Shown here: one piece after another, positions 1 through 61,389 of the stretch
How the letters are laid out: each line of letters begins with the position of its first letter
Position numbering within the stretch: position 1 is the first letter of the stretch
Source: a virus
Virus record (IMG/VR): IMGVR_UViG_3300031841_001859
Coordinates: 1 to 61,389 of that record
Direction: 5' to 3' (one strand)
Length of the DNA: 61,389 nt
Notes under the pieces: generated by a model
What the model was told of the DNA's origin: nothing
Databases searched by the model: none
Seen by the model: only the letters and a program-made list of their open reading frames with translations
Program-made: the position numbers and the translations under genes

Positions 1-91
1 TTGGCTATAAGCAACATGAACTGATGCAAGACATAGCTCTGTCAGTGGGTGCTACTTATTATTCTGAAAAGACAGGGGATGATTTATCTAT
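1..91. repeat. Terminal direct repeat, left copy
   Basis: The first 91 bases are identical to bases 61299-61389. Both copies lie inside the same groEL reading frame, which continues without a break across the join. This is what an assembled circular or circularly permuted genome looks like when opened inside a gene. A true 91-bp packaged terminal repeat is less likely but not excluded. Confidence 0.95.
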
Positions 92-737
92 TATAACTTT
101 CCAGGACCTAGGTAGAGCTAAAAAGATAATTGTAGGAAAAGACTCAAGTATTATACTGAAGGATGATGAGCACGTTAACCAGTCACTAATAAAAGAAAGA
201 GTAGACCAGCTATGGGACGCTCATAAGATAACAACTCAAAAACAGGATAAGGAGTTTATACTATCTCGAATCGCTTCACTCACCGGTGGTGTCGGGGTAA
301 TCTATGTTGGTGGTAACACCGACCTTGAACAGAAAGAACTGTTCGATAGAGTAGATGATGCAGTATGCGCAGTACGCTCAGCACTAGAGGAAGGCATACT
401 ACCTGGAGCTGGGCTAGCGCTGTATCAGGAAGGGTTAAAGTTATTAGGCTCAAAAAATTCTACAAAAAAAATCGCCAAGGCGATTTTAGGGGGGGCGCTT
501 AAAGAACCGCTTCTTCAAATACAACGTAATGCAGGAATAGAAAACAATAGAGTGTATAACGAGGACAATATAGGCCTTGATGTAAAAAACAACCAGGAGG
601 GTAATCTAATTGATATTGGGATTATTGACCCAATGAAAGTTACAAAGCAAGCGCTTCAAAATGCTGTGAGTGTTGCAGTAACAATACTATCTACTAACGC
701 TATAGTAACTATGGCAAGAACATACGAGACGCAGTGA
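1..737 (+). CDS. groEL: Chaperonin GroEL (Hsp60), C-terminal part; gene wraps the window ends
   Basis: This is the 3' part of a group I chaperonin. Joined to 60443-61389 through the 91-bp repeat, it gives a protein of about 530 residues, slightly shorter than the 548 of E. coli GroEL. It covers the end of the apical domain, the second intermediate segment and the second equatorial segment. The stretch RVDDAVCAVRSALEEG matches the family region holding the catalytic Asp of ATP hydrolysis (Asp398 in E. coli), followed by a GAGLAL glycine turn. The product ends in ARTYETQ, so the usual Gly-Gly-Met tail is absent. The next gene starts inside its stop (GTGA). It probably folds phage proteins together with the phage GroES at 1797-2054. 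The GroEL identity is secure; the client is inferred. Confidence 0.95.
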   Translation, partial: GYKQHELMQDIALSVGATYYSEKTGDDLSIITFQDLGRAKKIIVGKDSSIILKDDEHVNQSLIKERVDQLWDAHKITTQKQDKEFILSRIASLTGGVGVIYVGGNTDLEQKELFDRVDDAVCAVRSALEEGILPGAGLALYQEGLKLLGSKNSTKKIAKAILGGALKEPLLQIQRNAGIENNRVYNEDNIGLDVKNNQEGNLIDIGIIDPMKVTKQALQNAVSVAVTILSTNAIVTMARTYETQ

Positions 738-910
738 AGTTTATAGATTACATAATGCTGTTTGCGCTTATAAGTTTATTTTTAACTGTTTCGTCTTGCT
801 CAAAAACTGAAGACCCATGTAAAGATTATAGGGTCGAGCAATTTCAGAAAGTAGATTGCACAGATGACTGCGTTACAATTATAACCACTATTGAATATTG
901 TAGCAAATGA
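734..910 (+). CDS. Small putative lipoprotein, 58 aa
   Basis: This reading frame starts with GTG overlapping the groEL stop (an internal ATG at 755 is an alternative start) and ends at TGA 908-910. The N-terminus is a short hydrophobic segment (LFALISLFLTVSS) followed by Cys, with VSSC fitting a signal peptidase II lipobox. The remaining 34 or so residues are polar and hold four more cysteines, consistent with a small disulfide-bonded periplasmic or outer-membrane lipoprotein. Phage lipoproteins of this size are known as superinfection-exclusion factors (T5 Llp) or outer spanin subunits (Rz1). The absence of a Pro-rich tail argues against Rz1. Function is not assigned. Confidence 0.7.
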   Translation: MKFIDYIMLFALISLFLTVSSCSKTEDPCKDYRVEQFQKVDCTDDCVTIITTIEYCSK

Positions 911-1023
911 AATTATCAAAAGTAGTAAAGAGATATTATCAAAACGCTTATCTTCAAGCCAGAGGGCTAAAAAGAAAAAAGGAGCTTACTCTTAGAAAGT
1001 ATTTCAAAAAGCTTATGAAATGA
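907..1023 (+). CDS. Small basic hypothetical protein, 38 aa
   Basis: The ATG overlaps the stop of the lipoprotein gene (ATGA), and the stop in turn overlaps the methyltransferase start at 1020. Translational coupling on both sides supports a real gene. The product is very rich in Lys and Arg and is probably helical, with no recognisable domain. Confidence 0.55.
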   Translation: MKLSKVVKRYYQNAYLQARGLKRKKELTLRKYFKKLMK

Positions 1024-1793
1024 AAGCAGATAATTCAGAGGTTTGCTTTGAAACATTTATTGGAAAAATTTACTTGTATAAAAACGAAACATTTATAACA
1101 CAAGAGTTTAATAAAGGAAGATATTGGGATATAAATGTTCTATTAAAAATTCAAAACTACATCGACCCTGAAAAGAATATTATTGAAATTGGAGCTCACT
1201 GTGGAACTTCAAGTTTATTCTATGCAAAGCTGTTAAAGAATACAAGCAAACTTTATGCTTATGAGCCGCAAACAAATTTATTTGATTTACTTGTTAAAAA
1301 CATAAACGAGAATAATCTGAATAAAAAAATAAAATCTTATAACAAAGCAATGTTTTGTGTGAAAGGTTTTTTTAACATGAATAAGATAGATATAGATGGT
1401 GGGGGTGGAGAAGTTTATAAAAGGTATAATGAAGAAAGTGAATTGCCATGCAACTTTGGAGGAATAGGATTAGGAGTGAAAGGAGAAAAAGTTAAAACAA
1501 TTACTCTTGATAATTGTAAGAAAAAAAACATAGGATTTATTCATTGTGATGCACAAGGAGCTGAAAACTTTATATTTAGTTCAGGAAAAAAATTACTTAA
1601 AAAAAATAAACCTGTCATTCTTTATGAGAATAATAAAAAATATAATCCAAAGCTTTATAAAAATGTAATGCAAAGTTACCCTCAATATTTTGTTGAAGGT
1701 AGTTTCAATTTAGAAGAATATTGTTTAAATGTCTTGAATTATTCAAAAGTAATACATAATTTTAATACTGGAGATGATTTACTAATACCTTAA
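1020..1793 (+). CDS. FkbM-family SAM-dependent methyltransferase
   Basis: This 257-residue protein has the FkbM methyltransferase layout. The SAM-binding glycine motif is IIEIGAHCGTSS (about residues 59-70), the acidic residue closing strand 2 is in AYEPQ, and FIHCDAQGAE is the family-typical later motif. FkbM enzymes O-methylate hydroxyls, often on sugars or on intermediates of exopolysaccharide and natural-product synthesis. Here it sits between groEL and groES, four bases before groES. It has longer A-runs than its neighbours, which hints at separate acquisition. It might cap sugars placed on the virion by the GT at 33291 or alter host surface glycan; both are inference. Confidence 0.85.
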   Translation: MKADNSEVCFETFIGKIYLYKNETFITQEFNKGRYWDINVLLKIQNYIDPEKNIIEIGAHCGTSSLFYAKLLKNTSKLYAYEPQTNLFDLLVKNINENNLNKKIKSYNKAMFCVKGFFNMNKIDIDGGGGEVYKRYNEESELPCNFGGIGLGVKGEKVKTITLDNCKKKNIGFIHCDAQGAENFIFSSGKKLLKKNKPVILYENNKKYNPKLYKNVMQSYPQYFVEGSFNLEEYCLNVLNYSKVIHNFNTGDDLLIP

Positions 1794-1796
1794 TTT

Positions 1797-2054
1797 ATGA
1801 AACCAATCGGTAAGAATATAATTATAAAAACAATCGAGGAGGAGATAAAAACTTCGTCAGGACTTCTTCTTAGTTCAGAAGATGCCAACCAACTAAGATA
1901 CAAAAAAGGAGTGATAATAAAATCAGGAACTGAAGTTGACGTTTTAGATGAAGGTGATTTTATATTTTACGATAAACGCTCTGGCTACTCTATGATAATT
2001 AACGACGAGCCTTATACCATTATTCAGGAGAAAGACGTCGTTGTTGTCTTATAG
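1797..2054 (+). CDS. groES: Co-chaperonin GroES (Cpn10)
   Basis: The 85-residue product aligns with GroES by eye. It has an N-terminal strand (KPIGKNIIIKTIEEE), a mobile-loop region with SSGLLL where bacterial GroES has GGIVL, then GVIIKSG, the DEGDFIFY strand matching VGDIVIF, and a C-terminal PYTIIQEKDVVVVL matching YLIM..DILA. It is a little shorter than the usual 95-97 residues, mainly in the roof loop. It lies three genes after groEL on the same strand, so the phage carries a full GroEL/ES pair. Its last 35 bases overlap, tail to tail, the minus-strand gene 2020-2463. Confidence 0.9.
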   Translation: MKPIGKNIIIKTIEEEIKTSSGLLLSSEDANQLRYKKGVIIKSGTEVDVLDEGDFIFYDKRSGYSMIINDEPYTIIQEKDVVVVL

Positions 2055-2463
2055 TTTTGTTCATATCTAAAATCATTTTTTTGTAAACCTTATCACTAAA
2101 CTTAACATTTTTAGCAAACATAGGATTAGCGGATAAAGATGTAGGGATTTCCTCTCCTGATAATTTTTTATAGATAGAACCAATAACTCTATTGGTTTTA
2201 TAAGAAAGAGAATATAAGCTTTTAAATTTTTTTGGACTACGACGAAAGACTTCAATCCATCCATCACGAAGCAGTCTATCAAATCTATCTTCATCCCAAG
2301 ATAGGAGATTATCAAACTCTTCAAACTTATCTTTTGAAAAAATATCTTCGCTATATAGAAACAGTAACATATCTAGGTCTGCAGTAGTTAGACCATATTT
2401 AGCTTTAATAAAATAGCGGATGACTCGCCAGTACTTTAGGCAGTCGTTTACTTTGGATTTCAT
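2020..2463 (-). CDS. Putative winged-helix DNA-binding protein
   Basis: This 147-residue protein is the only minus-strand gene between the chaperonin block and 44.2 kb. It begins with a helical segment (YWRVIRYFIKAKYGLT), then a helix-turn-helix-like stretch (TTADLDMLLFLYSED, FDRLLRDGWIEVFR) with spacing resembling the MarR/winged-helix fold, and ends in a basic tail. It faces away from the promoter at 2452-2485 and converges on groES. A regulator acting on the groES/small-gene boundary is plausible. The domain call is by pattern only. Confidence 0.6.
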   Translation of the reverse strand: MKSKVNDCLKYWRVIRYFIKAKYGLTTADLDMLLFLYSEDIFSKDKFEEFDNLLSWDEDRFDRLLRDGWIEVFRRSPKKFKSLYSLSYKTNRVIGSIYKKLSGEEIPTSLSANPMFAKNVKFSDKVYKKMILDMNKTIRQQRRLSPE

Positions 2464-2485
2464 TTTATTAGATTTAGTATCTTTG
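2452..2485 (+). promoter_or_regulatory. Bacteroidetes-type promoter for the small-gene block
   Basis: TTTG at 2452-2455 and TATCTTTG at 2478-2485 are separated by 22 bases, fitting the Bacteroidetes -33/-7 consensus (TTTG and TAnnTTTG). It lies 16 bases before the ATG at 2502 and overlaps the 5' end of the divergent gene at 2020-2463. Confidence 0.65.
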
Positions 2486-2501
2486 TAAAAATAATAATAT
2501 T

Positions 2502-2750
2502 ATGCCAAAAGGAATAAGACCCAGTAAAAAAAATAAATCTAAGTCAGTAGGAATCCGTAAAATGGATAATTACGACTCAGTGGGATTTCGTAATTCAGCA
2601 ATTAGAAGAATTAACTCAACACCAGGGGATGTAGAGATTTACAACCCTTCGACAGGTACATCAAAATTGGTATACGCACCAAAAGGGTCGAGAGAAGAAA
2701 AAATTCTTGACGCTACTTTAAGAACAAAAAATCCAATGGATAAAAGATAA
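2502..2750 (+). CDS. Small basic hypothetical protein, 82 aa
   Basis: This is the first gene after the promoter at 2478. The product is Lys/Arg/Ser-rich with no membrane segment or cysteine. Its stop overlaps the next start (TAATG). Nothing identifies a function; charge and position suggest a nucleic-acid- or virion-associated protein. Confidence 0.7.
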   Translation: MPKGIRPSKKNKSKSVGIRKMDNYDSVGFRNSAIRRINSTPGDVEIYNPSTGTSKLVYAPKGSREEKILDATLRTKNPMDKR

Positions 2751-2869
2751 TGGAGAAAAGTTCTTTAGATAAAAACAAATACAATTATACGTGTCCAAAG
2801 GGTAACACGAAAGACTACCCTAATATGTTAATCTATAAAAAACAAGGTTATGCCAACAGTAAAGTATAA
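2750..2869 (+). CDS. Small hypothetical protein, 39 aa
   Basis: The ATG overlaps the preceding stop, and the last 20 bases overlap the next gene in another frame. The product contains one Cys (NYTCPKGNTKDYPNML) and is basic. The coupling pattern of the block supports it; function is unknown. Confidence 0.5.
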   Translation: MEKSSLDKNKYNYTCPKGNTKDYPNMLIYKKQGYANSKV

Positions 2870-3005
2870 AGGCGGAGAAAAAACATTTCCATACAACGCC
2901 GTGGGAAAAGCACAAGCAGCTTCATTTGCTGCTATGATGAAAGGTAAAATAAAGAACAATCCAGATTACGGGATGGAGAAGAATACTAATTCCGGTTATA
3001 AATAA
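2850..3005 (+). CDS. Small hypothetical protein, 51 aa
   Basis: It begins MPTVKYKGGEKTFPYN and continues with an alanine-rich helix (KAQAASFAAMMKGK). It overlaps the previous gene by 20 bases and the next start by one base (TAATG). The opening resembles small phage proteins with a KY.GG..K.FPY motif, recalled from memory and not checked. Confidence 0.55.
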   Translation: MPTVKYKGGEKTFPYNAVGKAQAASFAAMMKGKIKNNPDYGMEKNTNSGYK

Positions 3006-3340
3006 TGGATAAGCCGGCGTCGTTATCTGAATCAACAAAGTTTAACATCGACGTCAAAACAATAGTAGCCATCTGTTTTGGTTTACTATCGTTGGCGGGG
3101 GTGTATTTTACATTAATAGGTCAGATTCAGCAGATGGAGGTAAGTATAATGAGGATGGAGTCTGAGCTAGAAATGAATAGCGAGTTTAGGATTAAGTGGC
3201 CTAGAGGAGAACTAGGAGCTTTACCTGATGATGCTGAGCAGAATATGAGATTGATGTATTTAGAAAAATATCAAGCGAAAGCAATTGAAGATTTAGATTT
3301 TCTTAAATTAAAAGTGAAAGAATTAGAAATACACAACTAA
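3005..3340 (+). CDS. Membrane-anchored coiled-coil protein, possible spanin- or holin-like
   Basis: The 111-residue product has one hydrophobic segment (TIVAICFGLLSLAGVYFTLI, about residues 19-38), then a heptad-like region (QIQQMEVSIMRMESELEM) and a C-terminal charged helix (LDFLKLKVKELEI). One N-terminal transmembrane helix plus a periplasmic coiled coil is the layout of inner-membrane spanins. However, it lies 10 kb from the holin and endolysin genes, so a structural or exclusion role is equally open. Confidence 0.6.
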   Translation: MDKPASLSESTKFNIDVKTIVAICFGLLSLAGVYFTLIGQIQQMEVSIMRMESELEMNSEFRIKWPRGELGALPDDAEQNMRLMYLEKYQAKAIEDLDFLKLKVKELEIHN

Positions 3341-3495
3341 TGGCAAAAAAAAAAACAGGTCGAAAAAATAAAATATGCGCGGCAGGTATAGCTTGGGCAA
3401 AAAGAACGTTTGATACGTATCCTTCTGCTTATGCAAATATGGCTGCAAGTAAATATTGTAAAGACCCTAACTACGCAAAAAAAAGTAAGAAATGA
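3340..3495 (+). CDS. Small basic Cys-containing protein, 51 aa
   Basis: It starts at ATG overlapping the preceding stop and ends at TGA overlapping the next start (ATGA at 3492). A Lys-rich N-terminus is followed by KICAAGIAWAKRTFDTYPS and a C-terminal ASKYCKDPNYA, giving two Cys flanking a helical core. The pattern resembles small proteins seen in marine phage genomes; that is from memory. Function unknown. Confidence 0.65.
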   Translation: MAKKKTGRKNKICAAGIAWAKRTFDTYPSAYANMAASKYCKDPNYAKKSKK

Positions 3496-3737
3496 AAAAA
3501 CAAGAGCTCCAAAAACTTAAGGATTCTATTCCAATGAAAAACAAAGCAATAGAAAAGCTAAGTAAACGTTTTGACCCTGTTACCCAAGACCCTGTCTTTT
3601 TAAAAGCAAAAAAAAAATATGACAGTCTTTACAAGGTAAATCCTAAAGCAGCTGAAAAGTTTAGAATACAAAAAAATTCTCCAAATAAAAAAGGCGAATA
3701 TACTATGTATATAGCCCCAAAAAAAAGTAAGAAATGA
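3492..3737 (+). CDS. Small basic hypothetical protein, 81 aa
   Basis: A Lys-rich helical N-terminus (about residues 1-60) is followed by KGEYTMYIAPKKSKK. No Cys or membrane segment. It overlaps both neighbouring genes by four bases. Function unknown. Confidence 0.6.
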   Translation: MKKQELQKLKDSIPMKNKAIEKLSKRFDPVTQDPVFLKAKKKYDSLYKVNPKAAEKFRIQKNSPNKKGEYTMYIAPKKSKK

Positions 3738-3880
3738 GTAAACATAGTAAAATGAGCAAAAAGGGTCGTAACGGAAAAAGACCAAACTTAGGAATGCAAA
3801 GTGTTATATATGGTATTGATAATAATCCAGGTATAACTGCAGCCGACCCTAAAGCTAAATTCATTGCAAAAAATAAATAG
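3734..3880 (+). CDS. Small basic hypothetical protein, 48 aa
   Basis: It overlaps the preceding gene by four bases and ends two bases before the next ATG. The basic N-terminus (SKHSKMSKKGRNGKRPN) leads into a short hydrophobic stretch. No domain recognised. Confidence 0.5.
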   Translation: MSKHSKMSKKGRNGKRPNLGMQSVIYGIDNNPGITAADPKAKFIAKNK

Positions 3881-3882
3881 TA

Positions 3883-4125
3883 ATGAGTGAGTTAAAAAAG
3901 TGGAGAGACCAAAAATGGGTACGCATAGGAACTGATGGTAAAATCAAAGGTGAATGCGGAACTAGTAAGGATAAGAAGAATCCAGACAGATGTCTGCCAC
4001 TTGCTAAAGCTAGAAGGCTTTCTAAAAGACAGCTAGCAGCAACAGCTCGTAAAAAGAAAAAGGAAGGAAGAAAAGGAAAAACAGTAGTGTCCAATACGTC
4101 GGCAGCAAAAGTAAGAAACGCATAA
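3883..4125 (+). CDS. Small basic protein with GTDGKIKGECGTSK motif, 80 aa
   Basis: It contains WVRIGTDGKIKGECGTSKD followed by NPDRCLPLAKAR and a Lys/Arg helix (SKRQLAATARKKKKEGR). Two Cys in tight turns suggest a small disulfide or metal-binding fold. Similar compact Cys proteins occur in marine phages and some large eukaryotic DNA viruses, from memory and unverified. The last base of its stop is the A of the next ATG. Confidence 0.65.
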   Translation: MSELKKWRDQKWVRIGTDGKIKGECGTSKDKKNPDRCLPLAKARRLSKRQLAATARKKKKEGRKGKTVVSNTSAAKVRNA

Positions 4126-4415
4126 TGGCAGATAAAAGTAAAATGGCTTGTAACAAGCCTATGAAATCAGACAGAGCAGGTAAAAAGAAAATGGTAAAAG
4201 CTTGTTCGGGCGGCAAAGAAAAACTTATACACTTTGGAGCTACTGGGTATGGTCATAATTATTCTGCTGCAGCTCGTAAAAGTTTTAAAGCAAGACACAA
4301 GTGTAGCAGTGCTACATCTAAACTAACCGCAAGATACTGGGCCTGCAAAAATCTGTGGGCAGGAAAAGGTGGTTCTACAAAATCTTCTCCAAAAAATAGA
4401 CAAGGAAAATATTAG
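4125..4415 (+). CDS. Small basic Cys-rich protein, 96 aa
   Basis: The 96-residue product is strongly basic, with Cys residues in MACNKP, KACSGGKEK, RHKCSS and YWACKN. The central KLIHFGATGYGHNYSAAARK stretch looks like a folded core that could bind nucleic acid or metal. It is the last gene before a fresh promoter box at 4416. No family assigned. Confidence 0.65.
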   Translation: MADKSKMACNKPMKSDRAGKKKMVKACSGGKEKLIHFGATGYGHNYSAAARKSFKARHKCSSATSKLTARYWACKNLWAGKGGSTKSSPKNRQGKY

Positions 4416-4423
4416 TATCTTTG
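4416..4423 (+). promoter_or_regulatory. TAnnTTTG promoter box
   Basis: TATCTTTG lies 17 bases before the ATG at 4441. No clear TTTG is seen at the -33 position, so this may be a weak or accessory promoter. Confidence 0.4.
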
Positions 4424-4440
4424 TTATAAATTTTTAAATT

Positions 4441-4653
4441 ATGAAACAAGGATATAACGCTAGGCTAGACGAATCTCTAGGAGCAAAGAACGGAAAAAAG
4501 TCTCAATCTTATAAAGCAAGAAGAGACGAAAGCAAAGCTATGTCTAAGAAAATTTATGGACACGCTTACGGTGGTGACCATTCTATGGCATACGAATCTC
4601 ATGGAGAAAAGGGTAGTGTAAAACAACACATATCAGGTTTAATTAAAAAGTAA
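4441..4653 (+). CDS. Small basic protein, 70 aa
   Basis: Contains a repeated ARxDES element (NARLDESLGAKNGKKSQ and KARRDESKAMSKK), then a His/Tyr/Gly-rich part. The stop overlaps the next ATG (TAATG). No cysteine or membrane helix. Small proteins with this DES repeat look familiar from marine phages (memory only). Confidence 0.65.
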   Translation: MKQGYNARLDESLGAKNGKKSQSYKARRDESKAMSKKIYGHAYGGDHSMAYESHGEKGSVKQHISGLIKK

Positions 4654-4841
4654 TGGCAAAGCAACAACCCATAATGATTAAGAAAAAAAATCAGGGTAAG
4701 TTTACTGATTGGGCTAAGAAAAATATGCCTGGAAAATCAGTTTGCTCAGCAGCATCTGCTGTTATGAAAAACGAAAAAAAATATACAACTAGAGTTGTAA
4801 AGATGGCAAATTTTGCCAAGAACTTTGGTTGTGCTAAATAA
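4653..4841 (+). CDS. Small basic Cys-containing protein, 62 aa
   Basis: The core is KFTDWAKKNMPGKSVCSAA, then RVVKMANFAKNFGCAK: two Cys at the ends of helices, perhaps a disulfide-linked helical hairpin. It is coupled to the preceding gene by TAATG. Function unknown. Confidence 0.65.
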   Translation: MAKQQPIMIKKKNQGKFTDWAKKNMPGKSVCSAASAVMKNEKKYTTRVVKMANFAKNFGCAK

Positions 4842-4846
4842 ATAAC

Positions 4847-5008
4847 ATGAAGAAACTAGGAGCATGGCTTATTAAAACTTCTCATGCTATCGCAAGATGG
4901 TGGGGAAAAATTACACATAATTTTAAATGTAATTGGAATAAGATTATCTTTGCAATATCATTTAAGATGAAAGAGTGTAAAAACGAAAAATGTTTATGTA
5001 CAAAATGA
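4847..5008 (+). CDS. Small hypothetical protein with aromatic helix, 53 aa
   Basis: An amphipathic or membrane-interface N-terminus (GAWLIKTSHAIARWWGKI), a short hydrophobic stretch (KIIFAISF) and four Cys (three of them clustered as ECKNEKCLCTK). Overlaps the next gene by four bases (ATGA). It could be a small membrane-associated protein; no family known. Confidence 0.5.
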   Translation: MKKLGAWLIKTSHAIARWWGKITHNFKCNWNKIIFAISFKMKECKNEKCLCTK

Positions 5009-5169
5009 AGTCAAGAGGACTGGGAGATGATATAGAAAAGTTTACTAAGTTCACAGGAATTAAAAAAGCTGTAGACGTAGTAGCACAAAAATTTAATAAA
5101 GATTGCGGGTGCGATGGAAGACGAGATGGTCTAAATCGTTTATTTCCGTATAGTAAAAAAAATAATTAA
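5005..5169 (+). CDS. Small CxC-motif protein, 54 aa
   Basis: The sequence GLGDDIEKFTKFTGIKKA followed by KDCGCDGRRDGLNRLFPY is a recognisable small protein pattern in Bacteroidetes phages (from memory): a short amphipathic helix and a Cys-Gly-Cys turn. It ends two bases before the first structural gene, so it is probably cotranscribed with the tail genes. Confidence 0.65.
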   Translation: MKSRGLGDDIEKFTKFTGIKKAVDVVAQKFNKDCGCDGRRDGLNRLFPYSKKNN

Positions 5170-5171
5170 AA

Positions 5172-5642
5172 ATGGCATACCAAAAATTACAGGCAGGAAG
5201 AGCATGGTCGGTAAATAAATCTGACAATACAGATATTCCTGATATAGGAACTGCAGGGCCAACTGGAACAACAACCAGTGGAAGTGCAACACAACTTATT
5301 GATAGCAACGCTACATTTTTAACAAGCGGTGTTAAATTAGGAATGATTGTCGTGAACACCACAGACGGTACTCAGACTACTGTAATTGGTATAAATAACG
5401 ACACAACTTTAACAGTTGCTAATAATATATTTGCGGTAACTGCTAAAGCATACGCTATTTATGGCGGTGAGCAAGAAGGAGCAGTACTATATATTGGTAC
5501 AGCCGGGGATTTAAAAGTAGAAACGGTAGCCGGTGACGAGGTTACGTTTGTTGGGATAAATACAGGAGCGTTTTTTCCAGTTCATGTAAGAAAAGTTTTT
5601 GCAACAGGAACAAGTGCTTCAAACATTATAGCTCTTTGGTAA
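5172..5642 (+). CDS. Putative virion structural protein
   Basis: The 156-residue product is Thr/Gly/Val-rich and beta-strand-like throughout, without Cys or membrane helices, ending EVTFVGINTGAFFPVHVRKV followed by IIALW. This composition and ending are typical of small phage decoration or tail-associated proteins. It opens the run of structural genes to 13128. Confidence 0.65.
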   Translation: MAYQKLQAGRAWSVNKSDNTDIPDIGTAGPTGTTTSGSATQLIDSNATFLTSGVKLGMIVVNTTDGTQTTVIGINNDTTLTVANNIFAVTAKAYAIYGGEQEGAVLYIGTAGDLKVETVAGDEVTFVGINTGAFFPVHVRKVFATGTSASNIIALW

Positions 5643-5643
5643 T

Positions 5644-5796
5644 ATGTCTTTAATAATTGCCATAGGAAATTACATTGGGATAAACCAATTAGGTATTACC
5701 CCGCCCTATGGAGGAGAAGACATAGTTACTGAAACCGGAGTTCAAATGGTAAGTGAGACAGGAAGTCAAGATTTAATAACAGAACAAGCACCTTAA
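5644..5796 (+). CDS. Small structural-associated protein, 50 aa
   Basis: A hydrophobic N-terminus (SLIIAIGNYIGINQLGI) is followed by three tandem acidic turns (EDIVTETG, QMVSETG, QDLITEQ). The same kind of repeat occurs inside the giant tail protein at about 29500-29580 (QNIITEA, QDIVTETG, DNITTEGG), suggesting a shared surface or contact motif. It starts two bases after the previous stop. Confidence 0.55.
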   Translation: MSLIIAIGNYIGINQLGITPPYGGEDIVTETGVQMVSETGSQDLITEQAP

Positions 5797-5806
5797 TAGA
5801 AAAAAA

Positions 5807-6472
5807 ATGGCAGTAAAATTTTCACAATTTACAACAGGAGCAACACTAGCGGACATAGATTATTTCGTTGGTTATCAAGGTACGGACAACGTACAGATAC
5901 CGAAAGCTCTTCTGACTGGAACAACATATACGGTAGATGTTCCAGCAGCAACAACAAATATAAACCTAGCAGGAAGTGATGGTAGCAATGATGCTATTAC
6001 ACTAACAGCAGGAACAGATATCGCTCTTACAAGAGTAAGCGCAAGCGAAATATCTATTGCATCAACTGCAACTGGAGATACATACACACTTCAAGCTGGA
6101 ACTAAAGTTGGTTCTAGTGTTCCATTACAATTAGATGCTGCCGTAGGAACTGATTCTACTGTTAATCTTACTGAAGGTGCAGGGATAACATTAACTCAGA
6201 CTTCCGCAACAGAGATAACAGTAGCTGCCACTGCCACAGGAACTACAGTTGTTAAAGACCAATTCACAGGAAACAATTCAACAACTGGATTTACATTATC
6301 AACTACTCCGAGTAGTGCAGACAATATTAACATTTATATAAGCGGTGTATATCAGAACTCATTAGATTCTGGTGGTTCAGCTAATTATAGCGTAGTAGGA
6401 ACAACATTAACGTTCACAACAGCGCCACCAACAACCGCAACAAATGGAATAGAAGTAGTAATAACACAATAA
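5807..6472 (+). CDS. Tail fibre-like protein
   Basis: The 221-residue product consists of repeated Thr/Ala/Ser beta strands. Two related blocks, ITLTAGTDIALTRVSASEI and VNLTEGAGITLTQTSATEI, look like turns of a beta-helix or triple-stranded fibre. The C-terminal third, which opens FTGNNSTTGFTLSTTPSSADNI, resembles a small phage receptor-binding beta-sandwich. No signal peptide. Confidence 0.65.
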   Translation: MAVKFSQFTTGATLADIDYFVGYQGTDNVQIPKALLTGTTYTVDVPAATTNINLAGSDGSNDAITLTAGTDIALTRVSASEISIASTATGDTYTLQAGTKVGSSVPLQLDAAVGTDSTVNLTEGAGITLTQTSATEITVAATATGTTVVKDQFTGNNSTTGFTLSTTPSSADNINIYISGVYQNSLDSGGSANYSVVGTTLTFTTAPPTTATNGIEVVITQ

Positions 6473-6482
6473 CGTTTAGCTC

Positions 6483-7493
6483 ATGGCAACAAACAAAGTA
6501 ACTACAAACTTAATTGACATGAGTGGTAACACTGGAGGTCTAGTGTGGTCACAAGGGACTACAGCTCAAAGACCTGCTGGAGTTGCTGGAGACCTACGTT
6601 TGAATACTACAGATAGCAGATTAGAGTTTTACAACGGAACAGATTGGAAAAGATTATCCGAAGGAGCGGCTACACCTAGCGTAGCTTTTCAAGCAGACTT
6701 TTTAGTCGTAGCTGGTGGAGGAGGTGGAGCATTTTCTGCACCAGGAGGAGGTGGTGCGGGTGGTCTGCGAACTTCATACGGAAGCACATCTGGTGGAGGA
6801 AGTTCCAATGAAAGTCAAATAGGTATTGCTCTTTCTACAAATTACACCGTAACAGTTGGTAGTGGAGGTGCTGGTGCAACAGTAGCAGCTTCAGGTGCTA
6901 ATGGGGTTGATTCATCTATTTCAGCTACAGGAATCACAACAATTACATCTTTAGGCGGTGGAGGAGGGAATCGAACGACAAATGTAGGTTTAACTGGTGG
7001 TTCTGGTGGTGGTTCTGGAGAAACACAACTTTCTACTGGTGGTAGCGGTACAGCTAATCAAGGATATGATGGAGGTTATGGTAATGGTGGGGGTGGAGGT
7101 GCTGGAGGAACTGGAAATAATGGTTACGGTGCTGGTGTTAATTTAGCAAGTAATGGAGGTATTGGGGGTGATGGTTTAGCAGTCTCAATAACAGGAAGTT
7201 CAGTAACTTATGCTTCAGGGGGAAGTGCATATTATGCCGCTCCTAGTGCTACTTTAAGTCCAAATCCAACTGGAGGAGGAGGAGGAGGGGCTTCTGTGGC
7301 TAATGGTGTAGCTAATTCTGGTGGTGGAGGAAGAGCAGATGGAGGAAATGGTGGAAGCGGTATTGTAATAATAAGATACCCTAACACCTATACAATAACA
7401 GTAGGAGCAGGTTTAACAAGTTCAACCACTACGGATGGTAGTGATAAAATAACATCGTTTACTGCGGGTAGCGATACAGTAAGTTTTAGTTAA
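6483..7493 (+). CDS. Glycine-rich tail fibre/adhesin
   Basis: The N-terminus (about residues 1-60) carries the short attachment module also seen in the next fibre genes (TTAQRPAGVAGDLRLNTTDSR, NGTDWKRL). From about residue 73 to 300 it is dominated by Gly runs (GGGGGAFSAPGGGGAGGL and many more), which in T-even adhesins form a polyglycine-II lattice displaying specificity loops. The same LRTSYG..SGG and TITVGGGG elements recur at the C-terminus of the 9658-12714 protein. The role is inferred to be host receptor binding. Confidence 0.75.
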   Translation: MATNKVTTNLIDMSGNTGGLVWSQGTTAQRPAGVAGDLRLNTTDSRLEFYNGTDWKRLSEGAATPSVAFQADFLVVAGGGGGAFSAPGGGGAGGLRTSYGSTSGGGSSNESQIGIALSTNYTVTVGSGGAGATVAASGANGVDSSISATGITTITSLGGGGGNRTTNVGLTGGSGGGSGETQLSTGGSGTANQGYDGGYGNGGGGGAGGTGNNGYGAGVNLASNGGIGGDGLAVSITGSSVTYASGGSAYYAAPSATLSPNPTGGGGGGASVANGVANSGGGGRADGGNGGSGIVIIRYPNTYTITVGAGLTSSTTTDGSDKITSFTAGSDTVSFS

Positions 7494-7494
7494 T

Positions 7495-8484
7495 ATGGCA
7501 CATTACGCATTTTTAAATAACGACGCAACTACAGGAACTCTAAGAGAGGAGCTTGAAGTATTATGGAATGAGATGGGTACGCTTACTTCTATTGAAGAGC
7601 CGACTCAGGATGATACAGCTGCTATTGAAGCAAAGCAAGCAGAGATAGATAGCAAGCAAGAAGAAATAGACAAAAGTCTTTGCGTAGTTACTGGAGTAAT
7701 TACTGGAGTTCTAGAGACGTATGAGAAATCTGCTAGTGATGAAACGATTGAGCAGGAAATAAAAGATTTAGAAGCTAGTAGGGTTGACCAAGAGACAGGA
7801 CAAGCCTTACCTAAAGAAGAAGTTGCAGCTATAGATGCGCAGGTTCAAGCTAAACTTGAAGAGCTTCATGCGCTTCCACCAGAGGTTATAGACAATACAG
7901 TTTACTGGGAAGGGTATTACGGGAAAGGCGGACTATGCAAGAGAACTTCTTATAACACAATAGGTGGTGTTCACCAAAATGGCGGTACACCTTTTAGAAA
8001 AAATTATGCAGGGGTAGGGTATACTTACGACCCTGTAAGAGATGCTTTTTATGCACCTCAACCATTTGAGTCTTGGACTCTAAATGAAGATACTTGTTTA
8101 TGGGAAAGTCCTGTAGAAAAACCAGAGGGAGAAACCTGGTGGAAAGAAGATACGACAGAGTGGGTAGATTATTTATATTTATCCCAGCCTTATAATCAAG
8201 AGCCACCATACCCAAGTTGGACTTGGAGCACAGAGACAGGATGGACAGCTCCAGTAGAAAAAGTAGAAGGAAAAGATTATTGGAATGAGGAAGCTCAAGA
8301 GTGGACAACTACCTATCTTGTCGGCCCTAAACCATACCCAAGCTGGATTGTAAAAGATGTTGAGGTTGGTTTGAATAAAGTTTTAGCGTCTGTTTGGTCG
8401 TCTCCAATAGATTATCCTAATGACGGAAATTCGTATATTTGGGATGAAGAAACACAAAGCTGGGATTTAAAAATTATAGATTAA
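7495..8484 (+). CDS. Tail fibre accessory protein with Trp-rich repeats
   Basis: Residues 1-120 are charged and coiled-coil-like (two overlapping EIDSKQEE elements). The middle contains YAGVGYTYDPVRDAFYAPQP, shared with the separate gene at 12748-13128. The rest is a repeat of PxPSWxxxxxxxWxxP and DYWNEEAQEW units, each ending in Trp/Glu clusters. It starts one base after the previous stop. It may be a fibre chaperone or a tip module. Confidence 0.65.
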   Translation: MAHYAFLNNDATTGTLREELEVLWNEMGTLTSIEEPTQDDTAAIEAKQAEIDSKQEEIDKSLCVVTGVITGVLETYEKSASDETIEQEIKDLEASRVDQETGQALPKEEVAAIDAQVQAKLEELHALPPEVIDNTVYWEGYYGKGGLCKRTSYNTIGGVHQNGGTPFRKNYAGVGYTYDPVRDAFYAPQPFESWTLNEDTCLWESPVEKPEGETWWKEDTTEWVDYLYLSQPYNQEPPYPSWTWSTETGWTAPVEKVEGKDYWNEEAQEWTTTYLVGPKPYPSWIVKDVEVGLNKVLASVWSSPIDYPNDGNSYIWDEETQSWDLKIID

Positions 8485-8485
8485 A

Positions 8486-9652
8486 ATGGCAACAACTAAA
8501 GTAAGAGGAGAGTTAGTAGATTTAAATGAAGCTGCTTCAGAGAGTGGACTAAAGATTCCTAGTGGAACAGAGTTAAATAGACCAACTGCTGCAGCTGGAC
8601 AAATCAGAAATAACACAAATGAAACTTCAGATGGTTCTGCTTCTTGTGAAGAGTATTATAGCGGAACGTCTTGGCAAAAAATTAATAATGTTGTTGTACC
8701 TGTTTATTTTAAAGCTCTTACTTACACAGGAACTGGTTCAACTCAATCTATCACAGGATTAGGCTTTCAGCCTGATTTTGTTTGGATGAAAAATACAAGT
8801 AATGTAGCTAATAATGTATTAGTTGACAGCAATAGAGGTAGAGATGGGGTATTATATTCAAATAGCTCAGCGCAAGAAGCTCCGTCACCAGCTGGAACAG
8901 ATTTAGTAAGTTTTGATTCAGATGGATTTACTGTAGGAACTAATAATAATGGAAATGTAAACGTTAATGGAAATTCTTACATAGCTTTCTGTTGGCAAGG
9001 GAATGGAGGTAATAATACATCAAATACAAATGGAAGTATTACAAGTACAGTACAAGCAAATACAAATTTAGGTTTTAGTATTGTAACATGGACTGGAACA
9101 GGAAGCAATGCAACTGTTGGTCATGGGTTAAGTTCAGCGCCAGAGTTTATCATTGTTAAAAATTATAGTGGTAATTATAGTTGGACTACAGGTTCAAGTG
9201 TTTTAAATGATGTTCTTGCATATTCAGATTTTAATGCTAACCAGTGGTCTCAATCGGGGAGTCCCTGGAACTCAACACAGCCTACAAGTTCTGTATTTAG
9301 CTTAGGAACTTATGTTGGTACAAATGGTTCTGGACAAAACATGCTTGCTTATTGTTTTCATTCTGTTGCTGGTTATTCTAAAATTGGAACGTATACAGGA
9401 ACTGGAAGTAGTAATTCAATTACTGGACTTGGGTTTCAGCCAAGCTGGGTAATGATAAAATGTACTTCTGCTGGGCCGGAGGACTGGCCTATATTTACCT
9501 CAGCTTTATCAAACAATTACACTACAGCAAACACTGATGCTACAGCTCAATCATTTACTTTTTCTTTTGATAGTGATGGATTTACAGTGCCAGCATCAAG
9601 TGGTATGACAAATGGAAATGGACAAAATTATATATACATGGCTTTTAAATAA
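8486..9652 (+). CDS. Tail fibre protein with repeated lectin-like domain
   Basis: The 388-residue protein begins with the common attachment module (SGTELNRPTAAAGQIRNNT, GTSWQKI), then carries at least two copies of a domain with YTGTGS..SITGLGFQPDFV and SFDSDGFTVG elements. The same domain is repeated more often in the next gene, with near-identical DNA stretches (for example around 9047 and 10204). It is likely a trimeric fibre with carbohydrate-binding beta domains. Confidence 0.7.
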   Translation: MATTKVRGELVDLNEAASESGLKIPSGTELNRPTAAAGQIRNNTNETSDGSASCEEYYSGTSWQKINNVVVPVYFKALTYTGTGSTQSITGLGFQPDFVWMKNTSNVANNVLVDSNRGRDGVLYSNSSAQEAPSPAGTDLVSFDSDGFTVGTNNNGNVNVNGNSYIAFCWQGNGGNNTSNTNGSITSTVQANTNLGFSIVTWTGTGSNATVGHGLSSAPEFIIVKNYSGNYSWTTGSSVLNDVLAYSDFNANQWSQSGSPWNSTQPTSSVFSLGTYVGTNGSGQNMLAYCFHSVAGYSKIGTYTGTGSSNSITGLGFQPSWVMIKCTSAGPEDWPIFTSALSNNYTTANTDATAQSFTFSFDSDGFTVPASSGMTNGNGQNYIYMAFK

Positions 9653-9657
9653 TAGAT

Positions 9658-12600
9658 ATGGCAACAACAAAAATTACATCACCGGATTTCTTTGACTTAG
9701 CAAGTTTAAACACTGCTTTACAGTTGCCTAGTGGAACAACTGCAGAGAGACCGACTAGTCCAAGCACAGGTGAGTGGAGATATAACACGACTACTAACTT
9801 AGTAGAGTTTTGGGATGGGGGCGAATGGAGAGATTTACAATCCGAAGATTTACCGCCAGTGCCAAGTGAGAATTTTAATACGGTATTGTATAACGGTACA
9901 AGTGCTACCCATGCTATTACAGGTGTAGGATTTCAACCTGATTTAGTTTGGATAAAAGATAGAAATAATGGTGAATCACATATATGGAACGATTCAACAA
10001 GAGGCGCAGGTAACGATTTATCATCAAACTCAATAAACGCTCAAGCAAATAGGCCAACTGGTTTTACTTCTTTTGATAGTGATGGATTTACTTTAGGTAC
10101 AGATGGGGGTGGTGTTGTTAATGATTCAACTAGAGGGCCTTATGTCGCTTGGTGTTGGAAAGCTAACGGAGGAACTACGAGTAGTAATACGGATGGAACG
10201 ATTACAAGTACAGTGCAAGCAAATACAAAGGCTGGGTTTTCTATTATAAATTATACTGGGAATTTAACAGCAGGGGCAACTGTTGGTCACGGACTTGGCT
10301 CTACTCCAGAATTAATAATATTTAAACCTTTAGTTGGCGCTGCAGGATGGAAAGTTTATAGTAACCAATTATCTGACCCAGCAAATAAAGTATTATCACT
10401 TCAAGATTCTCACGCTGAATTAACTATTAACGCTTTTAATGGAACGCTTCCAAATTCTTCAGTTATAACTTTAGCAGCTTACGGAGATACAAATAGAACC
10501 TCTTCAATTATAGCGTATGCTTTTAAATCAGTAGCAGGATATTCAAAAACAGGTTCATACACAGGGAATGGTTCAGATAATGGGCCAATTATAAACACAG
10601 GATTTGAGCCTGCGTTTGTTATAATTAAAAGGACTGACACTGCTGATAACTGGTCTATGACTGATAATAAAAGGTCAACATCTAATCCTAGAGATAAAGC
10701 ACTTTTTCCTAATTTAACTCAATCTGAATTAACATCTGGTTATTCAGTAAATTATTTATCTAATGGTTTTCAAATAGCTACATCAGGTGCAGGTGTTAAC
10801 GCATCAGGAGGTACATTTCTTTACATAGCCTTTGCTGCAGACCAATCTGCTGCGCCAGTATTAGCGGATAGTTTTGCAAATAAATTATATACAGGGACTG
10901 GTAGTTCTCAATCTATAACAGGATTAGGTTTTAGCCCTAATTATGTTTGGATGAAACAAAGGTCGTTTGTTGATAATCATTATAATATGGATTCACTGAG
11001 AGGAGCAGCATTTAGAATACATAGTAATTTAACTGCAGCACAAAATGGACCTGATACAAATAGATTTACCTCTTTCGACACAGATGGGTTTACTATAGGT
11101 AGTGACCCTTCTGTAAATCAAGCTGGTTCAGATTTTGTTACTTGGAACTGGAAGGCAAATCCAAGTCCTACAATTAACACAGATGGTTCATCACAATCGG
11201 TAGTTAGCGCCAATCAAGCAGCTGGGTTCAGTATTGTTCAAGGAACAGCATCAGGAGGTCTTAACACTGTCAATAGTTTTGGTCACGGACTTGGTGTAAA
11301 ACCTGATTTGATTATTATTAAATCAACATCATCTGTAGATAATTGGTATGTTTATAATTCTATATCAGGTGCAGGTAAATCTTTGTATCTTAACGACACG
11401 GCTGCAGAATTTTCAACAACAAATGTTTGGGCTAATACTGAACCAACAGCATCAGTTTTTTCTATTAAAGATGGGCAAACTGTGAGTGTAGGTGCTACAT
11501 TTATTACCTACTGTTTTGCTTCTATATCAGGATTTAGCAAGATTGGAAGTTATACTGGTAATGGGAGTTCATCTGGTCCAACTGTAACAACAGGGTTTCA
11601 GCCAAGCTGGATAATGATTAAAAGAACTGATGCAGGTGGCACAAATTGGAATATTATGGATAGTACAAGAGGTAATTCTGATTATCTTTTAGCTGCCAAT
11701 ACAGATGGAGCAGAAGTTACAAGTGAAACACCATTAAACACAACTTCAACAGGATTTGTAATTACAGAATCAAGCGCCTATATAAACGCATCAGGAGGAA
11801 CTTACATCTACATGGCCTTTAAAGAAAACCCAGTGCAATACGCTATACCATCTGGAGAAATGGCGTTTTTAGTAGCCGCTGGTGGAGGTGGTGGAGGTTT
11901 TAATGAAGGAGCTGGAGGTGGAGCTGGAGGATTAAGAACTTCGTACGGGCTTACTTCTGGAGGTGGTGCAAGCGCAGAAAGCAATTTAACCTTAGCATCC
12001 GGTACTTACACAATTACAGTAGGTGGAGGTGGTATAGCTGGTACTTATACACCTACTTGGGCGCCAGGTGGAGATGGTTCGGTTTCATCAATAACAGGTT
12101 TAGTATCTATTACTACTGTAGGTGGTGGTGGAGGAGGAACAGGTGTTTCTGCTCAAGTCCCAGACATACAGCCAGGAAGAGATGGTGGTTCTGGTGGTGG
12201 AGGTTCAAGAGGTCCAAATAAACCAGGTGGTAGCGGAACAGCTAATCAAGGATTCGCTGGTGGAGCATCAAATGTAAGTAACGGTGACAGTGCTGGTGGA
12301 GGTGGTGGAGCTACTCAAGCTGGGCAAGTGCCTCCAGGAGCTGGAGGGGCAGACGGAGGTAATGGACTTACATCTGCAATTACAGGAAGCAATAGTGGTT
12401 ATGCTGGTGGAGGTGGAGGTGGAAGTTATACTGGAGGTGGCCCTGTTGGATTAGGAAAACACGGAGGTGGAGCAGGAGTTACAACTGGAACTCCTAATGC
12501 AGGAGTTGTAAACACTGGTGGAGGAGCTGGTGGAGGTGGTGGTTCTGGACTTGATTCAGCAAGAATAGGTGGTGTAGGAGGTTCTGGTGTAGTAATACTA

Positions 12601-12714
12601 AGAATGAACACGTCTGATTACTCTGGAAGTACAACTGGTTCACCGACTGTAACGACAGTAGGAACTGAAACCGTATTAACATATACAGGTAGTGGAACAT
12701 ACGTACATTCGTAA
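9658..12714 (+). CDS. Large tail fibre/adhesin with domain array and Gly-rich tip
   Basis: This is a 1018-residue fibre. Residues 1-65 are the attachment module (GTTAERPTSPSTGEWRYNTT). Residues 75-735 hold a tandem array of the GFQPDxVWIKxR / SFDSDGFTxG domain, roughly alternating two subtypes. Residues 735-1000 are Gly-rich, starting GEMAFLVAAGGGGGGFNEG and containing LRTSYGLTSGGG, close to the tip of the 6483-7493 protein. Duplicated domains at DNA level offer sites for recombination and host-range change. Thirteen bases after its stop is a new promoter box. Confidence 0.75.
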   Translation: MATTKITSPDFFDLASLNTALQLPSGTTAERPTSPSTGEWRYNTTTNLVEFWDGGEWRDLQSEDLPPVPSENFNTVLYNGTSATHAITGVGFQPDLVWIKDRNNGESHIWNDSTRGAGNDLSSNSINAQANRPTGFTSFDSDGFTLGTDGGGVVNDSTRGPYVAWCWKANGGTTSSNTDGTITSTVQANTKAGFSIINYTGNLTAGATVGHGLGSTPELIIFKPLVGAAGWKVYSNQLSDPANKVLSLQDSHAELTINAFNGTLPNSSVITLAAYGDTNRTSSIIAYAFKSVAGYSKTGSYTGNGSDNGPIINTGFEPAFVIIKRTDTADNWSMTDNKRSTSNPRDKALFPNLTQSELTSGYSVNYLSNGFQIATSGAGVNASGGTFLYIAFAADQSAAPVLADSFANKLYTGTGSSQSITGLGFSPNYVWMKQRSFVDNHYNMDSLRGAAFRIHSNLTAAQNGPDTNRFTSFDTDGFTIGSDPSVNQAGSDFVTWNWKANPSPTINTDGSSQSVVSANQAAGFSIVQGTASGGLNTVNSFGHGLGVKPDLIIIKSTSSVDNWYVYNSISGAGKSLYLNDTAAEFSTTNVWANTEPTASVFSIKDGQTVSVGATFITYCFASISGFSKIGSYTGNGSSSGPTVTTGFQPSWIMIKRTDAGGTNWNIMDSTRGNSDYLLAANTDGAEVTSETPLNTTSTGFVITESSAYINASGGTYIYMAFKENPVQYAIPSGEMAFLVAAGGGGGGFNEGAGGGAGGLRTSYGLTSGGGASAESNLTLASGTYTITVGGGGIAGTYTPTWAPGGDGSVSSITGLVSITTVGGGGGGTGVSAQVPDIQPGRDGGSGGGGSRGPNKPGGSGTANQGFAGGASNVSNGDSAGGGGGATQAGQVPPGAGGADGGNGLTSAITGSNSGYAGGGGGGSYTGGGPVGLGKHGGGAGVTTGTPNAGVVNTGGGAGGGGGSGLDSARIGGVGGSGVVILRMNTSDYSGSTTGSPTVTTVGTETVLTYTGSGTYVHS

Positions 12715-12726
12715 ATAAAATTTAAT

Positions 12727-12734
12727 TAATTTTG
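12727..12734 (+). promoter_or_regulatory. TAnnTTTG promoter box
   Basis: TAATTTTG lies in the 33-base gap between the fibre gene and the gene at 12748. It fits the -7 consensus; no distinct -33 element is seen. Confidence 0.4.
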
Positions 12735-12747
12735 TAAAAAATAAATT

Positions 12748-13128
12748 ATGGCACATTTTGCAGAACTTGATGATAACAACACAGTACTACAAGTAATTGT
12801 TGTACACAACAATGAACTGCTTGGAGCTGATGGAAATGAGTATGAAGAAAAAGGCGTTCAGTTTTGTGAGACCTTATTTGGCCACGCAAACTGGAAACAA
12901 ACTTCTTACAATCATAACATAAGAAAACAATTTGCTGGAGTTGGTTATACTTACGACCCTGACAAAGATGTCTTTGTTGCACCGCAACCTTTTCCAAGTT
13001 GGTCTTTAGACGATAACAGTGATTGGCAAGCCCCAACGCCAATGCCAGAGGACGATAACCTATATAGCTGGAATGAGGAAACTCAAGATTGGGATTTAGT
13101 TGAACCTATTAATGATGACACAGAATAA
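12748..13128 (+). CDS. Small tail-associated protein, stand-alone copy of a fibre module
   Basis: The 126-residue product repeats a module found inside the 7495-8484 protein: FAGVGYTYDPDKDVFVAPQP, then a PxPSW repeat and a WNEETQDWDL ending. The N-terminal half (MAHFAELDDNNTVLQVIVVHN) is typical of short cyanophage-type tail proteins (from memory). It may be a fibre tip or assembly factor. Confidence 0.65.
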   Translation: MAHFAELDDNNTVLQVIVVHNNELLGADGNEYEEKGVQFCETLFGHANWKQTSYNHNIRKQFAGVGYTYDPDKDVFVAPQPFPSWSLDDNSDWQAPTPMPEDDNLYSWNEETQDWDLVEPINDDTE

Positions 13129-13129
13129 C

Positions 13130-13276
13130 ATGAATTTAGATTTTGAACCTACGGTACTTGGTATAACGGTTTTGGCAATCAGTGTAGTTGAAATAAATGA
13201 AGTGTTGCAAAGCATTTTGCTTTTAGCAACTATAGTTTATACCATCATTAAAGTTTACCAGTTATTAAAAAAATAA
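13130..13276 (+). CDS. Small membrane protein, holin-like or anchor for endolysin
   Basis: The 48-residue product has two hydrophobic stretches (TVLGITVLAISVVEI and LQSILLLATIVYTIIKVY) and a basic end (QLLKK). It immediately precedes the M15 peptidase. Its last codons, TTA TTA AAA AAA TAA, contain a run of seven A (13267-13273) in the A-AAA-AAA register just before the stop. A -1 shift there would join it in frame to the peptidase. Read alone it is a minimal holin candidate. Confidence 0.65.
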   Translation: MNLDFEPTVLGITVLAISVVEINEVLQSILLLATIVYTIIKVYQLLKK

Positions 13277-13725
13277 GCCCACATATATCTTACAAAGAAG
13301 CAGTCAAATCAAATACAGCATTAAGACTGGATATTGATAATACTCCTGATGCTTATGCGCTTTCTAATATGGAAGCTGTTGCAAAGCATATATTTGAACC
13401 ACTGCGTGAGTGGGTAGGAGGGCCAATTAAAATAAATTCATTTTACAGAAATCCAGATTTGAATACTGCTATCGGCGGAAGTGACAAGTCACAACATTGC
13501 CAGGGTAGAGCGATTGATTTAGACGATACATTCGGCCATAAAACAAACGCCGAAATGTATAACTACATAAAAGAAAACTTAAACTTTGACCAGATGATAT
13601 GGGAGTTTGGTAATGACAATAATCCTGATTGGGTGCACGTATCTTATGTAAGTCCAGACGAGAATAGAGGAAGATGTTTAAAAGCATATATAGAAAATGG
13701 TAAATCTAAATACATGGTTATATGA
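13264..13725 (+). CDS. Endolysin-type peptidase, M15 (D-Ala-D-Ala carboxypeptidase) family
   Basis: The first ATG in this frame is 13369, but the family-typical N-terminus is encoded upstream: ISPHISYKEAVKS from 13273, then IDNTP. The frame is open back to 13252 yet has no ATG, GTG or TTG there. Counting from 13369, the zinc site is visible as H43 and D50 (SQHCQGRAID) and H90 (DWVH), with E79 and D87 nearby. It cleaves peptidoglycan cross-links or stems at lysis. Three start models are possible: AUU at 13264, AUA at 13273, or a -1 frameshift from the upstream membrane gene. I list the AUU model; 13369 alone would truncate the fold. Confidence 0.8.
   Translation: MKKISPHISYKEAVKSNTALRLDIDNTPDAYALSNMEAVAKHIFEPLREWVGGPIKINSFYRNPDLNTAIGGSDKSQHCQGRAIDLDDTFGHKTNAEMYNYIKENLNFDQMIWEFGNDNNPDWVHVSYVSPDENRGRCLKAYIENGKSKYMVI
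13267..13276 (+). promoter_or_regulatory. Candidate -1 ribosomal frameshift site
   Basis: AAAAAAA at 13267-13273 is positioned as A AAA AAA in the upstream frame and is followed directly by TAA. A one-base slip moves the ribosome from the membrane gene into the peptidase frame at ATA 13273. I did not find a convincing downstream pseudoknot by eye. Confidence 0.4.
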
Positions 13726-14180
13726 GTAAGAAAAAATTTAAAGACACAAAAGTAGGCAAGTTCTTATCAGGAGCTGGTTCTTCCATTATAGATTCTTTTG
13801 GAGATGTACTTCCAGACAAAGGAGTAATGGGTGTAGTTAAAAACTTAATTAAGAAAGACCCTGTACTTCCAGCTGAAGATAAAGAAAAAGCATTAGCCTT
13901 ACTACAGCAAGATACTATTGAAATGCAAGAAGTATCTAAACGCTGGGCCAGTGATATGCAGAGTGATTCTTGGTTATCCAAAAATACTAGACCACTGGCT
14001 TTAATATTTTTAACAATATCAATGGTGGTATTAATATTTGTTGACTCAACAGGCGGATGGTTTGATGTAGACAGTGGGTGGGTTGACCTTCTTAAATCTT
14101 TATTAATTACTGTTTATGTAGCATACTTCGGCTCAAGAGGAGCGGAGAAATTTAAATCAATTCAAAAAAATGGCTCGTAA
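13722..14180 (+). CDS. Holin, 3-TM type
   Basis: This 152-residue protein overlaps the peptidase stop by four bases. The N-terminal half is soluble and charged (EDKEKALALLQQD, EVSKRWASDMQSDSWLSKNTRP). It is followed by a hydrophobic helix (LALIFLTISMVVLIFVD), an amphipathic linker and a second helix (LLKSLLITVYVAYFGSRGAEK). This is the pattern of the 3-TM holin family common in gene transfer agents and phages. It would permeabilise the inner membrane at lysis. Confidence 0.8.
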   Translation: MSKKKFKDTKVGKFLSGAGSSIIDSFGDVLPDKGVMGVVKNLIKKDPVLPAEDKEKALALLQQDTIEMQEVSKRWASDMQSDSWLSKNTRPLALIFLTISMVVLIFVDSTGGWFDVDSGWVDLLKSLLITVYVAYFGSRGAEKFKSIQKNGS

Positions 14181-14304
14181 TATTGCTTTCGCATATATCG
14201 AAAGACCAAAAAAGCGTAGACCTGGTGTACACGCAAAAACAAAATCATCTAAACTTAAATCATCTAAAAATTACCTCAAAAGATATAAAGGTCAGGGCAG
14301 GTAA
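14170..14304 (+). CDS. Small basic conserved phage protein, 44 aa
   Basis: It starts inside the holin gene end. The product is MARNIAFAYIERPKKRRPG followed by HAKTKSSKLKSS and KRYKGQGR. Highly basic, Ser/Lys-rich proteins with this SSK.Y..RY.GQG ending recur in Bacteroidetes phages (from memory). Possibly nucleic-acid binding. Confidence 0.65.
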   Translation: MARNIAFAYIERPKKRRPGVHAKTKSSKLKSSKNYLKRYKGQGR

Positions 14305-14312
14305 ATAATTTA

Positions 14313-14343
14313 TATCTTTGTATTAATTAAATTTAATCTAATG
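14313..14343 (+). promoter_or_regulatory. Promoter box plus AT-rich leader
   Basis: TATCTTTG at 14313-14320 is followed by a TTAAATTTAATCTA leader running straight into the ATG at 14341. Near-identical leaders precede the genes at 20107, 22816 and 32060, marking a phage-specific start module in place of a Shine-Dalgarno site. Confidence 0.6.
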
Positions 14344-14565
14344 GATATAAGAAAAATCTCTATTGGCCAAGACTATAAGTCTAGTGCAATGCACTACATA
14401 GTAGGTCAAGAGGTATTAGGAGGTAAATACGTAATACATTTAATACAGCACGTACAGCAATCAGATAGTATTAAGATTTGGATACAACACAATGACGAGA
14501 TTTTTTTGTGGAAAGAGTTTAACTCTAATATGCCCGTCTCGATAGAATATAATATTAATTTTTAA
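14341..14565 (+). CDS. Hypothetical protein, 74 aa
   Basis: A beta-rich small protein (SSAMHYIVGQEVLGGKYVIH, ending ISIKIW-like strands and ISIEYNINF-like residues). It follows a strong promoter/leader and its stop overlaps the next ATG. It shares the operon with the GroES-like protein and packaging genes. Function unknown. Confidence 0.65.
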   Translation: MDIRKISIGQDYKSSAMHYIVGQEVLGGKYVIHLIQHVQQSDSIKIWIQHNDEIFLWKEFNSNMPVSIEYNINF

Positions 14566-15128
14566 TGAGGTCACCATTTTATTTTATTGTAAAACCTTTA
14601 GATGACAAAAGGTATACAAATACAAAAAACATAGAGGGCATGGAGTTTATTACTAGCACCTCAGAAGAAAATTACAAAGCTTCAAACAGACAAGGTGTAG
14701 TAGTGGCAGTGCCTCTTGGTTATGATGGGCCAATAAAAGTTGGCGATATACTTCTTGTACATCATAATGTCTTTAAGTTTTACAATGACATGAAGGGAAG
14801 AGTAAAATCTGGTAAAAGTTTTTTTAAAGACAATTTATTCTTTATTGAGAATGACCAGTTTTTTATGTACAAACAAGATGATATGTGGCATTGTCATGAC
14901 AGGTATTGTTTTGTAAAACCTGTAGAAAAAGAAGAATCATTTATATCAAAGCTGGGAACTGAAGAACCTCTTGTTGGTATTATGAAATACCCAAACAAAT
15001 ATTTATCTTCACAAGGAGTAAACAAAGGAGATAAAATATCTTTTAAACCAGATAGTGAATATGAATTTATGGTAGATGATGAGAAGTTGTATAGAATGTA
15101 TGACCACCAAATAACAATGGTATTATGA
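14565..15128 (+). CDS. Putative tandem GroES-fold protein (second co-chaperonin-like)
   Basis: The 187-residue product appears to contain two GroES-like halves. Half one (about 5-105) reads FIVKPLDDKRY, a flexible loop with GMEFITSTSEENY, then RQGVVVAVPLGYDG, PIKVGDILLVHHNVF and FFMYKQDD. Half two (about 114-187) reads CFVKPVEKEES, LVGIMKYP, NKGDKISFKP and DEKLYRMYDHQITMVL. Each repeats the order of GroES strands: xVKP, GxVxxV, GDxxxF and a C-terminal YxI-like strand. It sits just ahead of the terminase genes, so it could assist capsid assembly. The fold call is by motif order only. Confidence 0.5.
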   Translation: MRSPFYFIVKPLDDKRYTNTKNIEGMEFITSTSEENYKASNRQGVVVAVPLGYDGPIKVGDILLVHHNVFKFYNDMKGRVKSGKSFFKDNLFFIENDQFFMYKQDDMWHCHDRYCFVKPVEKEESFISKLGTEEPLVGIMKYPNKYLSSQGVNKGDKISFKPDSEYEFMVDDEKLYRMYDHQITMVL

Positions 15129-15403
15129 ACTCAGAGGAATTAAAAAAAGAAATTATTCACGCAGGTCGTAGAGCTGTTGAGCAACTAATAAAAGTTGCTA
15201 AAGAAGATATTATAAAGCCCGACCCTGATGATGAACTGGCGGCAGATAGATTAAAGAACGCAGCAGCAACAAAGAAGCTTGCTATATTTGATGCGTTTGA
15301 GATTCTAAATAAAATAGATTCAGAGGAAGAGGTAATAAACTCTGGAGGACACGTAGATAAAACAAATACAAAACAAGGGTTTGCTGAACGAAGGTCAAAA
15401 TAA
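15125..15403 (+). CDS. Possible terminase small subunit
   Basis: A 92-residue, mostly helical protein (EELKKEIIHAGRRAVEQLIK, DDELAADRLKNAAATKKLAI) overlapping the large terminase gene by 23 bases and the previous gene by four. Position directly before the large terminase and helix content suit a small terminase subunit, but no DNA-binding motif is evident. It could instead be an unrelated packaging accessory. Confidence 0.45.
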   Translation: MNSEELKKEIIHAGRRAVEQLIKVAKEDIIKPDPDDELAADRLKNAAATKKLAIFDAFEILNKIDSEEEVINSGGHVDKTNTKQGFAERRSK

Positions 15404-17627
15404 TTTATATCACGTAATAAAAGATTACATACCTAAAGCTGTTTTTGCAAAAAAAAATAGAGCTAAGACATGGCTGTATGGCTATAATGAAAAGTATGAT
15501 GTAGTAGTTATAAGCAAGTCGGGCCAGATAGGAACTATAATAAATATAAATGGATTAGCTATTGCCTTACCTAAAGAAGCTGAAACAATATATAAACGCT
15601 CAGATAAAAAAGAAAAACAATACTGGGAAAGGCATGAGCTTCCAAAAGATTTAACTAGAATTAATTCTATATTTCAATGGAATGAAAGGCCTCCTCTTTT
15701 TAAAAACAAGTGGGTGGATTATATCGAAGAAGAATTTGATAGAAGAGAACTTGGATTTTGGTTTTACAACAACGGAAAACCTACATACATTACAGGTGCT
15801 CATTATATGTATTTACAATGGACAAGTATTGATGTGGGGTATCCTGATTTTAGAGAAGCAAACAGAATATTCTTTTTATACTGGGAGGCTTGTAAGGCTG
15901 ATAATAGATGTTTTGGAATGGATTATTTAAAAATAAGACGTTCAGGTTTTTCTTTTATGGGGTCATCAGAATGTGTAAACACAGGAACTTTAGTAAAAGA
16001 TTCTAGGGTTGGTATATTATCAAAGACAGGTGCTGATGCTAAAAAAATGTTTACAGATAAAGTTGTGCCTATTGCAAACAGACTGCCATTCTTTTTCAAA
16101 CCCATACAAGATGGTATGGATAAACCAAAAACAGAATTAGCTTTTAGAATACCAGCTTCTAAGATTACAAAGAAAAATATGTATGATAGTTTTGATGAAG
16201 AGTTAACTGGACTTGATACAACTATTGACTGGAAAAATACAGATGACAACTCTTATGATGGTGAAAAGCTTTTACTTCTTGTACATGATGAATCTGGTAA
16301 ATGGATAAAACCTAATAATATTTTAAATAACTGGCGTGTAACTAAAACTTGTTTAAGATTAGGAAGTAAAATTATTGGTAAATGTATGATGGGTTCTACT
16401 TCAAATGCTCTTGATAAAGGTGGTAATAATTTTAAAAAGCTATATGAAGATTCAAATGTATTAAATAGAAATGCAAATGGACAAACAAAATCAGGTTTAT
16501 ATTCTTTATTTGTTCCTATGGAATGGAATATGGAAGGGTTCATAGATAGATATGGTATGCCGGTATTTTATAAACCTAGCAAACCAGTTGCCGGTGTAGA
16601 CGGTGAATGGATTACAAATGGAGCAATAGACTATTGGGAGGCAGAAGTGGATTCACTCAAAAAAGATGCAGATGCTTTAAATGAATTTTATAGACAGTTT
16701 CCAAGAACAGAATCACACGCATTTAGAGATGAAAGTAAGTCTTCATTATTTAATTTATCTAAAATATATCAGCAGATTGATTACAATGATTCTTTAATTA
16801 TGCCTCAGCACGTTACTCAGGGTAGGTTTTATTGGAAAGACGGTGTAAAAGACTCAGAAGTAATATGGACTCCGGACTCAAGAGGTAGGTTTAAAGTTTC
16901 CTGGACTCCAAACAAAGGGCTTACTAATAAAAAAATATCAAAGCATGGAATCTTTTTTCCAGTAAATGAGCATATAGGGGCGTTTGGTTGTGATAGTTAT
17001 GATATTTCTGGAACAGTAGGAGGTGGAGGTTCTAATGGAGCGTTGCATGGTTTAACTAAATACAATATGGAAGAAGCTCCTAGTAATGAGTTTTTTTTAG
17101 AATATGTTTCAAGACCACAAACGGCCGAGATATTTTTTGAAGATGTATTGATGGCTTGTGTATTTTATAGTATGCCAATATTGGTAGAGAATAACAAACC
17201 TAGATTACTGTATCATTTTAAAAACAGAGGGTATAGAGGGTTTAGCATGAACAGACCTGACAAGCATTACAACAAATTATCAAAGACAGAAAAAGAGCTT
17301 GGTGGTATACCGAACACTTCTGAAGATGTAAAACAATCACACGCAGCAGCTATAGAATCATACATAGAGAAGTACGTTGGCATAGATTTAGACTCAGTTT
17401 ATAGGTCTTCAGATGAGATGGGCTCTATGTATTTTACAAGAACCCTAGAAGACTGGGCAAGGTTTGATATAAGTAATAGAACTAAGTTTGATGCTAGTAT
17501 AAGTTCAGGTCTTGCTATAATGGCTAATCAAAAGAATGTTTATCTTCCAGAAAAAAAACAATCAAAAATAAGTCTTAACTTTGCAACATATAATAATAAA
17601 GGAATATTAAGTGAATTAATTAGATGA
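15381..17627 (+). CDS. terL: Terminase large subunit
   Basis: This 748-residue packaging motor has a variant P-loop (KIRRSGFSFMGSS, about residues 183-195), a Walker B with catalytic acid (LLLLVHDESGKW, about 296-307), the TerL coupling-region stretch IIGKCMMGSTSNA, and a C-terminal RNase-H-like nuclease start (AFGCDSYDIS, about 533). It cuts and pumps DNA into the procapsid through the portal encoded next. Its stop overlaps the portal start by four bases. It is longer than many TerL proteins, like those of other Bacteroidetes podophages. Confidence 0.88.
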   Translation: MLNEGQNNLYHVIKDYIPKAVFAKKNRAKTWLYGYNEKYDVVVISKSGQIGTIININGLAIALPKEAETIYKRSDKKEKQYWERHELPKDLTRINSIFQWNERPPLFKNKWVDYIEEEFDRRELGFWFYNNGKPTYITGAHYMYLQWTSIDVGYPDFREANRIFFLYWEACKADNRCFGMDYLKIRRSGFSFMGSSECVNTGTLVKDSRVGILSKTGADAKKMFTDKVVPIANRLPFFFKPIQDGMDKPKTELAFRIPASKITKKNMYDSFDEELTGLDTTIDWKNTDDNSYDGEKLLLLVHDESGKWIKPNNILNNWRVTKTCLRLGSKIIGKCMMGSTSNALDKGGNNFKKLYEDSNVLNRNANGQTKSGLYSLFVPMEWNMEGFIDRYGMPVFYKPSKPVAGVDGEWITNGAIDYWEAEVDSLKKDADALNEFYRQFPRTESHAFRDESKSSLFNLSKIYQQIDYNDSLIMPQHVTQGRFYWKDGVKDSEVIWTPDSRGRFKVSWTPNKGLTNKKISKHGIFFPVNEHIGAFGCDSYDISGTVGGGGSNGALHGLTKYNMEEAPSNEFFLEYVSRPQTAEIFFEDVLMACVFYSMPILVENNKPRLLYHFKNRGYRGFSMNRPDKHYNKLSKTEKELGGIPNTSEDVKQSHAAAIESYIEKYVGIDLDSVYRSSDEMGSMYFTRTLEDWARFDISNRTKFDASISSGLAIMANQKNVYLPEKKQSKISLNFATYNNKGILSELIR

Positions 17628-20059
17628 AAGAGGTAAATATTAACATTTCATCTGTAGGATTCCCTAGTCAGTTTGTATCTGATGCTGAGAAAGCAACCGA
17701 TGAGTTTGGATTACAAATAGGACAAGCTATTCAATATGAATGGTTTCGTAAAGATTCTAACGGATGTAGGTACTACAGTCAATGGAGGGATTTCAATAGA
17801 TTAAGATTATACGCACGTGGCGAACAATCTATAGCAAAGTATAAAAATGAATTAGCTGTAGATGGTGATTTATCTTATTTAAATTTAGATTGGACTCCAG
17901 TTCCTATAATACCTAAGTTTGTCGACATAGTTGTAAATGGAATGTCAGATAGATTATTCAAAGTAAACGCTTTTGCACAAGACGCTTTATCTCAAAAAGA
18001 AAGAAGTGAATTTCAAAAAACTATAGAAGGTGAAATGGCAGCAAAAGATGTTTTGTCTACCGTATTAAATAAAACAGGATTTAATGCTTTCACTATGAAT
18101 CCTGATGATTTACCGCAAAATGATGAAGAGTTATCTCTTTATATGAACCTTAAATACAAACCTGCAATTGAAATTGCTGAAGAAGAAGCTATTAATACAA
18201 TGTTTGAAGAGAATCATTATGTTGATGTACGTAAAAGATTAGATTATGATATAATGGTTACAGGTATGGCTGTAGCAAAGCATGAGTTTTTACCAGGAGC
18301 AGGTGTAGGTATATCTTATGTTGACCCTGCAAACATGGTTTATAGTTACACAGAAGACCCTCATTTTAAAGATTGTTTTTATTGGGGTGAAATCAAAACA
18401 GTTCCTATTGCCGAGCTAATTAAAATTGACCCTACATTAACAAATGATGATTTAGAAAAAATATCTCAGTATAGCCAAAGCTGGTATGATTATTATAACA
18501 CAGCTCAGTTTTATGAGAACGATATATTTTATAGAGATACTGCAACATTAATGTACTTTAATTATAAAACCACAAAGAAGATGGTTTATAAAAAGAAAGT
18601 AAAAGATAATGGTAATATTAGTATGATAGAAAAGGATGATAGTTTTAATCCTCCAGAAGAAATGATGGAAGAAGGTAAGTTTGAAAAAGTAGAAAAAACA
18701 ATTGATGTTTGGTATGATGGTGTAATGGTTATGGGAACAAACATTATATTAAAATGGGAGCTTGCTAAAAACATGGTAAGACCAAAGTCATCATCACAGC
18801 ACGCTATACCAAATTATGTAGCAGTTGCACCGAGAATGTATAAAGGCGTAATTGAATCTCTTGTAAGAAGAATGATTCCTTATGCAGACCTTATACAAAT
18901 GACTCATTTGAAATTACAACAAGTTATTGCTAGAACAGTGCCGGATGGTGTGTATATAGATGCAGATGGATTGAATGAAGTAGATTTGGGTACAGGCGCA
19001 GCATATAACCCGGAAGATGCTTTAAGGTTATATTTTCAAACAGGTTCTGTTATTGGTAGAAGTTATACGCAAGAAGGTGACTTTAATCAAGCTAAAGTTC
19101 CTATACAACAGCTTACAAGCAATTCAGGCGCTTCTAAAGCCTCTATGCTTATAGGTAACCTTAACCACTACTTAGATATGATTCGAGCTGTAACAGGCTT
19201 AAATGAAGCGAGAGACGGTACTATAGCAAATTCAGATGCTTTAGTAGGTGTACAAAAGTTAGCAGCATTAAGTTCTAATACCGCTACTCGTCATATATTA
19301 GACGGAAGCCTTTACATATATAGAACGTTAGCTGAAGCCTTAACTTATAGGGTAGCGGATATTTTAGAATATTCTGATTTCAAAGAGGACTTTATAAATA
19401 AGATAGGCAGATATAATGTAAGTATACTTAATGAAATATCAGATTTATATATATACGACTTTGGTGTATTTATAGAAGTATCTCCTGATGAAGAGCAACA
19501 AGCTATGTTGGAACAAAATATTCAAATGGCTTTATCAAAACAAGACATTAATTTAGAAGATGCTATTGATATACGTGAGATTAAAAATCTTAAGCTTGCT
19601 AATCAATTATTAAAAGTAAAACGTAAAGCTAAACAAGAAGAAGATAAAAAGAAAGACCAACAGAAACAGCAAGCTGTGTTGCAACAACAAATGCAATCAC
19701 AACAAATGGCTGCACAAGTAGCGTTACAAAAAATTGAAGCAGAAGCTCAAGCTAAAATTCAATACAGACAAGCAGATATTGCATTTGAATTAGAAAAATT
19801 AAAAGGTGAGGCTAATTTAAAAGCCCAGCTAATGCAGCAAGAGTTTAACTATAACCTGCAGCTTCAAGGAATGAGTCAATCACAAATAAGTCAACGTGAG
19901 CAGGATAAAGAAAAAGCTAAAGCTAATAGAATTAGTCAACAAAATACACAACAATCAGAGCTTATAACTCAAAGAAAAAATAATTTACCTCCTAAAAAAT
20001 TCGAATCAAACGAAGATACTTTAGATGGGTTTGATTTAGCTGAGTATGAACCTAGATAA
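17624..20059 (+). CDS. Portal protein
   Basis: At 811 residues and directly downstream of the terminase, this fits the dodecameric portal. The N-terminal part (WRDFNRLRLYARGEQSIAKY, TPVPIIPKFVDIVVNGMSDR) resembles the portals of crAss-like and related Bacteroidetes phages. The C-terminus (about 655-770) is a long Gln/Lys/Glu helix with many QQ pairs, typical of the portal barrel. It forms the DNA channel and head-tail joint. Assignment is by position, size and partial motif recognition. Confidence 0.78.
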   Translation: MKEVNINISSVGFPSQFVSDAEKATDEFGLQIGQAIQYEWFRKDSNGCRYYSQWRDFNRLRLYARGEQSIAKYKNELAVDGDLSYLNLDWTPVPIIPKFVDIVVNGMSDRLFKVNAFAQDALSQKERSEFQKTIEGEMAAKDVLSTVLNKTGFNAFTMNPDDLPQNDEELSLYMNLKYKPAIEIAEEEAINTMFEENHYVDVRKRLDYDIMVTGMAVAKHEFLPGAGVGISYVDPANMVYSYTEDPHFKDCFYWGEIKTVPIAELIKIDPTLTNDDLEKISQYSQSWYDYYNTAQFYENDIFYRDTATLMYFNYKTTKKMVYKKKVKDNGNISMIEKDDSFNPPEEMMEEGKFEKVEKTIDVWYDGVMVMGTNIILKWELAKNMVRPKSSSQHAIPNYVAVAPRMYKGVIESLVRRMIPYADLIQMTHLKLQQVIARTVPDGVYIDADGLNEVDLGTGAAYNPEDALRLYFQTGSVIGRSYTQEGDFNQAKVPIQQLTSNSGASKASMLIGNLNHYLDMIRAVTGLNEARDGTIANSDALVGVQKLAALSSNTATRHILDGSLYIYRTLAEALTYRVADILEYSDFKEDFINKIGRYNVSILNEISDLYIYDFGVFIEVSPDEEQQAMLEQNIQMALSKQDINLEDAIDIREIKNLKLANQLLKVKRKAKQEEDKKKDQQKQQAVLQQQMQSQQMAAQVALQKIEAEAQAKIQYRQADIAFELEKLKGEANLKAQLMQQEFNYNLQLQGMSQSQISQREQDKEKAKANRISQQNTQQSELITQRKNNLPPKKFESNEDTLDGFDLAEYEPR

Positions 20060-20076
20060 TGTGTTTAAATTTTGTG

Positions 20077-20109
20077 TAACTTTGCAAATAAATTAAATTA
20101 AATCTAATG
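20077..20109 (+). promoter_or_regulatory. Promoter box plus AT-rich leader for scaffold/capsid
   Basis: TAACTTTG at 20077-20084 is followed by AAATTAAATTAAATCTAATG at 20090-20109, where the ATG is the scaffold gene start. The leader is the same as that at 32043-32062. Confidence 0.6.
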
Positions 20110-21267
20110 GAAATTAAAGTAAGAGAAGTAACTGACGTAGAAGAAAAATCTAGTCAGCAAATAGAACAAGAGCTTTTAGAAAAGCACGAGCAAAAACTAG
20201 AAGCTGTTGAAAAAAATACTGAAAGTGTCGCACTCGACACAAATCAAGTTGAAGATGTACAAGAAAAAGAAGAAGTACAACAAGAAATAAAGGAAGAGAT
20301 TGAAACTCCTCCTGTTGAAGAGCAACCTCCCGTTGAAAAGGAGTTAGCTGAAGATGAAGTTCTTTCATATATTGGAAAAAGATATGGTAAGGAAATTAAC
20401 TCTATTGATGAGTTAGTTAGCACTCGTGAAGAAAGCGAACCGCTTCCTGAAGATGTAGCTGCTTACCTAAAGTATAAAAAAGAAACTGGACGTGGTTTTA
20501 ATGATTTTGCAAAATTGCAAAAAGATTATTCCGATTTAAGTTCAGATGCTTTGCTAAGAGAGTATTATACAATTACAGAAGAAGGATTAGATTCTGATGA
20601 CATAACATCTTTGTTAGAAGAATTCGATTATAGTGAGGAAACTCATGAACCTTCGGAAATTAAAAAATTAAAATTAGCAAAGAAAAAAGAGATTGCTAAA
20701 GCTAAAAAGTTTCTACGTGAACAGCAAGATTTATACAAACAGCCCCTTGAGTCAAGGGAAAGTTCTGCCGCTGTTGATAATGACGAAATAATTCAGTACA
20801 GGCAATACATGGAAACAGCAAAAGTTACTTATGCTGAGAATGAAAAAAAATCTCAGTGGTTTGAGAAAAAAACAAATGAAGTTTTAAGTCCAGAGTTTAA
20901 AGGTTTTAAATTCAATATTGGTGAAACAGATTATGTATATTCTCCTGGTAGTGTTTCTGACATTAAAAAAGCTCATCAAACTCCTATGAACTTATTAAAT
21001 AAGTTTATGGATACTGAAGGCTATATTAAAGATGCAGAAGGATACCATAAAGCTTTAGCTGTTGCAATGAATCCTGAAGGGTTTGCAAAGTTTTTTTACG
21101 AACAAGGTAAATCACAAGCAACAGATGATGTAATGCGTAAGACTAAAAATATTGAAATGTCAGAACGTCAAGCACCTCAAGTTGCAACTAAATCAGGATT
21201 TCAAGTTAAGTCAGTTTCTCAGCCATCAAGCCGAGGACTGCGAATTAAGAGTATTAAAAAAAGTTAA
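20107..21267 (+). CDS. Putative capsid scaffolding protein
   Basis: The 386-residue product is very rich in Glu and Lys. The first 85 residues are Glu/Gln/Val low complexity, the middle is acidic and helical, and the last 40 residues are basic (QVKSVSQPSSRGLRIKSIKKS region). A charged helical protein with a basic C-terminal end directly before the major capsid gene is the usual layout of a scaffold. The palindrome at 20225-20240 lies in its low-complexity N-terminus and encodes SVALDT. Confidence 0.7.
   Translation: MEIKVREVTDVEEKSSQQIEQELLEKHEQKLEAVEKNTESVALDTNQVEDVQEKEEVQQEIKEEIETPPVEEQPPVEKELAEDEVLSYIGKRYGKEINSIDELVSTREESEPLPEDVAAYLKYKKETGRGFNDFAKLQKDYSDLSSDALLREYYTITEEGLDSDDITSLLEEFDYSEETHEPSEIKKLKLAKKKEIAKAKKFLREQQDLYKQPLESRESSAAVDNDEIIQYRQYMETAKVTYAENEKKSQWFEKKTNEVLSPEFKGFKFNIGETDYVYSPGSVSDIKKAHQTPMNLLNKFMDTEGYIKDAEGYHKALAVAMNPEGFAKFFYEQGKSQATDDVMRKTKNIEMSERQAPQVATKSGFQVKSVSQPSSRGLRIKSIKKS
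20225..20240. repeat. Dispersed palindrome copy 1 (GTGTCG-CACT-CGACAC)
   Basis: A perfect inverted repeat with a 4-base loop inside the scaffold gene, read as AGT GTC GCA CTC GAC ACA. It belongs to the family at 39912, 47346, 55457, 57623 and 59603. Confidence 0.8.
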
Positions 21268-21289
21268 ATAATAATAAAAATATAAAATT

Positions 21290-22747
21290 ATGGCAGGACA
21301 AGTTGCAGCGTCACCCACATTTGCGTTGACGCCGAGTTCAGAAAGAACTCCAACAGCACAAAACTATATTGTAAATTTTGATTTCTTAAATCAGTATCTA
21401 CCAGATACGTATGAAAAAGAATTCGAAAGATATGGTAATAGAACGATTTCTTCATTCCTTAGAATGGTAGGAGCGGAAATGCCTACAAACTCAGACCTTA
21501 TTAAATGGGCAGAGCAAGGTAGGTTACACACAAAATATACACAAGTTGGTACAGGAGCAATATTAAATGCTGACCAAGCAGAATTTCAAGTAAATGATGT
21601 ATTAGACCCAACAACTGCTGAGCAAGTAATCAGAGTTGGACAAACTATTGTGGTTGTTCAAAATGATGGTTCAGGTATGAACAAAGCGGTTGTAAGTGCA
21701 GTAAACAATGCCGGTGGTGGTAGAGGACGCTTCACAGCTGACTTTTACGAAGCAGGTGGTTTGGTAACTGCAGGTACTGGAGTTGGTAACTCTGACGTTA
21801 CAGTATTCATTTACGGTTCTGAATTTAAAAAAGGAACAGCAGGCATGGTAGGTTCGTTAGAAGCAAATGACTTTATTTTCGATAACAAACCAATCATTAT
21901 TAAAGATACATATACAGTAAATGGTTCTGATATGGCACAAATTGGATGGGTAGAAGTTACTACTGAAGATGGAGCTACAGGATATTTATGGTACTTAAAA
22001 TCTGAGCACGAAACAAGATTAAGATTCGATGACTATTTAGAAACAGCAATGATTGAAGCTGTGCCAGCAGAGCAAAACTCTGGTGCTGCCGCTATCTTAG
22101 GTAGCGCAGGTGGTGCTGCTAACCCAGGCGCTGGTTCTGATGGTATTTTCTATGCAGTAGAAAACAGAGGAAACATTTGGAGTGGTGGTAACCCTACTAC
22201 TTTAGCTGACTTTGATTCTATTATTAGTAGATTAGATAAGCAAGGTGCTATTGAAGAAAACGTATTATTCGTTGACAGACAATTCGCATTTGACATTGAC
22301 GATATGTTAGCTGCTCAGAACTCTTACGGTGCTGGTGGTACTTCATACGGTCTATTTGACAATGACGAAGAAATGGCATTAAACTTAGGATTCTCTGGAT
22401 TCAGAAGAGGTTACGACTTCTACAAAACAGATTGGAAATACCTAAACGACCCTACTATGAGAGGTGGTTTACCAACAAATACTGGTTCTGGTAAAATCAA
22501 TGGTTTATTAGTACCAGCTGGTTCAACTAGCGTATACGACCAAATTCTTGGTAAGAACGCTAAGAGACCTTTCTTGCACGTAAGATATAGAGCTTCAGAA
22601 ACTGAAGACAGAAGATATAAGACTTGGATTACTGGTTCTGCTGGTGGTGCTGCTACATCTGATATCGATAATATGCAAGTTAACTTCTTAAGTGAAAGAG
22701 CTGTATGTACTCTAGGTGCAAACAACTTCTTCTTATTTAAGCAGTAG
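21290..22747 (+). CDS. Major capsid protein
   Basis: The 485-residue protein is preceded by a scaffold and followed by a strong terminator, the usual setting for a phage capsid gene. It begins MAGQVAASPTFALTPSSERT, then NFDFLNQYLPDTYEKEFERY, and ends CTLGANNFFLFKQ. Mixed alpha/beta content, no Cys clusters or membrane segments, and the FLNQYLPDxYE element resemble capsids of crAss-like and related Bacteroidetes phages (from memory). Codons look more C-ending than in neighbouring genes (for example AAC and GAC), as expected for a highly expressed protein. Confidence 0.82.
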   Translation: MAGQVAASPTFALTPSSERTPTAQNYIVNFDFLNQYLPDTYEKEFERYGNRTISSFLRMVGAEMPTNSDLIKWAEQGRLHTKYTQVGTGAILNADQAEFQVNDVLDPTTAEQVIRVGQTIVVVQNDGSGMNKAVVSAVNNAGGGRGRFTADFYEAGGLVTAGTGVGNSDVTVFIYGSEFKKGTAGMVGSLEANDFIFDNKPIIIKDTYTVNGSDMAQIGWVEVTTEDGATGYLWYLKSEHETRLRFDDYLETAMIEAVPAEQNSGAAAILGSAGGAANPGAGSDGIFYAVENRGNIWSGGNPTTLADFDSIISRLDKQGAIEENVLFVDRQFAFDIDDMLAAQNSYGAGGTSYGLFDNDEEMALNLGFSGFRRGYDFYKTDWKYLNDPTMRGGLPTNTGSGKINGLLVPAGSTSVYDQILGKNAKRPFLHVRYRASETEDRRYKTWITGSAGGAATSDIDNMQVNFLSERAVCTLGANNFFLFKQ

Positions 22748-22757
22748 TAATTAATTC

Positions 22758-22786
22758 AAAGGGGTACAGTAATGTGCCCCTTTTTT
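22758..22786 (+). terminator. Rho-independent terminator after capsid gene
   Basis: Stem GGGGTAC/GTGCCCC with flanking A:T pairs and a 6-base loop, followed by TTTTTT. It begins 11 bases after the capsid stop. Confidence 0.85.
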
Positions 22787-22793
22787 AAATTTT

Positions 22794-22818
22794 AAATTAA
22801 ATTAAATTAAATCAAATG
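22794..22818 (+). promoter_or_regulatory. AT-rich leader before 22816 gene
   Basis: Repeats of TTAAA/ATTAA ending in TTAAATCAAATG, a close relative of the leaders at 14343, 20109 and 32062. No TAnnTTTG box is seen between the terminator and this leader, so the gene may rely on read-through or a hidden promoter. Confidence 0.45.
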
Positions 22819-23622
22819 AATAAAGAAAAGACAACCACAGAAAAGTCGGGTGGTTTAAAAGTAAAACCCGCAAAAACATCCCCAAAGTTTGTTGACAAAA
22901 CTTATAAGCTTACCAGAGAGGTAGCTCCTTTATCTTTAATATTAGCATCAAGACACACTAATCGTGTGCCCTTATTATATTTTGATGAAGAGACAGGTGT
23001 AAATAGACCACTGAGATATGCAAGAAATCAAAACTCACCTTTTCAAGATGAGCAAGATGATAATGCAATATTAGAACCTATAGTGTTTGAAGATGGATTT
23101 TTATATGTTCCAAAAAACAATCAAGTATTACAAAAATTTTTATCATACCATCCAGCTAATGGAAGTATTTTTGTTGAAATAAACAAAAAGAAAGAAGCTC
23201 AAGATGTTGTTGATAGTCTTAACGCAGAAGTTGATGCTTTAATTGAAGCAAGACAACTTGATGTAGAGCAAGTAGAAACTATTGGTAGGGTATTATTTCA
23301 GCAAGATGTGACAAGAATGTCTACTTCAGAACTTAGAAGAGATATATTAATATTTGCTAAGCAAGACCCTAATGGGTTTTTAATGATGTTAAAAGACCCT
23401 ATGCTTAAGTTAAACGCTACCATACAAAATATGTTAGATAAAAACTTATTGCAGTTAAGAAATAAACAAAAAGAAGTCTGGTATAATACACCGTCTAATA
23501 AAAAGAAAATGTGTAACATACCTTATGGAGAAGACCCACTATATATTATAGCTTCATTTTTCCAAAGCGACGATGGACTTGATATGTACAAGCACCTAAA
23601 AACGTTAGTTAAAAATTCGTAA
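22816..23622 (+). CDS. Hypothetical head/neck protein
   Basis: A 268-residue soluble protein with a Lys/Pro-rich N-terminus, a beta-rich middle (ILEPIVFEDGFLYVPKNNQVL) and helical remainder. It lies between capsid and connector genes on the same strand, where head-completion or capsid-vertex proteins usually map. No recognisable motif. Confidence 0.6.
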   Translation: MNKEKTTTEKSGGLKVKPAKTSPKFVDKTYKLTREVAPLSLILASRHTNRVPLLYFDEETGVNRPLRYARNQNSPFQDEQDDNAILEPIVFEDGFLYVPKNNQVLQKFLSYHPANGSIFVEINKKKEAQDVVDSLNAEVDALIEARQLDVEQVETIGRVLFQQDVTRMSTSELRRDILIFAKQDPNGFLMMLKDPMLKLNATIQNMLDKNLLQLRNKQKEVWYNTPSNKKKMCNIPYGEDPLYIIASFFQSDDGLDMYKHLKTLVKNS

Positions 23623-23627
23623 CTTTG
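23620..23627 (+). promoter_or_regulatory. TAnnTTTG promoter box
   Basis: TAACTTTG overlaps the stop region of the preceding gene and lies 29 bases before the ATG at 23657. Confidence 0.5.
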
Positions 23628-23656
23628 TTTTTTGTTTAACCCATAAATTTTTTAAC

Positions 23657-23941
23657 ATGGCAAAATATATAACATTAGATACAGCAAGTGACGGTAATGT
23701 ACACATTAACACAGATTCAATTCTTTATGCAGAGACTGTAAGCTCTACTGCGGGAGATATATTTCTTACAAATGGAACACACAAATTAACGGTTACTGGA
23801 ACTGGACTGACATCAGGTTTTGCTGGGAACGTAAACACTGCACTGGTTACAGCAGCAGAAACTTCTTGGACAAACGCAACAGTACCAGTATCGAAAGATG
23901 GTGGACTAGTATTTACTAGTATCGCTATAGGAACAGTTTAA
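23657..23941 (+). CDS. Small structural protein, 94 aa
   Basis: A beta-rich, Thr/Gly/Ala product without Cys. Its promoter (23620) and dedicated terminator (23964) isolate it as a single-gene unit, suggesting high, independent expression such as that of a capsid decoration protein. Function inferred from context only. Confidence 0.6.
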   Translation: MAKYITLDTASDGNVHINTDSILYAETVSSTAGDIFLTNGTHKLTVTGTGLTSGFAGNVNTALVTAAETSWTNATVPVSKDGGLVFTSIAIGTV

Positions 23942-23963
23942 TCCTTCCTTTACTATCGACAGA

Positions 23964-23991
23964 GAAAGCACCCAAATCAGGGTGCTTTTTT
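23964..23991 (+). terminator. Rho-independent terminator
   Basis: AAAGCACCC / GGGTGCTTT stem with a 6-base loop and a following T-run. It isolates the 23657 gene from the connector operon. Confidence 0.88.
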
Positions 23992-23999
23992 ATTTTGTG

Positions 24000-24007
24000 T
24001 ATCTTTG
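24000..24007 (+). promoter_or_regulatory. TAnnTTTG promoter box for connector/tail genes
   Basis: TATCTTTG starts just after the preceding terminator and 17 bases before the ATG at 24024, so it probably drives the 24024-32024 operon. Confidence 0.6.
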
Positions 24008-24023
24008 TATTAAACTTTTTTAA

Positions 24024-24758
24024 ATGATAAATTCAGTTAGAAATACTGTGTTAGCAATAGTAAATAAAAATAACTATGGATATATTTCTCCAGGTGATTT
24101 TAACTTATTTGCTAAACAAGCTCAGTTAGATTTATTTGACGAATATTTTTTTAATTACAATGAACAAGTTAATGAAGAAAATGCTAGGCTATCCGGTACT
24201 GGTTATGCTAATATAAAGTTAGGTTATGAAGAGGTAATAGATTATTTCTCAGTAACAGAATTTTTAACACAAAAAACATTAGGTACAAGTGTTTATTATT
24301 TACCTTCAACCACGACAACCGGTTCAGATTATTATTTATTAAATAAAGTATTATGTTACTCAGGGGGTAACTTATTAGGTGAAGCAGAAAAAGTTACACA
24401 TTCTAAAATTACACAATTAAATAGTTCACTATTAACTGCTCCTAATACAACTTTCCCTGCTTATACTCAAGCTGGAGACTCTATTACAGTGTTTCCAACT
24501 ACAATAAATGCTGGTTCAGATGTACAAGCACAATATATTAGATATCCAAAAGACCCTAAATGGACTTATGTTACTTTATATAATGGAGAGCCTTTATTTG
24601 ACCAAACAGCAAGCGACTATCAGGATTTTGAATTACCAATTGATGATGCAAATGATTTGGTAGCTAAAATATTACAGTATGCAGGAATATCAATAAGAGA
24701 AAAAGATGTTTTTGAATTTGGAAAAATTGATGAACAGCAACAAGATAATCAAAAATAA
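24024..24758 (+). CDS. Putative head-tail connector protein
   Basis: 244 residues: a helical N-terminus (SVRNTVLAIVNKNNYGYISP, GDFNLFAKQAQLDLFDEYF), a beta-rich middle, and a C-terminal helix with LPIDDANDLVAKILQYAGIS. It sits two bases before the next gene and upstream of the giant tail protein, as ring or adaptor proteins do in Bacteroidetes podophages. Motif support is weak. Confidence 0.6.
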   Translation: MINSVRNTVLAIVNKNNYGYISPGDFNLFAKQAQLDLFDEYFFNYNEQVNEENARLSGTGYANIKLGYEEVIDYFSVTEFLTQKTLGTSVYYLPSTTTTGSDYYLLNKVLCYSGGNLLGEAEKVTHSKITQLNSSLLTAPNTTFPAYTQAGDSITVFPTTINAGSDVQAQYIRYPKDPKWTYVTLYNGEPLFDQTASDYQDFELPIDDANDLVAKILQYAGISIREKDVFEFGKIDEQQQDNQK

Positions 24759-24760
24759 CT

Positions 24761-25681
24761 ATGGCATATATAAATCAAAAACAATATTATACAAATAACG
24801 GTGTAAATCCGACAAACAATAATTGGGGTTCATATCAATACACTTCTTTGACAGATATAGTAAATAATTTTTTATTGATGTATCAAGGAAACCATGAGAT
24901 GATTAACAATGTCAATCGTTTTAAAATATTATTTCACGCTAAAAGGGGTATACAAGAGTTAAATTACGATGCTTTAAATGAAATAAAAGCATTAGAATTA
25001 ACAGTATATGATGACTTAAAGTTTGTTTTACCATCTGATTATGTCAATTGGGTAAAGCTATCTTTGTTCAAAGACAATGTAATTCGTGATTTAGTTGAAA
25101 ATATTCAAGTTCAATCTGCTACACAATATGTTCAGAGCGGAAGCTCTACTTTCACTTACGATGGAAGTAACAATGTGAACACTCAAACTTCTTCACTGGA
25201 CACATCAAGAACTGATGGTTCACTTAAAAGTATATATCTAAATGATGTAAGAGAAGAAGCAGTAAACCCTGGTTGTAATAATTGCGAAGATGATATTTAT
25301 GAATCAAGAATAGGAGCTCGTTATGGTTTAAACACTGAAACAGCTAACTTTAATCCTACTTTTACTATAGACAAAGCTAATGGAGTGATTAATTTTGATT
25401 CAACTATGGCTAATCAACAATGTATACTACAATATATTTCGGATGGTATGGAAAGTGGTAATGATGCAAATATTAAAGTAAATAAATTATTTGAAGATTA
25501 TCTATACGCATACATAAAATATTCATTATTAAATAATAAATTTGGAGTACAAGAATATATAGTGAATAGAGCAAGAAAAGATAAACAAGCTTTACTTAGA
25601 AACGCTAAGATTAGATTGAATAACATTCACCCAAGTAGATTGCTTATGAATTTAAGAGGGGAGAATAAGTGGATAAAATAA
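24761..25681 (+). CDS. Putative head-tail joining/stabilisation protein
   Basis: 306 residues beginning MAYINQKQYYTNNGVNPTNN. The region FKILFHAKRGIQELNYDALN followed by ALELTVYDDLKFVLPSDYVN resembles a conserved phage neck protein pattern in Bacteroidetes phages (from memory). A CNNCEDD turn lies near residue 173. It overlaps neither neighbour but is separated from the tail gene by only one base. Confidence 0.62.
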   Translation: MAYINQKQYYTNNGVNPTNNNWGSYQYTSLTDIVNNFLLMYQGNHEMINNVNRFKILFHAKRGIQELNYDALNEIKALELTVYDDLKFVLPSDYVNWVKLSLFKDNVIRDLVENIQVQSATQYVQSGSSTFTYDGSNNVNTQTSSLDTSRTDGSLKSIYLNDVREEAVNPGCNNCEDDIYESRIGARYGLNTETANFNPTFTIDKANGVINFDSTMANQQCILQYISDGMESGNDANIKVNKLFEDYLYAYIKYSLLNNKFGVQEYIVNRARKDKQALLRNAKIRLNNIHPSRLLMNLRGENKWIK

Positions 25682-25682
25682 A

Positions 25683-28600
25683 ATGGCAAATCTTCAAAGA
25701 AATTTTATAGCGGGCCGTATGAATAAAAGCCTTGAAGAAAGGCTTTTACCAAATGGTGAATATACAAATGCTATTAACGTAAGACTAGGTTCAACTGAGC
25801 AATCAGAAATAGGTTCAGTAGAAAACTCTAAAGGAAATACGAAACTTACAGAATTAGCTTACACCAACGGGACTAAGCTTAGCAACTCCGCAAGATGTAT
25901 TGGTTCTTTTGAAGATAGTGCTAATGAAACAATTTATTGGTTTGTACACGACCCTGCTTTTACACAAGGTGTAACAGGAAAACTTGATTTAATAGTATCT
26001 TATAATGTAAGGACCGGAGGGATAACATATCACATTATTAGTATTGATAATGGTGGTGGTGTAAATACAACACTTAATTTTAATCCATCTTTTTTAATAA
26101 CTGGAGTTGATAAGATAGATAATCTTTTGTTTTTTACAGATAATGTAAACCCACCTAGAGTAATAAACATAGATAGAAACTATCAAAATCCAACAGCTAA
26201 CACTTCAGGAAACCAACAGGACCAATTTGATAGAAGAGAGATATTAGTAGTAAAACAACCTCCTTTACAAGCGCCAACATTTCAATTAATACAAGCTAAT
26301 AACGAGGATTCATATATGACCGACAACTTTATTTGTTTTGGTTATAGATACAAATATGCTAACGCTGAATATTCGGCAACCTCACAATTTAGTGAACCAG
26401 CTTTTGCGCCTAAAGCTTTTAATTTTAGTGCTCAAAGTTTTGCTAATGAGGGAATGGAAAACAAGTATAATGCCGCTATAGTAACTTACAACTCAGGAAG
26501 TGAATTAGTAAAAGGAATTGATATTTTATATAAAGAGGCTAATGATTCAACCATTAAGGTTATTGAAAGAATAAGTAAAGCAGAAGAAGGATTATCAGAC
26601 AACACTTTTTACACATTTACGTTTACTGAAAGTAAAATCTTTTCTGTTTTACCTGAAAGTGAAATATTAAGATTATATGATAATGTACCAACGTTAGCAA
26701 AAGCACAAACACTTATGGCTAATAGATTGGTTTATGGAAACTATGTTGAAGGGTTTGATTTGAAAGATACTTTCAATCAACCATTAACACTTAGTTATAC
26801 TACATCATTAAGTCAATCTCAAATTGGTGAAGAAACATTACCTGTTACAACAGCTCAATCAAGCTTTACAGCATTTGGTTTTTCAACCACTATAAATGAT
26901 AGTGCTTTTAGAATTAATTTTTCAGGATTTGAAAGCTCTTTAGTAATAGGAGCAACAATAGATTTTTCATTTACATTTGAACATGACTCGTGGAGCGGTT
27001 CGAGTTTGCCTGACCAAACAACAGGACCAACTACTGTACATTTTAGCTATACACTAATACAAGATTTTACAAGCAGTGCTACTCCAATTAATGATTTAAT
27101 AGCAACCGCAGATTTCCAAGCAAAATTTGGAACACTAACAACAGGTATACAAACTGTAGCAAACGCACAAGCAGGCTCAGGAACTACATTAACAGATAAT
27201 TTTAATTTTCTTTTACAAGGACAATTAGGAACAGTTGCTCCACAATACGATATAAACCAAACAGGAAGAACTAATTCAACACCTGCTTTACCGTCAGCCG
27301 GAGAAGGAATAGCAGCAAGTGTAATATTGCCAGCAACCTTACAATTACAAATATTAGCAGCTCAATATGAAGAAACAGGAGTAGGAACAAATACAATTGT
27401 TGAGTATTTTAAAATTACTAATGCTACAGCATCAATATCTGAAGTGCCAAATTCAGGAAGTTTACATAGTAACAGAGGATATGAGGTTGGTATAATTTAT
27501 ATGGATAGTTTTAACAGAGCTTCTACTGCACTTGTATCAACAAACAATACAGTAAACATACCTTGTTCAGCATCTACTACAAAAAATGAAATTCTTGTAA
27601 GTATACCTGTTACACAAAGAGCTCCTAGTTTTGCAACAAGATATAAGTTTTGTATAAAGGCAGACAGAGACACTTATGATACCATTTACTCAAGTATATT
27701 TTTAGAAGATGATAATACTAATAATGTATACTTTTTACTGGAAGGAGACAATATAGGGAAAGTAAAAGATGGTGATAGGTTAATAGTTAAAAGAGATGTT
27801 AGTGGACCTTTATCTACTTGTACAGAAGCTACGGTGCTTGAAGTTAAAACACAAAACAAAGATTTCATAACAGTTACCTTAAATGGAAATGCAGTTCAAG
27901 TACCTGAAGGAGTTTATATGAAAATGAATAGTATTTCTTTTGAAGCTAAAATGGATGAAGATGATATTGTAGATGAAAAAGTACCAGCAATAAAAGCTAA
28001 AGCGGCTGGTAATTATCCGGTTATTGCTTATCCTTTTTTCTTAAGAGATGCTAGTGGAGCATTTACTTCTAATTATACTTTACCGATTGGAACAAGGGTG
28101 GTTATGCAGATAGAACAAACTAGAGTTGGAACAGGAAATCAATGTGAGCCAAGAAGCAGTATTTTAGAGCAAACTATAATTTGTAGTGATACTTACGCCA
28201 ACATACAAGAGTTTTTTAATAATGAAAACCTTCAAACTATTATTGAACAAAATGCTGTAGTATCTCCAGCTGATATTAATAATGTATATATATCAACAGC
28301 TTCTCAATCAAGCGGACTTCCATCAGGAGCAAATTCAGGTTCAAATGGAAGAAGCTCTATAACAAATATATTTGGTTCAACAGCAACCAGTCCTACATCA
28401 ACAAATTATTACAGACTACACGAAGATACCAGTACATCTCCTAATAGTTATTACCTACTTGTGTCAGGTACGGAAGGGTGTGCGTCCAGAAGCTCAAGAG
28501 GAGATTCACAGGTAAGAGTAGATTTTACTATCTACAGAAGAGATTCAGTAGTGGTATTTGAGACAGAACCAAAACCTGCTCTACCAGATTTATGGTATGA

Positions 28601-31600
28601 GAGTTCTCAATCTTTTGAAATAGATGTTTTAGGTGACCATTTAGGAAATGTAACAAATCAAGATATAGCTGCAGGAGTAGCAGGTCTTGTAAGAACTGAT
28701 TTTTCTAACTGTTTTGCATTTGGAAATGGAGTAGAAAGTTATAAAATTTTAGATGCTTCTTATGGTGAACAATTTAATTTAGGAAACAGAACACTAACTA
28801 CAGGAAATACAACTTTTCAAAAAGCTCATAGATTTGCAGACGTAACTTATAGTGGAGTATTTAATGATGAAACTAATGTAAATAAATTAAATGAATTTAA
28901 TCTTGGTCTAGCTAATTTTAAACCACTGGAAGAAACATTTGGTGATGTAGAAATATTGTATGCAAGAAGAGATGATATTCTGGTGTTACAAGAAGATAAA
29001 ATATCCTACGTATTAGCAGGAAAAGATTTATTAAGTGACGCAAGTGGAGATGGACAACTTACATCAGTTCCTGAAGTTTTAGGAAAACAAATTGCTCGAA
29101 TAGAGAACTATGGTATAAGTAATCATCCAGAAAGTTTTGCGGCTTGGGGAGAAAGTAAATTTTTTACCGATGCAAAAAGAAGTGCTGTAATAAATTTAGT
29201 TGGAAGTTCCGCTGCAAACGAGCAGCTTCAAGTTATATCTGAAGCAGGTATGAGAAGTTGGTTTAGAGATTTATTTACTGCTTCGTTTACTACTCAAAAG
29301 CTAGGAGCTTATGACCCTTACATGAATGAGTATGTATTAACCTCTAATACAATATTAAAACCAGAGGTAGCTGTATGTACAGCTTGTGGTGTAAGTAGAA
29401 ACATAACAATTACAGCAGGAGAAACTTTTATTTACTGTGTAGATTTAGAAGAGCAATTAGGGACGGTAGTAGTTAGATATAATATTCCTATTGAAGGTTC
29501 TCAAAATATTATTACTGAGGCTACATCTCAAGATATAGTTACAGAAACAGGAGACAATATAACAACAGAAGGTGGAGTGGGTGTAGTTGGTTATACAGTT
29601 ACAGCTTTATATGATGGTGGAAGCGTAAGTAGTGGGTTAGTATATACAAGCGGACAAATTACTTTTAATAAAAACTCAACAACAGTTAATCAGGTAGTTA
29701 TTGAAGTAAGTTCTAATGCAACTGTAGATGATACTATTGAAATAACAGTAGAATGTCCTTCAGGAACACTTCTTAATTTATATAGTATTTGTGTAACAGA
29801 TGCAATTGATGCAGGTAAATTTATCCACAATGAAGCTAGTTGGACAGACGGAAGTTTATTCTCTGCTACTCAATCAAATCTTGTTCCATTTGGCTCAGGA
29901 ACTGGTGCGTTTGTTATATCACAATACAACTTTATTAATGGAAACCAAGGAGTTGGTTTAATACCGACTAACGGTTCAGTAATGACAATTGCTACAAACA
30001 AAATAAACTTTGATGATTTTCAGTTTAACGCTACAAATAATAACTATGGTTATTTAAGAACTAACACAACTTATGCTAACACAGAAACTGACGTAACAAC
30101 ATTACTAGGATTAGTAAACAATATACCAATTAATACTGCTGGAGCTCCAGGTTATTACAAAGGTTCTTTTACTGTTCCCTCAACAGGTAACAACTTATAT
30201 TTAGTATATGATTACAGAAATCCACCAGCACCAACACCAACCCCACCTGTCTATGATTATAAACAATATCAGCAGTGTAACGATGCAACTGTTTTAACTT
30301 TTGTTAGAGGTGCTTCGGGGTATAGTTTCCCAGGATTTATTAAGTTTGATGGAGAATGTTACGAAAATCCTCAAACCACATCATCAGTATCAAATACTGA
30401 TATTGCACCTTTACCAACGTATGTGGACTGTGCTACTTGTTTAGCAACAGTACCTACGCCTACACCTACGCCTGTAACTTACATTTACAGAGAGTATGAA
30501 GATTGTGAGGATAATACAACTAAACAAATATTTAGATTAGAGGATGGTATTGGGGTTACATTTCCAGGTTTTGTAAAATACAATAATATATGTTACAACA
30601 ACCCTGCAACTACTGGTTCGACCAGTATTGAAAATGTGCCAAGTTTACAGTATGCTAGTTGTAGTGAATGTTTAGGAACTATCGCACCAACACCAACACC
30701 AACACCTACACCGACTCCAACACCTACGCCGCCTACACCGACATATTATTATTGGGCAGTTCAAGAATGTAGCGGAACTAATGTGATTCAAATAAGAACT
30801 ACTGACCCTGATGTTGGAAGTACAAAAATATCAGTTGAATTTGGAGGAGTTTGTTATGAAGTTCAATCAGGAGGTACTGTAAATACAAATGACATATCTG
30901 CTGCTTTTACTGATTGTACTGCGTGTGCTGGTACACCACCAACACCTCCACCGCCTACACCGACACCTACACCGACTCCAACACCTACGCCGCCTACTCA
31001 ATTATGGTATAGATTAACGTCGTGTGGCAACCATGGAGATTGTTGGTTACTAGCATCTCAAGCACCTACTTTTGACCAAAGGTTTGTTGATAGTGCTAGT
31101 AATATAAATTACTTTTATAGATATGCGGGTGATGCAGGTCAAACATATAGCCAAGGTGATTGTTCTGTACAGGCAGTGGGTACGGAAACAGGATGTCCTC
31201 CTGCGCCTACGCCTCCTACGCCACCATCACCACCTCCAACTCCTCCAGCTACTACAGATGTGGAGATTAGAGAGTGTGGCACAACATCGCCAACTTATAA
31301 TGTTACTGTAAACTTCAGCACATCAACTACAGGAGTAGCGTTTAAAGGAACAGGAACTGGAGGTGGTTGTGGAACTACATTTGATGGTTCAAGATGTTGG
31401 GAAGTTATAACATTAGGTGTTTCTGTAGGAAATTGTAACATTACTACAACTCAAATAGGTACTTGTGGTAATTTAACAGATTGTGCTCCACCACCTACAC
31501 CGCCTACACCACCTACTCCTACCCCACCTACTCCTCCTGCAACAGTATACGCAAGATATGGAGATTGTGCTACTGGAGGTAATGATATTATAACTGAAGT

Positions 31601-32024
31601 AAGCGGACCAGGGGGAACAATATTCCCGAATGTATTATTAATATCTGGTATATGTTATGAGTATTTAGACTTAGGAGGAGTAACAGGACCGTTGTACAGT
31701 AATTATACTAGTTACACTGATTGTGCTACTTGTCAGTCGGCAGCACCTACGCCTACACCGCCATCACCACCGACTCCAACACCAAGCTCTTGTTTTGCAA
31801 TAAACAATATAACAAGAAACAATATTAGTGCTAACGATGCTTGTGCAGCAACAAGATTTAATACACATTATTTTGATAATGCCCAATTCTGTGATGCAAC
31901 TCTTTATTATGGTACAGATTCTACTTGTACTAGTTTATATGGATTTGCTACTTATGTGACTAACGGTTCGTATACAAGATATTGGACGGGTACTTCTTTC
32001 CAAAGTTGTATAGGTTGTCCATAA
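25683..32024 (+). CDS. Giant tail/stabilisation protein with C-terminal Cys-rich modules on Pro/Thr linkers
   Basis: 2113 residues. The N-terminal ~1200 (starting MANLQRNFIAGRMNKSLEER, NGEYTNAINVRLGSTEQSE) is beta-rich and resembles the tail stabilisation proteins of crAss-like and P22-type podophages. Around 1275-1300 are ITE/TETG turns like those in the 5644 gene. From about residue 1515 to the end are seven Cys-rich modules of 65-78 residues, separated by linkers made of PT, PTP or PPTPP repeats. Modules 1, 2 and 6 share a YxxC, a FPGF-like strand, CYE or CYN and a final CxxC. This looks like a display region protruding from the particle. The following genes encode a prolyl-hydroxylase-type enzyme and a glycosyltransferase. 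Confidence 0.75.
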   Translation: MANLQRNFIAGRMNKSLEERLLPNGEYTNAINVRLGSTEQSEIGSVENSKGNTKLTELAYTNGTKLSNSARCIGSFEDSANETIYWFVHDPAFTQGVTGKLDLIVSYNVRTGGITYHIISIDNGGGVNTTLNFNPSFLITGVDKIDNLLFFTDNVNPPRVINIDRNYQNPTANTSGNQQDQFDRREILVVKQPPLQAPTFQLIQANNEDSYMTDNFICFGYRYKYANAEYSATSQFSEPAFAPKAFNFSAQSFANEGMENKYNAAIVTYNSGSELVKGIDILYKEANDSTIKVIERISKAEEGLSDNTFYTFTFTESKIFSVLPESEILRLYDNVPTLAKAQTLMANRLVYGNYVEGFDLKDTFNQPLTLSYTTSLSQSQIGEETLPVTTAQSSFTAFGFSTTINDSAFRINFSGFESSLVIGATIDFSFTFEHDSWSGSSLPDQTTGPTTVHFSYTLIQDFTSSATPINDLIATADFQAKFGTLTTGIQTVANAQAGSGTTLTDNFNFLLQGQLGTVAPQYDINQTGRTNSTPALPSAGEGIAASVILPATLQLQILAAQYEETGVGTNTIVEYFKITNATASISEVPNSGSLHSNRGYEVGIIYMDSFNRASTALVSTNNTVNIPCSASTTKNEILVSIPVTQRAPSFATRYKFCIKADRDTYDTIYSSIFLEDDNTNNVYFLLEGDNIGKVKDGDRLIVKRDVSGPLSTCTEATVLEVKTQNKDFITVTLNGNAVQVPEGVYMKMNSISFEAKMDEDDIVDEKVPAIKAKAAGNYPVIAYPFFLRDASGAFTSNYTLPIGTRVVMQIEQTRVGTGNQCEPRSSILEQTIICSDTYANIQEFFNNENLQTIIEQNAVVSPADINNVYISTASQSSGLPSGANSGSNGRSSITNIFGSTATSPTSTNYYRLHEDTSTSPNSYYLLVSGTEGCASRSSRGDSQVRVDFTIYRRDSVVVFETEPKPALPDLWYESSQSFEIDVLGDHLGNVTNQDIAAGVAGLVRTDFSNCFAFGNGVESYKILDASYGEQFNLGNRTLTTGNTTFQKAHRFADVTYSGVFNDETNVNKLNEFNLGLANFKPLEETFGDVEILYARRDDILVLQEDKISYVLAGKDLLSDASGDGQLTSVPEVLGKQIARIENYGISNHPESFAAWGESKFFTDAKRSAVINLVGSSAANEQLQVISEAGMRSWFRDLFTASFTTQKLGAYDPYMNEYVLTSNTILKPEVAVCTACGVSRNITITAGETFIYCVDLEEQLGTVVVRYNIPIEGSQNIITEATSQDIVTETGDNITTEGGVGVVGYTVTALYDGGSVSSGLVYTSGQITFNKNSTTVNQVVIEVSSNATVDDTIEITVECPSGTLLNLYSICVTDAIDAGKFIHNEASWTDGSLFSATQSNLVPFGSGTGAFVISQYNFINGNQGVGLIPTNGSVMTIATNKINFDDFQFNATNNNYGYLRTNTTYANTETDVTTLLGLVNNIPINTAGAPGYYKGSFTVPSTGNNLYLVYDYRNPPAPTPTPPVYDYKQYQQCNDATVLTFVRGASGYSFPGFIKFDGECYENPQTTSSVSNTDIAPLPTYVDCATCLATVPTPTPTPVTYIYREYEDCEDNTTKQIFRLEDGIGVTFPGFVKYNNICYNNPATTGSTSIENVPSLQYASCSECLGTIAPTPTPTPTPTPTPTPPTPTYYYWAVQECSGTNVIQIRTTDPDVGSTKISVEFGGVCYEVQSGGTVNTNDISAAFTDCTACAGTPPTPPPPTPTPTPTPTPTPPTQLWYRLTSCGNHGDCWLLASQAPTFDQRFVDSASNINYFYRYAGDAGQTYSQGDCSVQAVGTETGCPPAPTPPTPPSPPPTPPATTDVEIRECGTTSPTYNVTVNFSTSTTGVAFKGTGTGGGCGTTFDGSRCWEVITLGVSVGNCNITTTQIGTCGNLTDCAPPPTPPTPPTPTPPTPPATVYARYGDCATGGNDIITEVSGPGGTIFPNVLLISGICYEYLDLGGVTGPLYSNYTSYTDCATCQSAAPTPTPPSPPTPTPSSCFAINNITRNNISANDACAATRFNTHYFDNAQFCDATLYYGTDSTCTSLYGFATYVTNGSYTRYWTGTSFQSCIGCP
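30223..31788 (+). repeat. Seven Pro/Thr linker repeats within the tail gene
   Basis: Linkers at about 30223-30249, 30451-30472, 30685-30738, 30934-30996, 31201-31250, 31487-31540 and 31745-31788 encode runs such as PTPTPTPTPTPT and PPTPPTPTPPTPP. The DNA repeats CCWACDCCN-type hexamers, so slippage can change their length. They resemble plant extensin/mucin-like linkers that are hydroxylated and O-glycosylated. Confidence 0.85.
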
Positions 32025-32031
32025 TATTTTA

Positions 32032-32062
32032 TATCTTTATATAAATTAAATTAAATCTAATG
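32032..32062 (+). promoter_or_regulatory. Promoter-like box plus AT-rich leader
   Basis: TATCTTTA at 32032-32039 and AAATTAAATTAAATCTAATG at 32043-32062, ending in the ATG of the oxygenase gene. The leader is identical to that of the scaffold gene. Confidence 0.55.
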
Positions 32063-33316
32063 CACGAAATATCAAACTTTATCACACATGAAGAGTGTGA
32101 CGAACTCATAAAAATGATAGACGCAAACCACACCCGCTCATCTGTAGTGGTAGGTGGCACTGACCGTTCTGATATCACAGACCATAGAACATCAAGCACT
32201 TCAAATTTAGACCCTAATAATGTTATAATTAAAAGTGTTCATAAAAAAATAGCAGACTATTTAAATTTACCGATAAATAAAGGAGAATCTTTGCAAGGGC
32301 AGTTGTATGAACCGGGTCAATATTTTAAACCTCATCACGATTTTTTTAGTGGGCCTGCCTATGATATGCACTGTTTACAATCAGGAAACAGAACGCATAC
32401 TTTAATGATATATTTAAATGATGACTTTGAAGGTGGTGAAACTAACTTTCCTAAGCTATCAGAATCATTTAAAGCTGAAAAAGGAAAAGCGCTTTGGTGG
32501 AAAAATATGATGGATGGGGTTACTGTAGATGATATGCTTCATGAAGGACAACCAGTTGTGTCTGGTAAAAAATATATTGTTACATCTTGGTGGAGAGAAA
32601 ATGGATGGGATGGTGCTGGAGATGAACAAAAACATAAAGAGCTTACAGAAGAACCTGTAAGTGAAGTAGTGGAAGAGGAAAAAGTTTTAGAAAGCAAAGT
32701 GGTTAAGGTTAACAATAATGTTATACAATCAGACTCACCGCTTCCTAAATTAACACCCCTTGGTTTTGAATTAATAAAATGTCCAAGCGATATGTGGAAT
32801 TTAATTAAAGAGTGTTATGAGTTATTAAAATTAAAAGAAGTAGAAGAAAACTTTGACGGTAAAGACCATTATGTGCCAGGAGAAACTACAATGTTAAGTT
32901 TTGATAATTTACCTACAGTTAAAAATATACTACACAAACAATTAAAAGATGTGCACGAAAATTTTTGTGGCAGAAAACTTGACCCTAGTTTTGTTTACGG
33001 TATTAGGTCTTACAAAAAAGGTTCTAGTTTAACTGAACACACAGATAGAATCGAAACACATCACATATCCTCAATAATTATAGTAGATAAAGATTTAAGA
33101 TGTGGATGCCAAAATAAAAAATACGCAGATGACTGGCCTCTTGATATAAAAGGCCACGATGGTGAGTGGTATAAAGTTTATGCGCAGCCAGGAGATATGA
33201 TACTGTATGAATCGGCTGTGTGTGAGCACGCAAGGAAAGAACCGTTCGGCGGAAACTTTTTTAGAAACTTTTATATACATTACAAGTTAAATGATTTTAC
33301 ACTTCCTAGCTCCTGA
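32060..33316 (+). CDS. Double-domain 2-oxoglutarate/Fe(II) oxygenase, prolyl 4-hydroxylase type
   Basis: The 418-residue protein contains two oxygenase domains. Domain 1 (about 1-180) is prolyl-4-hydroxylase-like: iron ligands H92 and D94 (KPHHD), H161 (LHEGQPVVSGKKYIVTSWWR), 2-oxoglutarate-binding K170, and the MIYLNDDFEGGETNFP stretch typical of P4H. An acidic linker (190-225) follows. Domain 2 (about 230-412) has H327/D329 (EHTDR), H390 (CEHAR) and R402 (FFRNF), also complete. It lies between two proteins with long Pro/Thr linkers, making them obvious substrates by context. Phage P4H-like genes are known; two intact domains in one chain is less usual. Its 3' end overlaps the GT gene by 26 bases. 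Confidence 0.85.
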   Translation: MHEISNFITHEECDELIKMIDANHTRSSVVVGGTDRSDITDHRTSSTSNLDPNNVIIKSVHKKIADYLNLPINKGESLQGQLYEPGQYFKPHHDFFSGPAYDMHCLQSGNRTHTLMIYLNDDFEGGETNFPKLSESFKAEKGKALWWKNMMDGVTVDDMLHEGQPVVSGKKYIVTSWWRENGWDGAGDEQKHKELTEEPVSEVVEEEKVLESKVVKVNNNVIQSDSPLPKLTPLGFELIKCPSDMWNLIKECYELLKLKEVEENFDGKDHYVPGETTMLSFDNLPTVKNILHKQLKDVHENFCGRKLDPSFVYGIRSYKKGSSLTEHTDRIETHHISSIIIVDKDLRCGCQNKKYADDWPLDIKGHDGEWYKVYAQPGDMILYESAVCEHARKEPFGGNFFRNFYIHYKLNDFTLPSS

Positions 33317-33911
33317 AGATAAATCCAAATGGTCTCAAAAGTGGCACTACTGTTTAGACTCCTGGAAGAAATCACATTGCTGTATAAAAGTGTGGAATGA
33401 TACTGAAATCGATGAGTTTATTAAATGCAACGACCCAGAATTTTTTAAAGTCTTGGATATGCTACATAAGATATTTAAGCTTGATTATGTTAGGAGTTTA
33501 ATATTAGAAAAGATAGGAGGCGCATACATAGATATGGATGTAGAATTAATATCTCCTTTTATAAACCAAATCGATAGAAATAAAATTTATATTATTGGAG
33601 CTTCATCAGCAGATGAGGTTGTTCAAAACAGCTTAATGATTTCTCCTCCGTCAGATTTTTGGGCACGGTTTCTGACCTACTCCCGAAAAAATATTATTGA
33701 AAATTTAGAAGCAGTACGTGCTTATCCAAATTATGAAGAAAAGTTAAGAGGTACAATTGTTAGAAAAACCGTTGGACCTATTGCTTTATCTGAGTTTATT
33801 GAACAAGACAAAGAAAATGTAGAAATATTACCAGCAAACTTATTTAATAATTCACAAGGTATTTGTTTCACCAAACACCATCAAACAGGTATATGGGGCT
33901 TTATTGATTAG
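33291..33911 (+). CDS. GT32-like glycosyltransferase (DXD)
   Basis: 206 residues. The stretch KLDYVRSLILEKIGGAYIDMDVELISP (residues about 63-89, shown here in its key parts) has the arrangement of GT32 / Gly_transf_sug enzymes, with the metal- and nucleotide-sugar-binding DMD at 81-83 and W/H residues in the N-terminus. Such enzymes transfer hexoses from nucleotide sugars. The start at 33291 overlaps the oxygenase gene, implying coupled translation. A likely job is to glycosylate hydroxyl groups made on tail Pro/Thr linkers by the oxygenase. Host cell-surface modification is the main alternative. Confidence 0.8.
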   Translation: MILHFLAPEDKSKWSQKWHYCLDSWKKSHCCIKVWNDTEIDEFIKCNDPEFFKVLDMLHKIFKLDYVRSLILEKIGGAYIDMDVELISPFINQIDRNKIYIIGASSADEVVQNSLMISPPSDFWARFLTYSRKNIIENLEAVRAYPNYEEKLRGTIVRKTVGPIALSEFIEQDKENVEILPANLFNNSQGICFTKHHQTGIWGFID

Positions 33912-33927
33912 CACCAATAAATTTTCG

Positions 33928-33935
33928 TAAATTTG
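33928..33935 (+). promoter_or_regulatory. TAnnTTTG promoter box
   Basis: TAAATTTG 17 bases before the ATG at 33953, in the 41-base gap after the GT gene. Confidence 0.45.
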
Positions 33936-33952
33936 TACTTTAATTATATATA

Positions 33953-35524
33953 ATGGCAAACTGTATATCGTATGACTTGATTTGTCCTATTGGAGCAACA
34001 GGAGGAGAATGTAGATGGTCTATTAGTTGTTGTGATGGAAGTTTTCAAAGAGTTATACTTCAAGAAGGAGAAATTTCTACCCCTTGTATAGATAAGGATT
34101 CAACATTTTATAACGGAGAACCTGTAGCACAAAACTCTATATCAGGTACTTTTACTCCAGTAGATGTTCCATGTACAAGTGCTTGTGGTACAGTTAATCC
34201 AGCGCCAAATCCAACTCCGCCGAGTCCTCCGACTCCCCCTACACCGCCGAGTCCTCCGACTCCTGCGCCAACGCCAGCCCCTGATTATTGTTTAGGAGCT
34301 GAGAATGAAGTTACAATTCAAAATATTAGCGGAAGTAATAAGTATGTGTTTGGTGGAAACTATGGTACATACGGAACTAATGTAGGAACATACGTATTGA
34401 AAAACGTTCCGGCAGCACATCCAATTGCTATACAAAATTATAATTTAACTGGTTCAATTACATATACAGGTACAAATGCGGTTGGGCCTAAAGTTGGTTT
34501 AGATGGGAATACATATACATATTATTGGGGAGATGTAACAATTACTGTTCTTGGTTTTTATGGAACTATAAGTTATGAGTGTTACTATCATGGATATATG
34601 GGTGGTCAGAATAATCTAATTTATAATTCAACTACTTGTAGCGTACCAAGTCCAACGCCACCTGCTCCGACTCCGCCTACGCCTCCTACACCTAGTACAG
34701 TTCCTCCTGTGCCATCACCGGTTACAACGGAATATACTTTAACGTATGCTGGCAGTGTAAAAGGATGGCCCTCATTTTATTCTTATATACCAGAATATAT
34801 GATGGGTATGAATAATTATTTGTATTCTTTTAATGGTGGTAATTTATATAAACACAATACAAATGAAGTTAGAAATAATTTTTATGGCCAACAGTATGAT
34901 TCTCAAATAACAAGTGTGTTTAATCAAAACCCGCTAGAGAATAAAATATTTAAAACTATAAACCTAGAATCAGATTCTGCATGGACAGTTAACTCAAAGA
35001 CAGATATACAAGATGAAGGATATGTTGACTACAGGTGGTTTGAAAAGAAAGAAGGTGCATACTTTGCATACCTTAGAAAAACAAATCAAATACCAGCGCC
35101 TGATAATGAATTTGCGCTAAGGTCTGCTAATGGTATTGGAAAAACTTCTGGATGGAATTTACAAAGCAATGTGCTTACTGTAAACTTTTCTGTAAACCCA
35201 CTGGTATCTATTGGCGATATAGTTAGTATAGGTGATTATCTTTATTTTTCTGAACCTCAATATACCACTGTAAAATTTGCAGGACAAATAACTAATATTG
35301 AGGTAGATTTAAGAAGTGGTATAAACAGATTGTTTGCTAATACAAACATAACAGGTGCACAAACGATAGGTGTTACAGACCCCTATATGTTATACATTAA
35401 AAATATTGAGGCAGAAGTAAACGGTATGTTAGGTCATCAATTAAACTTTACACTTACAAATCCAAGTACAACTTCAGTTGAACTCTTTGCTGTAGAGGCT
35501 GAAGTTATGAAAAGCTATCCGTAA
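33953..35524 (+). CDS. Pro-rich tail protein with cupredoxin-like domain
   Basis: 523 residues. Residues 1-80 are Cys-rich (C4, C11, C20, C26, C27, C45, C74, C78). Linker 1 (82-110) is PxxP/PPTPP-rich. Residues 111-229 form a beta domain with a type-1 copper-site pattern: H156 in NVPAAHPIAI, then C210, H213 and M216 in SYECYYHGYMGG. Linker 2 (231-257) is again PT/PP-rich. Residues 260-523 are a larger beta-rich region, ending in FTLTNPSTTSVELFAVE, probably the particle-binding or receptor domain. Pro-rich linkers like those of the giant tail protein flank the domain. Copper binding is inferred from residues only. Confidence 0.7.
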   Translation: MANCISYDLICPIGATGGECRWSISCCDGSFQRVILQEGEISTPCIDKDSTFYNGEPVAQNSISGTFTPVDVPCTSACGTVNPAPNPTPPSPPTPPTPPSPPTPAPTPAPDYCLGAENEVTIQNISGSNKYVFGGNYGTYGTNVGTYVLKNVPAAHPIAIQNYNLTGSITYTGTNAVGPKVGLDGNTYTYYWGDVTITVLGFYGTISYECYYHGYMGGQNNLIYNSTTCSVPSPTPPAPTPPTPPTPSTVPPVPSPVTTEYTLTYAGSVKGWPSFYSYIPEYMMGMNNYLYSFNGGNLYKHNTNEVRNNFYGQQYDSQITSVFNQNPLENKIFKTINLESDSAWTVNSKTDIQDEGYVDYRWFEKKEGAYFAYLRKTNQIPAPDNEFALRSANGIGKTSGWNLQSNVLTVNFSVNPLVSIGDIVSIGDYLYFSEPQYTTVKFAGQITNIEVDLRSGINRLFANTNITGAQTIGVTDPYMLYIKNIEAEVNGMLGHQLNFTLTNPSTTSVELFAVEAEVMKSYP

Positions 35525-35531
35525 AAATTAG

Positions 35532-35539
35532 TATCTTTG
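35532..35539 (+). promoter_or_regulatory. TAnnTTTG promoter box; fixes the next start
   Basis: TATCTTTG ends seven bases before ATG 35546. A TTG at 35537 in the same frame lies inside this box, so the ATG is the better start and the mRNA may be nearly leaderless. Confidence 0.55.
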
Positions 35540-35545
35540 CATAGA

Positions 35546-35953
35546 ATGGAATTTAACATAAATGAATTAAATCCTTCTGATTATGAAGAAGTTTTGGTAA
35601 ATTGGTGGAAAGAATGGGGTTGGACTCCTCCACCGAAAGAATTTTTACCAGAAGATGGACAAGGAGGAATAATGGTTTCATACAAAGATAAACCTGTTTG
35701 CGCAGGTTTTGTGTATTTTACCAACTCAAAAGTATCGTGGGTAGAATGGATTATCTCAGATAAAAATGTAGATAAAAAATTAAGACACGATGCAGTAAAA
35801 CACTTGATTGGATTGCTGACAAGCATCTGTCAAGAACAAGGAAGTAAATTTGTTTACGCTATCCTTAAAAATGATAACCTAATGAAAACCTATGAAGAGT
35901 GGGGTTATGTACAAGGAGATGTAAACTGTAATGAAATGATAAAAAAAATATAA
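35546..35953 (+). CDS. GNAT-like N-acetyltransferase
   Basis: 135 residues with a GNAT-like order: an N-terminal helix, IMVSYKDKPVCAGFVYFT (strands 2-4), VSWVEWIISDKNVDKKLRHD (strand 4 and acetyl-CoA loop), LIGLLTSICQEQGSKFVYAI and LMKTYEEWGYVQG at the end. The Q/RxxGxG pyrophosphate motif is degenerate. It follows the second Pro-rich tail protein and could acetylate virion or sugar amines; the substrate is unknown. Confidence 0.65.
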   Translation: MEFNINELNPSDYEEVLVNWWKEWGWTPPPKEFLPEDGQGGIMVSYKDKPVCAGFVYFTNSKVSWVEWIISDKNVDKKLRHDAVKHLIGLLTSICQEQGSKFVYAILKNDNLMKTYEEWGYVQGDVNCNEMIKKI

Positions 35954-35954
35954 T

Positions 35955-36764
35955 ATGCCAATAGGTTCAGCACTCGCAGCAGCGGGAACATTCTTAGCTA
36001 AAACAGCATTGCCAGCAGTGGGTACATTTTTAAAAACAAAAGCACTACCAGCAGTGGGTAAATTTGTTACAAAAGAAGCACTACCAGCACTTGGTAAAGC
36101 GGCTGTTTCAAAAGTAGGAAGTCAATTACTATCTAAAGGTGCGCCAGCAGCTTTTAGTTTTGGACAAGCCAGAAACGCTAGACAGCTTCAAGGAGAATAT
36201 CAAGGCCAGATAGATGATTTATTTGCAAGCGCACAAGGTAGATTAGATATGGATAGATTCGCAGGGTTATCTGTTCCAACCACAGGATTAGAGTTAGCTC
36301 TCGACGCATCTCGAGCAACTGCTGGAGACTTCTTGCAGCGTGTAGCAGAGGGAGACCAAAGAGGTTTAGCAGCTGGTGGAAGAGCGCTTATGGCTATACA
36401 AGAGGCTCAGCAAAAAGCTGGAGCAACGTATGATGATAGACTAGCTAACTTACAATTAAGACAAGCTATAGGTGGACAACAAGCAGATGCTGCCGCAGCA
36501 GAGTTAGAGCTTGAACAAGTAAAAGGTTTACAAGGAATGTTAGCTGACCAAAGAGCAAGACAAATGGGGGCAACAGGAGCAGGTATTGATTTATTAAGTC
36601 AGTTAGCTGCTGGCCTTGCTAAGAAAGACCCATTTGATGGGGATGAAAGTAGTGATTTAGAAGAAGATATTGTAGAGACAGGAAGAGATTCAATGGGTGG
36701 TTTCTCAGGAGGCGGCTCAAGTAGTGGTAGTGGAATGGCTGGGTTTACAGGAGCAACAGCTTAA
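35955..36764 (+). CDS. Internal virion protein (small), possible ejection protein
   Basis: 269 residues. The N-terminus repeats KTALPAVGTFLK / TKALPAVGKFVTK / KEALPALGK (about 15-48), an amphipathic membrane-active pattern. Then comes an Ala/Gln-rich helix (FGQARNARQLQGEYQGQIDD and later) and a Gly/Ser-rich tail. Placement before two large virion proteins matches podophage ejection proteins that form the transenvelope channel. Confidence 0.65.
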   Translation: MPIGSALAAAGTFLAKTALPAVGTFLKTKALPAVGKFVTKEALPALGKAAVSKVGSQLLSKGAPAAFSFGQARNARQLQGEYQGQIDDLFASAQGRLDMDRFAGLSVPTTGLELALDASRATAGDFLQRVAEGDQRGLAAGGRALMAIQEAQQKAGATYDDRLANLQLRQAIGGQQADAAAAELELEQVKGLQGMLADQRARQMGATGAGIDLLSQLAAGLAKKDPFDGDESSDLEEDIVETGRDSMGGFSGGGSSSGSGMAGFTGATA

Positions 36765-36774
36765 AATATAGATT

Positions 36775-38358
36775 ATGCCTACAGGATACGGATACGTAAG
36801 AGATAAAGAACCTTTGTTTGTTAACTGGGCAGAGGTAAGTCAAAAATTTACTGACCAATTAAAAGCTGATGAAGAAGCTAGGTTAGCTACTAAAAAAGAA
36901 ATACTTGACAATCGTAACGAATTTACAAAGACCTTACTTAATAAACCTGTTGGACAAAACACTGCACTAAACAGAATACTTTCTGGATATACAGACCAGG
37001 CAAGAGAATATTCTCTTTCTGCTTTACAAAGGTATAAAGACAAAGACTCAACTCTTGCAGAGTATAATGCTTTTGAAAACAATTTAAAATCAGGTACAAG
37101 CTTACTTTTTGATGCAGTAGAAGGTTTTAATTCAAACTTCGATAACTACGCACAGCGTGCACAAGATGGTTCAGCTTCTAAAATAGAAGTGTTTATGCAC
37201 GAGCTTACACAAAACTATACGGACTTTGGTAGAGTATCACTAGATGTAGACCCTAAAACTGGTGAGGTAATTATCTCACAACTGGGGGAAGATGGAAACC
37301 CTACAGGCAAAACATTAGATGTATCACAGCTTGGATACTTCTCTAAGTTTACCAGAGATAAATATGATATAGACGGAGAAGTAAATACTATTGCACAGAA
37401 TTTAGGAACTAAATTTTTACAAGATACTGAGGGTAGAAGTTTAAAATACCAAGGGCAACTGTATGATGAGATTGTAAGTAATGAAGAGTTAATGAAAGGT
37501 TTAGACACAGAGATTAAATCTTTAATTGATGAAGGCTTTGAGCTTGAGAGTGTACTAGCTGACAGTATGAACTATAAAATTGTTACAGATAAAACTGATA
37601 ATCCATTTGATTTATACTTCAATCAAGATACAAATGAGTTTGAAATAACAGATGCTCAAAAACAAGCAGCGTTTGACCATGTAAAACAAAAATTAATGAA
37701 CTCTCTTAACATTGATAGAAGAGAACCTGAAGCTGAGGATGAGTTAAGCGATTCTCAAATACAATCAGATTTAATCAGAAAGATACAAACTGTAGCATTG
37801 TATGGAGATAAAGTTCCTAGAACATTAATAGAGCAATTATTATCAGAAGAAGAGTTAGCCGAGTATGACAAGCTTGTAGAAAGTCAAGGAGGAACAGATG
37901 CTATTCAAGGATTGGTAGATGATATTACCACAGTAGTAGGACTTTCAGATTTAACAGAAGAACAGTTTGCCGATAATGATACAGTTAATCAAGCTTTAGG
38001 AGGTTTACAAGCTCTTGGTATTGATGCTTCTGTAAGTGGCGCAGGTAATATGCTTACTGCAAGAATAATTAATATTAAAGAAAGAGGAGATAAAGGTGAA
38101 GGTATAACTATTAATACTAAAGGTAAAACTCAACAACAAATAATTGATGAGATAGTTAGACTCGTACCTTCAGTAAGAAGTTTAGAAGATTTAGCTACGT
38201 CCCTCGCATTTATAAGAAGACAGAGTAATCCACAGGGTGATACACAGGGTGATACACAAAATGTGCCTCCATTTTTTGAATGGTCACAAAGAGAAGAAAA
38301 CAAAGGTAAAGGTATGAATGAATACATACAAGAATTTAATTTATCTCCAGCTCAGTAA
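36775..38358 (+). CDS. Internal virion protein (medium), possible ejection protein
   Basis: 527 residues, mostly helical and acidic, without membrane segments. The N-terminus carries WAEVSQKFTDQLKADEEARL and repeated Lys/Glu heptads. Near the C-terminus the DNA has a 12-base tandem duplication (GGTGATACACAG), giving QGDTQGDTQ. Its stop overlaps the next start by one base. Role inferred from the ejection-protein cluster. Confidence 0.6.
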   Translation: MPTGYGYVRDKEPLFVNWAEVSQKFTDQLKADEEARLATKKEILDNRNEFTKTLLNKPVGQNTALNRILSGYTDQAREYSLSALQRYKDKDSTLAEYNAFENNLKSGTSLLFDAVEGFNSNFDNYAQRAQDGSASKIEVFMHELTQNYTDFGRVSLDVDPKTGEVIISQLGEDGNPTGKTLDVSQLGYFSKFTRDKYDIDGEVNTIAQNLGTKFLQDTEGRSLKYQGQLYDEIVSNEELMKGLDTEIKSLIDEGFELESVLADSMNYKIVTDKTDNPFDLYFNQDTNEFEITDAQKQAAFDHVKQKLMNSLNIDRREPEAEDELSDSQIQSDLIRKIQTVALYGDKVPRTLIEQLLSEEELAEYDKLVESQGGTDAIQGLVDDITTVVGLSDLTEEQFADNDTVNQALGGLQALGIDASVSGAGNMLTARIINIKERGDKGEGITINTKGKTQQQIIDEIVRLVPSVRSLEDLATSLAFIRRQSNPQGDTQGDTQNVPPFFEWSQREENKGKGMNEYIQEFNLSPAQ

Positions 38359-41300
38359 TGGAAACACAAGAATTATTTGACATATTACCAACAGGTGTTT
38401 TTTCTAACGCTGAAGAACTACAAAAGTTTTTAGATGATGGAGATGTAAATCAATTATATCCTTTATTGGATAAAGAAAAGTTTCCCACTCTTGAATCATT
38501 TCAAGTTTCCTTAAAAAAAAAAGACACTCCAGAAATAAATACGGAGTTAGAATTGGAAGATGGTTTGTCGGAGCAGCCAGAGTCAGCTGAAGAAAAGAAA
38601 ACTCCAGAATCTGATTTAGGTAAAATTTTCAAATCCAATTTTTTAAGAACTGTAGGAGGTATATCCGACATTCCTTTGTTTATAAACCAAAGTGTTTTTA
38701 GCGCATTTGCTCCTAAACAACAAAAAGAATATATAAATAGTCTTACTCCAGAACAAAGAGAAATATTTTTTGAAACTTTAAATACTGCACAAGCTCAGAC
38801 TGGAGGTGGTTTACCTATGGATACAGACTTTTCAAGAAAAATGTATAATGAAGCCAATCGTTTAAGGGAGCTTGTTGACACACAATACGACACCGGCATA
38901 ACTCAAGATATCTTTTCTGAAAATGTGGGTAGAGGTTTGAGAAGACTTACTAACGAAGCAGTAGGAGCTATACCTCAAATAGTTACTGCGTTTGCTCCTG
39001 GTGGTATTGTAGCAATAGGAGCAGGGACAGCAGCTACAAAATCCAGACGTCTCCAAGAAGAAGGAGCTGATTTAAATTTTAAAACACAATTAAATTCAGC
39101 AATTACAGGTACAGCTGAAGGAATATTTGAATTAGTAACTTATAGAATGGGTGGTCAACTGTTCAAAGGTTTAAGAGAAGCGTTATCATCTCAAGGAAAA
39201 GAAGCTGTTAAGGAATCACTTAAAACAATATTAAATGCTTATAAAAAAGGATTTGCAAGAGAGGGAGTTTCAGAGTTAGCTACAGAAGCTACTGAAGATT
39301 TAGCTGACCTTATAGTGCTTGGAGATGAAGAAGCTTTTGCAAACGCATTTTCAAGATATGCGGATACATTTATTATAGGAGGAGCTACAGGTGGGCCGAT
39401 TCAATCTTTTGCCCCTGGAGTCAAAAGAATTGTTCAAGGTAGACAACAAAAAATATTAAACGACAACGTAAAAAAAAGTAAATATAATAATGTACTAGAG
39501 CCATTTGATGTTGAATCTGGTAATATGGTAGTTGAAATAGACCAGCTGCCAATAGTGCAATCTCCAAATGCAGATTTATTTATCAACAGTACAGTTGACA
39601 ATCAAGTAAAAAGAAACGAGATATCGAAAACCCAGGCTGAACAAATAAAAGAAAACTTTGCTGTAGCTAAAGGTATATTCAACCAAATACCCACACAGAA
39701 TTTTAATACACAACAACAAAAACAAGCAGCTGATTTGTTGTTTGAAAAACTTACTTTAGAAAATTTTGTAGCTGGTAAAGATGTAAATCTTGTTACAAAA
39801 GAAATACAAAGAATAGAGTCAATTAATGAACAGCTAAAAAATATAGGATTACAAGCTCAACCAATAACAAGTACAGAGCAAGCTGTAGAAGAGGTCGAGA
39901 TTAAAGATGAAAGTGTCGTGAGCGACACTCAACAAAGAATATCTGTCGCTCCTTTTTTTGCAACACAAATTGAAACAATCGATGACGCAGAATCTTTGAG
40001 ACAAGATAATAAATACACGGAGTATATAACTGGTCTTAATACATTAATAAATGAGTTTGGATTAGAAGGCCAAGTAGAAGAAACGCTAGGCGGATTTCAA
40101 TTTGAAGACGGCACAACTGTTAGAGAAATATCTAACAATATAATTTTAAATAACGCTACCGAAACACAAGGTGATGAGTTTGCTGCGTTAGTAGGCGCTC
40201 TTGCTCCTGAAGTGCAAGAAGCAACTATAGCTGCTAATTATACAGATAAACAATCAGGCGATGCTAATGGAGTTGAGTTTATTTTACAAGTTGATAATAT
40301 TCAAGGAGCTCTCGAAACCGTTGCTGATGTTGGGATTACAGATTTTACTTTGAATCAATCAAATAATTCCTTATCTTTACTTAATCTTGATTTTATGGAT
40401 AGTGAAGTATTTCAAGATAAACTTAATAATCTTTTAGAAAAATTAGATGAAAAACAAATTAAATACTCAGCCCAAGACACAAGGCCAATCAACTCTCGAT
40501 ACATTGATGCTGAAGCCAGAAGGGAAATTTTACGAACTATTCAAAGACGTTCCGTTGAACAACAACTTGAAGGGGAAAGCCTTTATCCGAAAGTTGTCCA
40601 AGCGTTAGAACGTATAGGAGAAACAGTAACTGAAACTACAGTTGAAGAAACTGTTGAACCTTCCCCTACATCTCCCGAACAAATTATAGAAACCATAGGC
40701 GACCCTAGCATGAGCATGGAAGAAACCATTTCTGTGGGTAGAGCTCAAGGTTTTTCAGACATTCAAATACAAAAAGTTTTACAAGGTAGAGGGTTTAAAG
40801 TTAGAGATATAAAACCTCTTTTAGAATTAAAAATAGAAATACCTGCTGCTTTTAGAAATATAGCTGGTGGTATAAATGTAGGTCAACCTATATTTAATCA
40901 AGTTCAATCCGAGCTAAATGCCTTTGTAAAAAAAGCTGATAACGTTTTACCTGGAGCAAGAAGAGCTAAAGCGTTAGAAATTTTAAAAGCTAATGAAACA
41001 TTTCAAACTTTATCTGAGATAGACCAACAACAACTATTATTAGGTTTAGATAGAACTTTAGGAACAACAGCTAATAAAGTTATACAGCAAGAAATAAATC
41101 AAATAAAAAATTCAATAGCTGATTTCAAAAAAGGTATAAAGGATTTAAAGCAAGCGCAAAACACTGTTAATAATTTTATTAGAAAAGCTTTACCAAATGA
41201 GAAAGAAATCAAAGGGTTTGTTTCCTCTATAAATAAGGTTACTAGCAAAGATGATTTACCTGCTGTTGCTGAAAAAATAATAAAACAAATAGAGCAACAA

Positions 41301-44018
41301 AGAGAAAAACAAAAGCTAAGTGTAATAAAAAAAATAAAAACTTTAGCAAATAAAAAAGCCAGAACTACTAAAACAAGGTCAAACAAAATTAGAGGTGGAG
41401 ATTTGACAGCAGCTGGTAAACAATTTTTTCAGGCTGTCAGTGAAATAATGAACGCAGTTACAGGTAAAAATCCTGTAAACACAATGGTTAATATAGCTAA
41501 TGATTTATCTGACTTAGCTGAAATAGAAAGAGTAACAAACAAAGAAATAGCAGGAGAAAAATTATCACCATCAGAGTCAAGACTTTTAGATAGAGTGTTA
41601 GCTTTTGATATGTTTGGAGATATTCAGGAAAAATCTTTAGAGGAAGTGCAAGCTTTATTTACTGACTTACAAGCTGCTCGTGCAGAGTCTATTAGACAAC
41701 TAAATGTTTTAAGAGAAATTCAAGCACGTGAAACGCAAGAGCTTCAAAATGAACTTAACAATCAAGTGCAAAAAGATTTTCCATTTTTATATAAAACTGA
41801 TAAAGACGGAAACTTAGTAGTAAAAAATAGAAATGATTTGAATCAAGATTATCTTAGTATAAGAAGAGATTTTGATAAACTAAAAATTTGGAAAGGATTA
41901 AAAGGTGTAGCACAAACTTATAATTTTACTACAGCTAGAAATTTATTTCAAACCATTAGAAGATATTTAGCCAATCTACAAACCGTTACTAAGATACTTG
42001 ACAGATATAATGACCAAGGATTTTTTCAAAAATATTTTTACAACGAAACTAATATAGCTGAAGAAAATTCTTTAAGAGGTAAATTTAATCAACAAGATAA
42101 AATAAGTGAAATAGCTTCTACTATAGAGGGTGTAAACAATTACAATGATATATTAAACTTACTCAAAGAACCAGAAATATTCTTAAATGTAAAAGGTAGA
42201 CAAGTAGAATACTCTCCTGATAACATAGCTCGTATTTACGCTCTAAGTAAAAACGATGTGCAAAAAGATAAGCTTAATAAAATGGGCTATACTGATTCTG
42301 TTTTAAATGATATTAAAAATAATCTTGATAATAAAGTAATTGAGTTTATAGATAAGCTTATTGATTATTTAAGCACCGATTATTATGAAGGAGTTAATGA
42401 TGTATATTCTAAAATAAATAATATAAACTTGCCGCAAATAAGAAACTATTTTCCTACCAGAACTATATCTCAGGCAGAGTTTAGTAGCGACTTATTAGCA
42501 GCGGGAGATTTCAGTGCAATATTTAATGCTGAAACAGCTCCTGCATTAAAAGCAAGAGAGGATTTAATAAGCCCTATAGATTTAGGAAGAGGTTTAACAT
42601 TTACCAATACACTTTACAATCACATTGAAACTTTAGAAAAGTATAAAGCTTTTGCTTCTACAGTAAAAAAATTAAACACTATAATGAAGTTAGATGGAGT
42701 TGGAGCTTTGATGAATGAAACTGGTACATCACGATTGGTTAGAAATAGTGTTAATGCAATCGTCAATCCAGGTTATGGTATAGACCAAGTAGACACAGGA
42801 TTCTTTGCGAGGGCTTTAAATAACTTTACTGGATATGCGTTATCATTTAGACTTATGCAGATACCTAAGCAAGCTTCTTCTTTTGTAAATGCTTTTGAAC
42901 AATACAGGTTTAACAAATCCGGCAAACCTAATTTTGTAAAAGATTTATTTGGTTTTGCTATAGACATGGCTAAAGTAATATCTAATTTACCAAAAGAAAT
43001 TAAAGAAACTAGAGATATATCTGCAAGTTTTAGAGATAGATTAGAAAAAGGTTTCGGCGGAGATTTGTACGGGTTAGAAACCGGTGGTACTTTAGGTTTG
43101 AAAAAATCCCCTGCATTAAGAAGGTACAGAGCTGCTGCTGCTTCTCCTACTGTATTAGGAGATTTATTAGGTATTATGGGATATAAAATAGTATACAATA
43201 GAAATATTAAAAACGGGATGTCACCTCAAGAAGCTTTAAGAATATTTAATGATTATAATGCAACGCAACAAAGTAGAAGAGGGGCAGATAAAATTGAGCT
43301 ACAAAGAAGTAGAGACGCTCTTACAAGAACGTTTACTATGTTTATGAGCACCACCTATTTACAAATGAATCAAACTGCTCAAGGGGTATCATCTATAACA
43401 ACAGATTTAATTAACAAGAAAAAACCTAAAGCAGCTGATATAAGAAGAGTTGCTCTTAATGCTTATATTGCAAATGCGATGTTTGTTTTTATGGCAAACT
43501 CAGCAAAGTTTTTCTTAGGAGATGATGAAGACAAAGAAGAAGTATTTAATAGATTAAAATTTTCTAACACTGTTTTAAATTTAGTTTATGCTATACCGCT
43601 TTTAGGTTCTGCCGTTGAAGTAATGAATAATAGAATACAGGGTAAAAGGTTTTCTGAGGATAGTATCGTAAACCCATATAGTGCTGTAGTTTCTCGTATG
43701 TATAATTTAATTTCTAAAGAAGGTGGGTTTTCTTTAAGAAGCTTGACACCAATATTTGAGTTAATTGCTGGTACTAGATTCGACCCCTTTGCAGGATTGT
43801 TTAACATATTTAAAGACTTAAAAATTACAGAGGAAAGCTTCCTTGATTTAATAGGTACAACAAGTTATTACAGACCTGATAAAGATGAAGTTTCAAAACC
43901 GGTTTCTAATAAAGCAAGCGGTGATTTTGTTGACCCTGAATTACAACAACAAATTAAAGATTTAAAAAGTCAAGTAAGAGATATTAAAAAAGAAGTTAGA
44001 GATGCCATTTCAGAGTAA
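38358..44018 (+). CDS. Giant internal virion/ejection protein
   Basis: 1886 residues, the second largest product. The N-terminus is soluble. About 190-340 has a hydrophobic, Gly/Ala-rich part (QIVTAFAPGGIVAIGAGTAA). The middle (800-1150) is long Lys/Glu/Gln coiled coil, and the C-terminal 500 residues have several hydrophobic helices (FVFMANSAKFFLG, LNLVYAIPLLGSAVEVMN). Such proteins enter the host envelope ahead of DNA in podophages. The palindrome at 39912 is in frame in a low-complexity segment. Confidence 0.68.
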   Translation: METQELFDILPTGVFSNAEELQKFLDDGDVNQLYPLLDKEKFPTLESFQVSLKKKDTPEINTELELEDGLSEQPESAEEKKTPESDLGKIFKSNFLRTVGGISDIPLFINQSVFSAFAPKQQKEYINSLTPEQREIFFETLNTAQAQTGGGLPMDTDFSRKMYNEANRLRELVDTQYDTGITQDIFSENVGRGLRRLTNEAVGAIPQIVTAFAPGGIVAIGAGTAATKSRRLQEEGADLNFKTQLNSAITGTAEGIFELVTYRMGGQLFKGLREALSSQGKEAVKESLKTILNAYKKGFAREGVSELATEATEDLADLIVLGDEEAFANAFSRYADTFIIGGATGGPIQSFAPGVKRIVQGRQQKILNDNVKKSKYNNVLEPFDVESGNMVVEIDQLPIVQSPNADLFINSTVDNQVKRNEISKTQAEQIKENFAVAKGIFNQIPTQNFNTQQQKQAADLLFEKLTLENFVAGKDVNLVTKEIQRIESINEQLKNIGLQAQPITSTEQAVEEVEIKDESVVSDTQQRISVAPFFATQIETIDDAESLRQDNKYTEYITGLNTLINEFGLEGQVEETLGGFQFEDGTTVREISNNIILNNATETQGDEFAALVGALAPEVQEATIAANYTDKQSGDANGVEFILQVDNIQGALETVADVGITDFTLNQSNNSLSLLNLDFMDSEVFQDKLNNLLEKLDEKQIKYSAQDTRPINSRYIDAEARREILRTIQRRSVEQQLEGESLYPKVVQALERIGETVTETTVEETVEPSPTSPEQIIETIGDPSMSMEETISVGRAQGFSDIQIQKVLQGRGFKVRDIKPLLELKIEIPAAFRNIAGGINVGQPIFNQVQSELNAFVKKADNVLPGARRAKALEILKANETFQTLSEIDQQQLLLGLDRTLGTTANKVIQQEINQIKNSIADFKKGIKDLKQAQNTVNNFIRKALPNEKEIKGFVSSINKVTSKDDLPAVAEKIIKQIEQQREKQKLSVIKKIKTLANKKARTTKTRSNKIRGGDLTAAGKQFFQAVSEIMNAVTGKNPVNTMVNIANDLSDLAEIERVTNKEIAGEKLSPSESRLLDRVLAFDMFGDIQEKSLEEVQALFTDLQAARAESIRQLNVLREIQARETQELQNELNNQVQKDFPFLYKTDKDGNLVVKNRNDLNQDYLSIRRDFDKLKIWKGLKGVAQTYNFTTARNLFQTIRRYLANLQTVTKILDRYNDQGFFQKYFYNETNIAEENSLRGKFNQQDKISEIASTIEGVNNYNDILNLLKEPEIFLNVKGRQVEYSPDNIARIYALSKNDVQKDKLNKMGYTDSVLNDIKNNLDNKVIEFIDKLIDYLSTDYYEGVNDVYSKINNINLPQIRNYFPTRTISQAEFSSDLLAAGDFSAIFNAETAPALKAREDLISPIDLGRGLTFTNTLYNHIETLEKYKAFASTVKKLNTIMKLDGVGALMNETGTSRLVRNSVNAIVNPGYGIDQVDTGFFARALNNFTGYALSFRLMQIPKQASSFVNAFEQYRFNKSGKPNFVKDLFGFAIDMAKVISNLPKEIKETRDISASFRDRLEKGFGGDLYGLETGGTLGLKKSPALRRYRAAAASPTVLGDLLGIMGYKIVYNRNIKNGMSPQEALRIFNDYNATQQSRRGADKIELQRSRDALTRTFTMFMSTTYLQMNQTAQGVSSITTDLINKKKPKAADIRRVALNAYIANAMFVFMANSAKFFLGDDEDKEEVFNRLKFSNTVLNLVYAIPLLGSAVEVMNNRIQGKRFSEDSIVNPYSAVVSRMYNLISKEGGFSLRSLTPIFELIAGTRFDPFAGLFNIFKDLKITEESFLDLIGTTSYYRPDKDEVSKPVSNKASGDFVDPELQQQIKDLKSQVRDIKKEVRDAISE
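39912..39929. repeat. Dispersed palindrome copy 2 (AGTGTCG-TGAG-CGACACT)
   Basis: Perfect 7-bp arms and a 4-base loop, in the giant virion gene, read as AGT GTC GTG AGC GAC ACT (SVVSDT). Confidence 0.85.
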
Positions 44019-44190
44019 AGCACAACGCCGTTGGATGTATGCCAACAACCCAGAGCTCGCTAAAGAGTTTGAAAAAGAAACAGGTAATCCTGATGCTTTG
44101 CCTAATCGTATACATCCCAGAACTGCAAGAAGAAGAAGAATATCTCAGAGAAGAGCTAGAAGATTAGCACGTAGAAACAATAAAAGATAA
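44002..44190 (+). CDS. Small Arg-rich protein, 62 aa
   Basis: Starts inside the end of the giant gene. MPFQSKAQRRWMYANNPELA followed by an Arg-rich tail (TARRRRISQRRARRLARR). The KAQRRWMYAN.PELA opening is a widespread small phage protein pattern (from memory). Probably DNA-binding. It is the last rightward gene of the late arm. Confidence 0.7.
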   Translation: MPFQSKAQRRWMYANNPELAKEFEKETGNPDALPNRIHPRTARRRRISQRRARRLARRNNKR

Positions 44191-44238
44191 GAGAGTTTAT
44201 CAGCATTGTTATAAAAAAATCAAAGTATTTATTTGTCA

Positions 44239-44955
44239 TTACAAGTTCATTAAACAATTAATAGCTGTGTGTCCACCAAGAACAACCCCACATCCGATAG
44301 CTTGCTTTTTGAAATGTTTTGCGTAAGCAGCTGCGTATGATGTAGTATCTATACCACAACCTACCTGCATACCAAAGATTCTAAAGTTCCTACCTACCAT
44401 CCATTCGATATAAGCCTGCGTGTGTATGTGTCCTTGAACAGTAGACATCATATCGTTCTTTGCTTTTGTTCTAGCTGTTCCACCCTCTCCGTGTATGTAT
44501 TGCACGTTATCATACACTATTCTTTCCACCCAGTTCCATTTAGTTCCCAGTACCTCATTGTAAGATTTAATCCACATTGTAGGTATTGCTGAGGTCTGAG
44601 CTTTACGCATTACCATTCTGTCATGGTTTCCTATAATTACGTCAGCTTCAGGAAATGCGTTACGCCAATCTTCTACTGTGCGTATTGCATACTCCAGTTC
44701 ATCTGCTCCTCCAAGGGCATCAGAAGAAGTTTCGTGGTAAGAACTGTAATGGTTGTCTATAATATCTCCAATGAATATTACTTGGTTACATAAATACTTT
44801 GCGTAAGTCTCTTGACAGAACTCTAAGTACCCGTCAAGTTCAAATGGTGCGTGTAAATCTCCTACTACTAATATTCTTTTTTCTTTTTTTGTTAGGTAGT
44901 CGTATGCAATTTTTTTATCTCCTTTTAATCGTGGCCGAAAATCTTTATAGTTCAT
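44239..44955 (-). CDS. Calcineurin-like metallophosphoesterase
   Basis: 238 residues with the full set of metal motifs: DxH in VVGDLHAP, GDxxD in FIGDIIDN, GNHD in VIIGNHDR and GHxH in VQGHIHTQ. Enzymes of this fold hydrolyse phosphoesters of nucleic acids, nucleotides or proteins using two metals. It is the last gene of the leftward arm and ends 48 bases from the converging rightward gene. The substrate is unknown; DNA or RNA ends are plausible given the replication neighbours. Confidence 0.88.
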   Translation of the reverse strand: MNYKDFRPRLKGDKKIAYDYLTKKEKRILVVGDLHAPFELDGYLEFCQETYAKYLCNQVIFIGDIIDNHYSSYHETSSDALGGADELEYAIRTVEDWRNAFPEADVIIGNHDRMVMRKAQTSAIPTMWIKSYNEVLGTKWNWVERIVYDNVQYIHGEGGTARTKAKNDMMSTVQGHIHTQAYIEWMVGRNFRIFGMQVGCGIDTTSYAAAYAKHFKKQAIGCGVVLGGHTAINCLMNL

Positions 44956-45133
44956 CGTTTATTGATTCGTTAATAGTTTTTAATTTACTATTAAGAGTCA
45001 ATATAGCCTTACGAGTGTCATCATACTCTTGGTCTACCAATGTTTCGTATATCTGATTTACTGAGTCATGAATATCTTCCATTATAAAGTTAATGTTTTG
45101 AAGACGCTTTTTTTCTAGCGGTGTTATATTCAT
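44945..45133 (-). CDS. Hypothetical helical protein, 62 aa
   Basis: Short, mainly helical (LQNINFIMEDIHDSVNQIYE) and acidic. Overlaps the phosphoesterase start by 11 bases. No domain. Confidence 0.55.
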   Translation of the reverse strand: MNITPLEKKRLQNINFIMEDIHDSVNQIYETLVDQEYDDTRKAILTLNSKLKTINESINDEL

Positions 45134-45143
45134 TTTATAAGGT

Positions 45144-45380
45144 TTACTGTTCTCTTAACAATAACCTTCCCGTGTACTCATCGATTGTTTTTACAGCCTT
45201 ATATATTTTACGAGACTGTCGTTTTACTTTTTCTACTTCTGTCTTACTAGACTCGCTACCTAAATTACAATATAGGTTTGCGTCGATTTCAAAAAGAGTA
45301 TCTATTTTCCTTTTTTTACTCCAGCTCGTGAAGTTTAGAATCTTTTCAATATCATCTATTTTATAAGACATAAGTATCAA
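45144..45380 (-). CDS. Hypothetical protein, 78 aa
   Basis: Contains KIDDIEKILNFTSWSKKRKI and a basic C-terminal region (KVKRQSRKIYKAVKTIDEY). It fits the tightly packed replication operon. Function unknown. Confidence 0.55.
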   Translation of the reverse strand: MILMSYKIDDIEKILNFTSWSKKRKIDTLFEIDANLYCNLGSESSKTEVEKVKRQSRKIYKAVKTIDEYTGRLLLREQ

Positions 45381-45392
45381 TGCTACATAAAG

Positions 45393-45914
45393 TTATAAAA
45401 TTTTTTCTAATTTTTGATTTAATTGCTTATATTTTTCTTTAGCGTGATGGGGTTCGTAACCATAATGTTTTTTAGCTAGAGCAAAAAAACTATCGTATTC
45501 TTTAAGAAGACCATCCTCTATAAATGATTTTAAAATTTTACATCTATTAGATAAAATTTCGTTTTGCTCAATCAACTCATCAATTGTAAAGTATGTGTCT
45601 TTTCCGATAGGAACATTTAATTTTTTCATTAAAATTTCTTTAAGCTCATTGTATGGGTCAAGGTATTTTTTGTCATTTGAAAATACAAAATTATCAAACT
45701 GCCTTAGGCCATGAAGGACTGTAGCGTGGTTTCTATTAACTGCTTCTCCTATCTGAGATAAAGAACAAAAAGTAAAATCTCTACATAATTTGTAAAATAT
45801 AAAACGTGACACAACAAAGTGATGTTGACGGGCTTTTCGTCTTAATTGAACTTTAAATTTTGATTCTACTAATTGCAGTATTATGGTTATAGATTTAATA
45901 AATTTAGGTTTCAT
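45393..45914 (-). CDS. DnaA domain IV-like DNA-binding protein (first)
   Basis: 173 residues. The segment from about 27 to 75, including RKARQHHFVVSRFIFYKLCR, SLSQIGEAVNRNHATVLHG and LRQF, matches the duplex-DNA-binding domain IV of DnaA, where the signature is DHTTVLHA. The AAA+ ATPase part is absent. A stand-alone domain IV could recognise DnaA-box-like sites in the phage origin or compete with host DnaA. A second protein of this type is at 53292. Confidence 0.75.
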   Translation of the reverse strand: MKPKFIKSITIILQLVESKFKVQLRRKARQHHFVVSRFIFYKLCRDFTFCSLSQIGEAVNRNHATVLHGLRQFDNFVFSNDKKYLDPYNELKEILMKKLNVPIGKDTYFTIDELIEQNEILSNRCKILKSFIEDGLLKEYDSFFALAKKHYGYEPHHAKEKYKQLNQKLEKIL

Positions 45915-46245
45915 AGTCGATAGTTTTATTAAGGTTTAAGTAGTCTAAGTATTCATCCGAAGATATTATATTAAATTTATAAAACAAAGGAAACATACTT
46001 CTTGAGTTAAGATATTCAACGCTGAAGAACAAAGGTTCTTGCATGGTCACAACACCTGCAATCATACCAAATCTTTTAGGCTCATCAGCATATTTTTTTT
46101 CTTCCTGCATTTCAGTCGCAAGTTTATCTAGCTGCATTATAATTCCAGCGCTATAAAGTGGAGGCAAACTTTCTAGCTCTTCTAAAAATTTTTCTTCCAT
46201 TTCATAAAAGTGGTCATCCCCTGAAAATCTCTGTTGTAAACCCAT
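45904..46245 (-). CDS. Hypothetical protein, 113 aa
   Basis: A mixed alpha/beta protein (EEKFLEELESLPPLYSAGII, RFGMIAGVVTMQEPLFFSVE) that overlaps the genes on both sides. No known motif. Confidence 0.55.
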   Translation of the reverse strand: MGLQQRFSGDDHFYEMEEKFLEELESLPPLYSAGIIMQLDKLATEMQEEKKYADEPKRFGMIAGVVTMQEPLFFSVEYLNSRSMFPLFYKFNIISSDEYLDYLNLNKTIDYET

Positions 46246-46462
46246 ACTCTTCTAGTTCTTCTATTCTGTATTCCTGAAGTTTTGAAACCTTTCCCTTCGG
46301 TGTTTTAATTTCAAAAAACTTTACACCCAAATCTTTATGTAAGGCAAGCACATCTGGAATACCGTTCTTATTTGTTTTAATTAATTTAATAACATAGTAA
46401 CCTTCAGCTTCTAATTCTTTTATTTTTTTAGACTGAATCTGTTGCTCTGTCATTATATGCAA
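46214..46462 (-). CDS. VRR-NUC-type nuclease
   Basis: 82 residues; an in-frame ATG at 46453 is the likelier start. It shows the VRR-NUC pattern: a helix with E, then GIPDVLAL (metal-binding D) and VKFFEIKTPKGKVSKLQ (ExK with the conserved helix QxxRIEEL). These stand-alone nucleases often accompany phage helicases and resolve branched DNA; here an SF2 helicase lies 600 bases upstream in the operon. Confidence 0.82.
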   Translation of the reverse strand: MHIMTEQQIQSKKIKELEAEGYYVIKLIKTNKNGIPDVLALHKDLGVKFFEIKTPKGKVSKLQEYRIEELEEYGFTTEIFRG

Positions 46463-46826
46463 ATTTACTTAATTCTTTTATTGGTATTAATACTGATAAA
46501 GATGTTTTGTCATCACCCATTTCTTTTACTGCACCTTTTAAATAATATTCTCTCGCTATTTCCTTAAGTCTTTTGGTTTTAATAAAGATAATAACTTCAT
46601 CTCTGTATTGTTCAGCCAGCACAAACGCATAATAATCAGACTTGGTTTTTGAAATACCAGATGGCCTGCCTCTGCTTTCAAACTCAATAGCTATATTCCC
46701 TGTTGTGCCTGTCCAGAAATCTCTTTTAACTTCTATGGTACAATTTTTAAATATATGGTCAACAAGTTGCTCTCCTTCTTTCCCAATAATTAAATCATAA
46801 TCAAAGTTAGTCTTTCTGTCCTTCAT
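46428..46826 (-). CDS. PD-(D/E)xK-like nuclease, possible resolvase
   Basis: 132 residues with DLIIGKEGEQLVDHIF, IEVKRDFW and GNIAIEFESRGRPSGI followed by TKSDYYAFVL. The E...ExK...IEFES order and the GxPSGI.xTKSDYY ending resemble phage endonuclease-I-like or resolvase nucleases. It overlaps the VRR-NUC gene by about 26-35 bases and the next upstream gene by 20. Confidence 0.65.
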   Translation of the reverse strand: MKDRKTNFDYDLIIGKEGEQLVDHIFKNCTIEVKRDFWTGTTGNIAIEFESRGRPSGISKTKSDYYAFVLAEQYRDEVIIFIKTKRLKEIAREYYLKGAVKEMGDDKTSLSVLIPIKELSKFAYNDRATDSV

Positions 46827-47046
46827 CTTTTTTAGCAGCTTCTTCTGCTTTGGCAGCTTCTTCTGCTTTGGCAGCTTCTTCTTTTAGTTTATCAATAGCC
46901 TCTTGATAGTCAGGCATCCTTTTAATCGTTTCGAGTGTGCCCCTTGCTATGCTATTGATGTTTCGTAAATCAGATATTACCAAACCCATTGTTTCTTCGA
47001 GCTTGTTAATCTTGTTTACCATCTCTATTAATTTTGCTTCTTTCAT
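46807..47046 (-). CDS. Small coiled-coil protein with AEEAAK repeat
   Basis: 79 residues: a helical N-terminus (EMVNKINKLEETMGLVISDL) and a C-terminal repeat KAEEAAKAEEAAKKDEG. It overlaps the nuclease gene by 20 bases. Likely a small oligomeric protein; function unknown. Confidence 0.6.
   Translation of the reverse strand: MKEAKLIEMVNKINKLEETMGLVISDLRNINSIARGTLETIKRMPDYQEAIDKLKEEAAKAEEAAKAEEAAKKDEGQKD
46840..46875 (-). repeat. 18-bp tandem repeat, two full copies
   Basis: TTCTTCTGCTTTGGCAGC (plus strand) repeated twice plus a partial copy, encoding AEEAAK units in the gene above. It suggests slippage-driven length change of a helix. Confidence 0.85.
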
Positions 47047-47048
47047 AA

Positions 47049-48278
47049 TTATAAACTTAATAAATCTTTTTCGAAATGTTTCAAAGTGTAATCTTTTTTC
47101 TTTGATACCGTCTTATAAATTTTATCTTCGATTCCGTTGTCTGCAAAAATCCAGTACACATAATTCTTTCTTGAATCTTTAGTTGTCATTCTATCTCTGG
47201 ATTGCCAGTAGCTAAGTGCACTAAAGTCTATGTTGTAATACACCAGGTAATCAGCTTCTTTCAAACTTATTCCCTCTCTTCCACTTACTATCTGCAACGC
47301 AATACTTTTATTTGTGGTCTTAAACTCTTCCAACTCGGTAGTAAGAGTGTCGCCCAAGACACTTTTTAAAGCATCGTATTCAGCTTTAAATTTATAAAAG
47401 ATACCGAGCTTCTTATTTTTAAATTGCGTGGCTATAAACTCCGCTTTTGATGTATCGAGAACTAAAGACTTTCCGCTTTCAAACTTCACAGTACCAGAAA
47501 ACATTTGATGAATCTTTGACATAAGCTTAACTCCAGTGTCTGCTAATATAACTTCACCCGTCTTTCCCTTTATAACTAAATCTGTTTTTAATTTTTTAAT
47601 TAACTGGTAGGTAGTAAAATCCATTTTTACTTTCAATACTTTCTCAATAGTCTCTACTTTAAACCCCGCCTCCTTCTGCGTGTAGGAAATCATATATGGT
47701 TTCATTTCATCTAAGATTGTTTCTTTGCCTTGCGTGTAGTCGTTGTGTGGCATTGCTCCAATCTTTTTCTGAAACACATTGACATACTCTCTTGCGAACT
47801 TATAAAAGTTTGTGTGATGTTTGAAAGGATTGTTAGGACAAGAGTACACTTGATGATACATCTGACTAAATGATTCGGGAGTTGGTGTTCCTGACATTAG
47901 AATAACGTAGGGTCTATTGATAAGTATTATATCTTTTACTTGCTTAGCTCTCTTACTTGGCTTTGGATACGCACCCATTGAATGAGCTTCATCAAGTACA
48001 ATTAAATCAAACTTACCTTGAATCTTATGTAAGCTTTCATAATTAATAATAACAATCTCGTAGTTGGGATTTAGTTTATTGTAATCTTCCTGGATGGAAG
48101 ACATCGCTTTCTTCTTTGTTACGAACAACATCCTGCCAATGTTTAAATTGTTTGCTACACCCATAGCAGTAAGTGTCTTTCCAGTTCTTACCTGCATAGA
48201 CAAATAAACAAACTTACTTTTATAAACCACGGCTGTGGCTTTTTTAATAATCTCTATTTGATAGTCACGATACTTCAT
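47049..48278 (-). CDS. SF2 DNA helicase (SNF2/DEAH type)
   Basis: 409 residues. Motif I MQVRTGKTLTA (28-38), motif II DEAH (96-99), motif III SGT (129-131), and the C-terminal motifs SGREGISLKEADYLVYYN (V) and WQSRDRMTTKDSRK (VI). It resembles the compact helicases that many marine phages carry with replication and repair genes, for unwinding or fork remodelling. A degenerate copy of the dispersed palindrome falls at 47346-47363 within it. Confidence 0.86.
   Translation of the reverse strand: MKYRDYQIEIIKKATAVVYKSKFVYLSMQVRTGKTLTAMGVANNLNIGRMLFVTKKKAMSSIQEDYNKLNPNYEIVIINYESLHKIQGKFDLIVLDEAHSMGAYPKPSKRAKQVKDIILINRPYVILMSGTPTPESFSQMYHQVYSCPNNPFKHHTNFYKFAREYVNVFQKKIGAMPHNDYTQGKETILDEMKPYMISYTQKEAGFKVETIEKVLKVKMDFTTYQLIKKLKTDLVIKGKTGEVILADTGVKLMSKIHQMFSGTVKFESGKSLVLDTSKAEFIATQFKNKKLGIFYKFKAEYDALKSVLGDTLTTELEEFKTTNKSIALQIVSGREGISLKEADYLVYYNIDFSALSYWQSRDRMTTKDSRKNYVYWIFADNGIEDKIYKTVSKKKDYTLKHFEKDLLSL
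47346..47363. repeat. Dispersed palindrome copy 3, imperfect (AGTGTC...GACACT)
   Basis: Outer 6-bp arms are intact; the inner pair is mismatched. In the helicase gene (minus strand) it reads AGT GTC TTG GGC GAC ACT (SVLGDT), the same frame as the other coding copies. Confidence 0.6.
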
Positions 48279-48326
48279 AAAAAAACCGAGGAGCAGAAAT
48301 CAACCAAACGACCCCCCGGCATAAAC

Positions 48327-48692
48327 TTATTTAATTTGTTTTAATAAAAATTTTAAAAGATGAGCATAAGAATTTTTAGGATTGTCTTTGTAAAAATCTT
48401 TTGGCTCATGCAGTACGAACTGAATTTTTTTCCAGCCAGTGCTTGGAACTTTAAACCCATACCATAACTTGCATTGTTTTGATGCTTCCGGTAATGTGTT
48501 ACCTAATCCCCACCCTCTTGGGTATCCATGATTGTTTAATGTAAAAAGTTTTTTAGTTTCTCTAAGAAACGAAAAGTAGTTGTCACACTTCCAACCAATG
48601 TATTTGGAATTAGGATGTATATAATAATTCCATTTTAAAGTTTTACGTCTACCACTTTCATTAAGCAGCTGACGTACATCTATGATTTTCAT
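48327..48692 (-). CDS. Hypothetical protein, 121 aa
   Basis: I place the start at the ATG at 48690-48692 (MKIIDVRQLLNESGRRK) because a promoter box lies upstream at 48747-48778, inside a longer frame that begins at 48788. The product is basic and Trp/Tyr-rich (HPNSKYIGWKCDNYFSFLRE, HGYPRGWGLGN). No family recognised. Confidence 0.6.
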   Translation of the reverse strand: MKIIDVRQLLNESGRRKTLKWNYYIHPNSKYIGWKCDNYFSFLRETKKLFTLNNHGYPRGWGLGNTLPEASKQCKLWYGFKVPSTGWKKIQFVLHEPKDFYKDNPKNSYAHLLKFLLKQIK

Positions 48693-48746
48693 AATTAATG
48701 ATTTTATGTTTAAACAATTTTGACAGAACGTCAAAGAACTATAATA

Positions 48747-48778
48747 CAAAGATACGAAAAAAATATTAAATGTGCAAA
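48747..48778 (-). promoter_or_regulatory. Leftward Bacteroidetes-type promoter
   Basis: On the minus strand TTTG (48775-48778) is followed after 20 bases by TATCTTTG (48747-48754). It overlaps the primase gene's end and drives the helicase/nuclease genes. Confidence 0.65.
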
Positions 48779-48797
48779 TCTTGTTCATAACGTGGGA

Positions 48798-51212
48798 TTA
48801 GAAAGGTACTTCAAATTGTTCATCTTCTTCTTGTTTCTCTCTTATCATAAACCAACGACCCGTTGTATCTCTTCCTTCCTCTGGTGCAATACCCTCTGAA
48901 TACATACAGTAACTATGCAACCATTTGTAGAATCTTATCCTACTTATAGTCATCTTAGATTTTGGACCGTAGTCTGGATACTCATTAATGAAATCAAAAT
49001 ACATTTCATTTTTATAAATCTTAATACCTGGTGTAAGCTTGTCATTTAGCACTGTGCCTTTGAGTAAACCGCACCACTCTATAAAGTCGTGAGATGTTTC
49101 AGCTGAGAGTTGTCTAATCTTTAGATTTACAAAGTCACTCTGAACAAGCCCCTCTCTTAAATACATTTGAAGACATTGAATCATATAGTTATCAAAGATG
49201 CACCACTCATCTGAATCCCAGTCTCCAAAAAATAATTTTCCAAACTCATCTTGAGGAGTAAATGTTTTAGTGTAGTGTTGAAATAATTCTAACTCCCACT
49301 TCCTTCTAGCAAAAGAATTACCCGCACCTTTTATTGCATAGTTTGTGGTAATGGCAATCTTTGGACTCTTGCTAAATGGAATCTTAATTGCATCCTTGTT
49401 TTTCTTTTCCAGTGTCAATCCCTCAGTCACTACACTAAACAACCTTTCAAAGTCAAAGTATTTTTTAACATCATCAAAGCATAGTATCTGAGTATCAGCT
49501 GAGACTAACTGGTAAGCAAAAGACCTTTCGAAAGTAAAAGCCTTACCATCTATAGTGACAAGCTTTTTCATGTGGCTTAGAGCGTTCATAAAGATTCCTT
49601 TACCAGTTCCACCCTCTGGGTTATCAGATATAACTTCATCATTGAGAATCACTGCGGGGCAGTAAGATAAATTTTTATGACCGTGCATTAAGAATCCAAT
49701 CGTTGATTCCATCGATGCTTTTCTTTTTAAATCTTTAGCACAGATGTTATAAATAAAAGTTTGGTAATCACACTCTGTTGTATCACAGTCTTTATACATT
49801 CTATCTATCACGTGGTCTTTCCAAACATAGCCACCCAGGTCAAGATAATCTATAGCTGTTACCTCATCTTTGGTTATTTGTACTGCACAATTCTTGTAAT
49901 ACAAGTAAGAAGTTTTTGGTGTATCAGCTATAAAATATATATCAATCGTGCTTAAAAGAGTTAAAAACTCCTCTCTAAACAGTCTAGTTTGGTCAGCAAA
50001 GTAATTATAAATTGACACATCTTCATAATGATACAGTGTGTCCAAGACGAAATCTTTTATTTCTTTCTCGCTCGTGTGGTCTATAAGATTGTTTGTAACC
50101 TTGACAAATACATAGTTCTTCCCACCCTCTGGACAGTACTTATAAAATCCGCTGTCTTCTAAATACTTTTTAAATAGGATTGGTATTACTTTTATTGTAC
50201 CCTTTTCATTCTTGCTCCAAAATTTAAATGTATCATCTTCCTCTGCTTTTTCTATCACTGCATCTATTACTTCATCTTCTAGCTGCGACTCCATCAACTC
50301 TCTTCTAATAACTTTTTTTGAATCTCCTCTTTTTATTCTCTGTTTTATATCATTGATAGTCTCAGTGTCTTCGTAATACTTGGTAGCAAAGTTCTGAGTC
50401 TTTGAGTAAGCTGACCTAATGGTAGTTTCTATTTCTGATTTAGGAAAATCTTTTGATGAGTATTGATTACAAACAAATGATGCTAAGCTTTTGCTTATTC
50501 CAAAATCATTAAAGGCCATAGCTAAAATATAGACATTGTGATTGCGCTGTCCCTCAGCCATTGGATATTTTTTCTGCCACCACTTCACTAAGATATCTAC
50601 TATCTTGTTCTCATCAGTAATCTTTATTGTAGGTTTGTCTCTGTATGTACTTCTCTCATCATACTCTTCCTCTTCAATTGTATCCCAGAGTAAACTGTTT
50701 GGATTAAAATATATAAGTGGGTCATAGCTTTCATAACAAACTCTAGATAAGTTTTTACTGGTCGTGTCAAAGTATTCTGAATTGAACTCACTCTTAAGTG
50801 AATTGAAATACTTGGTATGATTCTCTGGCTCTGGTGGTATTCTAACTAAAACTTTTAATCCGTTACCAGATGGAGAAACAAAAACAGAGAACACAAACTT
50901 ATTGTTTATGAACTGCTCTTTATTCTGGAGTAAGTCTTTTGTTTTGTCGTAGCCATCAAAGTCTAAACAGATGATACCGCTGTGCTCTTGTAATGATGAA
51001 TCGCTACGCTTGTTGAATTGTCCGCTGAAACAGATAGCGGGTAGATTTTTTTTAAGTTCGTTTCTTTTAGTCTTATCCTTTTCTTTCCTTATTTCTTTGA
51101 TAAGAATTTTAGACTTGCCTTCCTTAATTCTTTTGAGTATGTAAGCTACATCTTTGAAGAAAGGTGTCTCTGTTTCTTTAATGTTTTTAAATATAGTTAC
51201 TTGTTGTTTCAA
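48798..51212 (-). CDS. Primase-helicase, VirE-N/PriCT plus SF3 helicase
   Basis: 804 residues. The N-terminal third resembles the VirE/BT4734-type primase-associated domain of Bacteroidetes elements: SGIICLDFDGYDKTKDLL and VSPSGNGLKVLVRIPPEPEN, then RVCYESYDP. Residues about 205-265 look like PriCT (RNHNVYILAMAFNDFGIS). The C-terminal half is a D5/SF3 helicase: Walker A GGTGKGIFMN (about 534), Walker B ILCFDDVKK (about 580), sensor IAITTNYAIKG. This is the phage's main replication initiator/unwinder. Confidence 0.88.
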   Translation of the reverse strand: MKQQVTIFKNIKETETPFFKDVAYILKRIKEGKSKILIKEIRKEKDKTKRNELKKNLPAICFSGQFNKRSDSSLQEHSGIICLDFDGYDKTKDLLQNKEQFINNKFVFSVFVSPSGNGLKVLVRIPPEPENHTKYFNSLKSEFNSEYFDTTSKNLSRVCYESYDPLIYFNPNSLLWDTIEEEEYDERSTYRDKPTIKITDENKIVDILVKWWQKKYPMAEGQRNHNVYILAMAFNDFGISKSLASFVCNQYSSKDFPKSEIETTIRSAYSKTQNFATKYYEDTETINDIKQRIKRGDSKKVIRRELMESQLEDEVIDAVIEKAEEDDTFKFWSKNEKGTIKVIPILFKKYLEDSGFYKYCPEGGKNYVFVKVTNNLIDHTSEKEIKDFVLDTLYHYEDVSIYNYFADQTRLFREEFLTLLSTIDIYFIADTPKTSYLYYKNCAVQITKDEVTAIDYLDLGGYVWKDHVIDRMYKDCDTTECDYQTFIYNICAKDLKRKASMESTIGFLMHGHKNLSYCPAVILNDEVISDNPEGGTGKGIFMNALSHMKKLVTIDGKAFTFERSFAYQLVSADTQILCFDDVKKYFDFERLFSVVTEGLTLEKKNKDAIKIPFSKSPKIAITTNYAIKGAGNSFARRKWELELFQHYTKTFTPQDEFGKLFFGDWDSDEWCIFDNYMIQCLQMYLREGLVQSDFVNLKIRQLSAETSHDFIEWCGLLKGTVLNDKLTPGIKIYKNEMYFDFINEYPDYGPKSKMTISRIRFYKWLHSYCMYSEGIAPEEGRDTTGRWFMIREKQEEDEQFEVPF

Positions 51213-51237
51213 TGTTGATTTATTTTTTTTGTTTTAA

Positions 51238-51259
51238 GAGGGGGTCACGATGCCCCCTC
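51238..51259 (-). other. Strong hairpin in the primase leader
   Basis: GAGGGGG / CCCCCTC with an 8-base loop, in the 74-base gap between the 51287 gene and the primase start. No T-run follows on either strand, so it is not an ordinary terminator. It may control primase translation or RNA processing. Confidence 0.6.
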
Positions 51260-51286
51260 AGAATTAAAACCAATTTATATGAAAAA

Positions 51287-51565
51287 TTAAAAAGGGAAAT
51301 TATCACTGCCCTCTTTAAGTTTTTCTACCTCTTGTTTGTCTAAAGAGGTAGTCTCGCTTTCATCTTTCTTATATGGAAGACTCTGCTTGATAGATAACTT
51401 GTCATCGCCTGCTTTTGTTTTACCATACCAAGCAGCGATTTCATATTCTTTCCCATCCAGGCCCGTCATCGTGCCTTTAAGGTCGGGTTGTGTTTCCTTT
51501 TCTTTGTAATTATTTTTGAAAAGAGAACCGCTTCCCTCTTTATGTACATATTTATCTTTATCCAT
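51287..51565 (-). CDS. SSB-like small protein with acidic NFPF tail
   Basis: 92 residues. The middle (DLKGTMTGLDGKEYEIAAWY, GDDKLSIKQSLPY) is beta-rich with positive loops. It ends EGSDNFPF, close to the DDDIPF tip by which SSB proteins recruit partners. Placed between primase and exonuclease genes, it is a candidate single-strand DNA-binding or partner-recruiting protein. The OB-fold is not proven. Confidence 0.5.
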   Translation of the reverse strand: MDKDKYVHKEGSGSLFKNNYKEKETQPDLKGTMTGLDGKEYEIAAWYGKTKAGDDKLSIKQSLPYKKDESETTSLDKQEVEKLKEGSDNFPF

Positions 51566-51575
51566 TTTGTTTTTA

Positions 51576-52370
51576 TTAAGTTAATATTCCTTTTAATACT
51601 ATGTCTTTGATAGACTTTGTATTGCTATCGCCAAAGTATTCTTTATAGTGAGTCAAAGCGTGTTCAACTTTGTTCTTACCTTTCTCGATAAACTCCGGGG
51701 AACAATTAAATACAGCTACATCATAGTAGTCTTCATCAATTGTACCATAAGACTTTTTTGTCTTTCCAATTACAAAGAACACCAAGGGCATACCGAATAA
51801 CTCCTGGTATATGTATGCTTGACTATCATAGAAGTAATAGCTAGCGTTGTTTTGGAAACTGTAGATATCTCTACTTGTTTTGATATCTATAATTATATTA
51901 TCACTAATACAATCTGCTTTACCTTTAAACAAATGCCCGTGCAGTTCTTTAATCATTGGCTCTTCATACTTAGCCCCAAACCTAAAAAGATATTCTCTTA
52001 AGCTTGCGGTCTTGCTATTGGACTCATCCATAAACCACTCTGCCATGGCTCTGACTTCATCTGCTTCACTTGTTTTAAGTGCGAAGCTTAAGTCATTCTC
52101 CTGGAGAAATTGTCTATAAGAAGCGTTCCTTACGCTTCCATCAAAAGTCGGGAAGCTTTTAGCTTTCTTTGGCTCAAGGAGAAGTTGATGAAACAACCTC
52201 CCTCTTGCCAAGTTCTCATTCTCAAGGACCGGCAATCTAAATTGCGCCGGCTCTTGATAGAGAGTTTTAATATCTGAATTGCTCAGAAATTGTTTACCAC
52301 CCTCGCCATAATAATATTCATCATTACGAAGCTTTTCTATTTCTTGCTTTAGGTTTAGTTTCTTTACCAT
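51576..52370 (-). CDS. RecE/RecB-like PD-(D/E)xK exonuclease
   Basis: 264 residues: H61 in GRLFHQLLLEP, E136/E137 in AKYEEPMI, D153 in KGKADCI, D162-x-K164 in IIDIKTSRD, then the Q/Y helix (DSQAYIYQELFG). This is the five-motif layout of RecB-family nucleases such as phage exonuclease VIII types. It overlaps the annealing-protein gene, forming a classic exonuclease/annealase recombination pair. Confidence 0.85.
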   Translation of the reverse strand: MVKKLNLKQEIEKLRNDEYYYGEGGKQFLSNSDIKTLYQEPAQFRLPVLENENLARGRLFHQLLLEPKKAKSFPTFDGSVRNASYRQFLQENDLSFALKTSEADEVRAMAEWFMDESNSKTASLREYLFRFGAKYEEPMIKELHGHLFKGKADCISDNIIIDIKTSRDIYSFQNNASYYFYDSQAYIYQELFGMPLVFFVIGKTKKSYGTIDEDYYDVAVFNCSPEFIEKGKNKVEHALTHYKEYFGDSNTKSIKDIVLKGILT

Positions 52371-52905
52371 CAGAATTTTCTTTAATTAATTTAATCTTCT
52401 TGTCATCGACATCCTTGTAGGTGTCAACTATCTTTTGGAAGATTTGCTCTTCCGACATCTCCGGTTTGTTTTCTCTATACCATTTGATGCCTCCCAACAC
52501 TTCCTCTAAATTAAATTCTTTCAGAGGTAGTTCCTCTTCTGAATCTTTTATTGGCGTGCTTGATTGTTTGACAGCGTTAGCCACCTCATTGTATGAAGCA
52601 ACTGCTTCATCAATTCCAATACCAAAATTACCAAGGGCTCTACCCCACGCTGAGGTCTCACAGTTCTCCACATAACTTGTTTTGTTTATGAACGAACTTC
52701 CCTTGACTTCCTGGGCTAAGCCAGTCGAAATTGGTACTTGGTTATCATCAAAGATTGTAGCCTTGATGAGTATAGTAGTCTCAGTAGTTTCTAAAACTTC
52801 TGAGATAAGACTGTAGCCAGGGTAATTAGAACGAAAGTATTTAAGTCTTTCGTTTACCTCAACATAAGCCTTATTTTGAATAGTAGTAGTTTTAAGTTTA
52901 GTCAT
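52324..52905 (-). CDS. Single-strand annealing protein (ERF/Rad52-like)
   Basis: 193 residues. The beta-beta-beta-alpha core (LISEVLETTETTILIKATIF) leads to SYVENCETSAWGRALGNFGI and ASYNEVANA, a motif set typical of ERF/Sak-type annealases in Bacteroidetes phages. The C-terminal 80 residues are acidic then basic (ETKPKARNRKAS). It pairs with the exonuclease for recombination-dependent replication or repair. Confidence 0.75.
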   Translation of the reverse strand: MTKLKTTTIQNKAYVEVNERLKYFRSNYPGYSLISEVLETTETTILIKATIFDDNQVPISTGLAQEVKGSSFINKTSYVENCETSAWGRALGNFGIGIDEAVASYNEVANAVKQSSTPIKDSEEELPLKEFNLEEVLGGIKWYRENKPEMSEEQIFQKIVDTYKDVDDKKIKLIKENSDGKETKPKARNRKAS

Positions 52906-53329
52906 TACTTTTTAATTTTTGAGTTAGCTTGAAATATTTTTTGAGTATCTGCTCTCTAGTTTCCTTGAAGAACTTCAACCTCTTCTGACTGTTGCTGCTG
53001 TTTATTTCTCTTGCGATACTATCCTTTATTCTCTCTAGTTTAGATTTGTATTTGGATAGTGTCATTTGAATCACAGCCTTTCTCCACCCTTGCTCCTGGA
53101 AAAACATATAGCCCTCCGGGTCAATCTCGACATAGTAGTTGGTGCTTTTTTGTGGGTCAAATATTTTAACCTCGCCAGTCTCATCATCTCTAATGATTTT
53201 AACTCCCAGGTAAATACAAGACTCATACCCATCTCCTATGAGGTGTACACTTGCATAATCAGAACAAGCTTCATTGAATATTTCATCTAAGTTATACTTC
53301 AATTTCTTCTTGCATAATTGAATTAGCAA
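52898..53329 (-). CDS. Hypothetical protein, 143 aa
   Basis: The first 10 residues overlap the upstream gene; a TTG giving MKYNLDEIFNEAC may be the true start. Beta-rich centre (SCIYLGVKIIRDDETGEVKI, EIDPEGYMFFQEQGWRK), helical basic end. No known domain. Confidence 0.55.
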   Translation of the reverse strand: MLIQLCKKKLKYNLDEIFNEACSDYASVHLIGDGYESCIYLGVKIIRDDETGEVKIFDPQKSTNYYVEIDPEGYMFFQEQGWRKAVIQMTLSKYKSKLERIKDSIAREINSSNSQKRLKFFKETREQILKKYFKLTQKLKSND

Positions 53330-53597
53330 TTAGTTTAAAGTCCTTATCGTTTTCGATAGTCGTTGTTATCTCCTTGATACCGTGTAGTATCGTAGTGTGC
53401 TCAAGAGAGTGACCCTCCCTAGACATATAATCTTTTATCTCGGTTGGTCTCATTCCTCTTTTCGTACACAAGTAGTATAACAATTGTCTAGCCTCAACGA
53501 CTGACTTCTTTCTAGACTTTTCAAACAAGTCCGCATGGTTTATTTCCATGTGCTCTAATATTCTTTCAATGAACTTTTTAAATAATTTATATTTCAT
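53292..53597 (-). CDS. DnaA domain IV-like DNA-binding protein (second)
   Basis: 101 residues. KKSVVEARQLLYYLCTKRGM, TEIKDYMS and SLEHTTILHGIKEI match DnaA domain IV, with EHTTILHG close to the DHTTVLHA signature. Like the 45393 protein it lacks the ATPase. The two share only the motif pattern, so they may recognise different sites. Confidence 0.75.
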   Translation of the reverse strand: MKYKLFKKFIERILEHMEINHADLFEKSRKKSVVEARQLLYYLCTKRGMRPTEIKDYMSREGHSLEHTTILHGIKEITTTIENDKDFKLIANSIMQEEIEV

Positions 53598-53599
53598 AA

Positions 53600-53782
53600 T
53601 TAAATTTTTAGAGATTGTAAAATTTTTTGAAGGAATACATCTTGCTTAGATTCTGACATCGTATTCTTGTGAGTCTGAAAAAACTTAACCGATGTATGTA
53701 CCTCCCCTAATTTTTTTTTAAGGGCCTCATTACTTTGTAGTAAGTAGGTATTTAATTCTTGTTGTGCAGTTTGCTCCGGCAT
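53600..53782 (-). CDS. Small helical protein, 60 aa
   Basis: Gln/Lys-rich helix (LNTYLLQSNEALKKKLGEVH). Two bases from each neighbour. Function unknown. Confidence 0.5.
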   Translation of the reverse strand: MPEQTAQQELNTYLLQSNEALKKKLGEVHTSVKFFQTHKNTMSESKQDVFLQKILQSLKI

Positions 53783-53784
53783 AA

Positions 53785-54078
53785 TTAAAGGTGTAATAAT
53801 TTTAATCTTCTTTTATATTTCCTAGCTAGAGCCAGTTCCTTTTTACAATCGTTCAATAAATCTAAATCATCTTTAGATAATTTGCAAATAAAATAGGATT
53901 GACTTTGCTTTTTTGTTCGTGTCGTTCTTTTTCTAACGACCTCCACTTGTGTCTCTAAATCCATAGAAAATATTCTCCTGGAAATATTATTGTGGAGTTC
54001 AATTATCCTATCATAAATATATTTTTTATGATTGGATACTCTCTTGTAGTTTTTCAGTAAGGTTGGTATTGTTTTCAT
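53785..54078 (-). CDS. Hypothetical basic protein, 97 aa
   Basis: Lys/Arg-rich with a VRKRTTRTKKQSQSYF stretch and C-terminal helix (DDLDLLNDCKKELALARKYK). It overlaps the zinc-ribbon gene by 53 bases in another frame. Possible nucleic-acid binder. Confidence 0.5.
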   Translation of the reverse strand: MKTIPTLLKNYKRVSNHKKYIYDRIIELHNNISRRIFSMDLETQVEVVRKRTTRTKKQSQSYFICKLSKDDLDLLNDCKKELALARKYKRRLKLLHL

Positions 54079-54259
54079 TTGTTGTTGAGTTGGTTGCGAT
54101 TGGTGTTAGATGATAGACATAATCAGAGTAGATTGTCTCTTGGTGTCCACAAGCTTTACACTTATAAATGTGTTCCGCCCATTCTCCCATATAACTAGAA
54201 TCAACAAGTGTCAATTCAGTTGGGGAACAAGCGGAACAATTTTTATATACAAAACTCAT
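54026..54259 (-). CDS. Zinc-ribbon protein, 77 aa
   Basis: Two Cys pairs, CSAC near residue 8 and CKAC near 33, frame a beta hairpin (WAEHIYKCKACGHQETIY): a treble-clef or ribbon zinc site. The rest is polar. A promoter-like box lies nine bases upstream. Likely a small regulator or nucleic-acid binder. Confidence 0.65.
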   Translation of the reverse strand: MSFVYKNCSACSPTELTLVDSSYMGEWAEHIYKCKACGHQETIYSDYVYHLTPIATNSTTNENNTNLTEKLQESIQS

Positions 54260-54267
54260 AGATAGTG

Positions 54268-54299
54268 TAAAGATAGTTCATTGATTTGTCACTACCAAA
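54268..54299 (-). promoter_or_regulatory. Leftward promoter
   Basis: Minus strand TTTG (54296-54299), 20-base spacer, TATCTTTA (54268-54275). Only nine bases separate the box from the zinc-ribbon ATG, so the mRNA would be nearly leaderless. Confidence 0.6.
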
Positions 54300-54302
54300 T
54301 TT

Positions 54303-54641
54303 TTATCTATTAAAATCATTTAACATTTCAATTAAGTCTGCGACCTCTTGCTTAGTTTTCCATCCCGCTACTGCGACTGAGCCTCCTAGGCAAAGTCCGA
54401 CCTCAAAGTTTTCTTTACCATCTCCGTAGAAATTGTCTCCTCCTACTACGGATATGATTAAGCCTTTGTCCTCATCTCCAACGGCATAGGTGGCTCTTAC
54501 TCCACTACCGCAAGGATGAGTTTTAAATTCTAAGGAGTCAAAAGTATCTTTAACTTTTTCTTCCATCTCTTTATCAAGTTGTTCAATCGACTTCACATCG
54601 ATATCTAAAACTTTATTTATTACTTCATTAAATTTAGTCAT
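54303..54641 (-). CDS. Hypothetical protein, 112 aa
   Basis: I take the internal ATG (MTKFNEVINKVLDI) as start since it follows the promoter at 54672-54703 with a short leader; an upstream ATG at 54665 is possible. Beta-rich core (VRATYAVGDEDKGLIISVVG, EVGLCLGGSVAVAG). Unknown. Confidence 0.6.
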   Translation of the reverse strand: MTKFNEVINKVLDIDVKSIEQLDKEMEEKVKDTFDSLEFKTHPCGSGVRATYAVGDEDKGLIISVVGGDNFYGDGKENFEVGLCLGGSVAVAGWKTKQEVADLIEMLNDFNR

Positions 54642-54671
54642 AACAATTAATTTTAAGTTAAACAAAGGTGT

Positions 54672-54703
54672 AAAGATAGTTCATAACATTTATATTACCA
54701 AAT
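54672..54703 (-). promoter_or_regulatory. Leftward promoter
   Basis: Minus strand TTTG (54700-54703), 20-base spacer, TATCTTTA (54672-54679), sharing the TTTGGTA...ATGAAC context of the 54268 promoter. Confidence 0.65.
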
Positions 54704-54712
54704 AATAATGCA

Positions 54713-54741
54713 AAAAAAAAGCAGGCCTTTCGACCTGCTTC
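54713..54741 (-). terminator. Rho-independent terminator, leftward
   Basis: On the minus strand AAGCAGG / CCTGCTT with a TCGAAAGG-type loop, followed by eight T. It closes the unit of the 55308-54759 genes before the promoter at 54672. Confidence 0.88.
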
Positions 54742-54758
54742 AACATTAAAACTAAAAT

Positions 54759-54869
54759 TTAAACAGTATAGAAACTGCAGTTCTCTCCGCACATTGAACA
54801 CCTACTGTACATTAGTTCATTGCCGTAAGGTAGTGCATCGCAGCAGCTAGATAGGAACGTTGGTTTCAT
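54759..54869 (-). CDS. Tiny Cys-rich zinc-finger protein, 36 aa
   Basis: MKPTFLSSCCDALPYG followed by RCSMCGENCSFYTV: a CC pair and CxxCxxxC, enough for one zinc site. It overlaps the upstream gene by 23 bases and ends 18 bases before the terminator. Similar miniature zinc proteins recur in Flavobacteria phages (memory). Confidence 0.6.
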   Translation of the reverse strand: MKPTFLSSCCDALPYGNELMYSRCSMCGENCSFYTV

Positions 54870-55089
54870 TATTATTTTCTTTTAATATTTCTTGTATTCC
54901 ATTTAGTCTTCTGAGTTTTTCATCAGTTGGTAGTTCGTTCCAATCTCCTGGTGGTTGCCACTCGGGGTTGGCTTTTCTCATAGTAGCAAAAACAATTCTT
55001 TGTTTGGTTGCCACTTTCTCTTCATCGGTATCAGATAATAATTCTGACATCCATAAAAATTTGTTAGCTAGATTTAGTAAGTCATTCAT
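54847..55089 (-). CDS. Hypothetical protein, 80 aa
   Basis: Acidic helical protein (LNLANKFLWMSELLSDTDEE, LRRLNGIQEILKEN). Two bases after the 55092 gene. Function unknown. Confidence 0.55.
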   Translation of the reverse strand: MNDLLNLANKFLWMSELLSDTDEEKVATKQRIVFATMRKANPEWQPPGDWNELPTDEKLRRLNGIQEILKENNNETNVPI

Positions 55090-55091
55090 TG

Positions 55092-55304
55092 TTATTTATT
55101 TTTAGTGTTAAGATGTTTCATTAAACTTTCTAAGGCAAAATCTATAAACGGGTCTGCCTTTTGTTTGAATACAAGTTCTCCTTGAGTTCTTGTTCTAGGT
55201 ATATTCATCCTAGTTCTATCCTTATCAGATAGTTGCTCTGCCCACTCTTTGGTTTCTCGTTGGGCTTTCTTTTGTTTATGGCCGTGCCATTTAGGTTTGT
55301 TCAT
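55092..55304 (-). CDS. Small basic protein, 70 aa
   Basis: Begins MNKPKWHGHKQKKAQRETKE, with RMNIPRTRTQGELVFKQ and a final helix. Lies between the amidotransferase fusion and the 80-residue gene, spaced by three and two bases. Unknown. Confidence 0.55.
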   Translation of the reverse strand: MNKPKWHGHKQKKAQRETKEWAEQLSDKDRTRMNIPRTRTQGELVFKQKADPFIDFALESLMKHLNTKNK

Positions 55305-55307
55305 TAT

Positions 55308-56417
55308 TTATAGTTTAAATTGTTGCATTACTTCCTCGGTCTCAAATTTCTGACACGAGTGACACCACCATTCATTTGAGTAAGGGTCTTGCTCGGTTGC
55401 TTGTGAGCAGTCCGGACATAGCCTAGTCTCCTGGTTGTAGTTAAGTTCAAAACATTGAGTGTCGCTAGCGACACTCTCCGTTTCTTTCAAGTACTCTTCT
55501 TGTCTCCACCAAGGAGTCCACTCCTTACTGTCTGCATAAGTATAAGACCTATCTCTTAGGGAAAACTTAGGATAGGTTTTTTCGTAGCTACTGTGTAGCT
55601 GCTTGCCTTTGTACTCTTGACCTTGGCCAAAGTATAACCAAGCTTTGTACACTCTGCCTTTAACAAGCACAGTGATTTCTCTTCTCTTGTAGTGTCTCGG
55701 GTGTCCCTCAAGCATATCGAGTTGAGCAAGTGTAGTATCACTGACTGCAAACAAATCAATATCAATAAGGTGTCCCACTCCTGGCTTGTCTATCACATAA
55801 GGTAGCCCTGGTATTATCATCGGGTACTTCATGGTTGTTTTACCTTTACCAATAAAGGTTTCATTTCTAAGATAGCTATAGTAGTTGCCATTGCCTTTCT
55901 TAAGTGTACCATAGACTGCTACAAGGTTGTTCTTAATAACATTGTCTTTGGAGTACCAGGTGCTGCCATCTTTAGTCCATAACTTTTGGTTGTAGATTTG
56001 AAATGTTCTATTCCTGGTGTTGATAGTAACAAACCTGGAATCATACTTCGCAAGTTCTTTTTTCCAAGTGTTACGAGGTATCATACCGAGTGCATTAGCG
56101 AGGGTGCGAGAATCAGATACCGCATCAGTTCCTAGCCCTGGTATTGTACCATTGTGCATCAGTAGTTCGTGCTTGTTGTTACCACATACGAAAGGATGGG
56201 TGTTGGCCTTGTTAACTTTACCTTTGGTTGCATATCTGAAATGAGCAATGAAAGGTCTATTGGTTACAAGTTTTTTCCAGTCCGTAGACTTATGATAAGT
56301 TGTCTCGTAAGTATCGAGCCAAACAATCCCCAGTCCGTGAGGATTTATTTTTGAGGATGTCCTCAAAGTTGTTTTTGACAATTGCTTGCCGGTTTGATTG
56401 ATTATTATTACACACAT
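55308..56417 (-). CDS. Fusion: class II glutamine amidotransferase + gamma-glutamylcyclotransferase (GGCT/AIG2) + zinc ribbon
   Basis: 369 residues in three parts. Residues 1-155: Ntn-hydrolase glutaminase with the N-terminal nucleophile Cys2 (MCVIIINQTGK), HFRYATKG and MHNGT (88-91) oxyanion region. Residues 163-275: GGCT/AIG2-like fold with VAVYGTLKKGNGNY (YGT at 169-171) and catalytic Glu in LDMLEGHPRHYKRRE (E237). C-terminus about 330-360: CPDC...CHSC zinc ribbon. In bacteria these folds accompany amidoligases and handle gamma-glutamyl amides. Here an amidoligase is encoded two genes upstream. A palindrome copy encodes SVASDT in the hinge before the ribbon. Confidence 0.85.
   Translation of the reverse strand: MCVIIINQTGKQLSKTTLRTSSKINPHGLGIVWLDTYETTYHKSTDWKKLVTNRPFIAHFRYATKGKVNKANTHPFVCGNNKHELLMHNGTIPGLGTDAVSDSRTLANALGMIPRNTWKKELAKYDSRFVTINTRNRTFQIYNQKLWTKDGSTWYSKDNVIKNNLVAVYGTLKKGNGNYYSYLRNETFIGKGKTTMKYPMIIPGLPYVIDKPGVGHLIDIDLFAVSDTTLAQLDMLEGHPRHYKRREITVLVKGRVYKAWLYFGQGQEYKGKQLHSSYEKTYPKFSLRDRSYTYADSKEWTPWWRQEEYLKETESVASDTQCFELNYNQETRLCPDCSQATEQDPYSNEWWCHSCQKFETEEVMQQFKL
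55457..55476. repeat. Dispersed palindrome copy 4 (GAGTGTCG-CTAG-CGACACTC)
   Basis: Perfect 20-bp palindrome in the amidotransferase fusion gene, between the GGCT and zinc-ribbon parts; same reading frame as the other coding copies. Confidence 0.88.
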
Positions 56418-56467
56418 AGTTAGTTAGTTGCGAGGGTGCACCATTGTACACGACCTCAAGTTATACA

Positions 56468-56499
56468 CAAAGATACAACAAGTTATGCACATTACCAAA
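56468..56499 (-). promoter_or_regulatory. Leftward promoter of the amidotransferase unit
   Basis: Minus strand TTTG (56496-56499), 20-base spacer, TATCTTTG (56468-56475), 51 bases before the ATG at 56417. Confidence 0.7.
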
Positions 56500-56539
56500 T
56501 TTATTTGTAAGTGCCTGGTTTCCAGAGTTGTAAAATTTT

Positions 56540-56570
56540 TTTGGATTTTCAGATTTGTTTCTTATATTTG
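56540..56570 (+). promoter_or_regulatory. Rightward promoter of a putative small RNA
   Basis: TTTG at 56540-56543, 19-base spacer, TATATTTG at 56563-56570. It points away from the amidotransferase promoter and has no reading frame downstream, only two hairpins. Confidence 0.6.
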
Positions 56571-56575
56571 ATAAT

Positions 56576-56652
56576 CATATTATTTATTTGTGGCGTTTGA
56601 TTAGCGCCGGATTATAATAAAAAGCCGAGTGATTTTATCGCTCGGCTTTTTT
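56576..56652 (+). ncRNA. Putative ~77-nt small RNA with two hairpins
   Basis: The predicted transcript contains GGCG...CGCC (56592-56608) and a 12-bp terminator stem AAAGCCGAGTGA / TCGCTCGGCTTT (56621-56649) with T-run. No ORF is present on either strand in this 419-base gap between genes at 56417 and 56837. A target is not known. Confidence 0.5.
56618..56652. terminator. Bidirectional terminator
   Basis: AAAAAGCCGAGTGA / TCGCTCGGCTTTTTT stem with a 5-base loop; both flanks give a T-run on their own strand. Confidence 0.88.
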
Positions 56653-56791
56653 AATTAGAAATCGAAACAGTACAAATGTAAATCAAGGATGCGAAGAGTT
56701 AATTCGTATTCTGGTTCGGAGTAAAAAAAAATTCTAGTGTGCAAAACTTTTGCATACTATTTCATCCTAACTTTGTTTGGATTAAGCGCAC

Positions 56792-56818
56792 AAAAAAACC
56801 GGCACTAAGGCCGGCTTT
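56792..56818 (-). terminator. Terminator, leftward, after the 56837 gene
   Basis: On the minus strand CCGGC-CTTAGT-GCCGG with a run of seven T. It ends the amidoligase/unknown unit 19 bases past its stop. Confidence 0.8.
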
Positions 56819-56836
56819 CTTTTTTGTCTAAGGGTT

Positions 56837-57544
56837 TTACACCTCGACTCCTTTAAACCTTTCTAAGAGATGCGCATTTTCACTCTTGTAGGCTGCTTGG
56901 AGTTTCTCTAGTAGTAGGTCTCCGACTCTTTCGATATAGTATCTATTAGCTGCGGACCTACCTCCATCGTAGTAAGCCTCAACTTCCTCTTGGTAGTTAT
57001 ATTTAAGGCTCTTGCTTTCCGGCAAATTTAAATACTTGTCGATGGTATCAACCACTTCTTCATTAGTGTCATCCCTCCAGTAATACTCCCATGAGTAATC
57101 TTCGTAAATTTCATTATATACCTCTCTTCTATCATACTTATTTGTACCACCATTGTTGTACAAATCGTAGTAAATATTAGAGTACACTCTGAAACATTCA
57201 AGCAAAGGTTTAAAGGATTGCTTGTCTTGTAGAAAACTCGGTAGGTCATTTATAACCGCTCCGCTTTGCGGAATTAGCTTTTCAACCTTATCTGAAAAGT
57301 CCTGGTATTTACCATTGCCACTCCAGTAAGAGCCATCTTTTAACTTAAAGGAATTGGCTAAGTGATTTTCATATTTAGCCCACCACTCGGTCGGGTTATC
57401 ACATAGCATTGAGATTAAATCCATTTGGTCCTCCTCAGCTAGTAAGCTAAAGGTATCTTCGCCCTTTAATTCTTGGGCCATATAGTTCAAAAGTTTTTCA
57501 ACTTGTTCGGGCATCAGTCGATGCAATTGTTTTACATTATTCAT
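56837..57544 (-). CDS. Unknown acidic protein in the amidoligase cluster
   Basis: 235 residues, acidic and unusually Tyr/Asp/Asn-rich (YNEIYEDYSWEYYWRDDTNE, KYLNLPESKSLKYNYQEEVE, AYYDGGRSAANRYYIERVGD). No recognisable enzyme motif or membrane segment. It lies between the amidoligase and the amidotransferase fusion. It could be the acceptor/substrate of a peptide-tagging reaction, a DNA-mimic or an adaptor. I do not recognise the family. Confidence 0.65.
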   Translation of the reverse strand: MNNVKQLHRLMPEQVEKLLNYMAQELKGEDTFSLLAEEDQMDLISMLCDNPTEWWAKYENHLANSFKLKDGSYWSGNGKYQDFSDKVEKLIPQSGAVINDLPSFLQDKQSFKPLLECFRVYSNIYYDLYNNGGTNKYDRREVYNEIYEDYSWEYYWRDDTNEEVVDTIDKYLNLPESKSLKYNYQEEVEAYYDGGRSAANRYYIERVGDLLLEKLQAAYKSENAHLLERFKGVEV

Positions 57545-57622
57545 ATTTATTTAGTTTTAATTAATGTTACTGTTTCATCCTTTTGGAATCATCAGTCGGA
57601 GCACACACTCCGAAACAGCGGA

Positions 57623-57642
57623 GAGTGTCGTGAGCGACACTC
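57623..57642. repeat. Dispersed palindrome copy 5 (GAGTGTCG-TGAG-CGACACTC)
   Basis: Perfect 20-bp palindrome in the 107-base intergenic gap just after the amidoligase stop. It is preceded by a smaller inverted pair (CGGAG...CTCCG). It may also act as a weak RNA hairpin. Confidence 0.88.
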
Positions 57643-57651
57643 CCCTAGCTT

Positions 57652-58611
57652 TTACTCCCTATCTATCCTTAAGGCAGTGTTAACCATTATCCATTCGCCA
57701 TCTCTATTGGTGGTCGCTCTGTATCTTCCATAGTGACTCGAGTCCTCATTTAAGTCCTCCGGTAGGTACGGGAGTATTCTTCTCGTAACCCTACCTTTGT
57801 CGAGCATCCTTTGAAAGTCCCTAGCTAGCTGAAAGACCTCCTCGACTTTGGCTGCATCTTGGTCGTACATCCTCATCACTATCGGCCTACACTTCTCTAG
57901 GAAAGTGTTGAATCTAGTTCTCGGTCTATGTACTGCAGTGTCCATCAGTTCAAAGAAGAGCGAGTATCTCTTCATTAGTGACTCGGTGCTTGGGACAGCA
58001 CTCGGGAATCTATACTCGGCCACTTTTGACTTTGCATTGATTACCCCCCTCCAGTAGCCGGAGTTATTTAAGAACATATCCCCGTTGCCGTATCTCTTTT
58101 TAAGCCTACCTTTGTACATTGCATATATAAGCCCGGAGAACGGCTTTAAAGCGGCTTTCAGTTCTCTTCCGGACATCCCGTGAGCGGAGAGATTAATATG
58201 CCCTCCGCACGTTGTGTCCACTGGAGCATCCAGTATCGGTCTAGCCTCGGCCATCAAGTCCATCATCTTGTTTTTAAGATTAGAGTTAGGTACTAGCGGG
58301 AGTATGTTTGTAATTGCTTCACAGTCCCTTTCCGACCTTGGACTCCTTGCTACGGAGGAATCTCTTTCATACCCTCTAAAAATTGGGTACTCTTCCTCGT
58401 TATGCACAGTGAGTTTCTCTACCTCAAAGCCTATAGCAAATTTGGTTTTTAAGTATTTGCCATCGGGACTCGGAACATAATATTTTTTATTTACATCCCT
58501 TAGTTCTTGAGCCGGTACGATATTAAATTTTCTATCTAAGCCCTCAGTGCCATTGTATCTAACAAGGTGAGCCCTTGCTCTTTGTCCAGTTTTGTTGTAT
58601 TTAATTCTCAT
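57652..58611 (-). CDS. Amidoligase (COOH-NH2 ligase, glutamine-synthetase-like)
   Basis: 319 residues. GFEVE (61-65), YERDSS (81-86) and CEAITN (97-102) form the acidic metal site; TTCGGHINLS (133-142) is the signature CGxHxN loop; EYRFP (199-203) supplies the substrate-binding Arg. The arrangement is that of the Amidoligase_2 / COOH-NH2 ligase family, which joins carboxylates to amines with ATP (described by Iyer, Aravind and colleagues, often with GGCT and GAT-II genes). The product might be a gamma-glutamyl peptide or a peptide tag on host or phage protein. Its ATG overlaps the upstream gene by 11 bases. Confidence 0.8.
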   Translation of the reverse strand: MRIKYNKTGQRARAHLVRYNGTEGLDRKFNIVPAQELRDVNKKYYVPSPDGKYLKTKFAIGFEVEKLTVHNEEEYPIFRGYERDSSVARSPRSERDCEAITNILPLVPNSNLKNKMMDLMAEARPILDAPVDTTCGGHINLSAHGMSGRELKAALKPFSGLIYAMYKGRLKKRYGNGDMFLNNSGYWRGVINAKSKVAEYRFPSAVPSTESLMKRYSLFFELMDTAVHRPRTRFNTFLEKCRPIVMRMYDQDAAKVEEVFQLARDFQRMLDKGRVTRRILPYLPEDLNEDSSHYGRYRATTNRDGEWIMVNTALRIDRE

Positions 58612-59353
58612 CTTGAACAGTGTTTACATTATCAAATATGTATTGAGCGCAAGCCCTTTGGAACATCCCTAAAAATTCATTTTGAGTATCGCCCTCAAGC
58701 CTTGTTTGTGACCCTCTATTGGTAGAAAATTTAATTTGTTTCCATTGGCCATCTACTTTGATTTTCATAGAGCCCTCAAAGAATTTGCTTAGCTCTTGGC
58801 TTATCTCAGTTGCAACCTCCTCCGGAGTAATCTCGGCACTGGTATCTACAAGAGAGTTCATTATTGAATTTTTAACATCAACCGGTAAATCTGAATATCT
58901 AGTTGTATCGGCTGCTTTCATTGCATCGGCCTTAGCCTTTGCTACTTTGTTAAAAGAGTCGATATCAATTTTAACCTCTTGACCCGCAGATTTTGCAGTA
59001 TGTACTGCAGTTCTATATAAGTTTTGAGTATGTGCCGCCCCGTTGCCAGTTGCAAACTTAGCAGCCTTTTTCAGCCTATAGTACCAGGTATTTGATATTC
59101 TTAAAATTCTCTGAATATCCGTTGGACTCCAGGACATTTCCATATCTTCGAGCATAGCTTTAACACTTTGGTCTTTTAGCTTTTCCTCGATTTCTAAAAT
59201 TAACTTTCCTTTCTCGATTTGAGTGTTGAAAGTATCATATTGAGTTGCCTCAATTTGTTGGTCCAGTTGAGCATACTCCTCAAATTTTAGAGCAGTCGCA
59301 AGGCCTGGATGCCTTTCTAATAGTTGCTTTTCAGCATTGTTTAAATTTAACAT
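58601..59353 (-). CDS. Unknown protein with HTH-like segment
   Basis: 250 residues from the ATG giving MLNLNNAEKQLLERHPGLAT; an earlier ATG at 59380 is possible. Mostly helical; SWSPTDIQRILRISNTWYYR resembles a helix-turn-helix. The C-terminal half (VATEISQELSKFFEGSMKIK and VDGQWKQIKFSTNRGSQTRL) is mixed. First gene of the leftward arm and coupled to the amidoligase. It could be a regulator or a partner of the ligase. Confidence 0.6.
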   Translation of the reverse strand: MLNLNNAEKQLLERHPGLATALKFEEYAQLDQQIEATQYDTFNTQIEKGKLILEIEEKLKDQSVKAMLEDMEMSWSPTDIQRILRISNTWYYRLKKAAKFATGNGAAHTQNLYRTAVHTAKSAGQEVKIDIDSFNKVAKAKADAMKAADTTRYSDLPVDVKNSIMNSLVDTSAEITPEEVATEISQELSKFFEGSMKIKVDGQWKQIKFSTNRGSQTRLEGDTQNEFLGMFQRACAQYIFDNVNTVQDEN

Positions 59354-59602
59354 AATTATAGTTTTAATTGTTAGTATCAATGTTCATTTCTTGTTCATTG
59401 ATAGTTCAATTTAAGGTTATTATTTGAATATACAAAACAATTTACCAGGAAAATATGGACCAATTGCTACAATATCCTGTAAAGTATTGATATTAAAGAG
59501 TTTCTTTTGTATCTTTCCTGGAGTTTTGTTTTCTTTTTTTTTGGGTCGACAGGTGCAAAAGGGAAGGTCCTCCTTCCTCTTTTTTTGGAGAAACGGGGGA
59601 AG

Positions 59603-59618
59603 GTGTCGCGGGCGACAC
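59603..59618. repeat. Dispersed palindrome copy 6 (GTGTCG-CGGG-CGACAC)
   Basis: Perfect 6-bp arms, 4-base loop, at the start of the GC-rich island. Confidence 0.82.
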
Positions 59619-59787
59619 TGGCGAGCGACCGCGGGAGCGGGAGCGGTGCTAGAATTTTGCTAAAAAATTTGCACTAACCGGCCGAAAAATGCAGGGGGGA
59701 GTAAAAAAAATTTTGACTTTTTTTTTGTGGGTGGTCAGCGTCAGGGGGTAGGGAATATAAAACCCCTATATATCTCAAAAAAATTAT

Positions 59788-59795
59788 TACCTTTG
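59788..59795 (+). promoter_or_regulatory. TAnnTTTG promoter box
   Basis: TACCTTTG ends three bases before ATG 59799, so the transcript is probably leaderless. It also argues against the longer frame starting at 59727. Confidence 0.5.
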
Positions 59796-59798
59796 TAT

Positions 59799-59942
59799 AT
59801 GGATTATGAACTAGAAATACACAATCGAATTAAAATAGGATTCGCAGTTGGGTTTCAGTACTACGGTAAAGACGAAGATTATGATTGGTCGGAGCTCACA
59901 ATATTTTTAGGACTCATAAACATAGTAATTAAATATTCGTAA
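59799..59942 (+). CDS. Hypothetical protein, 47 aa
   Basis: MDYELEIHNRIKIGFAVGFQ followed by DEDYDWSELTIFLGLINI: an amphipathic small protein with a mildly hydrophobic C-terminus. The ATG was chosen over an upstream one because the promoter box lies between them. Unknown. Confidence 0.6.
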   Translation: MDYELEIHNRIKIGFAVGFQYYGKDEDYDWSELTIFLGLINIVIKYS

Positions 59943-59943
59943 T

Positions 59944-60132
59944 ATGGCAAAAGATAATTTTGTAGAAGGTCTATACGTCAAGGACGGAAGACTTATCAAT
60001 GACCGTCCTAATGGAATGATGGGAATAGAGAAAGCAGCTAAGCTTAGAAAGATGGTCAAGAAGCAAGAGAAAGTACAGATGATATCAGACGGAATCCTTC
60101 AAGCGAAGATGTCTGAATTTTTTATGGATTAG
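59944..60132 (+). CDS. Hypothetical protein, 62 aa
   Basis: One base after the preceding stop. MAKDNFVEGLYVKDGRLIND with a basic helix (EKAAKLRKMVKKQEKVQMIS). Ends 35 bases before a terminator. Possibly a small early protein. Confidence 0.6.
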   Translation: MAKDNFVEGLYVKDGRLINDRPNGMMGIEKAAKLRKMVKKQEKVQMISDGILQAKMSEFFMD

Positions 60133-60167
60133 TTTAAATTCATAGTTAGTTGGTTTTAAGTGTTGAG

Positions 60168-60196
60168 AAGCTACTCTCTTAAGGGTAGCTTTTTTC
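60168..60196 (+). terminator. Rho-independent terminator
   Basis: AAGCTAC-TCT-CTTA-AGG-GTAGCTT stem with a T-run. It insulates the two small genes from groEL. Confidence 0.85.
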
Positions 60197-60203
60197 ATTA
60201 TAT

Positions 60204-60402
60204 ATGTCAACCTTTTTAGTTTATGTCAACCTTATGTCGAGAATTTTTAAAGTCGACATAACTTAACTTCTTTATTTACAATACTTTATATTCTTTATGT
60301 CGAAAATGTCGAGTTGAAAGCTATATTATAGAAGAAAAAAAATATATATATAAGTAAAATATATATATATAGTATAGAAAAAAAAAGTCGACATATTGAC
60401 AT
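60204..60402. repeat. Eight ATGTCRA heptamers upstream of groEL (iteron-like)
   Basis: Forward copies at 60204, 60223, 60234, 60297 and 60306; reverse copies at 60253, 60388 and 60396. The interval also contains AT tracts (60341-60371). Four copies sit in or next to GTCGAC. The cluster occupies the non-coding gap between terminator and groEL start. It could be a replication origin or an operator array for groEL. Confidence 0.7.
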
Positions 60403-60442
60403 AGGTCCAAATATTTTATATATTAGCATAAAATCTAATTGA

Positions 60443-61389
60443 ATGGAAACAGGAGGGTACTCACCAAAAGACTTGCACTTCGCAGATGGTGCAAGAAAAA
60501 AATTAATAAGCGGCATATCGAAAATGGCTAAGGCAGTTAAGTCTACACTTGGTCCTATGGGTAATACAGTGCTGATAGAATCCGCTTCACATACTCACGG
60601 CATAACAGTAACAAAGGACGGAGTGACTGTCGCTAAGTCTATACAACTACTAGACCCTGTGGAAAATTTAGCCGTACAGATGATGAGAGAGGCTGCCTCT
60701 CGAACAGCAGCCAACGCAGGGGATGGTACGACAACGGCTATAGTTCTTACCGAATCGCTAGTCAAACATGGTATAGAAGAGATAGAGAAAGCGGAAAATA
60801 AACCACAAGTGCTCCGTGATATTGTGGATGAGACTAATAATATAGTTAAGTCCCTTAAGAAAAGAAGTAAAGCTGTAAGCAAACAAAAGCTCCTAGATGT
60901 AGCAACTATATCTGCTAATAACGACAAATATATTGGCAAGATAATTGCAGATACTTACAACTCAGTTGGCAAAAACGGGATAGTGACCGTTGAGAAATCA
61001 CAAGGCTCAGAGACCAGCTTTGAAACAACACAAGGACTAAAAGTAGATAGAGGGTATTCTTCTCCTTTGTTTATAAACAACCATAAGAAAGACGAATGTG
61101 TGATGGAGGATGTGCACATATTAGTTTCTGATGCGGAGATAAATAATATACTAGTCGTTGAAAATATACTTAAACCTATAATAAATGAAGGAAAAAAATT
61201 ATTAATTGTAGCACCTTGTTCACAACAAGTCATAAACACCCTAGCGGCGAATGTGATGAAGAACTCCCTGAAGCTTTGCGCCATAATACCACCCTCCTTT
61301 GGCTATAAGCAACATGAACTGATGCAAGACATAGCTCTGTCAGTGGGTGCTACTTATTATTCTGAAAAGACAGGGGATGATTTATCTAT
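60443..61389 (+). CDS. groEL: Chaperonin GroEL (Hsp60), N-terminal part; continues at position 1
   Basis: Starts METGGYSPKDLHFADGARKK, preceded by AAATCTAATTGA, a variant of the phage AT leader. STLGPMGNTV and TVTKDGVTVAKSI contain the nucleotide-site Asp of the first equatorial segment; ANAGDGTTTAIVL is the family ATP-binding signature (the Asp of GDGTTTA is a metal ligand). The apical domain begins DRGYSSPLF, where the family has DRGYxSPYF. At the window end the frame passes intact through the 91-bp repeat into 3-737. No GGM tail. With groES it forms a complete folding machine, presumably for capsid or tail proteins. Confidence 0.96.
   Translation, partial: METGGYSPKDLHFADGARKKLISGISKMAKAVKSTLGPMGNTVLIESASHTHGITVTKDGVTVAKSIQLLDPVENLAVQMMREAASRTAANAGDGTTTAIVLTESLVKHGIEEIEKAENKPQVLRDIVDETNNIVKSLKKRSKAVSKQKLLDVATISANNDKYIGKIIADTYNSVGKNGIVTVEKSQGSETSFETTQGLKVDRGYSSPLFINNHKKDECVMEDVHILVSDAEINNILVVENILKPIINEGKKLLIVAPCSQQVINTLAANVMKNSLKLCAIIPPSFGYKQHELMQDIALSVGATYYSEKTGDDLS
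61299..61389. repeat. Terminal direct repeat, right copy
   Basis: Identical to bases 1-91. Removing one copy gives a circle of 61,298 bp with groEL uninterrupted. Confidence 0.95.

Follow-up and report, generated by a model that had tools for sequence, protein, structure and literature searches.

The window (the whole stretch of viral DNA that was analysed, 61,389 nucleotides) and its relatives carry a dispersed 16-bp palindrome, GTGTC-N6-GACAC, which takes different forms, or dialects, in different lineages and co-occurs with three early genes, encoding a GS-fold amidoligase, a class-II GATase-GGCT fusion and an HTH protein. The recognition helix of the HTH protein is associated with the dialect, and many intergenic copies form a hairpin just 5' of a hammerhead ribozyme. 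We consider it reasonably likely that the palindromes are dispersed operators, similar to stoperators or KorB sites, of the phage-encoded HTH protein, which would bind them as a dimer.

The palindrome in the window and in related phages

All six copies listed in the initial annotation were recovered in the window (Table 1), five of them exact matches to GTGTCGN4CGACAC and one, at 47347, a variant with a single mismatch. With up to two mismatches allowed, the count of 6 compares with 0.26 expected and was reached in 0 of 100 shuffles, which confirms the claim that it exceeds that of shuffled sequence. The reversed, non-complemented control pattern was found neither in the window nor in any of 50 records selected by their amidoligase or GATase-GGCT gene. 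The copy at 59603 lies within a 79-aa TTG-start ORF, of which no homologue was found in the 18 compared records.

Table 1. Palindrome copies and associated features of the window
Feature	Position	Strand	Sequence	Description
Copy 1	20225..20240	+	GTGTCGCACTCGACAC	Exact; reads SVALDT in the gene following the portal gene, within its acidic N-terminal linker
Copy 2	39913..39928	+	GTGTCGTGAGCGACAC	Exact; reads SVVSDT inside a 1886-aa gene
Copy 3	47347..47362	-		Reads SVLGDT in the helicase gene; GTGTC/GACAC arms intact, inner pair mismatched
Copy 4	55459..55474	-	GTGTCGCTAGCGACAC	Exact; reads SVASDT in the GATase-GGCT gene, in the linker that precedes its C-terminal CxxC motifs
Copy 5	57625..57640		GTGTCGTGAGCGACAC	Exact; taken as intergenic; hairpin lying 5 nt 5' of the hammerhead ribozyme (minus sense)
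Copy 6	59603..59618		GTGTCGCGGGCGACAC	Exact; taken as intergenic; divergent intergenic region, 250 bp 5' of the start of the HTH gene
GATase-GGCT gene	55308..56417	-		369 aa; class-II GATase, GGCT (PF06094) and C-terminal CxxC motifs
Hammerhead ribozyme	57569..57619	-		Type III; in the gap that separates the amidoligase stop codon from the next gene
Amidoligase gene	57652..58611	-		319 aa; glutamine-synthetase fold; pLDDT 87.9; Foldseek matches to glutamine synthetases, E 3e-4
HTH gene	58601..59353	-		250 aa; proposed palindrome binder; E 1.9e-11 with an HMM built without it

Relatives conserve GTGTC-N6-GACAC, a unit of 16 bp rather than the 18 bp first proposed, so the copy at 47347, which had been called imperfect, differs at its inner pair only and keeps both five-base arms. 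The restriction to a single reading frame holds in the window, where four of four coding copies encode SVxxDT, but not across the family: relatives have 217 coding copies of the GTGTC dialect, of which 121 lie in frame 1 (xVxxDT), 91 in frame 0 (VSxxT) and 5 in frame 2. The orientation of the centre tracks the reading frame in coding copies, the ratio of TTCAAA to TTTGAA being 54:4 in frame 0 and 6:61 in frame 1, as expected of a symmetric DNA site. Likewise, a freely varying loop between conserved arms is a trait of the window's clade, whereas the centre in most relatives is close to N-T-Y-R-A-N. Copies crowd into early genes, and late genes carry some too; the coding share of the classified copies was 227 of 598, with ORFs from a simple in-house caller, so that some intergenic or coding assignments may be wrong.

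Other lineages have other arms (GTCTG, GTCCG, GTCTC, GAGGG, GGCTC, GACGC, GGGTA and GTGTA), and the length is fixed at 16 bp over the nine arm sequences. Palindromes of other lineages sometimes occupy the same aligned place, and whole palindromes exchange their arms together at aligned positions. Relaxed GTNTC copies are present in two further records. The 160 loci compared include several loci from the same records, and the 152 portal/linker-gene loci (no dialect at three or more copies) are shorter late-gene pieces, not a matched control.

Up to 19 copies were found in GroEL-encoding podophage relatives. The 18 near-complete records with both the amidoligase and the GATase-GGCT gene carry 4-19 copies each, and no such repeat was found in 6 records that have neither gene. 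Eight near-complete records from portal/linker-gene searches were chosen independently of the palindrome: in two of these (G018 and G035) the repeat, the HTH gene, the amidoligase and the GATase-GGCT fusion are all present, and in the other six (G003, G004, G005, G016, G028 and G036) neither the HTH gene nor the repeat was found. One 50-record set mixed portal/linker-gene relatives with records picked for carrying the pattern. No copy was found in the sampled Bacteroidota genomes (AGTGTCGYNNRCGACACT in 0 of 296 genomes and GTGTCTTYRAAGACAC in 0 of 148, a subset of the 296), which rules out a REP-like host repeat for these commoner dialects and the sampled hosts. Among 50,697 annotated records, no cultured representative of these phages was found, the sole record with the HTH gene being metagenome-assembled, and no paper describing this repeat was recognised in the open-licence PMC literature. 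Separately, three gut Clostridia genomes have 7-12 copies, and a wider scan of genome contigs gave scattered matches among the matches listed.

The HTH protein as the candidate binder

Proteins of the HTH family are 200-250 aa in length and are encoded by an early gene. The gene was detected by HMM in 17 of the 18 repeat-bearing near-complete records, the exception (G042) ending inside the region, and also in G394, G402 and G381; it was absent by HMM from the six repeat-free records named above and from elemoA. In 14 of 17 records, selected by their amidoligase or GATase-GGCT gene, the 500 bp preceding the HTH start contain a palindrome copy. DnaA-domain proteins, which the initial annotation had put forward as binders, were also found in 7 of 8 repeat-free records, and therefore are not a specific partner. 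Against the operator reading, G381 has the HTH and amidoligase genes and a weak GATase-GGCT match, and the repeat was not found in it.

The AlphaFold model of the window's HTH protein (pLDDT 85.1) places the HTH helices at residues 77-84 and 88-102. The seven best VIA-align rows for the predicted DNA-binding core were VirB, P1 ParB and SopB, with Z scores of 6.1-3.9, which are weak alone, as a Z below 8 can reflect a common arrangement. Foldseek gave no match to the model in the PDB at E 0.001, Pfam and PHROGs gave nothing above cut-off, and PDB sequence searches with the amidoligase and HTH profiles gave nothing useful. An N-terminal ParB/Srx CTPase domain had no Pfam match above cut-off in four HTH homologues, and the modelled helices before the HTH (residues 77-102 of 250) would leave no room for one.

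Within the HTH protein, the recognition helix is the segment linked most closely to dialect: QKS[FY]FYK dominates among GTGTC phages, NKSFFYD is found with GTCCG, KKAFFSE or DRSWFYE with GTCTG, and KKSYFMR with GTGTA. In an identity-matched test the helix scored highest within the HTH protein (0.100; the maxima were 0.075 for the amidoligase and 0.070 for GGCT). However, this association is not unique, because a primase segment scored above the helix in the same test (0.145; 32 sequences). It also counts against the operator reading that the helix of the window, SNTWYYR, is unlike QKSFFYK despite the GTGTC arms.

Hammerhead ribozymes beside intergenic copies

The predicted ribozyme of the window has the CUGANGA/GAAA core, three stems and an NUH cleavage site, and all of its model pairs (100%) are standard. 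A model made from 10 relatives, the window excluded, gave it 54.1 bits (E 2.4e-14), and Rfam Hammerhead_3 gave it 31.3 bits (E 0.0096), which is below the gathering score of 48.5. At the gathering score Rfam found no hammerhead in six relatives, whose hammerheads appear only with our own model or a relaxed search. The dialect palindrome lies 2-12 nt upstream of 31 of 37 hammerhead matches (36 from the model search, after a 19.7-bit match was dropped, and that of the window; 10 are the model seeds), and one more overlaps the palindrome by one base. Four of the five other hammerheads shown have a different hairpin at the upstream position. In L451, the palindrome itself is stem III of four hammerheads.

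Intergenic copies have a strong strand bias (TTCAAA 174, TTTGAA 19), and their flanks pair more often than in shuffles (e.g. 0.53 vs 0.29 at position 2), which suggests that an RNA role exists too at these copies. In coding copies, the excess of flank pairing over shuffles is small (0.33 vs 0.22 at position 2).

Proposed operators and competing explanations

The initial annotation had suggested that the element was a small mobile or protein-bound palindrome. Binding by a protein is well supported, by inference, by the fixed 16-bp length, the lineage-specific arms, the exchange of whole palindromes and the co-occurring HTH protein, whose recognition helix tends to change with the arms. Mobility was mostly not supported, though a few copies are gained or lost as short indels. 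The helicase segment around 47347 reads ALKxVxxDxL in four site-free relatives (G003, G005, G016 and G028), which align without an indel, and this copy therefore arose by substitution. The clean presence or absence at orthologous sites that would be expected of a mobile element was seen at some loci. The site falls in an alignment gap in 15 aligned pairs, the cleanest case being a 23-bp indel between L475 and L481 (loci 87% identical), and thus gain or loss as a unit also occurs. Among 60 orthologues of the 20107-21267 gene, 11 have [SCG]VxxDT in the N-terminal region, with the exact 16-bp palindrome in 9 and a palindrome one base off in 2, and the remaining 49 have neither motif nor palindrome; orthologues with SVxxDT at this place but no palindrome were the refuting condition named in the initial annotation. 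The Rickettsia palindromic element and REP are families of small palindromic elements. A mobile element of this kind, entering genes in frame, would agree with the gapped pairs and with the copies of MW202828, which are identical to one another (14 of 14), but is very improbable given the substitution in the helicase gene, the changes of arms in whole palindromes at aligned positions and the sampled genomes of the host phylum without copies. A chance or compositional origin is ruled out by the shuffles and the reversed-pattern control, and plain terminators, despite T runs after some intergenic copies, are ruled out by the coding copies; we regard explanations of this type as virtually excluded.

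Alternatively, the palindrome might act as an RNA signal, a transcript hairpin that caps 3' ends left by hammerhead cleavage or termination and is perhaps bound by a phage RNA-binding protein. The hairpins upstream of hammerheads, the use of the palindrome as stem III, and the strand bias and flank pairing of intergenic copies are all consistent with this. However, frame 1 coding copies mostly have TTTGAA in the sense strand, the opposite of the intergenic bias, non-complementary outer centre pairs (T..C, G..A) are common, a structural hairpin does not need identical arms genome-wide, and the flank pairing of coding copies barely exceeds that of shuffles. Some repeat-free records have hammerheads as well (68.2 bits in G028; 29.9 bits in elemovirus), and we regard this explanation as unlikely. 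It is quite unlikely that the palindrome is a ParB-like centromere or genome-organising site at which the HTH protein would serve to condense, bridge or segregate phage DNA instead of controlling transcription. The best structural matches (ParB, SopB and VirB), the copies in late genes, the 16-letter palindromes of parS and NBS (PMC7383237) and the 16-bp OB site of KorB (PMC11790492) would fit such a role, but copies concentrate in early genes, the modelled protein lacks space for the CTPase domain, and a ParA-type ATPase (PF13614) was found in 0 of 19 records (control, 14 of 14). Since integrase also had no match in the 19 records, lysogeny and partition are both unsupported.

Several known systems are close to the one described here. 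The stoperators of cluster A mycobacteriophages (L5, Bxb1) are 13 bp, asymmetric, oriented with transcription and mostly intergenic, and their consensus varies by lineage in correlation with HTH residues of the repressor (PMC5712189, PMC3029335). Like them, the present palindromes repeat a single sequence at many places in a phage genome, with one copy upstream of the regulator (for stoperators, its operon), and have a consensus that differs between lineages. A correlation with HTH residues of the regulator may be shared too, the helix scoring highest within the HTH protein but below the primase segment in the identity-matched test. The present palindromes differ in being 16-bp palindromes, often in coding sequence and adjoining hammerhead ribozymes, and the HTH protein is no known repressor, in phages whose 19 records gave no integrase. 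KorB of plasmid RK2 has a ParB-family DNA-binding core, which that of the phage protein may resemble, and a 16-bp site at several places (PMC11790492), but it works as a CTP-dependent clamp and has an N-terminal ParB domain, for which the phage protein appears to have no room. ParB/parS and Noc/NBS likewise use 16-letter palindromes in several copies, with specificity set by a few HTH residues (PMC7383237); the present case differs in having no predicted CTPase domain, no ParA-type match and many dialects within one phage family. Clustered phage hammerheads, several per genome, flank genes or gene blocks and were proposed to process long transcripts (PMC3088659); those described here are arranged similarly, except that the palindrome lies in a hairpin upstream of most.

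If the palindromes are operators, the HTH protein would be an early product of the region that also encodes the amidoligase and the GATase-GGCT fusion, would probably regulate its own gene through the copy upstream of it, and would bind further copies throughout early and late genes. The bound protein would most simply be a repressor or a stoperator-like roadblock that times transcription. Selection for the DNA site may then be strong enough to place the palindrome in protein linkers, in any frame compatible with the linker, and in the hairpin stem 5' of hammerhead ribozymes. We propose that each lineage has its own dialect because the site and the recognition helix change together. A more elaborate scheme, which we consider distinctly unlikely, is that the amidoligase and GATase-GGCT act on a palindrome-binding regulator of the ParB type, modifying it covalently (by glutamyl or amide conjugation, as a Pup ligase does) and demodifying it, and thereby flip infection phases, while hammerhead cleavage trims early messages at operator hairpins.

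If the operator reading is true, this uncultured aquatic phage family would have a stoperator-like control network, whose dialects would be a natural table pairing DNA sites with recognition helices. At their density, the sites would shape both protein linkers and RNA hairpins, making genome-wide selection on a short DNA word measurable, and the network would give a testable partner for the phage amidoligase/GATase-GGCT pair.

The palindrome and its dialects

All six palindrome positions of the initial annotation were borne out, and the count was well above that of shuffled sequence: six matches at no more than two mismatches against 0.26 expected, with six or more in none of 100 shuffles and no match in the window for a reversed control pattern. 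The unit seen in relatives is the 16-bp GTGTC-N6-GACAC, with a centre near N-T-Y-R-A-N, and its copies number 19 in phage record G043, 17 in each of G040 and G044, 16 in G042, 14 (all identical) in MW202828, 7 in G018 and 6 in the window. Among 50 records chosen for an amidoligase or GATase-GGCT gene, GTGTCNTYRANGACAC was present in 34, 31 of which had 6-17 copies, and the reversed control gave no match in any of the 50. Most of the remaining records have other arms, also as 16-bp palindromes (GTCTG, GTCCG, GTCTC, GGCTC, GACGC, GGGTA, GAGGG and GTGTA), and the arm sequence proper to a lineage is here termed its dialect. Six relaxed GTNTC copies were found in each of G394 and G402, and a search of G381 and G036 found no palindrome repeat. 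At aligned places the whole palindrome can be replaced between dialects, for example GTCCGTTCAGACGGAC in locus L581 versus GTCTGTTCCAACAGAC in L456, at 85% identity. In sampled Bacteroidota genomes, one tested form was found in 0 of 296 and another in 0 of 148. Separately, AGTGTCG-N4-CGACACT with CAAG/CGAG-like loops occurs in 7 to 12 copies in three Lachnospiraceae/Eubacterium genomes (G056, G057, G058), and a perfect 32-base palindrome, AAATGACAGTGTCGAATTCGACACTGTCATTT, is common to four IMG/VR records (L020, L035, L058, L073).

The four coding copies in the window all read SVxxDT, as had been proposed. The accompanying proposal of a single reading frame holds for these four but not for relatives, in which the 217 GTGTC-dialect coding copies lie in frame 1 (xVxxDT, 121), frame 0 (VSxxT, 91) or frame 2 (5). 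The TTCAAA/TTTGAA centre is oriented according to frame, 54 to 4 for frame 0 and 6 to 61 for frame 1; the peptide therefore picks the orientation, and the DNA word is retained both ways. Among 60 orthologues of the 20107-21267 gene, 11 have an N-terminal [SCG]VxxDT, nine with an exact palindrome and two with one a single base off, and 49 have neither. Site positions within the linker of these orthologues vary (37, 40, 64, 67). The helicase segment reads ALKSVLGDTL in the window versus ALKQVYGDDL, ALKQVYGDNL, ALKDVFGDQL and ALKKVFQDSI in siteless relatives, with no indel between them at the site; for the site of the 1886-aa gene, the comparison was confined to the window's own clade. A gap spans the site in 15 aligned pairs. 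For L475 and L481 (87% identity) it is 23 bp long, for L446 and L455 it corresponds to a tandem duplication of 31 bp, and the remaining gapped pairs have 67-80% identity.

Genes and hammerheads accompanying the palindrome

Features of the window
Coordinates	Strand	Feature	Support
1020-1793		FkbM-type methyltransferase gene	homologue in 0 of 18 compared records
45393-45914		Bac_DnaA_C (DnaA C-terminal) domain	separate protein from the next
53292-53597		Bac_DnaA_C (DnaA C-terminal) domain	separate protein from the preceding
55308-56417		class-II GATase + GGCT + C-terminal CxxC motifs	
57569-57619	minus	hammerhead	sole window match, ten-relative model, 54.1 bits, E 2.4e-14
57652-58611		amidoligase, glutamine-synthetase fold	Foldseek E 3e-4
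58601-59353		HTH protein	E 1.9e-11, HMM built without the window

By gene-content comparison, every carrier with sequence for this region has the GATase-GGCT and amidoligase genes, whereas G003, G004, G005 and the elemovirus all lack them. The six Foldseek matches of the amidoligase at E 0.001 or better were all glutamine or gamma-glutamylmethylamide synthetases. Clustering covered 28 near-complete records: 18 whose repeat is clear, eight lacking one, and the pair G394 and G402. Both genes were found in 18/18 clear-repeat records and in 2/8 without the repeat; these two, G036 and G381, gave weak matches, with a GATase-GGCT score of only about 1e-13. The third co-occurring family is an HTH protein of 200-250 aa, whose gene is present in 17 of 18 carriers (the sequence of G042 ends there) as well as in G394, G402 and G381; it was found in neither the elemovirus nor any of G003, G004, G005, G016, G028 and G036. 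It lies directly upstream of the amidoligase gene in 13 of the 20 records having it, and in 14 of 17 records a palindrome precedes its start by 16-463 bp.

The window itself is a circularly permuted phage genome, because a GroEL-like gene is divided between the contig ends (24-737, which has a Cpn60 match, and 60443-61389); the end ORFs, 3-737 and 60443-61389, cluster with one full-length ORF of G366. Its portal has 74% identity to the metagenomic record MW202828 and 45% to elemoviruses of Flavobacterium.

The hammerhead model was built from ten relatives (140/140 pair cells standard); with the Rfam model the window's hammerhead scored 31.3, under the gathering score. Applied to 69 pieces, almost all of which came from amidoligase-carrying records, the ten-relative model gave 37 matches. 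Among 37 hammerheads (36 matches from the pieces, a 19.7-bit one being omitted, plus the window's), 31 are preceded at 2-12 nt by a dialect palindrome, and in another the two overlap by one base. Two repeat-less records also have hammerheads, which are thus context and not cause. For the hammerheads at L416 1727-1777, L610 6997-7047, L641 13060-13110 and L396 10577-10630, the upstream hairpin remains in position without the palindrome sequence. L451 has five hammerhead-like sequences in a 4-kb stretch (3777-7660); in four of them the palindrome forms stem III and the end of the upstream gene overlaps stem I. One of the two repeat-less records is elemovirus MT497065 (L437), a cultured Flavobacterium phage, with a hammerhead-like match (29.9 bits) at 18491-18543. 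Intergenic palindromes have a strand bias of 174 to 19 and extra pairing in their flanks, which fits a second role as RNA hairpins.

The HTH protein as candidate binder

Sequence comparison and structural modelling suggest that the HTH protein is likely the binder of the palindrome. Its AlphaFold model is good (pLDDT 85.1) and places the HTH at 77-84/88-102, with a strand-helix domain at the C-terminus. The best seven rows from VIA-align were DNA-bound VirB, P1 ParB and SopB, with Z of 6.1 to 3.9, which is weak alone, and Foldseek alone gave nothing at E 0.001. Across 82 non-redundant HTH proteins, 13 of which have the scarce non-GTGTC dialects, the 12-residue window most strongly tied to dialect was KTFGYQKSFFYK, the recognition helix. 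This helix again ranked top within the protein in a test matched on overall identity (0.100), above the best amidoligase (0.075) and GGCT (0.070) segments. A primase segment scored higher (0.145, 32 sequences), and the association of helix and dialect is therefore supportive, not decisive.

The closest known parallel is the stoperator system, in which HTH residues and site consensus likewise vary in concert (PMC3029335, PMC5712189). The phage palindrome differs from stoperators in its symmetry, coding copies, partner genes and lack of an integrase match (0/19 records). The palindrome is probably the cognate, operator-like site of the HTH protein, and would serve as its dispersed operator, read symmetrically in duplex DNA. 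The repressor step is the part of this mechanism that we hold with the least certainty; autoregulation combined with roadblock-type control would be the most economical function of the palindrome network.

Follow-up and report, generated by a model that had tools for sequence, protein, structure and literature searches.

A candidate hydroxyproline O-glycosylation cassette for the tail tip of a crAss-like phage

The window (the whole stretch of DNA analysed, 61,389 nt, record IMGVR_UViG_3300031841_001859), which seems to derive from an aquatic crAss-like phage, probably encodes a hydroxyproline O-glycosylation cassette for the phage's own tail tip. In the proposed mechanism, a two-domain oxygenase would hydroxylate prolines of the Pro-rich linkers situated between the small surface domains of the muzzle protein, and the adjacent glycosyltransferase (GT), of GT32 type in the window, would add or extend a sugar on the linker hydroxyprolines, the outcome being rigid, glycan-coated arms round the tail tip; the benefit would most likely be protease resistance, shielding or altered surface binding. 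The two reactions, the linker prolines as substrate, the action of the GT32-type enzyme on hydroxyproline and this benefit are what we infer from the observed domain families, catalytic residues, gene order, co-occurrence and enzyme swapping. In the region examined (25683-35953), all five ORFs of the original prediction were present, as follows.

25683-32024, + strand: muzzle (tail tip), N-terminal part (phrog_14478, 2.9e-210; orthologues phi38:1 gp97 and elemoC gp24)
30678-30752, 30927-31004, 31197-31256, 31482-31547 and 31737-31793, + strand: five Pro-rich linkers with 55 prolines (linker detection, shuffled controls)
32060-33316, + strand: two-domain 2OG-Fe(II) oxygenase (PF13640, 2.6e-16; PDB and structural matches; conservation)
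33291-33911, + strand: GT32-type glycosyltransferase (PF04488, 1.7e-9; DMD 81-83)
33953-35524, + strand: muzzle, C-terminal part (PF25729 crAss_MUZ_C, 8e-20; phrog_38031, 1.1e-88)
35537-35953, + strand: small GNAT-like core gene, outside the modification cassette (same gene after the muzzle in relatives lacking the hydroxylase)

In the product of 25683-32024, the conserved part of the muzzle extended to about aa 1208 (GAYDPYMNEYVLT); other domains followed and, at the C-terminal end, an array of small Cys-containing domains with Pro-rich linkers between them; two shorter Pro-rich linkers lay immediately upstream of the one at 30678-30752. In the product of 33953-35524, a head domain at the N-terminus and Pro-rich linkers (34205-34282 and 34646-34726, with 30 prolines) preceded the C-terminal domain of the muzzle (aa 260-523). 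These linkers are real, with 112 and 53 linker residues in the two products versus maxima of 12 and 13, respectively, when each protein was shuffled 200 times. The original prediction was right about the linkers, but the two tail proteins that it described proved to be halves of one split muzzle, the first carrying the N-terminal muzzle part and the second the PF25729 C-terminal domain, which together characterize crAss-like muzzles. Since phi38:1 and elemoC carry both parts in a single gene and PF25729 lies in the second half, the two genes, judged from their sequences, derive from a single ancestral muzzle gene and encode its N- and C-terminal parts. The proposed substrate would be the same protein as the crAss-like muzzle of phi-crAss001 (gp44) and phi38:1 (gp97) (PF25729; PMC10172136), from which the window muzzle differs in that the gene is split and a linker array and enzyme genes are inserted.

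The N-terminal domain of the oxygenase carried H92, D94 and H161 of a prolyl 4-hydroxylase (P4H) active site as predicted, whereas the 2OG-binding Lys, originally placed at K170, was found to be K171 by alignment to solved P4Hs (H-x10-K). This HxD...H iron site and K171 were invariant across 25 homologues, and the domain also carried an R43-T44-S45 motif; the C-terminal part of the same gene encoded a second domain of 2OG-oxygenase type, which has H327-x-D329...H390 of its own. All eight PDB sequence matches were P4Hs (best 7.5e-30), the top 26 Foldseek matches were P4H chains, and the best match in structure comparison was 3gze, an algal P4H bound to (Ser-Pro)5 (E 1.2e-15), the N-terminal domain being nearest in both sequence and fold to P4Hs over other 2OG oxygenases. 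By these matches, the product of 32060-33316 combines a P4H, for which proline hydroxylation is predicted, with another 2OG-Fe(II) oxygenase in one fusion. A scan of genomes for the oxygenase returned only single-domain or distant relatives. The combination of a 2OG oxygenase with a GT is a known phage logic, by which TET/JBP-type and base glycosyltransferase enzymes could produce a hypermodified DNA base. No support for such a role was found here, and it is extremely improbable, as the domain matched P4Hs, including the RTS motif, and not TET/JBP, and the muzzle loci had no link to DNA metabolism genes.

The predicted GT32-like enzyme was corroborated by a match to Pfam Gly_transf_sug (38.7 bits versus a cut-off of 23). 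Its gene overlapped that of the hydroxylase by 26 bases, and a gap of no more than 20 bp between the hydroxylase and the next enzyme gene was observed in 151 of 155 loci. Sibling phages carry a GT60-GT32 fusion at the corresponding position, and the window enzyme shared 37% identity with its C-terminal half. The window's own cassette contained this GT32-type enzyme only, no gene for a hydroxyproline O-arabinosyltransferase (HPAT) being found there, and cultured phages searched with the window GT and with HPAT gave no match. We know of no GT32 enzyme that acts on hydroxyproline. Many related phages keep the hydroxylase and exchange the sugar enzymes: the muzzle tree required at least 23 changes of GT core type, one of which separated phages with a 99.6% identical muzzle C-domain. 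With a constant hydroxylase and exchanged GTs, the glycan type would change while the hydroxyproline acceptor stays. The content of contiguous prolines (PP) also depended on the GT present (GT32, 0.30 per Pro; GT60, 0.03), a difference that may track clades. Two further enzymes originally assigned to the system were rejected as its members: the GNAT-like gene at 35537-35953, which matched no Pfam family, is a family core gene because it has the same position in P4H-less relatives, and the FkbM methyltransferase gene at 1020 is 31 kb distant and unlinked.

A Pro-rich linker gene was in view at 134 of 147 distinct oxygenase loci, directly upstream in 109 of them, and the 13 others were mostly truncated; in the muzzle phages, most occurrences of P4H and linkers go back to one or two gains, which makes these counts non-independent. 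Pro-linker genes numbered 249/823 within 5 kb of an oxygenase, versus 8/395 farther off and 5/497 in P4H-less loci, and in a homologous tail-adhesin family linkers were carried by 38/38 copies in P4H-containing loci versus 0/38 in P4H-less loci. Thus relatives that keep the enzymes and lose the Pro linkers, which would speak against the original prediction, were for the most part not encountered, and P4H-less relatives were without linkers. Low-complexity stretches near P4H, picked regardless of Pro, were Pro-rich in 394 of 407 cases and of X-P type; with no Gly-X-Y observed near P4H, a collagen-like substrate was rejected. The non-Pro linker residue was variable, with a T+S share of 0.20 to 0.84 and the remainder V, A or Q, and since the linkers combine Pro with any of T, S, A, V and Q, Pro is the likely target.

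A different protein target for the oxygenase, such as host EF-Tu, with the linkers associated by hitch-hiking, is very unlikely: the linker neighbour is near-universal, the adhesin contrast is complete, and the association recurs in several unrelated tail contexts. This reading draws on a bacterial P4H reported to modify EF-Tu (PDB 5v7y), on the single-domain P4Hs of Erwinia phage Y3 and Sen-NF, sited away from tail genes, and on a few contigs that carry the cassette with no linker seen. These include myophage-like contigs (63 and 90 kb) with P4H, HPAT and GT60, in which no Pro linker was found and which may be partial; they also count against the tail-tip mechanism proposed here.

The partners exchanged in sibling cassettes provided further support for the original interpretation that the enzymes act on the tail linkers. 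Some matched HPAT (PF23452), at 5.5e-8 and over the cut-off; 6 of 16 records exceeded the cut-off (10 of 16 at E<=0.01) versus none of 14 control genomes. The similarity to HPAT was modest (33 bits; 6/13 members). A GT-A fold with DxD was evident in that D107xD109 was invariant in 29 sequences and the model (pLDDT 91.8) matched GT-A enzymes (best E 1e-5). In a search started from HPAT only, a 2OG oxygenase was nearby at 71 of 75 HPAT-like loci, including one HPAT-oxygenase fusion (L275), two loci with a one-domain P4H (L234 and L240) and two with the second oxygenase domain only (L250 and L256). A pattern scan of bacterial genomes revealed no HPAT. Other sibling partners were O-FucT, sugar-nucleotide enzymes and GT60/GlcNAc enzymes (PF11397; 6.7e-78, 5.4e-76 and 3.2e-44), the GT60 family including Skp1 Gnt1, a hydroxyproline-GlcNAc transferase that requires hydroxylated proline (PMC6939170).

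GT60 also includes the polypeptide GlcNAc-transferase of T. cruzi, which is compatible with mucin-type glycosylation of linker Thr/Ser, the hydroxylase then modifying the polyproline backbone only or acting elsewhere. T/S-rich linkers are frequent, and L092 and L096 have T-rich Pro linkers (0.74 T+S) with GT60 and GT32 and lack P4H, which also counts against the hydroxyproline mechanism; however, GTs are still present where the linkers of P4H-containing phages are poor in T/S (V-P, A-P and Q-P in L165, L194 and L057), and the HPAT-like partners and their association with oxygenases argue against this reading, which we regard as unlikely. Phages often use GTs to alter the host surface, and O-FucT, carbamoyltransferase and epimerases could have a part in making a surface glycan. 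P4H might accordingly act on the tail linkers and the GTs on host surface glycans or proteins (e.g. for superinfection exclusion), the two being co-located via module exchange; this is decidedly unlikely, since the GT block accompanies P4H in tail contexts that are unrelated to one another, with genes that overlap or abut, and HPAT-like and 2OG domains are fused.

Hydroxyproline O-glycosylation of the tail tip would resemble the plant and algal hydroxyproline-rich glycoprotein pathway, in which P4H and HPAT act on extensin/AGP motifs: the window P4H fold is closest to that of Chlamydomonas P4H-1 with (Ser-Pro)5, sibling cassettes match the HPAT family, and the linkers are of X-Pro and PPTP types. 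It differs in being phage-encoded in one operon with its substrate, with a GT32-type enzyme in the window and no Golgi. Cyanophage clusters (e.g. S-SCSM1) have a similar set of 2OG oxygenase, O-FucT and carbamoyltransferase in one region, but in separate genes. To our knowledge, no hydroxylase step has been reported for mycobacteriophage virion glycosylation. In that system, phage GT genes are likewise proposed to modify the phage's own virion (PMC11256854). The Skp1 pathway of Dictyostelium and Toxoplasma also employs a cytoplasmic P4H (PhyA) and then a GT60 enzyme (Gnt1; PMC6939170), as in many siblings, although a single site on a regulatory protein is modified there and long repeated virion-protein linkers would be in the phage. 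Mimivirus, a eukaryotic giant virus, encodes prolyl and lysyl hydroxylases and a hydroxylysine glycosyltransferase that modify viral structural repeats (PMC9546862), but these are collagen Gly-X-Y repeats and the sugar acceptor is hydroxylysine.

Marine viruses carry P4H as one of their abundant auxiliary genes, and its viral use "remains cryptic" according to a 2022 survey (PMC9301287). The cassette offers a concrete, testable answer, namely that the substrate may be the phage's own Pro-rich tail linkers, with hydroxyproline as the sugar handle. It is also reasonably likely that several phage tail types share modular tail-tip hydroxyproline O-glycosylation, with a constant P4H and fast-swapped GTs (HPAT-like, GT60, O-FucT and GT32) providing exchangeable glycan coats on host-recognition arms. 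Our literature search found nothing relevant on phage hydroxyproline glycosylation or bacterial HPAT; if true, the proposal would, on the literature covered, make this the first known case of a bacterial virus encoding hydroxyproline-linked glycosylation, and would imply HPAT-like enzymes outside eukaryotes and glycan switching where the phage touches its host.

By its sequence, the phage in the window, a 61,389-base IMG/VR virus record, is a crAss-like phage among phages of Bacteroidota. Its portal and muzzle had relatives in Cellulophaga phi38:1, Flavobacterium elemo phages, Maribacter phage Panino and MW202828.1, the last, from Manatee Spring, being the closest (portal identity 74%). PF25729, the crAss muzzle C-terminal domain, was detected in the second "tail protein" (8e-20), and in phi38:1 and elemoC this domain ends a single long gene, the N-terminus of which corresponds to 25683-32024. 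Thus, the two ORFs originally predicted as tail proteins do flank the enzymes, but both belong to a single muzzle; the structure of this tail-tip complex has been determined in phi-crAss001 (PMC10172136). In the N-terminal half, the conserved muzzle part stops at about aa 1208. The split was also present in relatives lacking the hydroxylase, e.g. MW202828.1, in which the gap holds a linker-free adhesin gene. At the window edge, a GroEL/Cpn60 chaperonin was represented by its C-terminal part at nt 24-737 (PF00118, 1e-23, profile 286-488); an annotated GroES adjoins the terminase gene in relatives. An FkbM methyltransferase gene (1020-1793) lies 31 kb from the cassette, and in locus L197, such a gene also follows O-FucT. 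The cassette enzymes were:

32060-33316, a tandem of 2OG-Fe(II) oxygenase domains, starting with a prolyl 4-hydroxylase (P4H)
33291-33911, GT32-type glycosyltransferase (GT), by family match

The prediction of a P4H between tail genes was borne out: all 8 PDB sequence hits of the first domain were P4Hs (best 7.5e-30), and the best fold match of the predicted structure was 3gze, an algal P4H with bound (Ser-Pro)5 (E 1.2e-15). Sequence and model therefore identify this domain as a P4H, with the 2OG lysine at K171, not at K170 as predicted. The model had a pLDDT of 87.9 and a pTM of 0.51, the latter probably due to loose placement of the two domains. The second domain is probably active, since H327, D329 and H390 were conserved across 25 homologues; one homologue had E in place of D. 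As it stands alone adjoining an HPAT-like (hydroxyproline O-arabinosyltransferase) gene in L250 and L256, it is suggested to be a prolyl hydroxylase as well. In L102 (5083-6294), the N-terminal RTS region of the P4H domain was degraded and HxD...H was intact. Relatives of the second domain were also found in Acidimicrobiia/actinobacterial MAG contigs, host or phage (L279, L281, L282, L284, L285), some near O-FucT- or GT60-like genes and two with an adjoining Pro-linker protein. A region of cyanophage S-SCSM1 (L215, 97943-110500) carried O-FucT, a 2OG oxygenase akin to the second domain, a carbamoyltransferase and sugar epimerases; cyanophage proteins named "ferrochelatase" matched the oxygenase.

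The GT32-like enzyme predicted beside the hydroxylase was confirmed by its GT32-type match. A GT60-GT32 fusion sits at the equivalent site in siblings, related phages with this oxygenase; its C-terminal half and the window enzyme shared 37% identity. The oxygenase was constant, and the enzymes behind it were swapped, including GT32, HPAT-like, GT60, O-FucT, dTDP-glucose 4,6-dehydratase-like, epimerase, NodU-type carbamoyltransferase and radical SAM. On the muzzle tree (105 loci), the GT core type changed at least 23 times, and one such change separates L068 (HPAT) from L069 (GT60 plus radical SAM), the muzzle C-domains of which were 99.6% identical. The HPAT-like partner scored up to 33 bits against PF23452, the hydroxyproline O-arabinosyltransferase family (cut-off 23.9), and its model had a confident GT-A fold (pLDDT 91.8); the GT60 partner matched PF11397 (6.7e-78). 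GT60 is the family of Skp1 Gnt1, which requires hydroxylated proline (PMC6939170). A search with HPAT only found a 2OG oxygenase in 71 of 75 loci; three of the other four end at the HPAT gene and L233 lacked an oxygenase. In L275 (5992-8151), a single 720-aa protein joined an HPAT-like domain to a P4H-like end through a 2OG-like middle stretch; a VVPPVVPP-linker protein lies beside it. Siblings, not the window, which has neither enzyme, supplied the evidence on HPAT and GT60, and we lean only slightly towards the window GT32 as the enzyme that puts sugar on hydroxyproline.

IMG/VR loci were collected by four probes (oxygenase, GT, muzzle C-domain and HPAT-like enzyme), the four scans by oxygenase (two), GT and muzzle C-domain, with the HPAT scan separate, giving 147 distinct oxygenase loci. 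Relatives keeping the enzymes without Pro linkers were looked for and mostly absent: a Pro-linker gene was present in 134 of the 147 loci, in 109 of these less than 300 bp upstream, and most of the other 13 loci were incomplete. Linkers occurred in 249/823 genes within 5 kb of the oxygenase, 8/395 farther away and 5/497 in P4H-less loci. Within a homologous adhesin family, they were carried by 38/38 members from P4H-containing loci and 0/38 from P4H-less loci. Both traits cluster on the muzzle tree, so that within muzzle phages the number of independent events is small; support independent of these came from other tail contexts with oxygenase and linkers, namely tape-measure contigs (L194, L162), a tail protein (L159, L163-165), an Ig-like protein (L208) and myophage-like contigs (L153-L157).

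Because the linker detector requires Pro, the test was repeated on low-complexity stretches of any composition, defined as 18 aa with no more than 4 kinds of residue. Near the oxygenase, 394 of 407 such stretches were Pro-rich and 2 were T/S-rich without Pro. The T+S fraction of non-Pro linker residues ranged from 0.20 to 0.84, the rest being V, A or Q (e.g. PQPQPQ in L194 and SPVPSPVP in L241). Such free variation is hardly to be expected of a system directed at Thr/Ser but fits a Pro-directed one, which argues for Pro as the linker target.

Exceptions were observed. Linkers were lacking beside cassettes next to ribonucleotide reductase genes in myophage-like contigs (L187, L198 and others), and no Pro linker was found in the whole 63-kb (G017) and 90-kb (G018) records, genomes that may be partial. 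P4H-2OG cassettes for which no Pro linker was found (L236, L267-L269, L273, L187, L188, L198), several adjoining ribonucleotide reductase genes, were of the HPAT plus GT60 or O-FucT plus carbamoyltransferase type. Muzzle phages L092 and L096 lacked P4H and had T-rich Pro linkers, a GT60 and a double GT32 of 762 aa; their target may be Thr, a possible natural switch from hydroxyproline to Thr glycosylation. L027-L029 had oxygenase and linkers, with no GT between the P4H and the muzzle C-part. Erwinia phage Y3 and Sen-NF have single-domain P4Hs that lie apart from tail genes; thus not every phage P4H acts in this way.

Hydroxylation-then-glycosylation pathways of such logic are present in plants, algae and protists. 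How viruses use P4H has been called "cryptic" in a survey (PMC9301287), and no report of phage hydroxyproline glycosylation was found in the literature searched. Mimivirus has enzymes modifying its own collagens (PMC9546862). The likeness is that virus enzymes act on the virus's own collagens in mimivirus and would act on the virus's own tail linkers in these phages. The sequences establish enzyme families, key residues, gene order, co-occurrence and swapping, from which it is proposed that the oxygenase would hydroxylate linker prolines and the partner enzyme would place sugar on the hydroxyproline, presumably to the benefit of the phage.

Follow-up and report, generated by a model that had tools for sequence, protein, structure and literature searches.

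Podoviruses such as phiEco32, LUZ24 and RIO-1 carry a cassette of amidoligase-related enzymes that has been connected with "peptidoglycan modification" (Iyer et al., 2009, as described in PMC5498523 and PMC3890496). As in the locus analyzed below, these cassettes have a glutamine synthetase (GS)-like amidoligase, a class-II glutaminase (GAT-II) and a GGCT protein side by side among the early or replication genes, and the same enzyme types adjoin each other in LUZ24, UFV-P2 and phiEco32. Phage amidoligase cassettes are widespread, and we found no paper that identifies the substrate of any of them. The window considered here is a stretch of 61,389 nucleotides (positions 1 to 61,389 of IMG/VR record IMGVR_UViG_3300031841_001859) from a phage whose host is probably a member of the Bacteroidota. 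The original prediction was that four of its genes constitute a single and little described set. All four open reading frames are present on the minus strand, as are all features below other than the palindromes, but the notion of one set holds for only the ligase and the glutaminase fusion. A Tyr/Asp-rich protein was found only in this phage and, in broken form, in a single relative. A conserved gene encodes a helix-turn-helix (HTH) protein, for which the data suggest a regulator of the phage acting at dispersed sites. Likewise, the compact form seen here is new, but cassettes of amidoligase, GAT and GGCT have been published for many phages (PMC5498523; PMC3890496; PMC5513430; PMC10580990).

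The product of the gene at 57652-58611 is predicted to be a divergent amidoligase of the glutamine-synthetase fold, closest to the phage Amidoligase_2 type. That it would be GS-like had been proposed, and this is borne out by the fold matches of its AlphaFold2 model (pLDDT 89, pTM 0.88) and by the register of its motifs with those of phage Amidoligase_2 proteins. The best PDB matches in the fold search were all glutamine synthetases, GmaS, Dop/PafA and YbdK, and fold comparison gave VIA Z scores of 9.1 and 9.0, which places the model within the glutamine-synthetase fold; in the alignments used for structure models the public phage row (one per alignment) was left out and the sequences were realigned. 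Comparison with phage Amidoligase_2 proteins using hhalign gave a moderate probability of 78 (E 1.8e-5), with the GFEVEK, D.S..E, CGGH and EYR motifs in register, and G61, E63, E65, K66, E82, D84, S86, E98, CGGH135-138, R169, E199, R201 and R215 are invariant among 68 sequences. The more specific label of COOH-NH2 ligase (PF14395) has to be abandoned, as the hhalign probability against the COOH-NH2 ligases of LUZ24, UFV-P2 and phiEco32 is 1.3, compared with 78 for phage Amidoligase_2. The ligase had no amidoligase match in Pfam, PHROGs, NCBIfam or PADLOC, and the Pfam Amidoligase_2 model (PF12224) matched 0 of 67 family members, the relation being a profile-profile one only. A scan of viral contigs with the lone ligase sequence as query gave no match, and alignments were needed to find relatives. 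Our analysis adds an amidoligase family that is missed by the public models used here, and hence such cassettes are probably under-counted. An Rfam Togavirus element inside the ligase gene scored far below threshold and is put down to chance.

The second enzyme gene (55308-56417) encodes a class-II glutaminase fused to a GGCT domain and a C-terminal zinc ribbon, an architecture that had been anticipated and is upheld by Pfam domains and by conserved catalytic and zinc-ribbon residues. The GATase domain matches PF13230 above the Pfam cut-off (E 4.5e-6), and the N-terminal Cys and oxyanion Asn-Gly of a glutaminase are seen as C2, N89 and G90. The GGCT (GGACT; AIG2-like) domain, comprising residues 166-274 (55596-55922), matches PF06094 (E 6e-20) and has the YGTL motif and catalytic Glu (E237). 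Cys2, R61, N89-G90, D102, YGTL169-172 and E237 never vary among 39 homologues, in which each of the four zinc-ribbon Cys (334, 337, 352 and 355; 55353-55418) is at least 90% conserved; the C..C...C..C tail is present in 131 of 147 fusion homologues. A weak Bacteroidota-type promoter-like site, TTTG-N20-TATCTTTG, lies upstream of the gene (56468-56499) as a pattern match with similar matches elsewhere in the window, and the fusion may have its own promoter in this phage, which would count against one joint module.

We propose that the ligase and the fusion are very probably partners in amide chemistry, for which their synteny provides strong support. The linkage of amidoligase, GAT-II and GGCT that typifies phiEco32-type cassettes was found in 139 related loci, in all of which ligase and fusion are encoded together on one strand, and the two genes abut or overlap in distant members. 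Loci that lack either gene all end near a contig edge. The comparison of gene neighborhoods that had been suggested for all four genes shows that these two are kept together and that the Tyr/Asp gene is not, and their active sites are retained, with the catalytic residues nearly always intact across 143 ligases and 147 fusions. The amidoligase and fusion identifications are both far beyond chance. By contrast with the phiEco32 cassette, no second ligase was found in the window phage, and the RimK ATP-grasp model (PF08443) had no match in the window record, where 13 of 14 controls were positive. As further counter-evidence, the neighboring genes covered by a Pfam scan around one GAT-GGCT fusion from a bacterium (L170) did not include an amidoligase.

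From the intact active sites we infer that the GAT-II domain would hydrolyze glutamine by means of Cys2 to yield ammonia, or would offer a gamma-glutamyl group. The fold and conserved motifs of the ligase suggest that it would then activate a carboxylate with ATP and join it to ammonia or an amine, giving an amide or isopeptide bond. The GGCT domain could serve editing or turnover by releasing gamma-glutamyl groups from an amine in the form of 5-oxoproline, while the zinc ribbon is probably the part by which the fusion docks, either to its target or to the ligase. Our choice of target is a host macromolecule, with peptide of the cell envelope as the foremost candidate; a change made to it early in infection would make superinfection harder, as has been suggested for cassettes of the phiEco32 type. 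Cell-wall modification has been put forward for phage cassettes of this type (PMC5498523; PMC10580990), and the cell envelope is the target usually proposed, but for the present pair it is a tentative candidate.

The same features can be read in other ways. The ligase could modify a host polymerase, ribosome or defense protein by adding ammonia, an amino acid or a polyamine, with the zinc ribbon docking and the GGCT domain reversing the change. Its fold is common to the protein ligases PafA and Dop, the zinc ribbon is conserved, and the enzyme genes are among the first of the early arm; however, no target or defense link was found, small-substrate GS-fold enzymes match the ligase equally well, and we consider this unlikely. 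A link of the cassette to a defense system was specifically rejected, there being no PADLOC match. The presence of GmaS and YbdK among the best fold matches, and the intact catalytic Glu of the GGCT domain, would fit a pathway like that of butirosin biosynthesis, where a gamma-glutamyl group is put on and later taken off by a GGCT. A protecting group of this kind, added to an amine by the ligase, is rather improbable, since no biosynthetic partner genes were seen among the scanned window proteins and the zinc ribbon is left unexplained. Amidoligases have also been suggested in pathways of DNA base hypermodification, and a zinc ribbon could bind nucleic acid, but no base-modification genes were seen among the scanned window proteins (part of the open reading frames) and such a role is very improbable. 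Auxiliary nitrogen metabolism, in which the infected cell would benefit from ammonia and glutamate that the enzymes set free and assimilate again, was proposed for a similar gene set in Phage-ZRK32 (PMC10945688). Here it is quite doubtful, as the constant linkage of the fusion to a dedicated ligase of divergent sequence suggests a specific product and the host should already have a glutamine synthetase.

The Tyr/Asp-rich protein (56837-57544; acidic, 9.4% Tyr) was rejected as a module partner. Its only homologue, in one related locus (L085), is broken after 57 residues, it has no solid match among phage records, and the slot that holds its gene is variable (0-4.9 kb across loci). Being nearly unique to the window phage and located in a variable slot, it is placed outside the module as an accessory. 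The transcript is probably cut between this gene and that of the ligase by a predicted type III hammerhead ribozyme (57569-57619), the cut falling between 57614 and 57613. The Rfam model RF00008 gives it 31.3 bits (E 0.0096), below the gathering score of 48.5, which is a curation threshold, but the core and three covarying stems are supported by 332 both-side changes in 73 sequences, a value reached by 0 of 500 shuffles. The 10.1-11.1 pair is U-U in the window, a non-standard form that is a common variant, as the standard pair is also missing in 25 of 73 relatives. Related loci contain about 258 hammerheads, mostly between early genes.

The HTH protein (58601-59353; a TTG start at 59380 is also possible) is encoded by the first gene of the early arm, a position upstream of the ligase that is conserved across related loci. 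Its AlphaFold2 model (pLDDT 82.5) contains an HTH and resembles ParB-type core folds with VIA Z scores of 6.0 (VirB), 4.6 (SopB) and 4.5 (ParB), where values below 8 can reflect a common arrangement. These PDB fold matches are weak and so we do not claim membership in the ParB/KorB/VirB family; the GERR motif of ParB CTPases is absent, by inspection, from the consensus of 58 sequences. There is no evidence that the protein is a pathway enzyme, and a regulator is favored. Of the 134 loci in which the HTH gene occurs, 127 contain one 16-bp palindrome in repeated copies, compared with none of 134 after shuffling. Five records with the gene have 10-12 sites each and three without it have none, and phages lacking the gene, which form one distant group, generally lack repeated sites. 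The arm sequence of the palindrome tracks the recognition helix, a correlation not fully cleared of relatedness; the putative site of the window protein is GTGTCGCNNGCGACAC. It is likely, on these sequence grounds, that the protein binds the palindromes, and the most likely reading is a site-specific DNA-binding regulator of ParB/KorB-like type that acts at dispersed sites and stands outside the enzyme chemistry.

In the window, such palindromes are located directly 5' of the hammerhead (57625-57640), upstream of the HTH gene (59603-59618) and within the fusion gene (55459-55474), as well as within the helicase gene 47049-48278 (47347-47362) and open reading frames 38358-44018 (39913-39928) and 20107-21267 (20225-20240). 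They could instead act as RNA hairpins at mRNA 3' ends, in processing or in attenuation, as many directly follow stop codons, as a palindrome precedes 102 of 156 unique hammerheads at a distance of at most 45 nt, and as the asymmetric center TTCAAA is mostly oriented one way in the early region and the opposite way outside it. However, 214 of the 762 palindromes counted in loci are within open reading frames of at least 80 aa, some in the window are far from the early arm, and MW202828 has 14 identical copies where no hammerhead was found. Together with their association with the HTH gene and its recognition helix, this makes a hairpin role improbable, and we retain the view that they are probably DNA operators.

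The whole account, of a two-protein early enzyme module, a separate HTH regulator at palindromes and a hammerhead-cut transcript, is in our estimation evenly poised. We would lean neither way on the broader proposal that this is a phage regulatory system undescribed in the papers searched, in which a ParB-like protein, encoded first in the early arm, governs the genome by way of about 6-14 dispersed 16-bp sites that have diverged among related phages into about 11 specificities in step with its recognition helix, hammerheads that follow early genes split the transcript into mRNAs the size of single genes, and the amidoligase pair is conserved enzyme cargo of the arm. The lineage is a large group of uncultured podoviruses, probably of Bacteroidota, whose cassette is pared down to two proteins and hence offers a simple version for a substrate search. 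Judged by primase, its closest relatives in culture are the Flavobacterium elemo phages. Together with the neighboring regulator and the hammerheads, the lineage-specific palindromes lend themselves to a testable model for the control of early genes and possibly for immunity groups.

Since the phiEco32, LUZ24 and RIO-1 cassettes are already published, the one described herein is best seen as a compact new variant. It differs from them in having one ligase of a family undetected by Pfam, in combining GAT, GGCT and zinc ribbon in one protein, and in that no PF14395 ligase or RimK ATP-grasp was found. Phage C75C1 (OQ984151) also has a GAT-GGCT fusion (~40% identity) downstream of an amidoligase, but its ligase is a canonical PF12224 enzyme, the zinc ribbon is missing, and no HTH gene or repeated palindrome was found. 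MW202828 (Manatee Spring podovirus, ctfjg026) is a lineage member that shares the HTH gene, ligase family, zinc-ribbon fusion and primase family, and it differs in a long N-terminal ligase extension, the lack of a recognized hammerhead and a palindrome of GTGTCGTTAACGACAC. The regulatory part would be analogous to the ParB/KorB/VirB proteins and to the stoperator systems of mycobacteriophages, in which one HTH protein encoded by a phage or plasmid has about ten dispersed short sites, but here the fold match is modest, the consensus has no GERR motif and the site sequence varies among related phages. Phage and prophage hammerheads that flank single genes have been proposed to cut transcripts into gene-sized mRNAs (Perreault et al., 2011; PMC3088659), and PaP3 was reported to have one; none was recognized in the LUZ24, UFV-P2 and phiEco32 stretches. 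Compared with those clusters, the hammerheads described here belong to one phage lineage, in which they follow the early genes very regularly and often have a palindrome directly upstream.

The enzyme encoded at 57652-58611 (-) had been predicted to be a GS-like amidoligase, and its AlphaFold2 model (pLDDT 89, pTM 0.88) bears this out, as the top PDB matches are all glutamine-synthetase-fold enzymes (VIA Z 9.1 for YbdK, Z 9.0 for GS) and the BFVD matches include annotated phage amidoligases. Compared by profile with phage Amidoligase_2 proteins, the ligase reaches a probability of 78 (E 1.8e-5), and the catalytic motifs are in register. The more specific assignment as a COOH-NH2 ligase was rejected, with a profile probability of only 1.3. 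No amidoligase match to the protein was found in Pfam, PHROGs, NCBIfam or PADLOC, nor in Pfam for any of 67 family members. Judged by sequence and predicted fold, it is a divergent Amidoligase_2-like ligase, and by the Pfam test not a member of PF12224. All four ORFs of the cluster are open frames on the minus strand of this one single virus record.

The fusion protein (55308-56417, -) combines a class-II glutaminase (GATase_4, E 4.5e-6), a GGCT domain (GGACT, E 6e-20) and a zinc ribbon. Scanning viral contigs with small alignments gave 135 ligase and 189 fusion relatives, of which the best 80 of each were retained. Ligase and fusion lie on the same strand in all 139 loci having both (101 distinct fusion proteins), some loci being overlapping pieces of the same contig. 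Genes usually run from the HTH gene through the ligase and a variable stretch (0-4.9 kb) to the fusion and then a DnaA-domain gene; in a distant group lacking the HTH gene (L064-L082), ligase and fusion genes abut or overlap. Loci lacking either gene stop near a contig edge, the exception being phage C75C1, which has a PF12224 ligase in place of the window type. Three loci (L073, L074 and L039) carry a second ligase copy after the fusion gene, and in the Manatee Spring podovirus MW202828 the ligase homologue (L001 13137-14861) makes up the C-terminal portion of a protein of 574 aa whose N-terminal ~270 residues gave no match.

The original prediction had the four genes kept together with intact active sites. 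The active-site residues of ligase and fusion are intact almost always and the HTH gene is the usual neighbour, but the Tyr/Asp-rich protein (56837-57544, -) is not kept: it sits in the variable slot, its single homologue, in the close relative L085, is broken after 57 residues, and we rejected it as a member of the module. Ligase and fusion distances are correlated (Mantel r 0.69, 0 of 999 permutations), as common descent also predicts. In phages LUZ24, UFV-P2 and phiEco32, GAT, GGCT, two ligases and an ATP-grasp enzyme are encoded in close proximity, and these cassettes, the linkage and the intact active sites lead us to conclude that ligase and fusion very probably act together.

The HTH protein (58601-59353, -) is modeled at pLDDT 82.5 and resembles the DNA-binding cores of VirB, SopB and P1 ParB (Z 6.0-4.5), a similarity weak alone. 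The window contains six 16-bp GTGTCN6GACAC palindromes (starting at 20225, 39913, 47347, 55459, 57625 and 59603), compared with none in 100 shuffles, and at least two copies of one 6-4-6 palindrome are present in 127 of the 134 loci carrying the HTH gene and in no shuffled locus. Ten loci without the gene have no GTGTC-type site, and just one of the ten has another repeated palindrome. GTGTCTTNNAAGACAC is absent from three records of the HTH-less group, whereas each of five HTH-gene records has 10-12 copies. In MW202828, GTGTCGTTAACGACAC occurs 14 times without variation, always at 43.7-55.2 kb (43745-55154), the first copy just upstream of that phage's HTH gene. Related phages with the gene mostly have one site sequence of their own. 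The palindrome arms are of eleven kinds, and the HTH region varies in step with them (for example KVFGWQKSFFYK with GTGTCT, GYNKSFFYD with GTCCGT, GFKKSYFMR with GTGTAC), the arm nearly fixing residue 93. When ligase identity is 40-50%, HTH proteins that share an arm resemble each other more (38% vs 29%), with a small difference at 50-60%, in a comparison where pairs are non-independent and relatedness is only partly removed. The palindromes could instead be read as RNA hairpins; the best reading is that the HTH protein is a putative regulator that binds them. In the records of L007, L011, L020, L095 and L123, the asymmetric centre of the site (TTCAAA or TTTGAA) mostly points one way near the early region and the other way in the rest of the record, a pattern that may track transcription or replication.

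Between the ligase and Tyr/Asp genes lies a candidate type III hammerhead ribozyme (57569-57619, -), which scores 31.3 bits against the Rfam model (E 0.0096), under the gathering cut-off; its core is complete, and position 10.1/11.1 is U-U. Searching the loci under strict settings returned 230 matches, 228 on the plus strand of the oriented loci and none in shuffled sequence; a looser scan (L004-L163) gave about 258, nearly all sense. The hammerheads mostly begin 20-49 nt past a stop codon and mostly finish 20-29 nt ahead of an ATG, and covariation is strong, with 332 cells with changes on both sides, equaled in 0 of 500 shuffles. Intergenic phage hammerheads are already known (PMC3088659). 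In the 420-bp gap 5' of the fusion gene there are terminator-like hairpins and a promoter-like site of Bacteroidota type (window 56468-56814), so this gene may be transcribed separately in the window.

The primase has a BT4734-like domain and matches 22 phage records, of which every one listed with a named host infects Bacteroidota. The closest match among bacterial genome contigs lies in a contig assigned to a Cytophagales MAG (L169); this contig encodes a close fusion homologue at 50% identity, carries two hammerheads and probably belongs to a phage of the window lineage inside the bin. A search of 219 leaders between hammerhead and ATG yielded no Shine-Dalgarno-like motif, and we infer a Bacteroidota host. 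The window is probably slightly incomplete because a GroEL-like chaperonin gene (24-737, +; C-terminal part) is cut at the contig end and MW202828 has groES/groEL near the HTH gene. The window also encodes a protein with an FkbM-type methyltransferase domain (1020-1793, +) and two Bac_DnaA_C (DnaA DNA-binding) domain proteins (53292-53597 and 45393-45914, -), the former syntenic in most relatives.

The domains, folds, catalytic residues and linkage of ligase and fusion are established, and in the proposed chemistry the GAT domain would make ammonia, the ligase would form an amide in an ATP-dependent reaction, the GGCT domain would remove gamma-glutamyl groups and the zinc ribbon would provide docking. 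Published proposals for relatives are that such enzymes modify peptidoglycan to hinder superinfection (PMC5498523, PMC10580990) or serve nitrogen metabolism (PMC10945688). The original observation is confirmed and its interpretation supported in part; we regard the window cassette as a compact new variant of a phage cassette already known, with an unexpectedly informative neighboring regulator.
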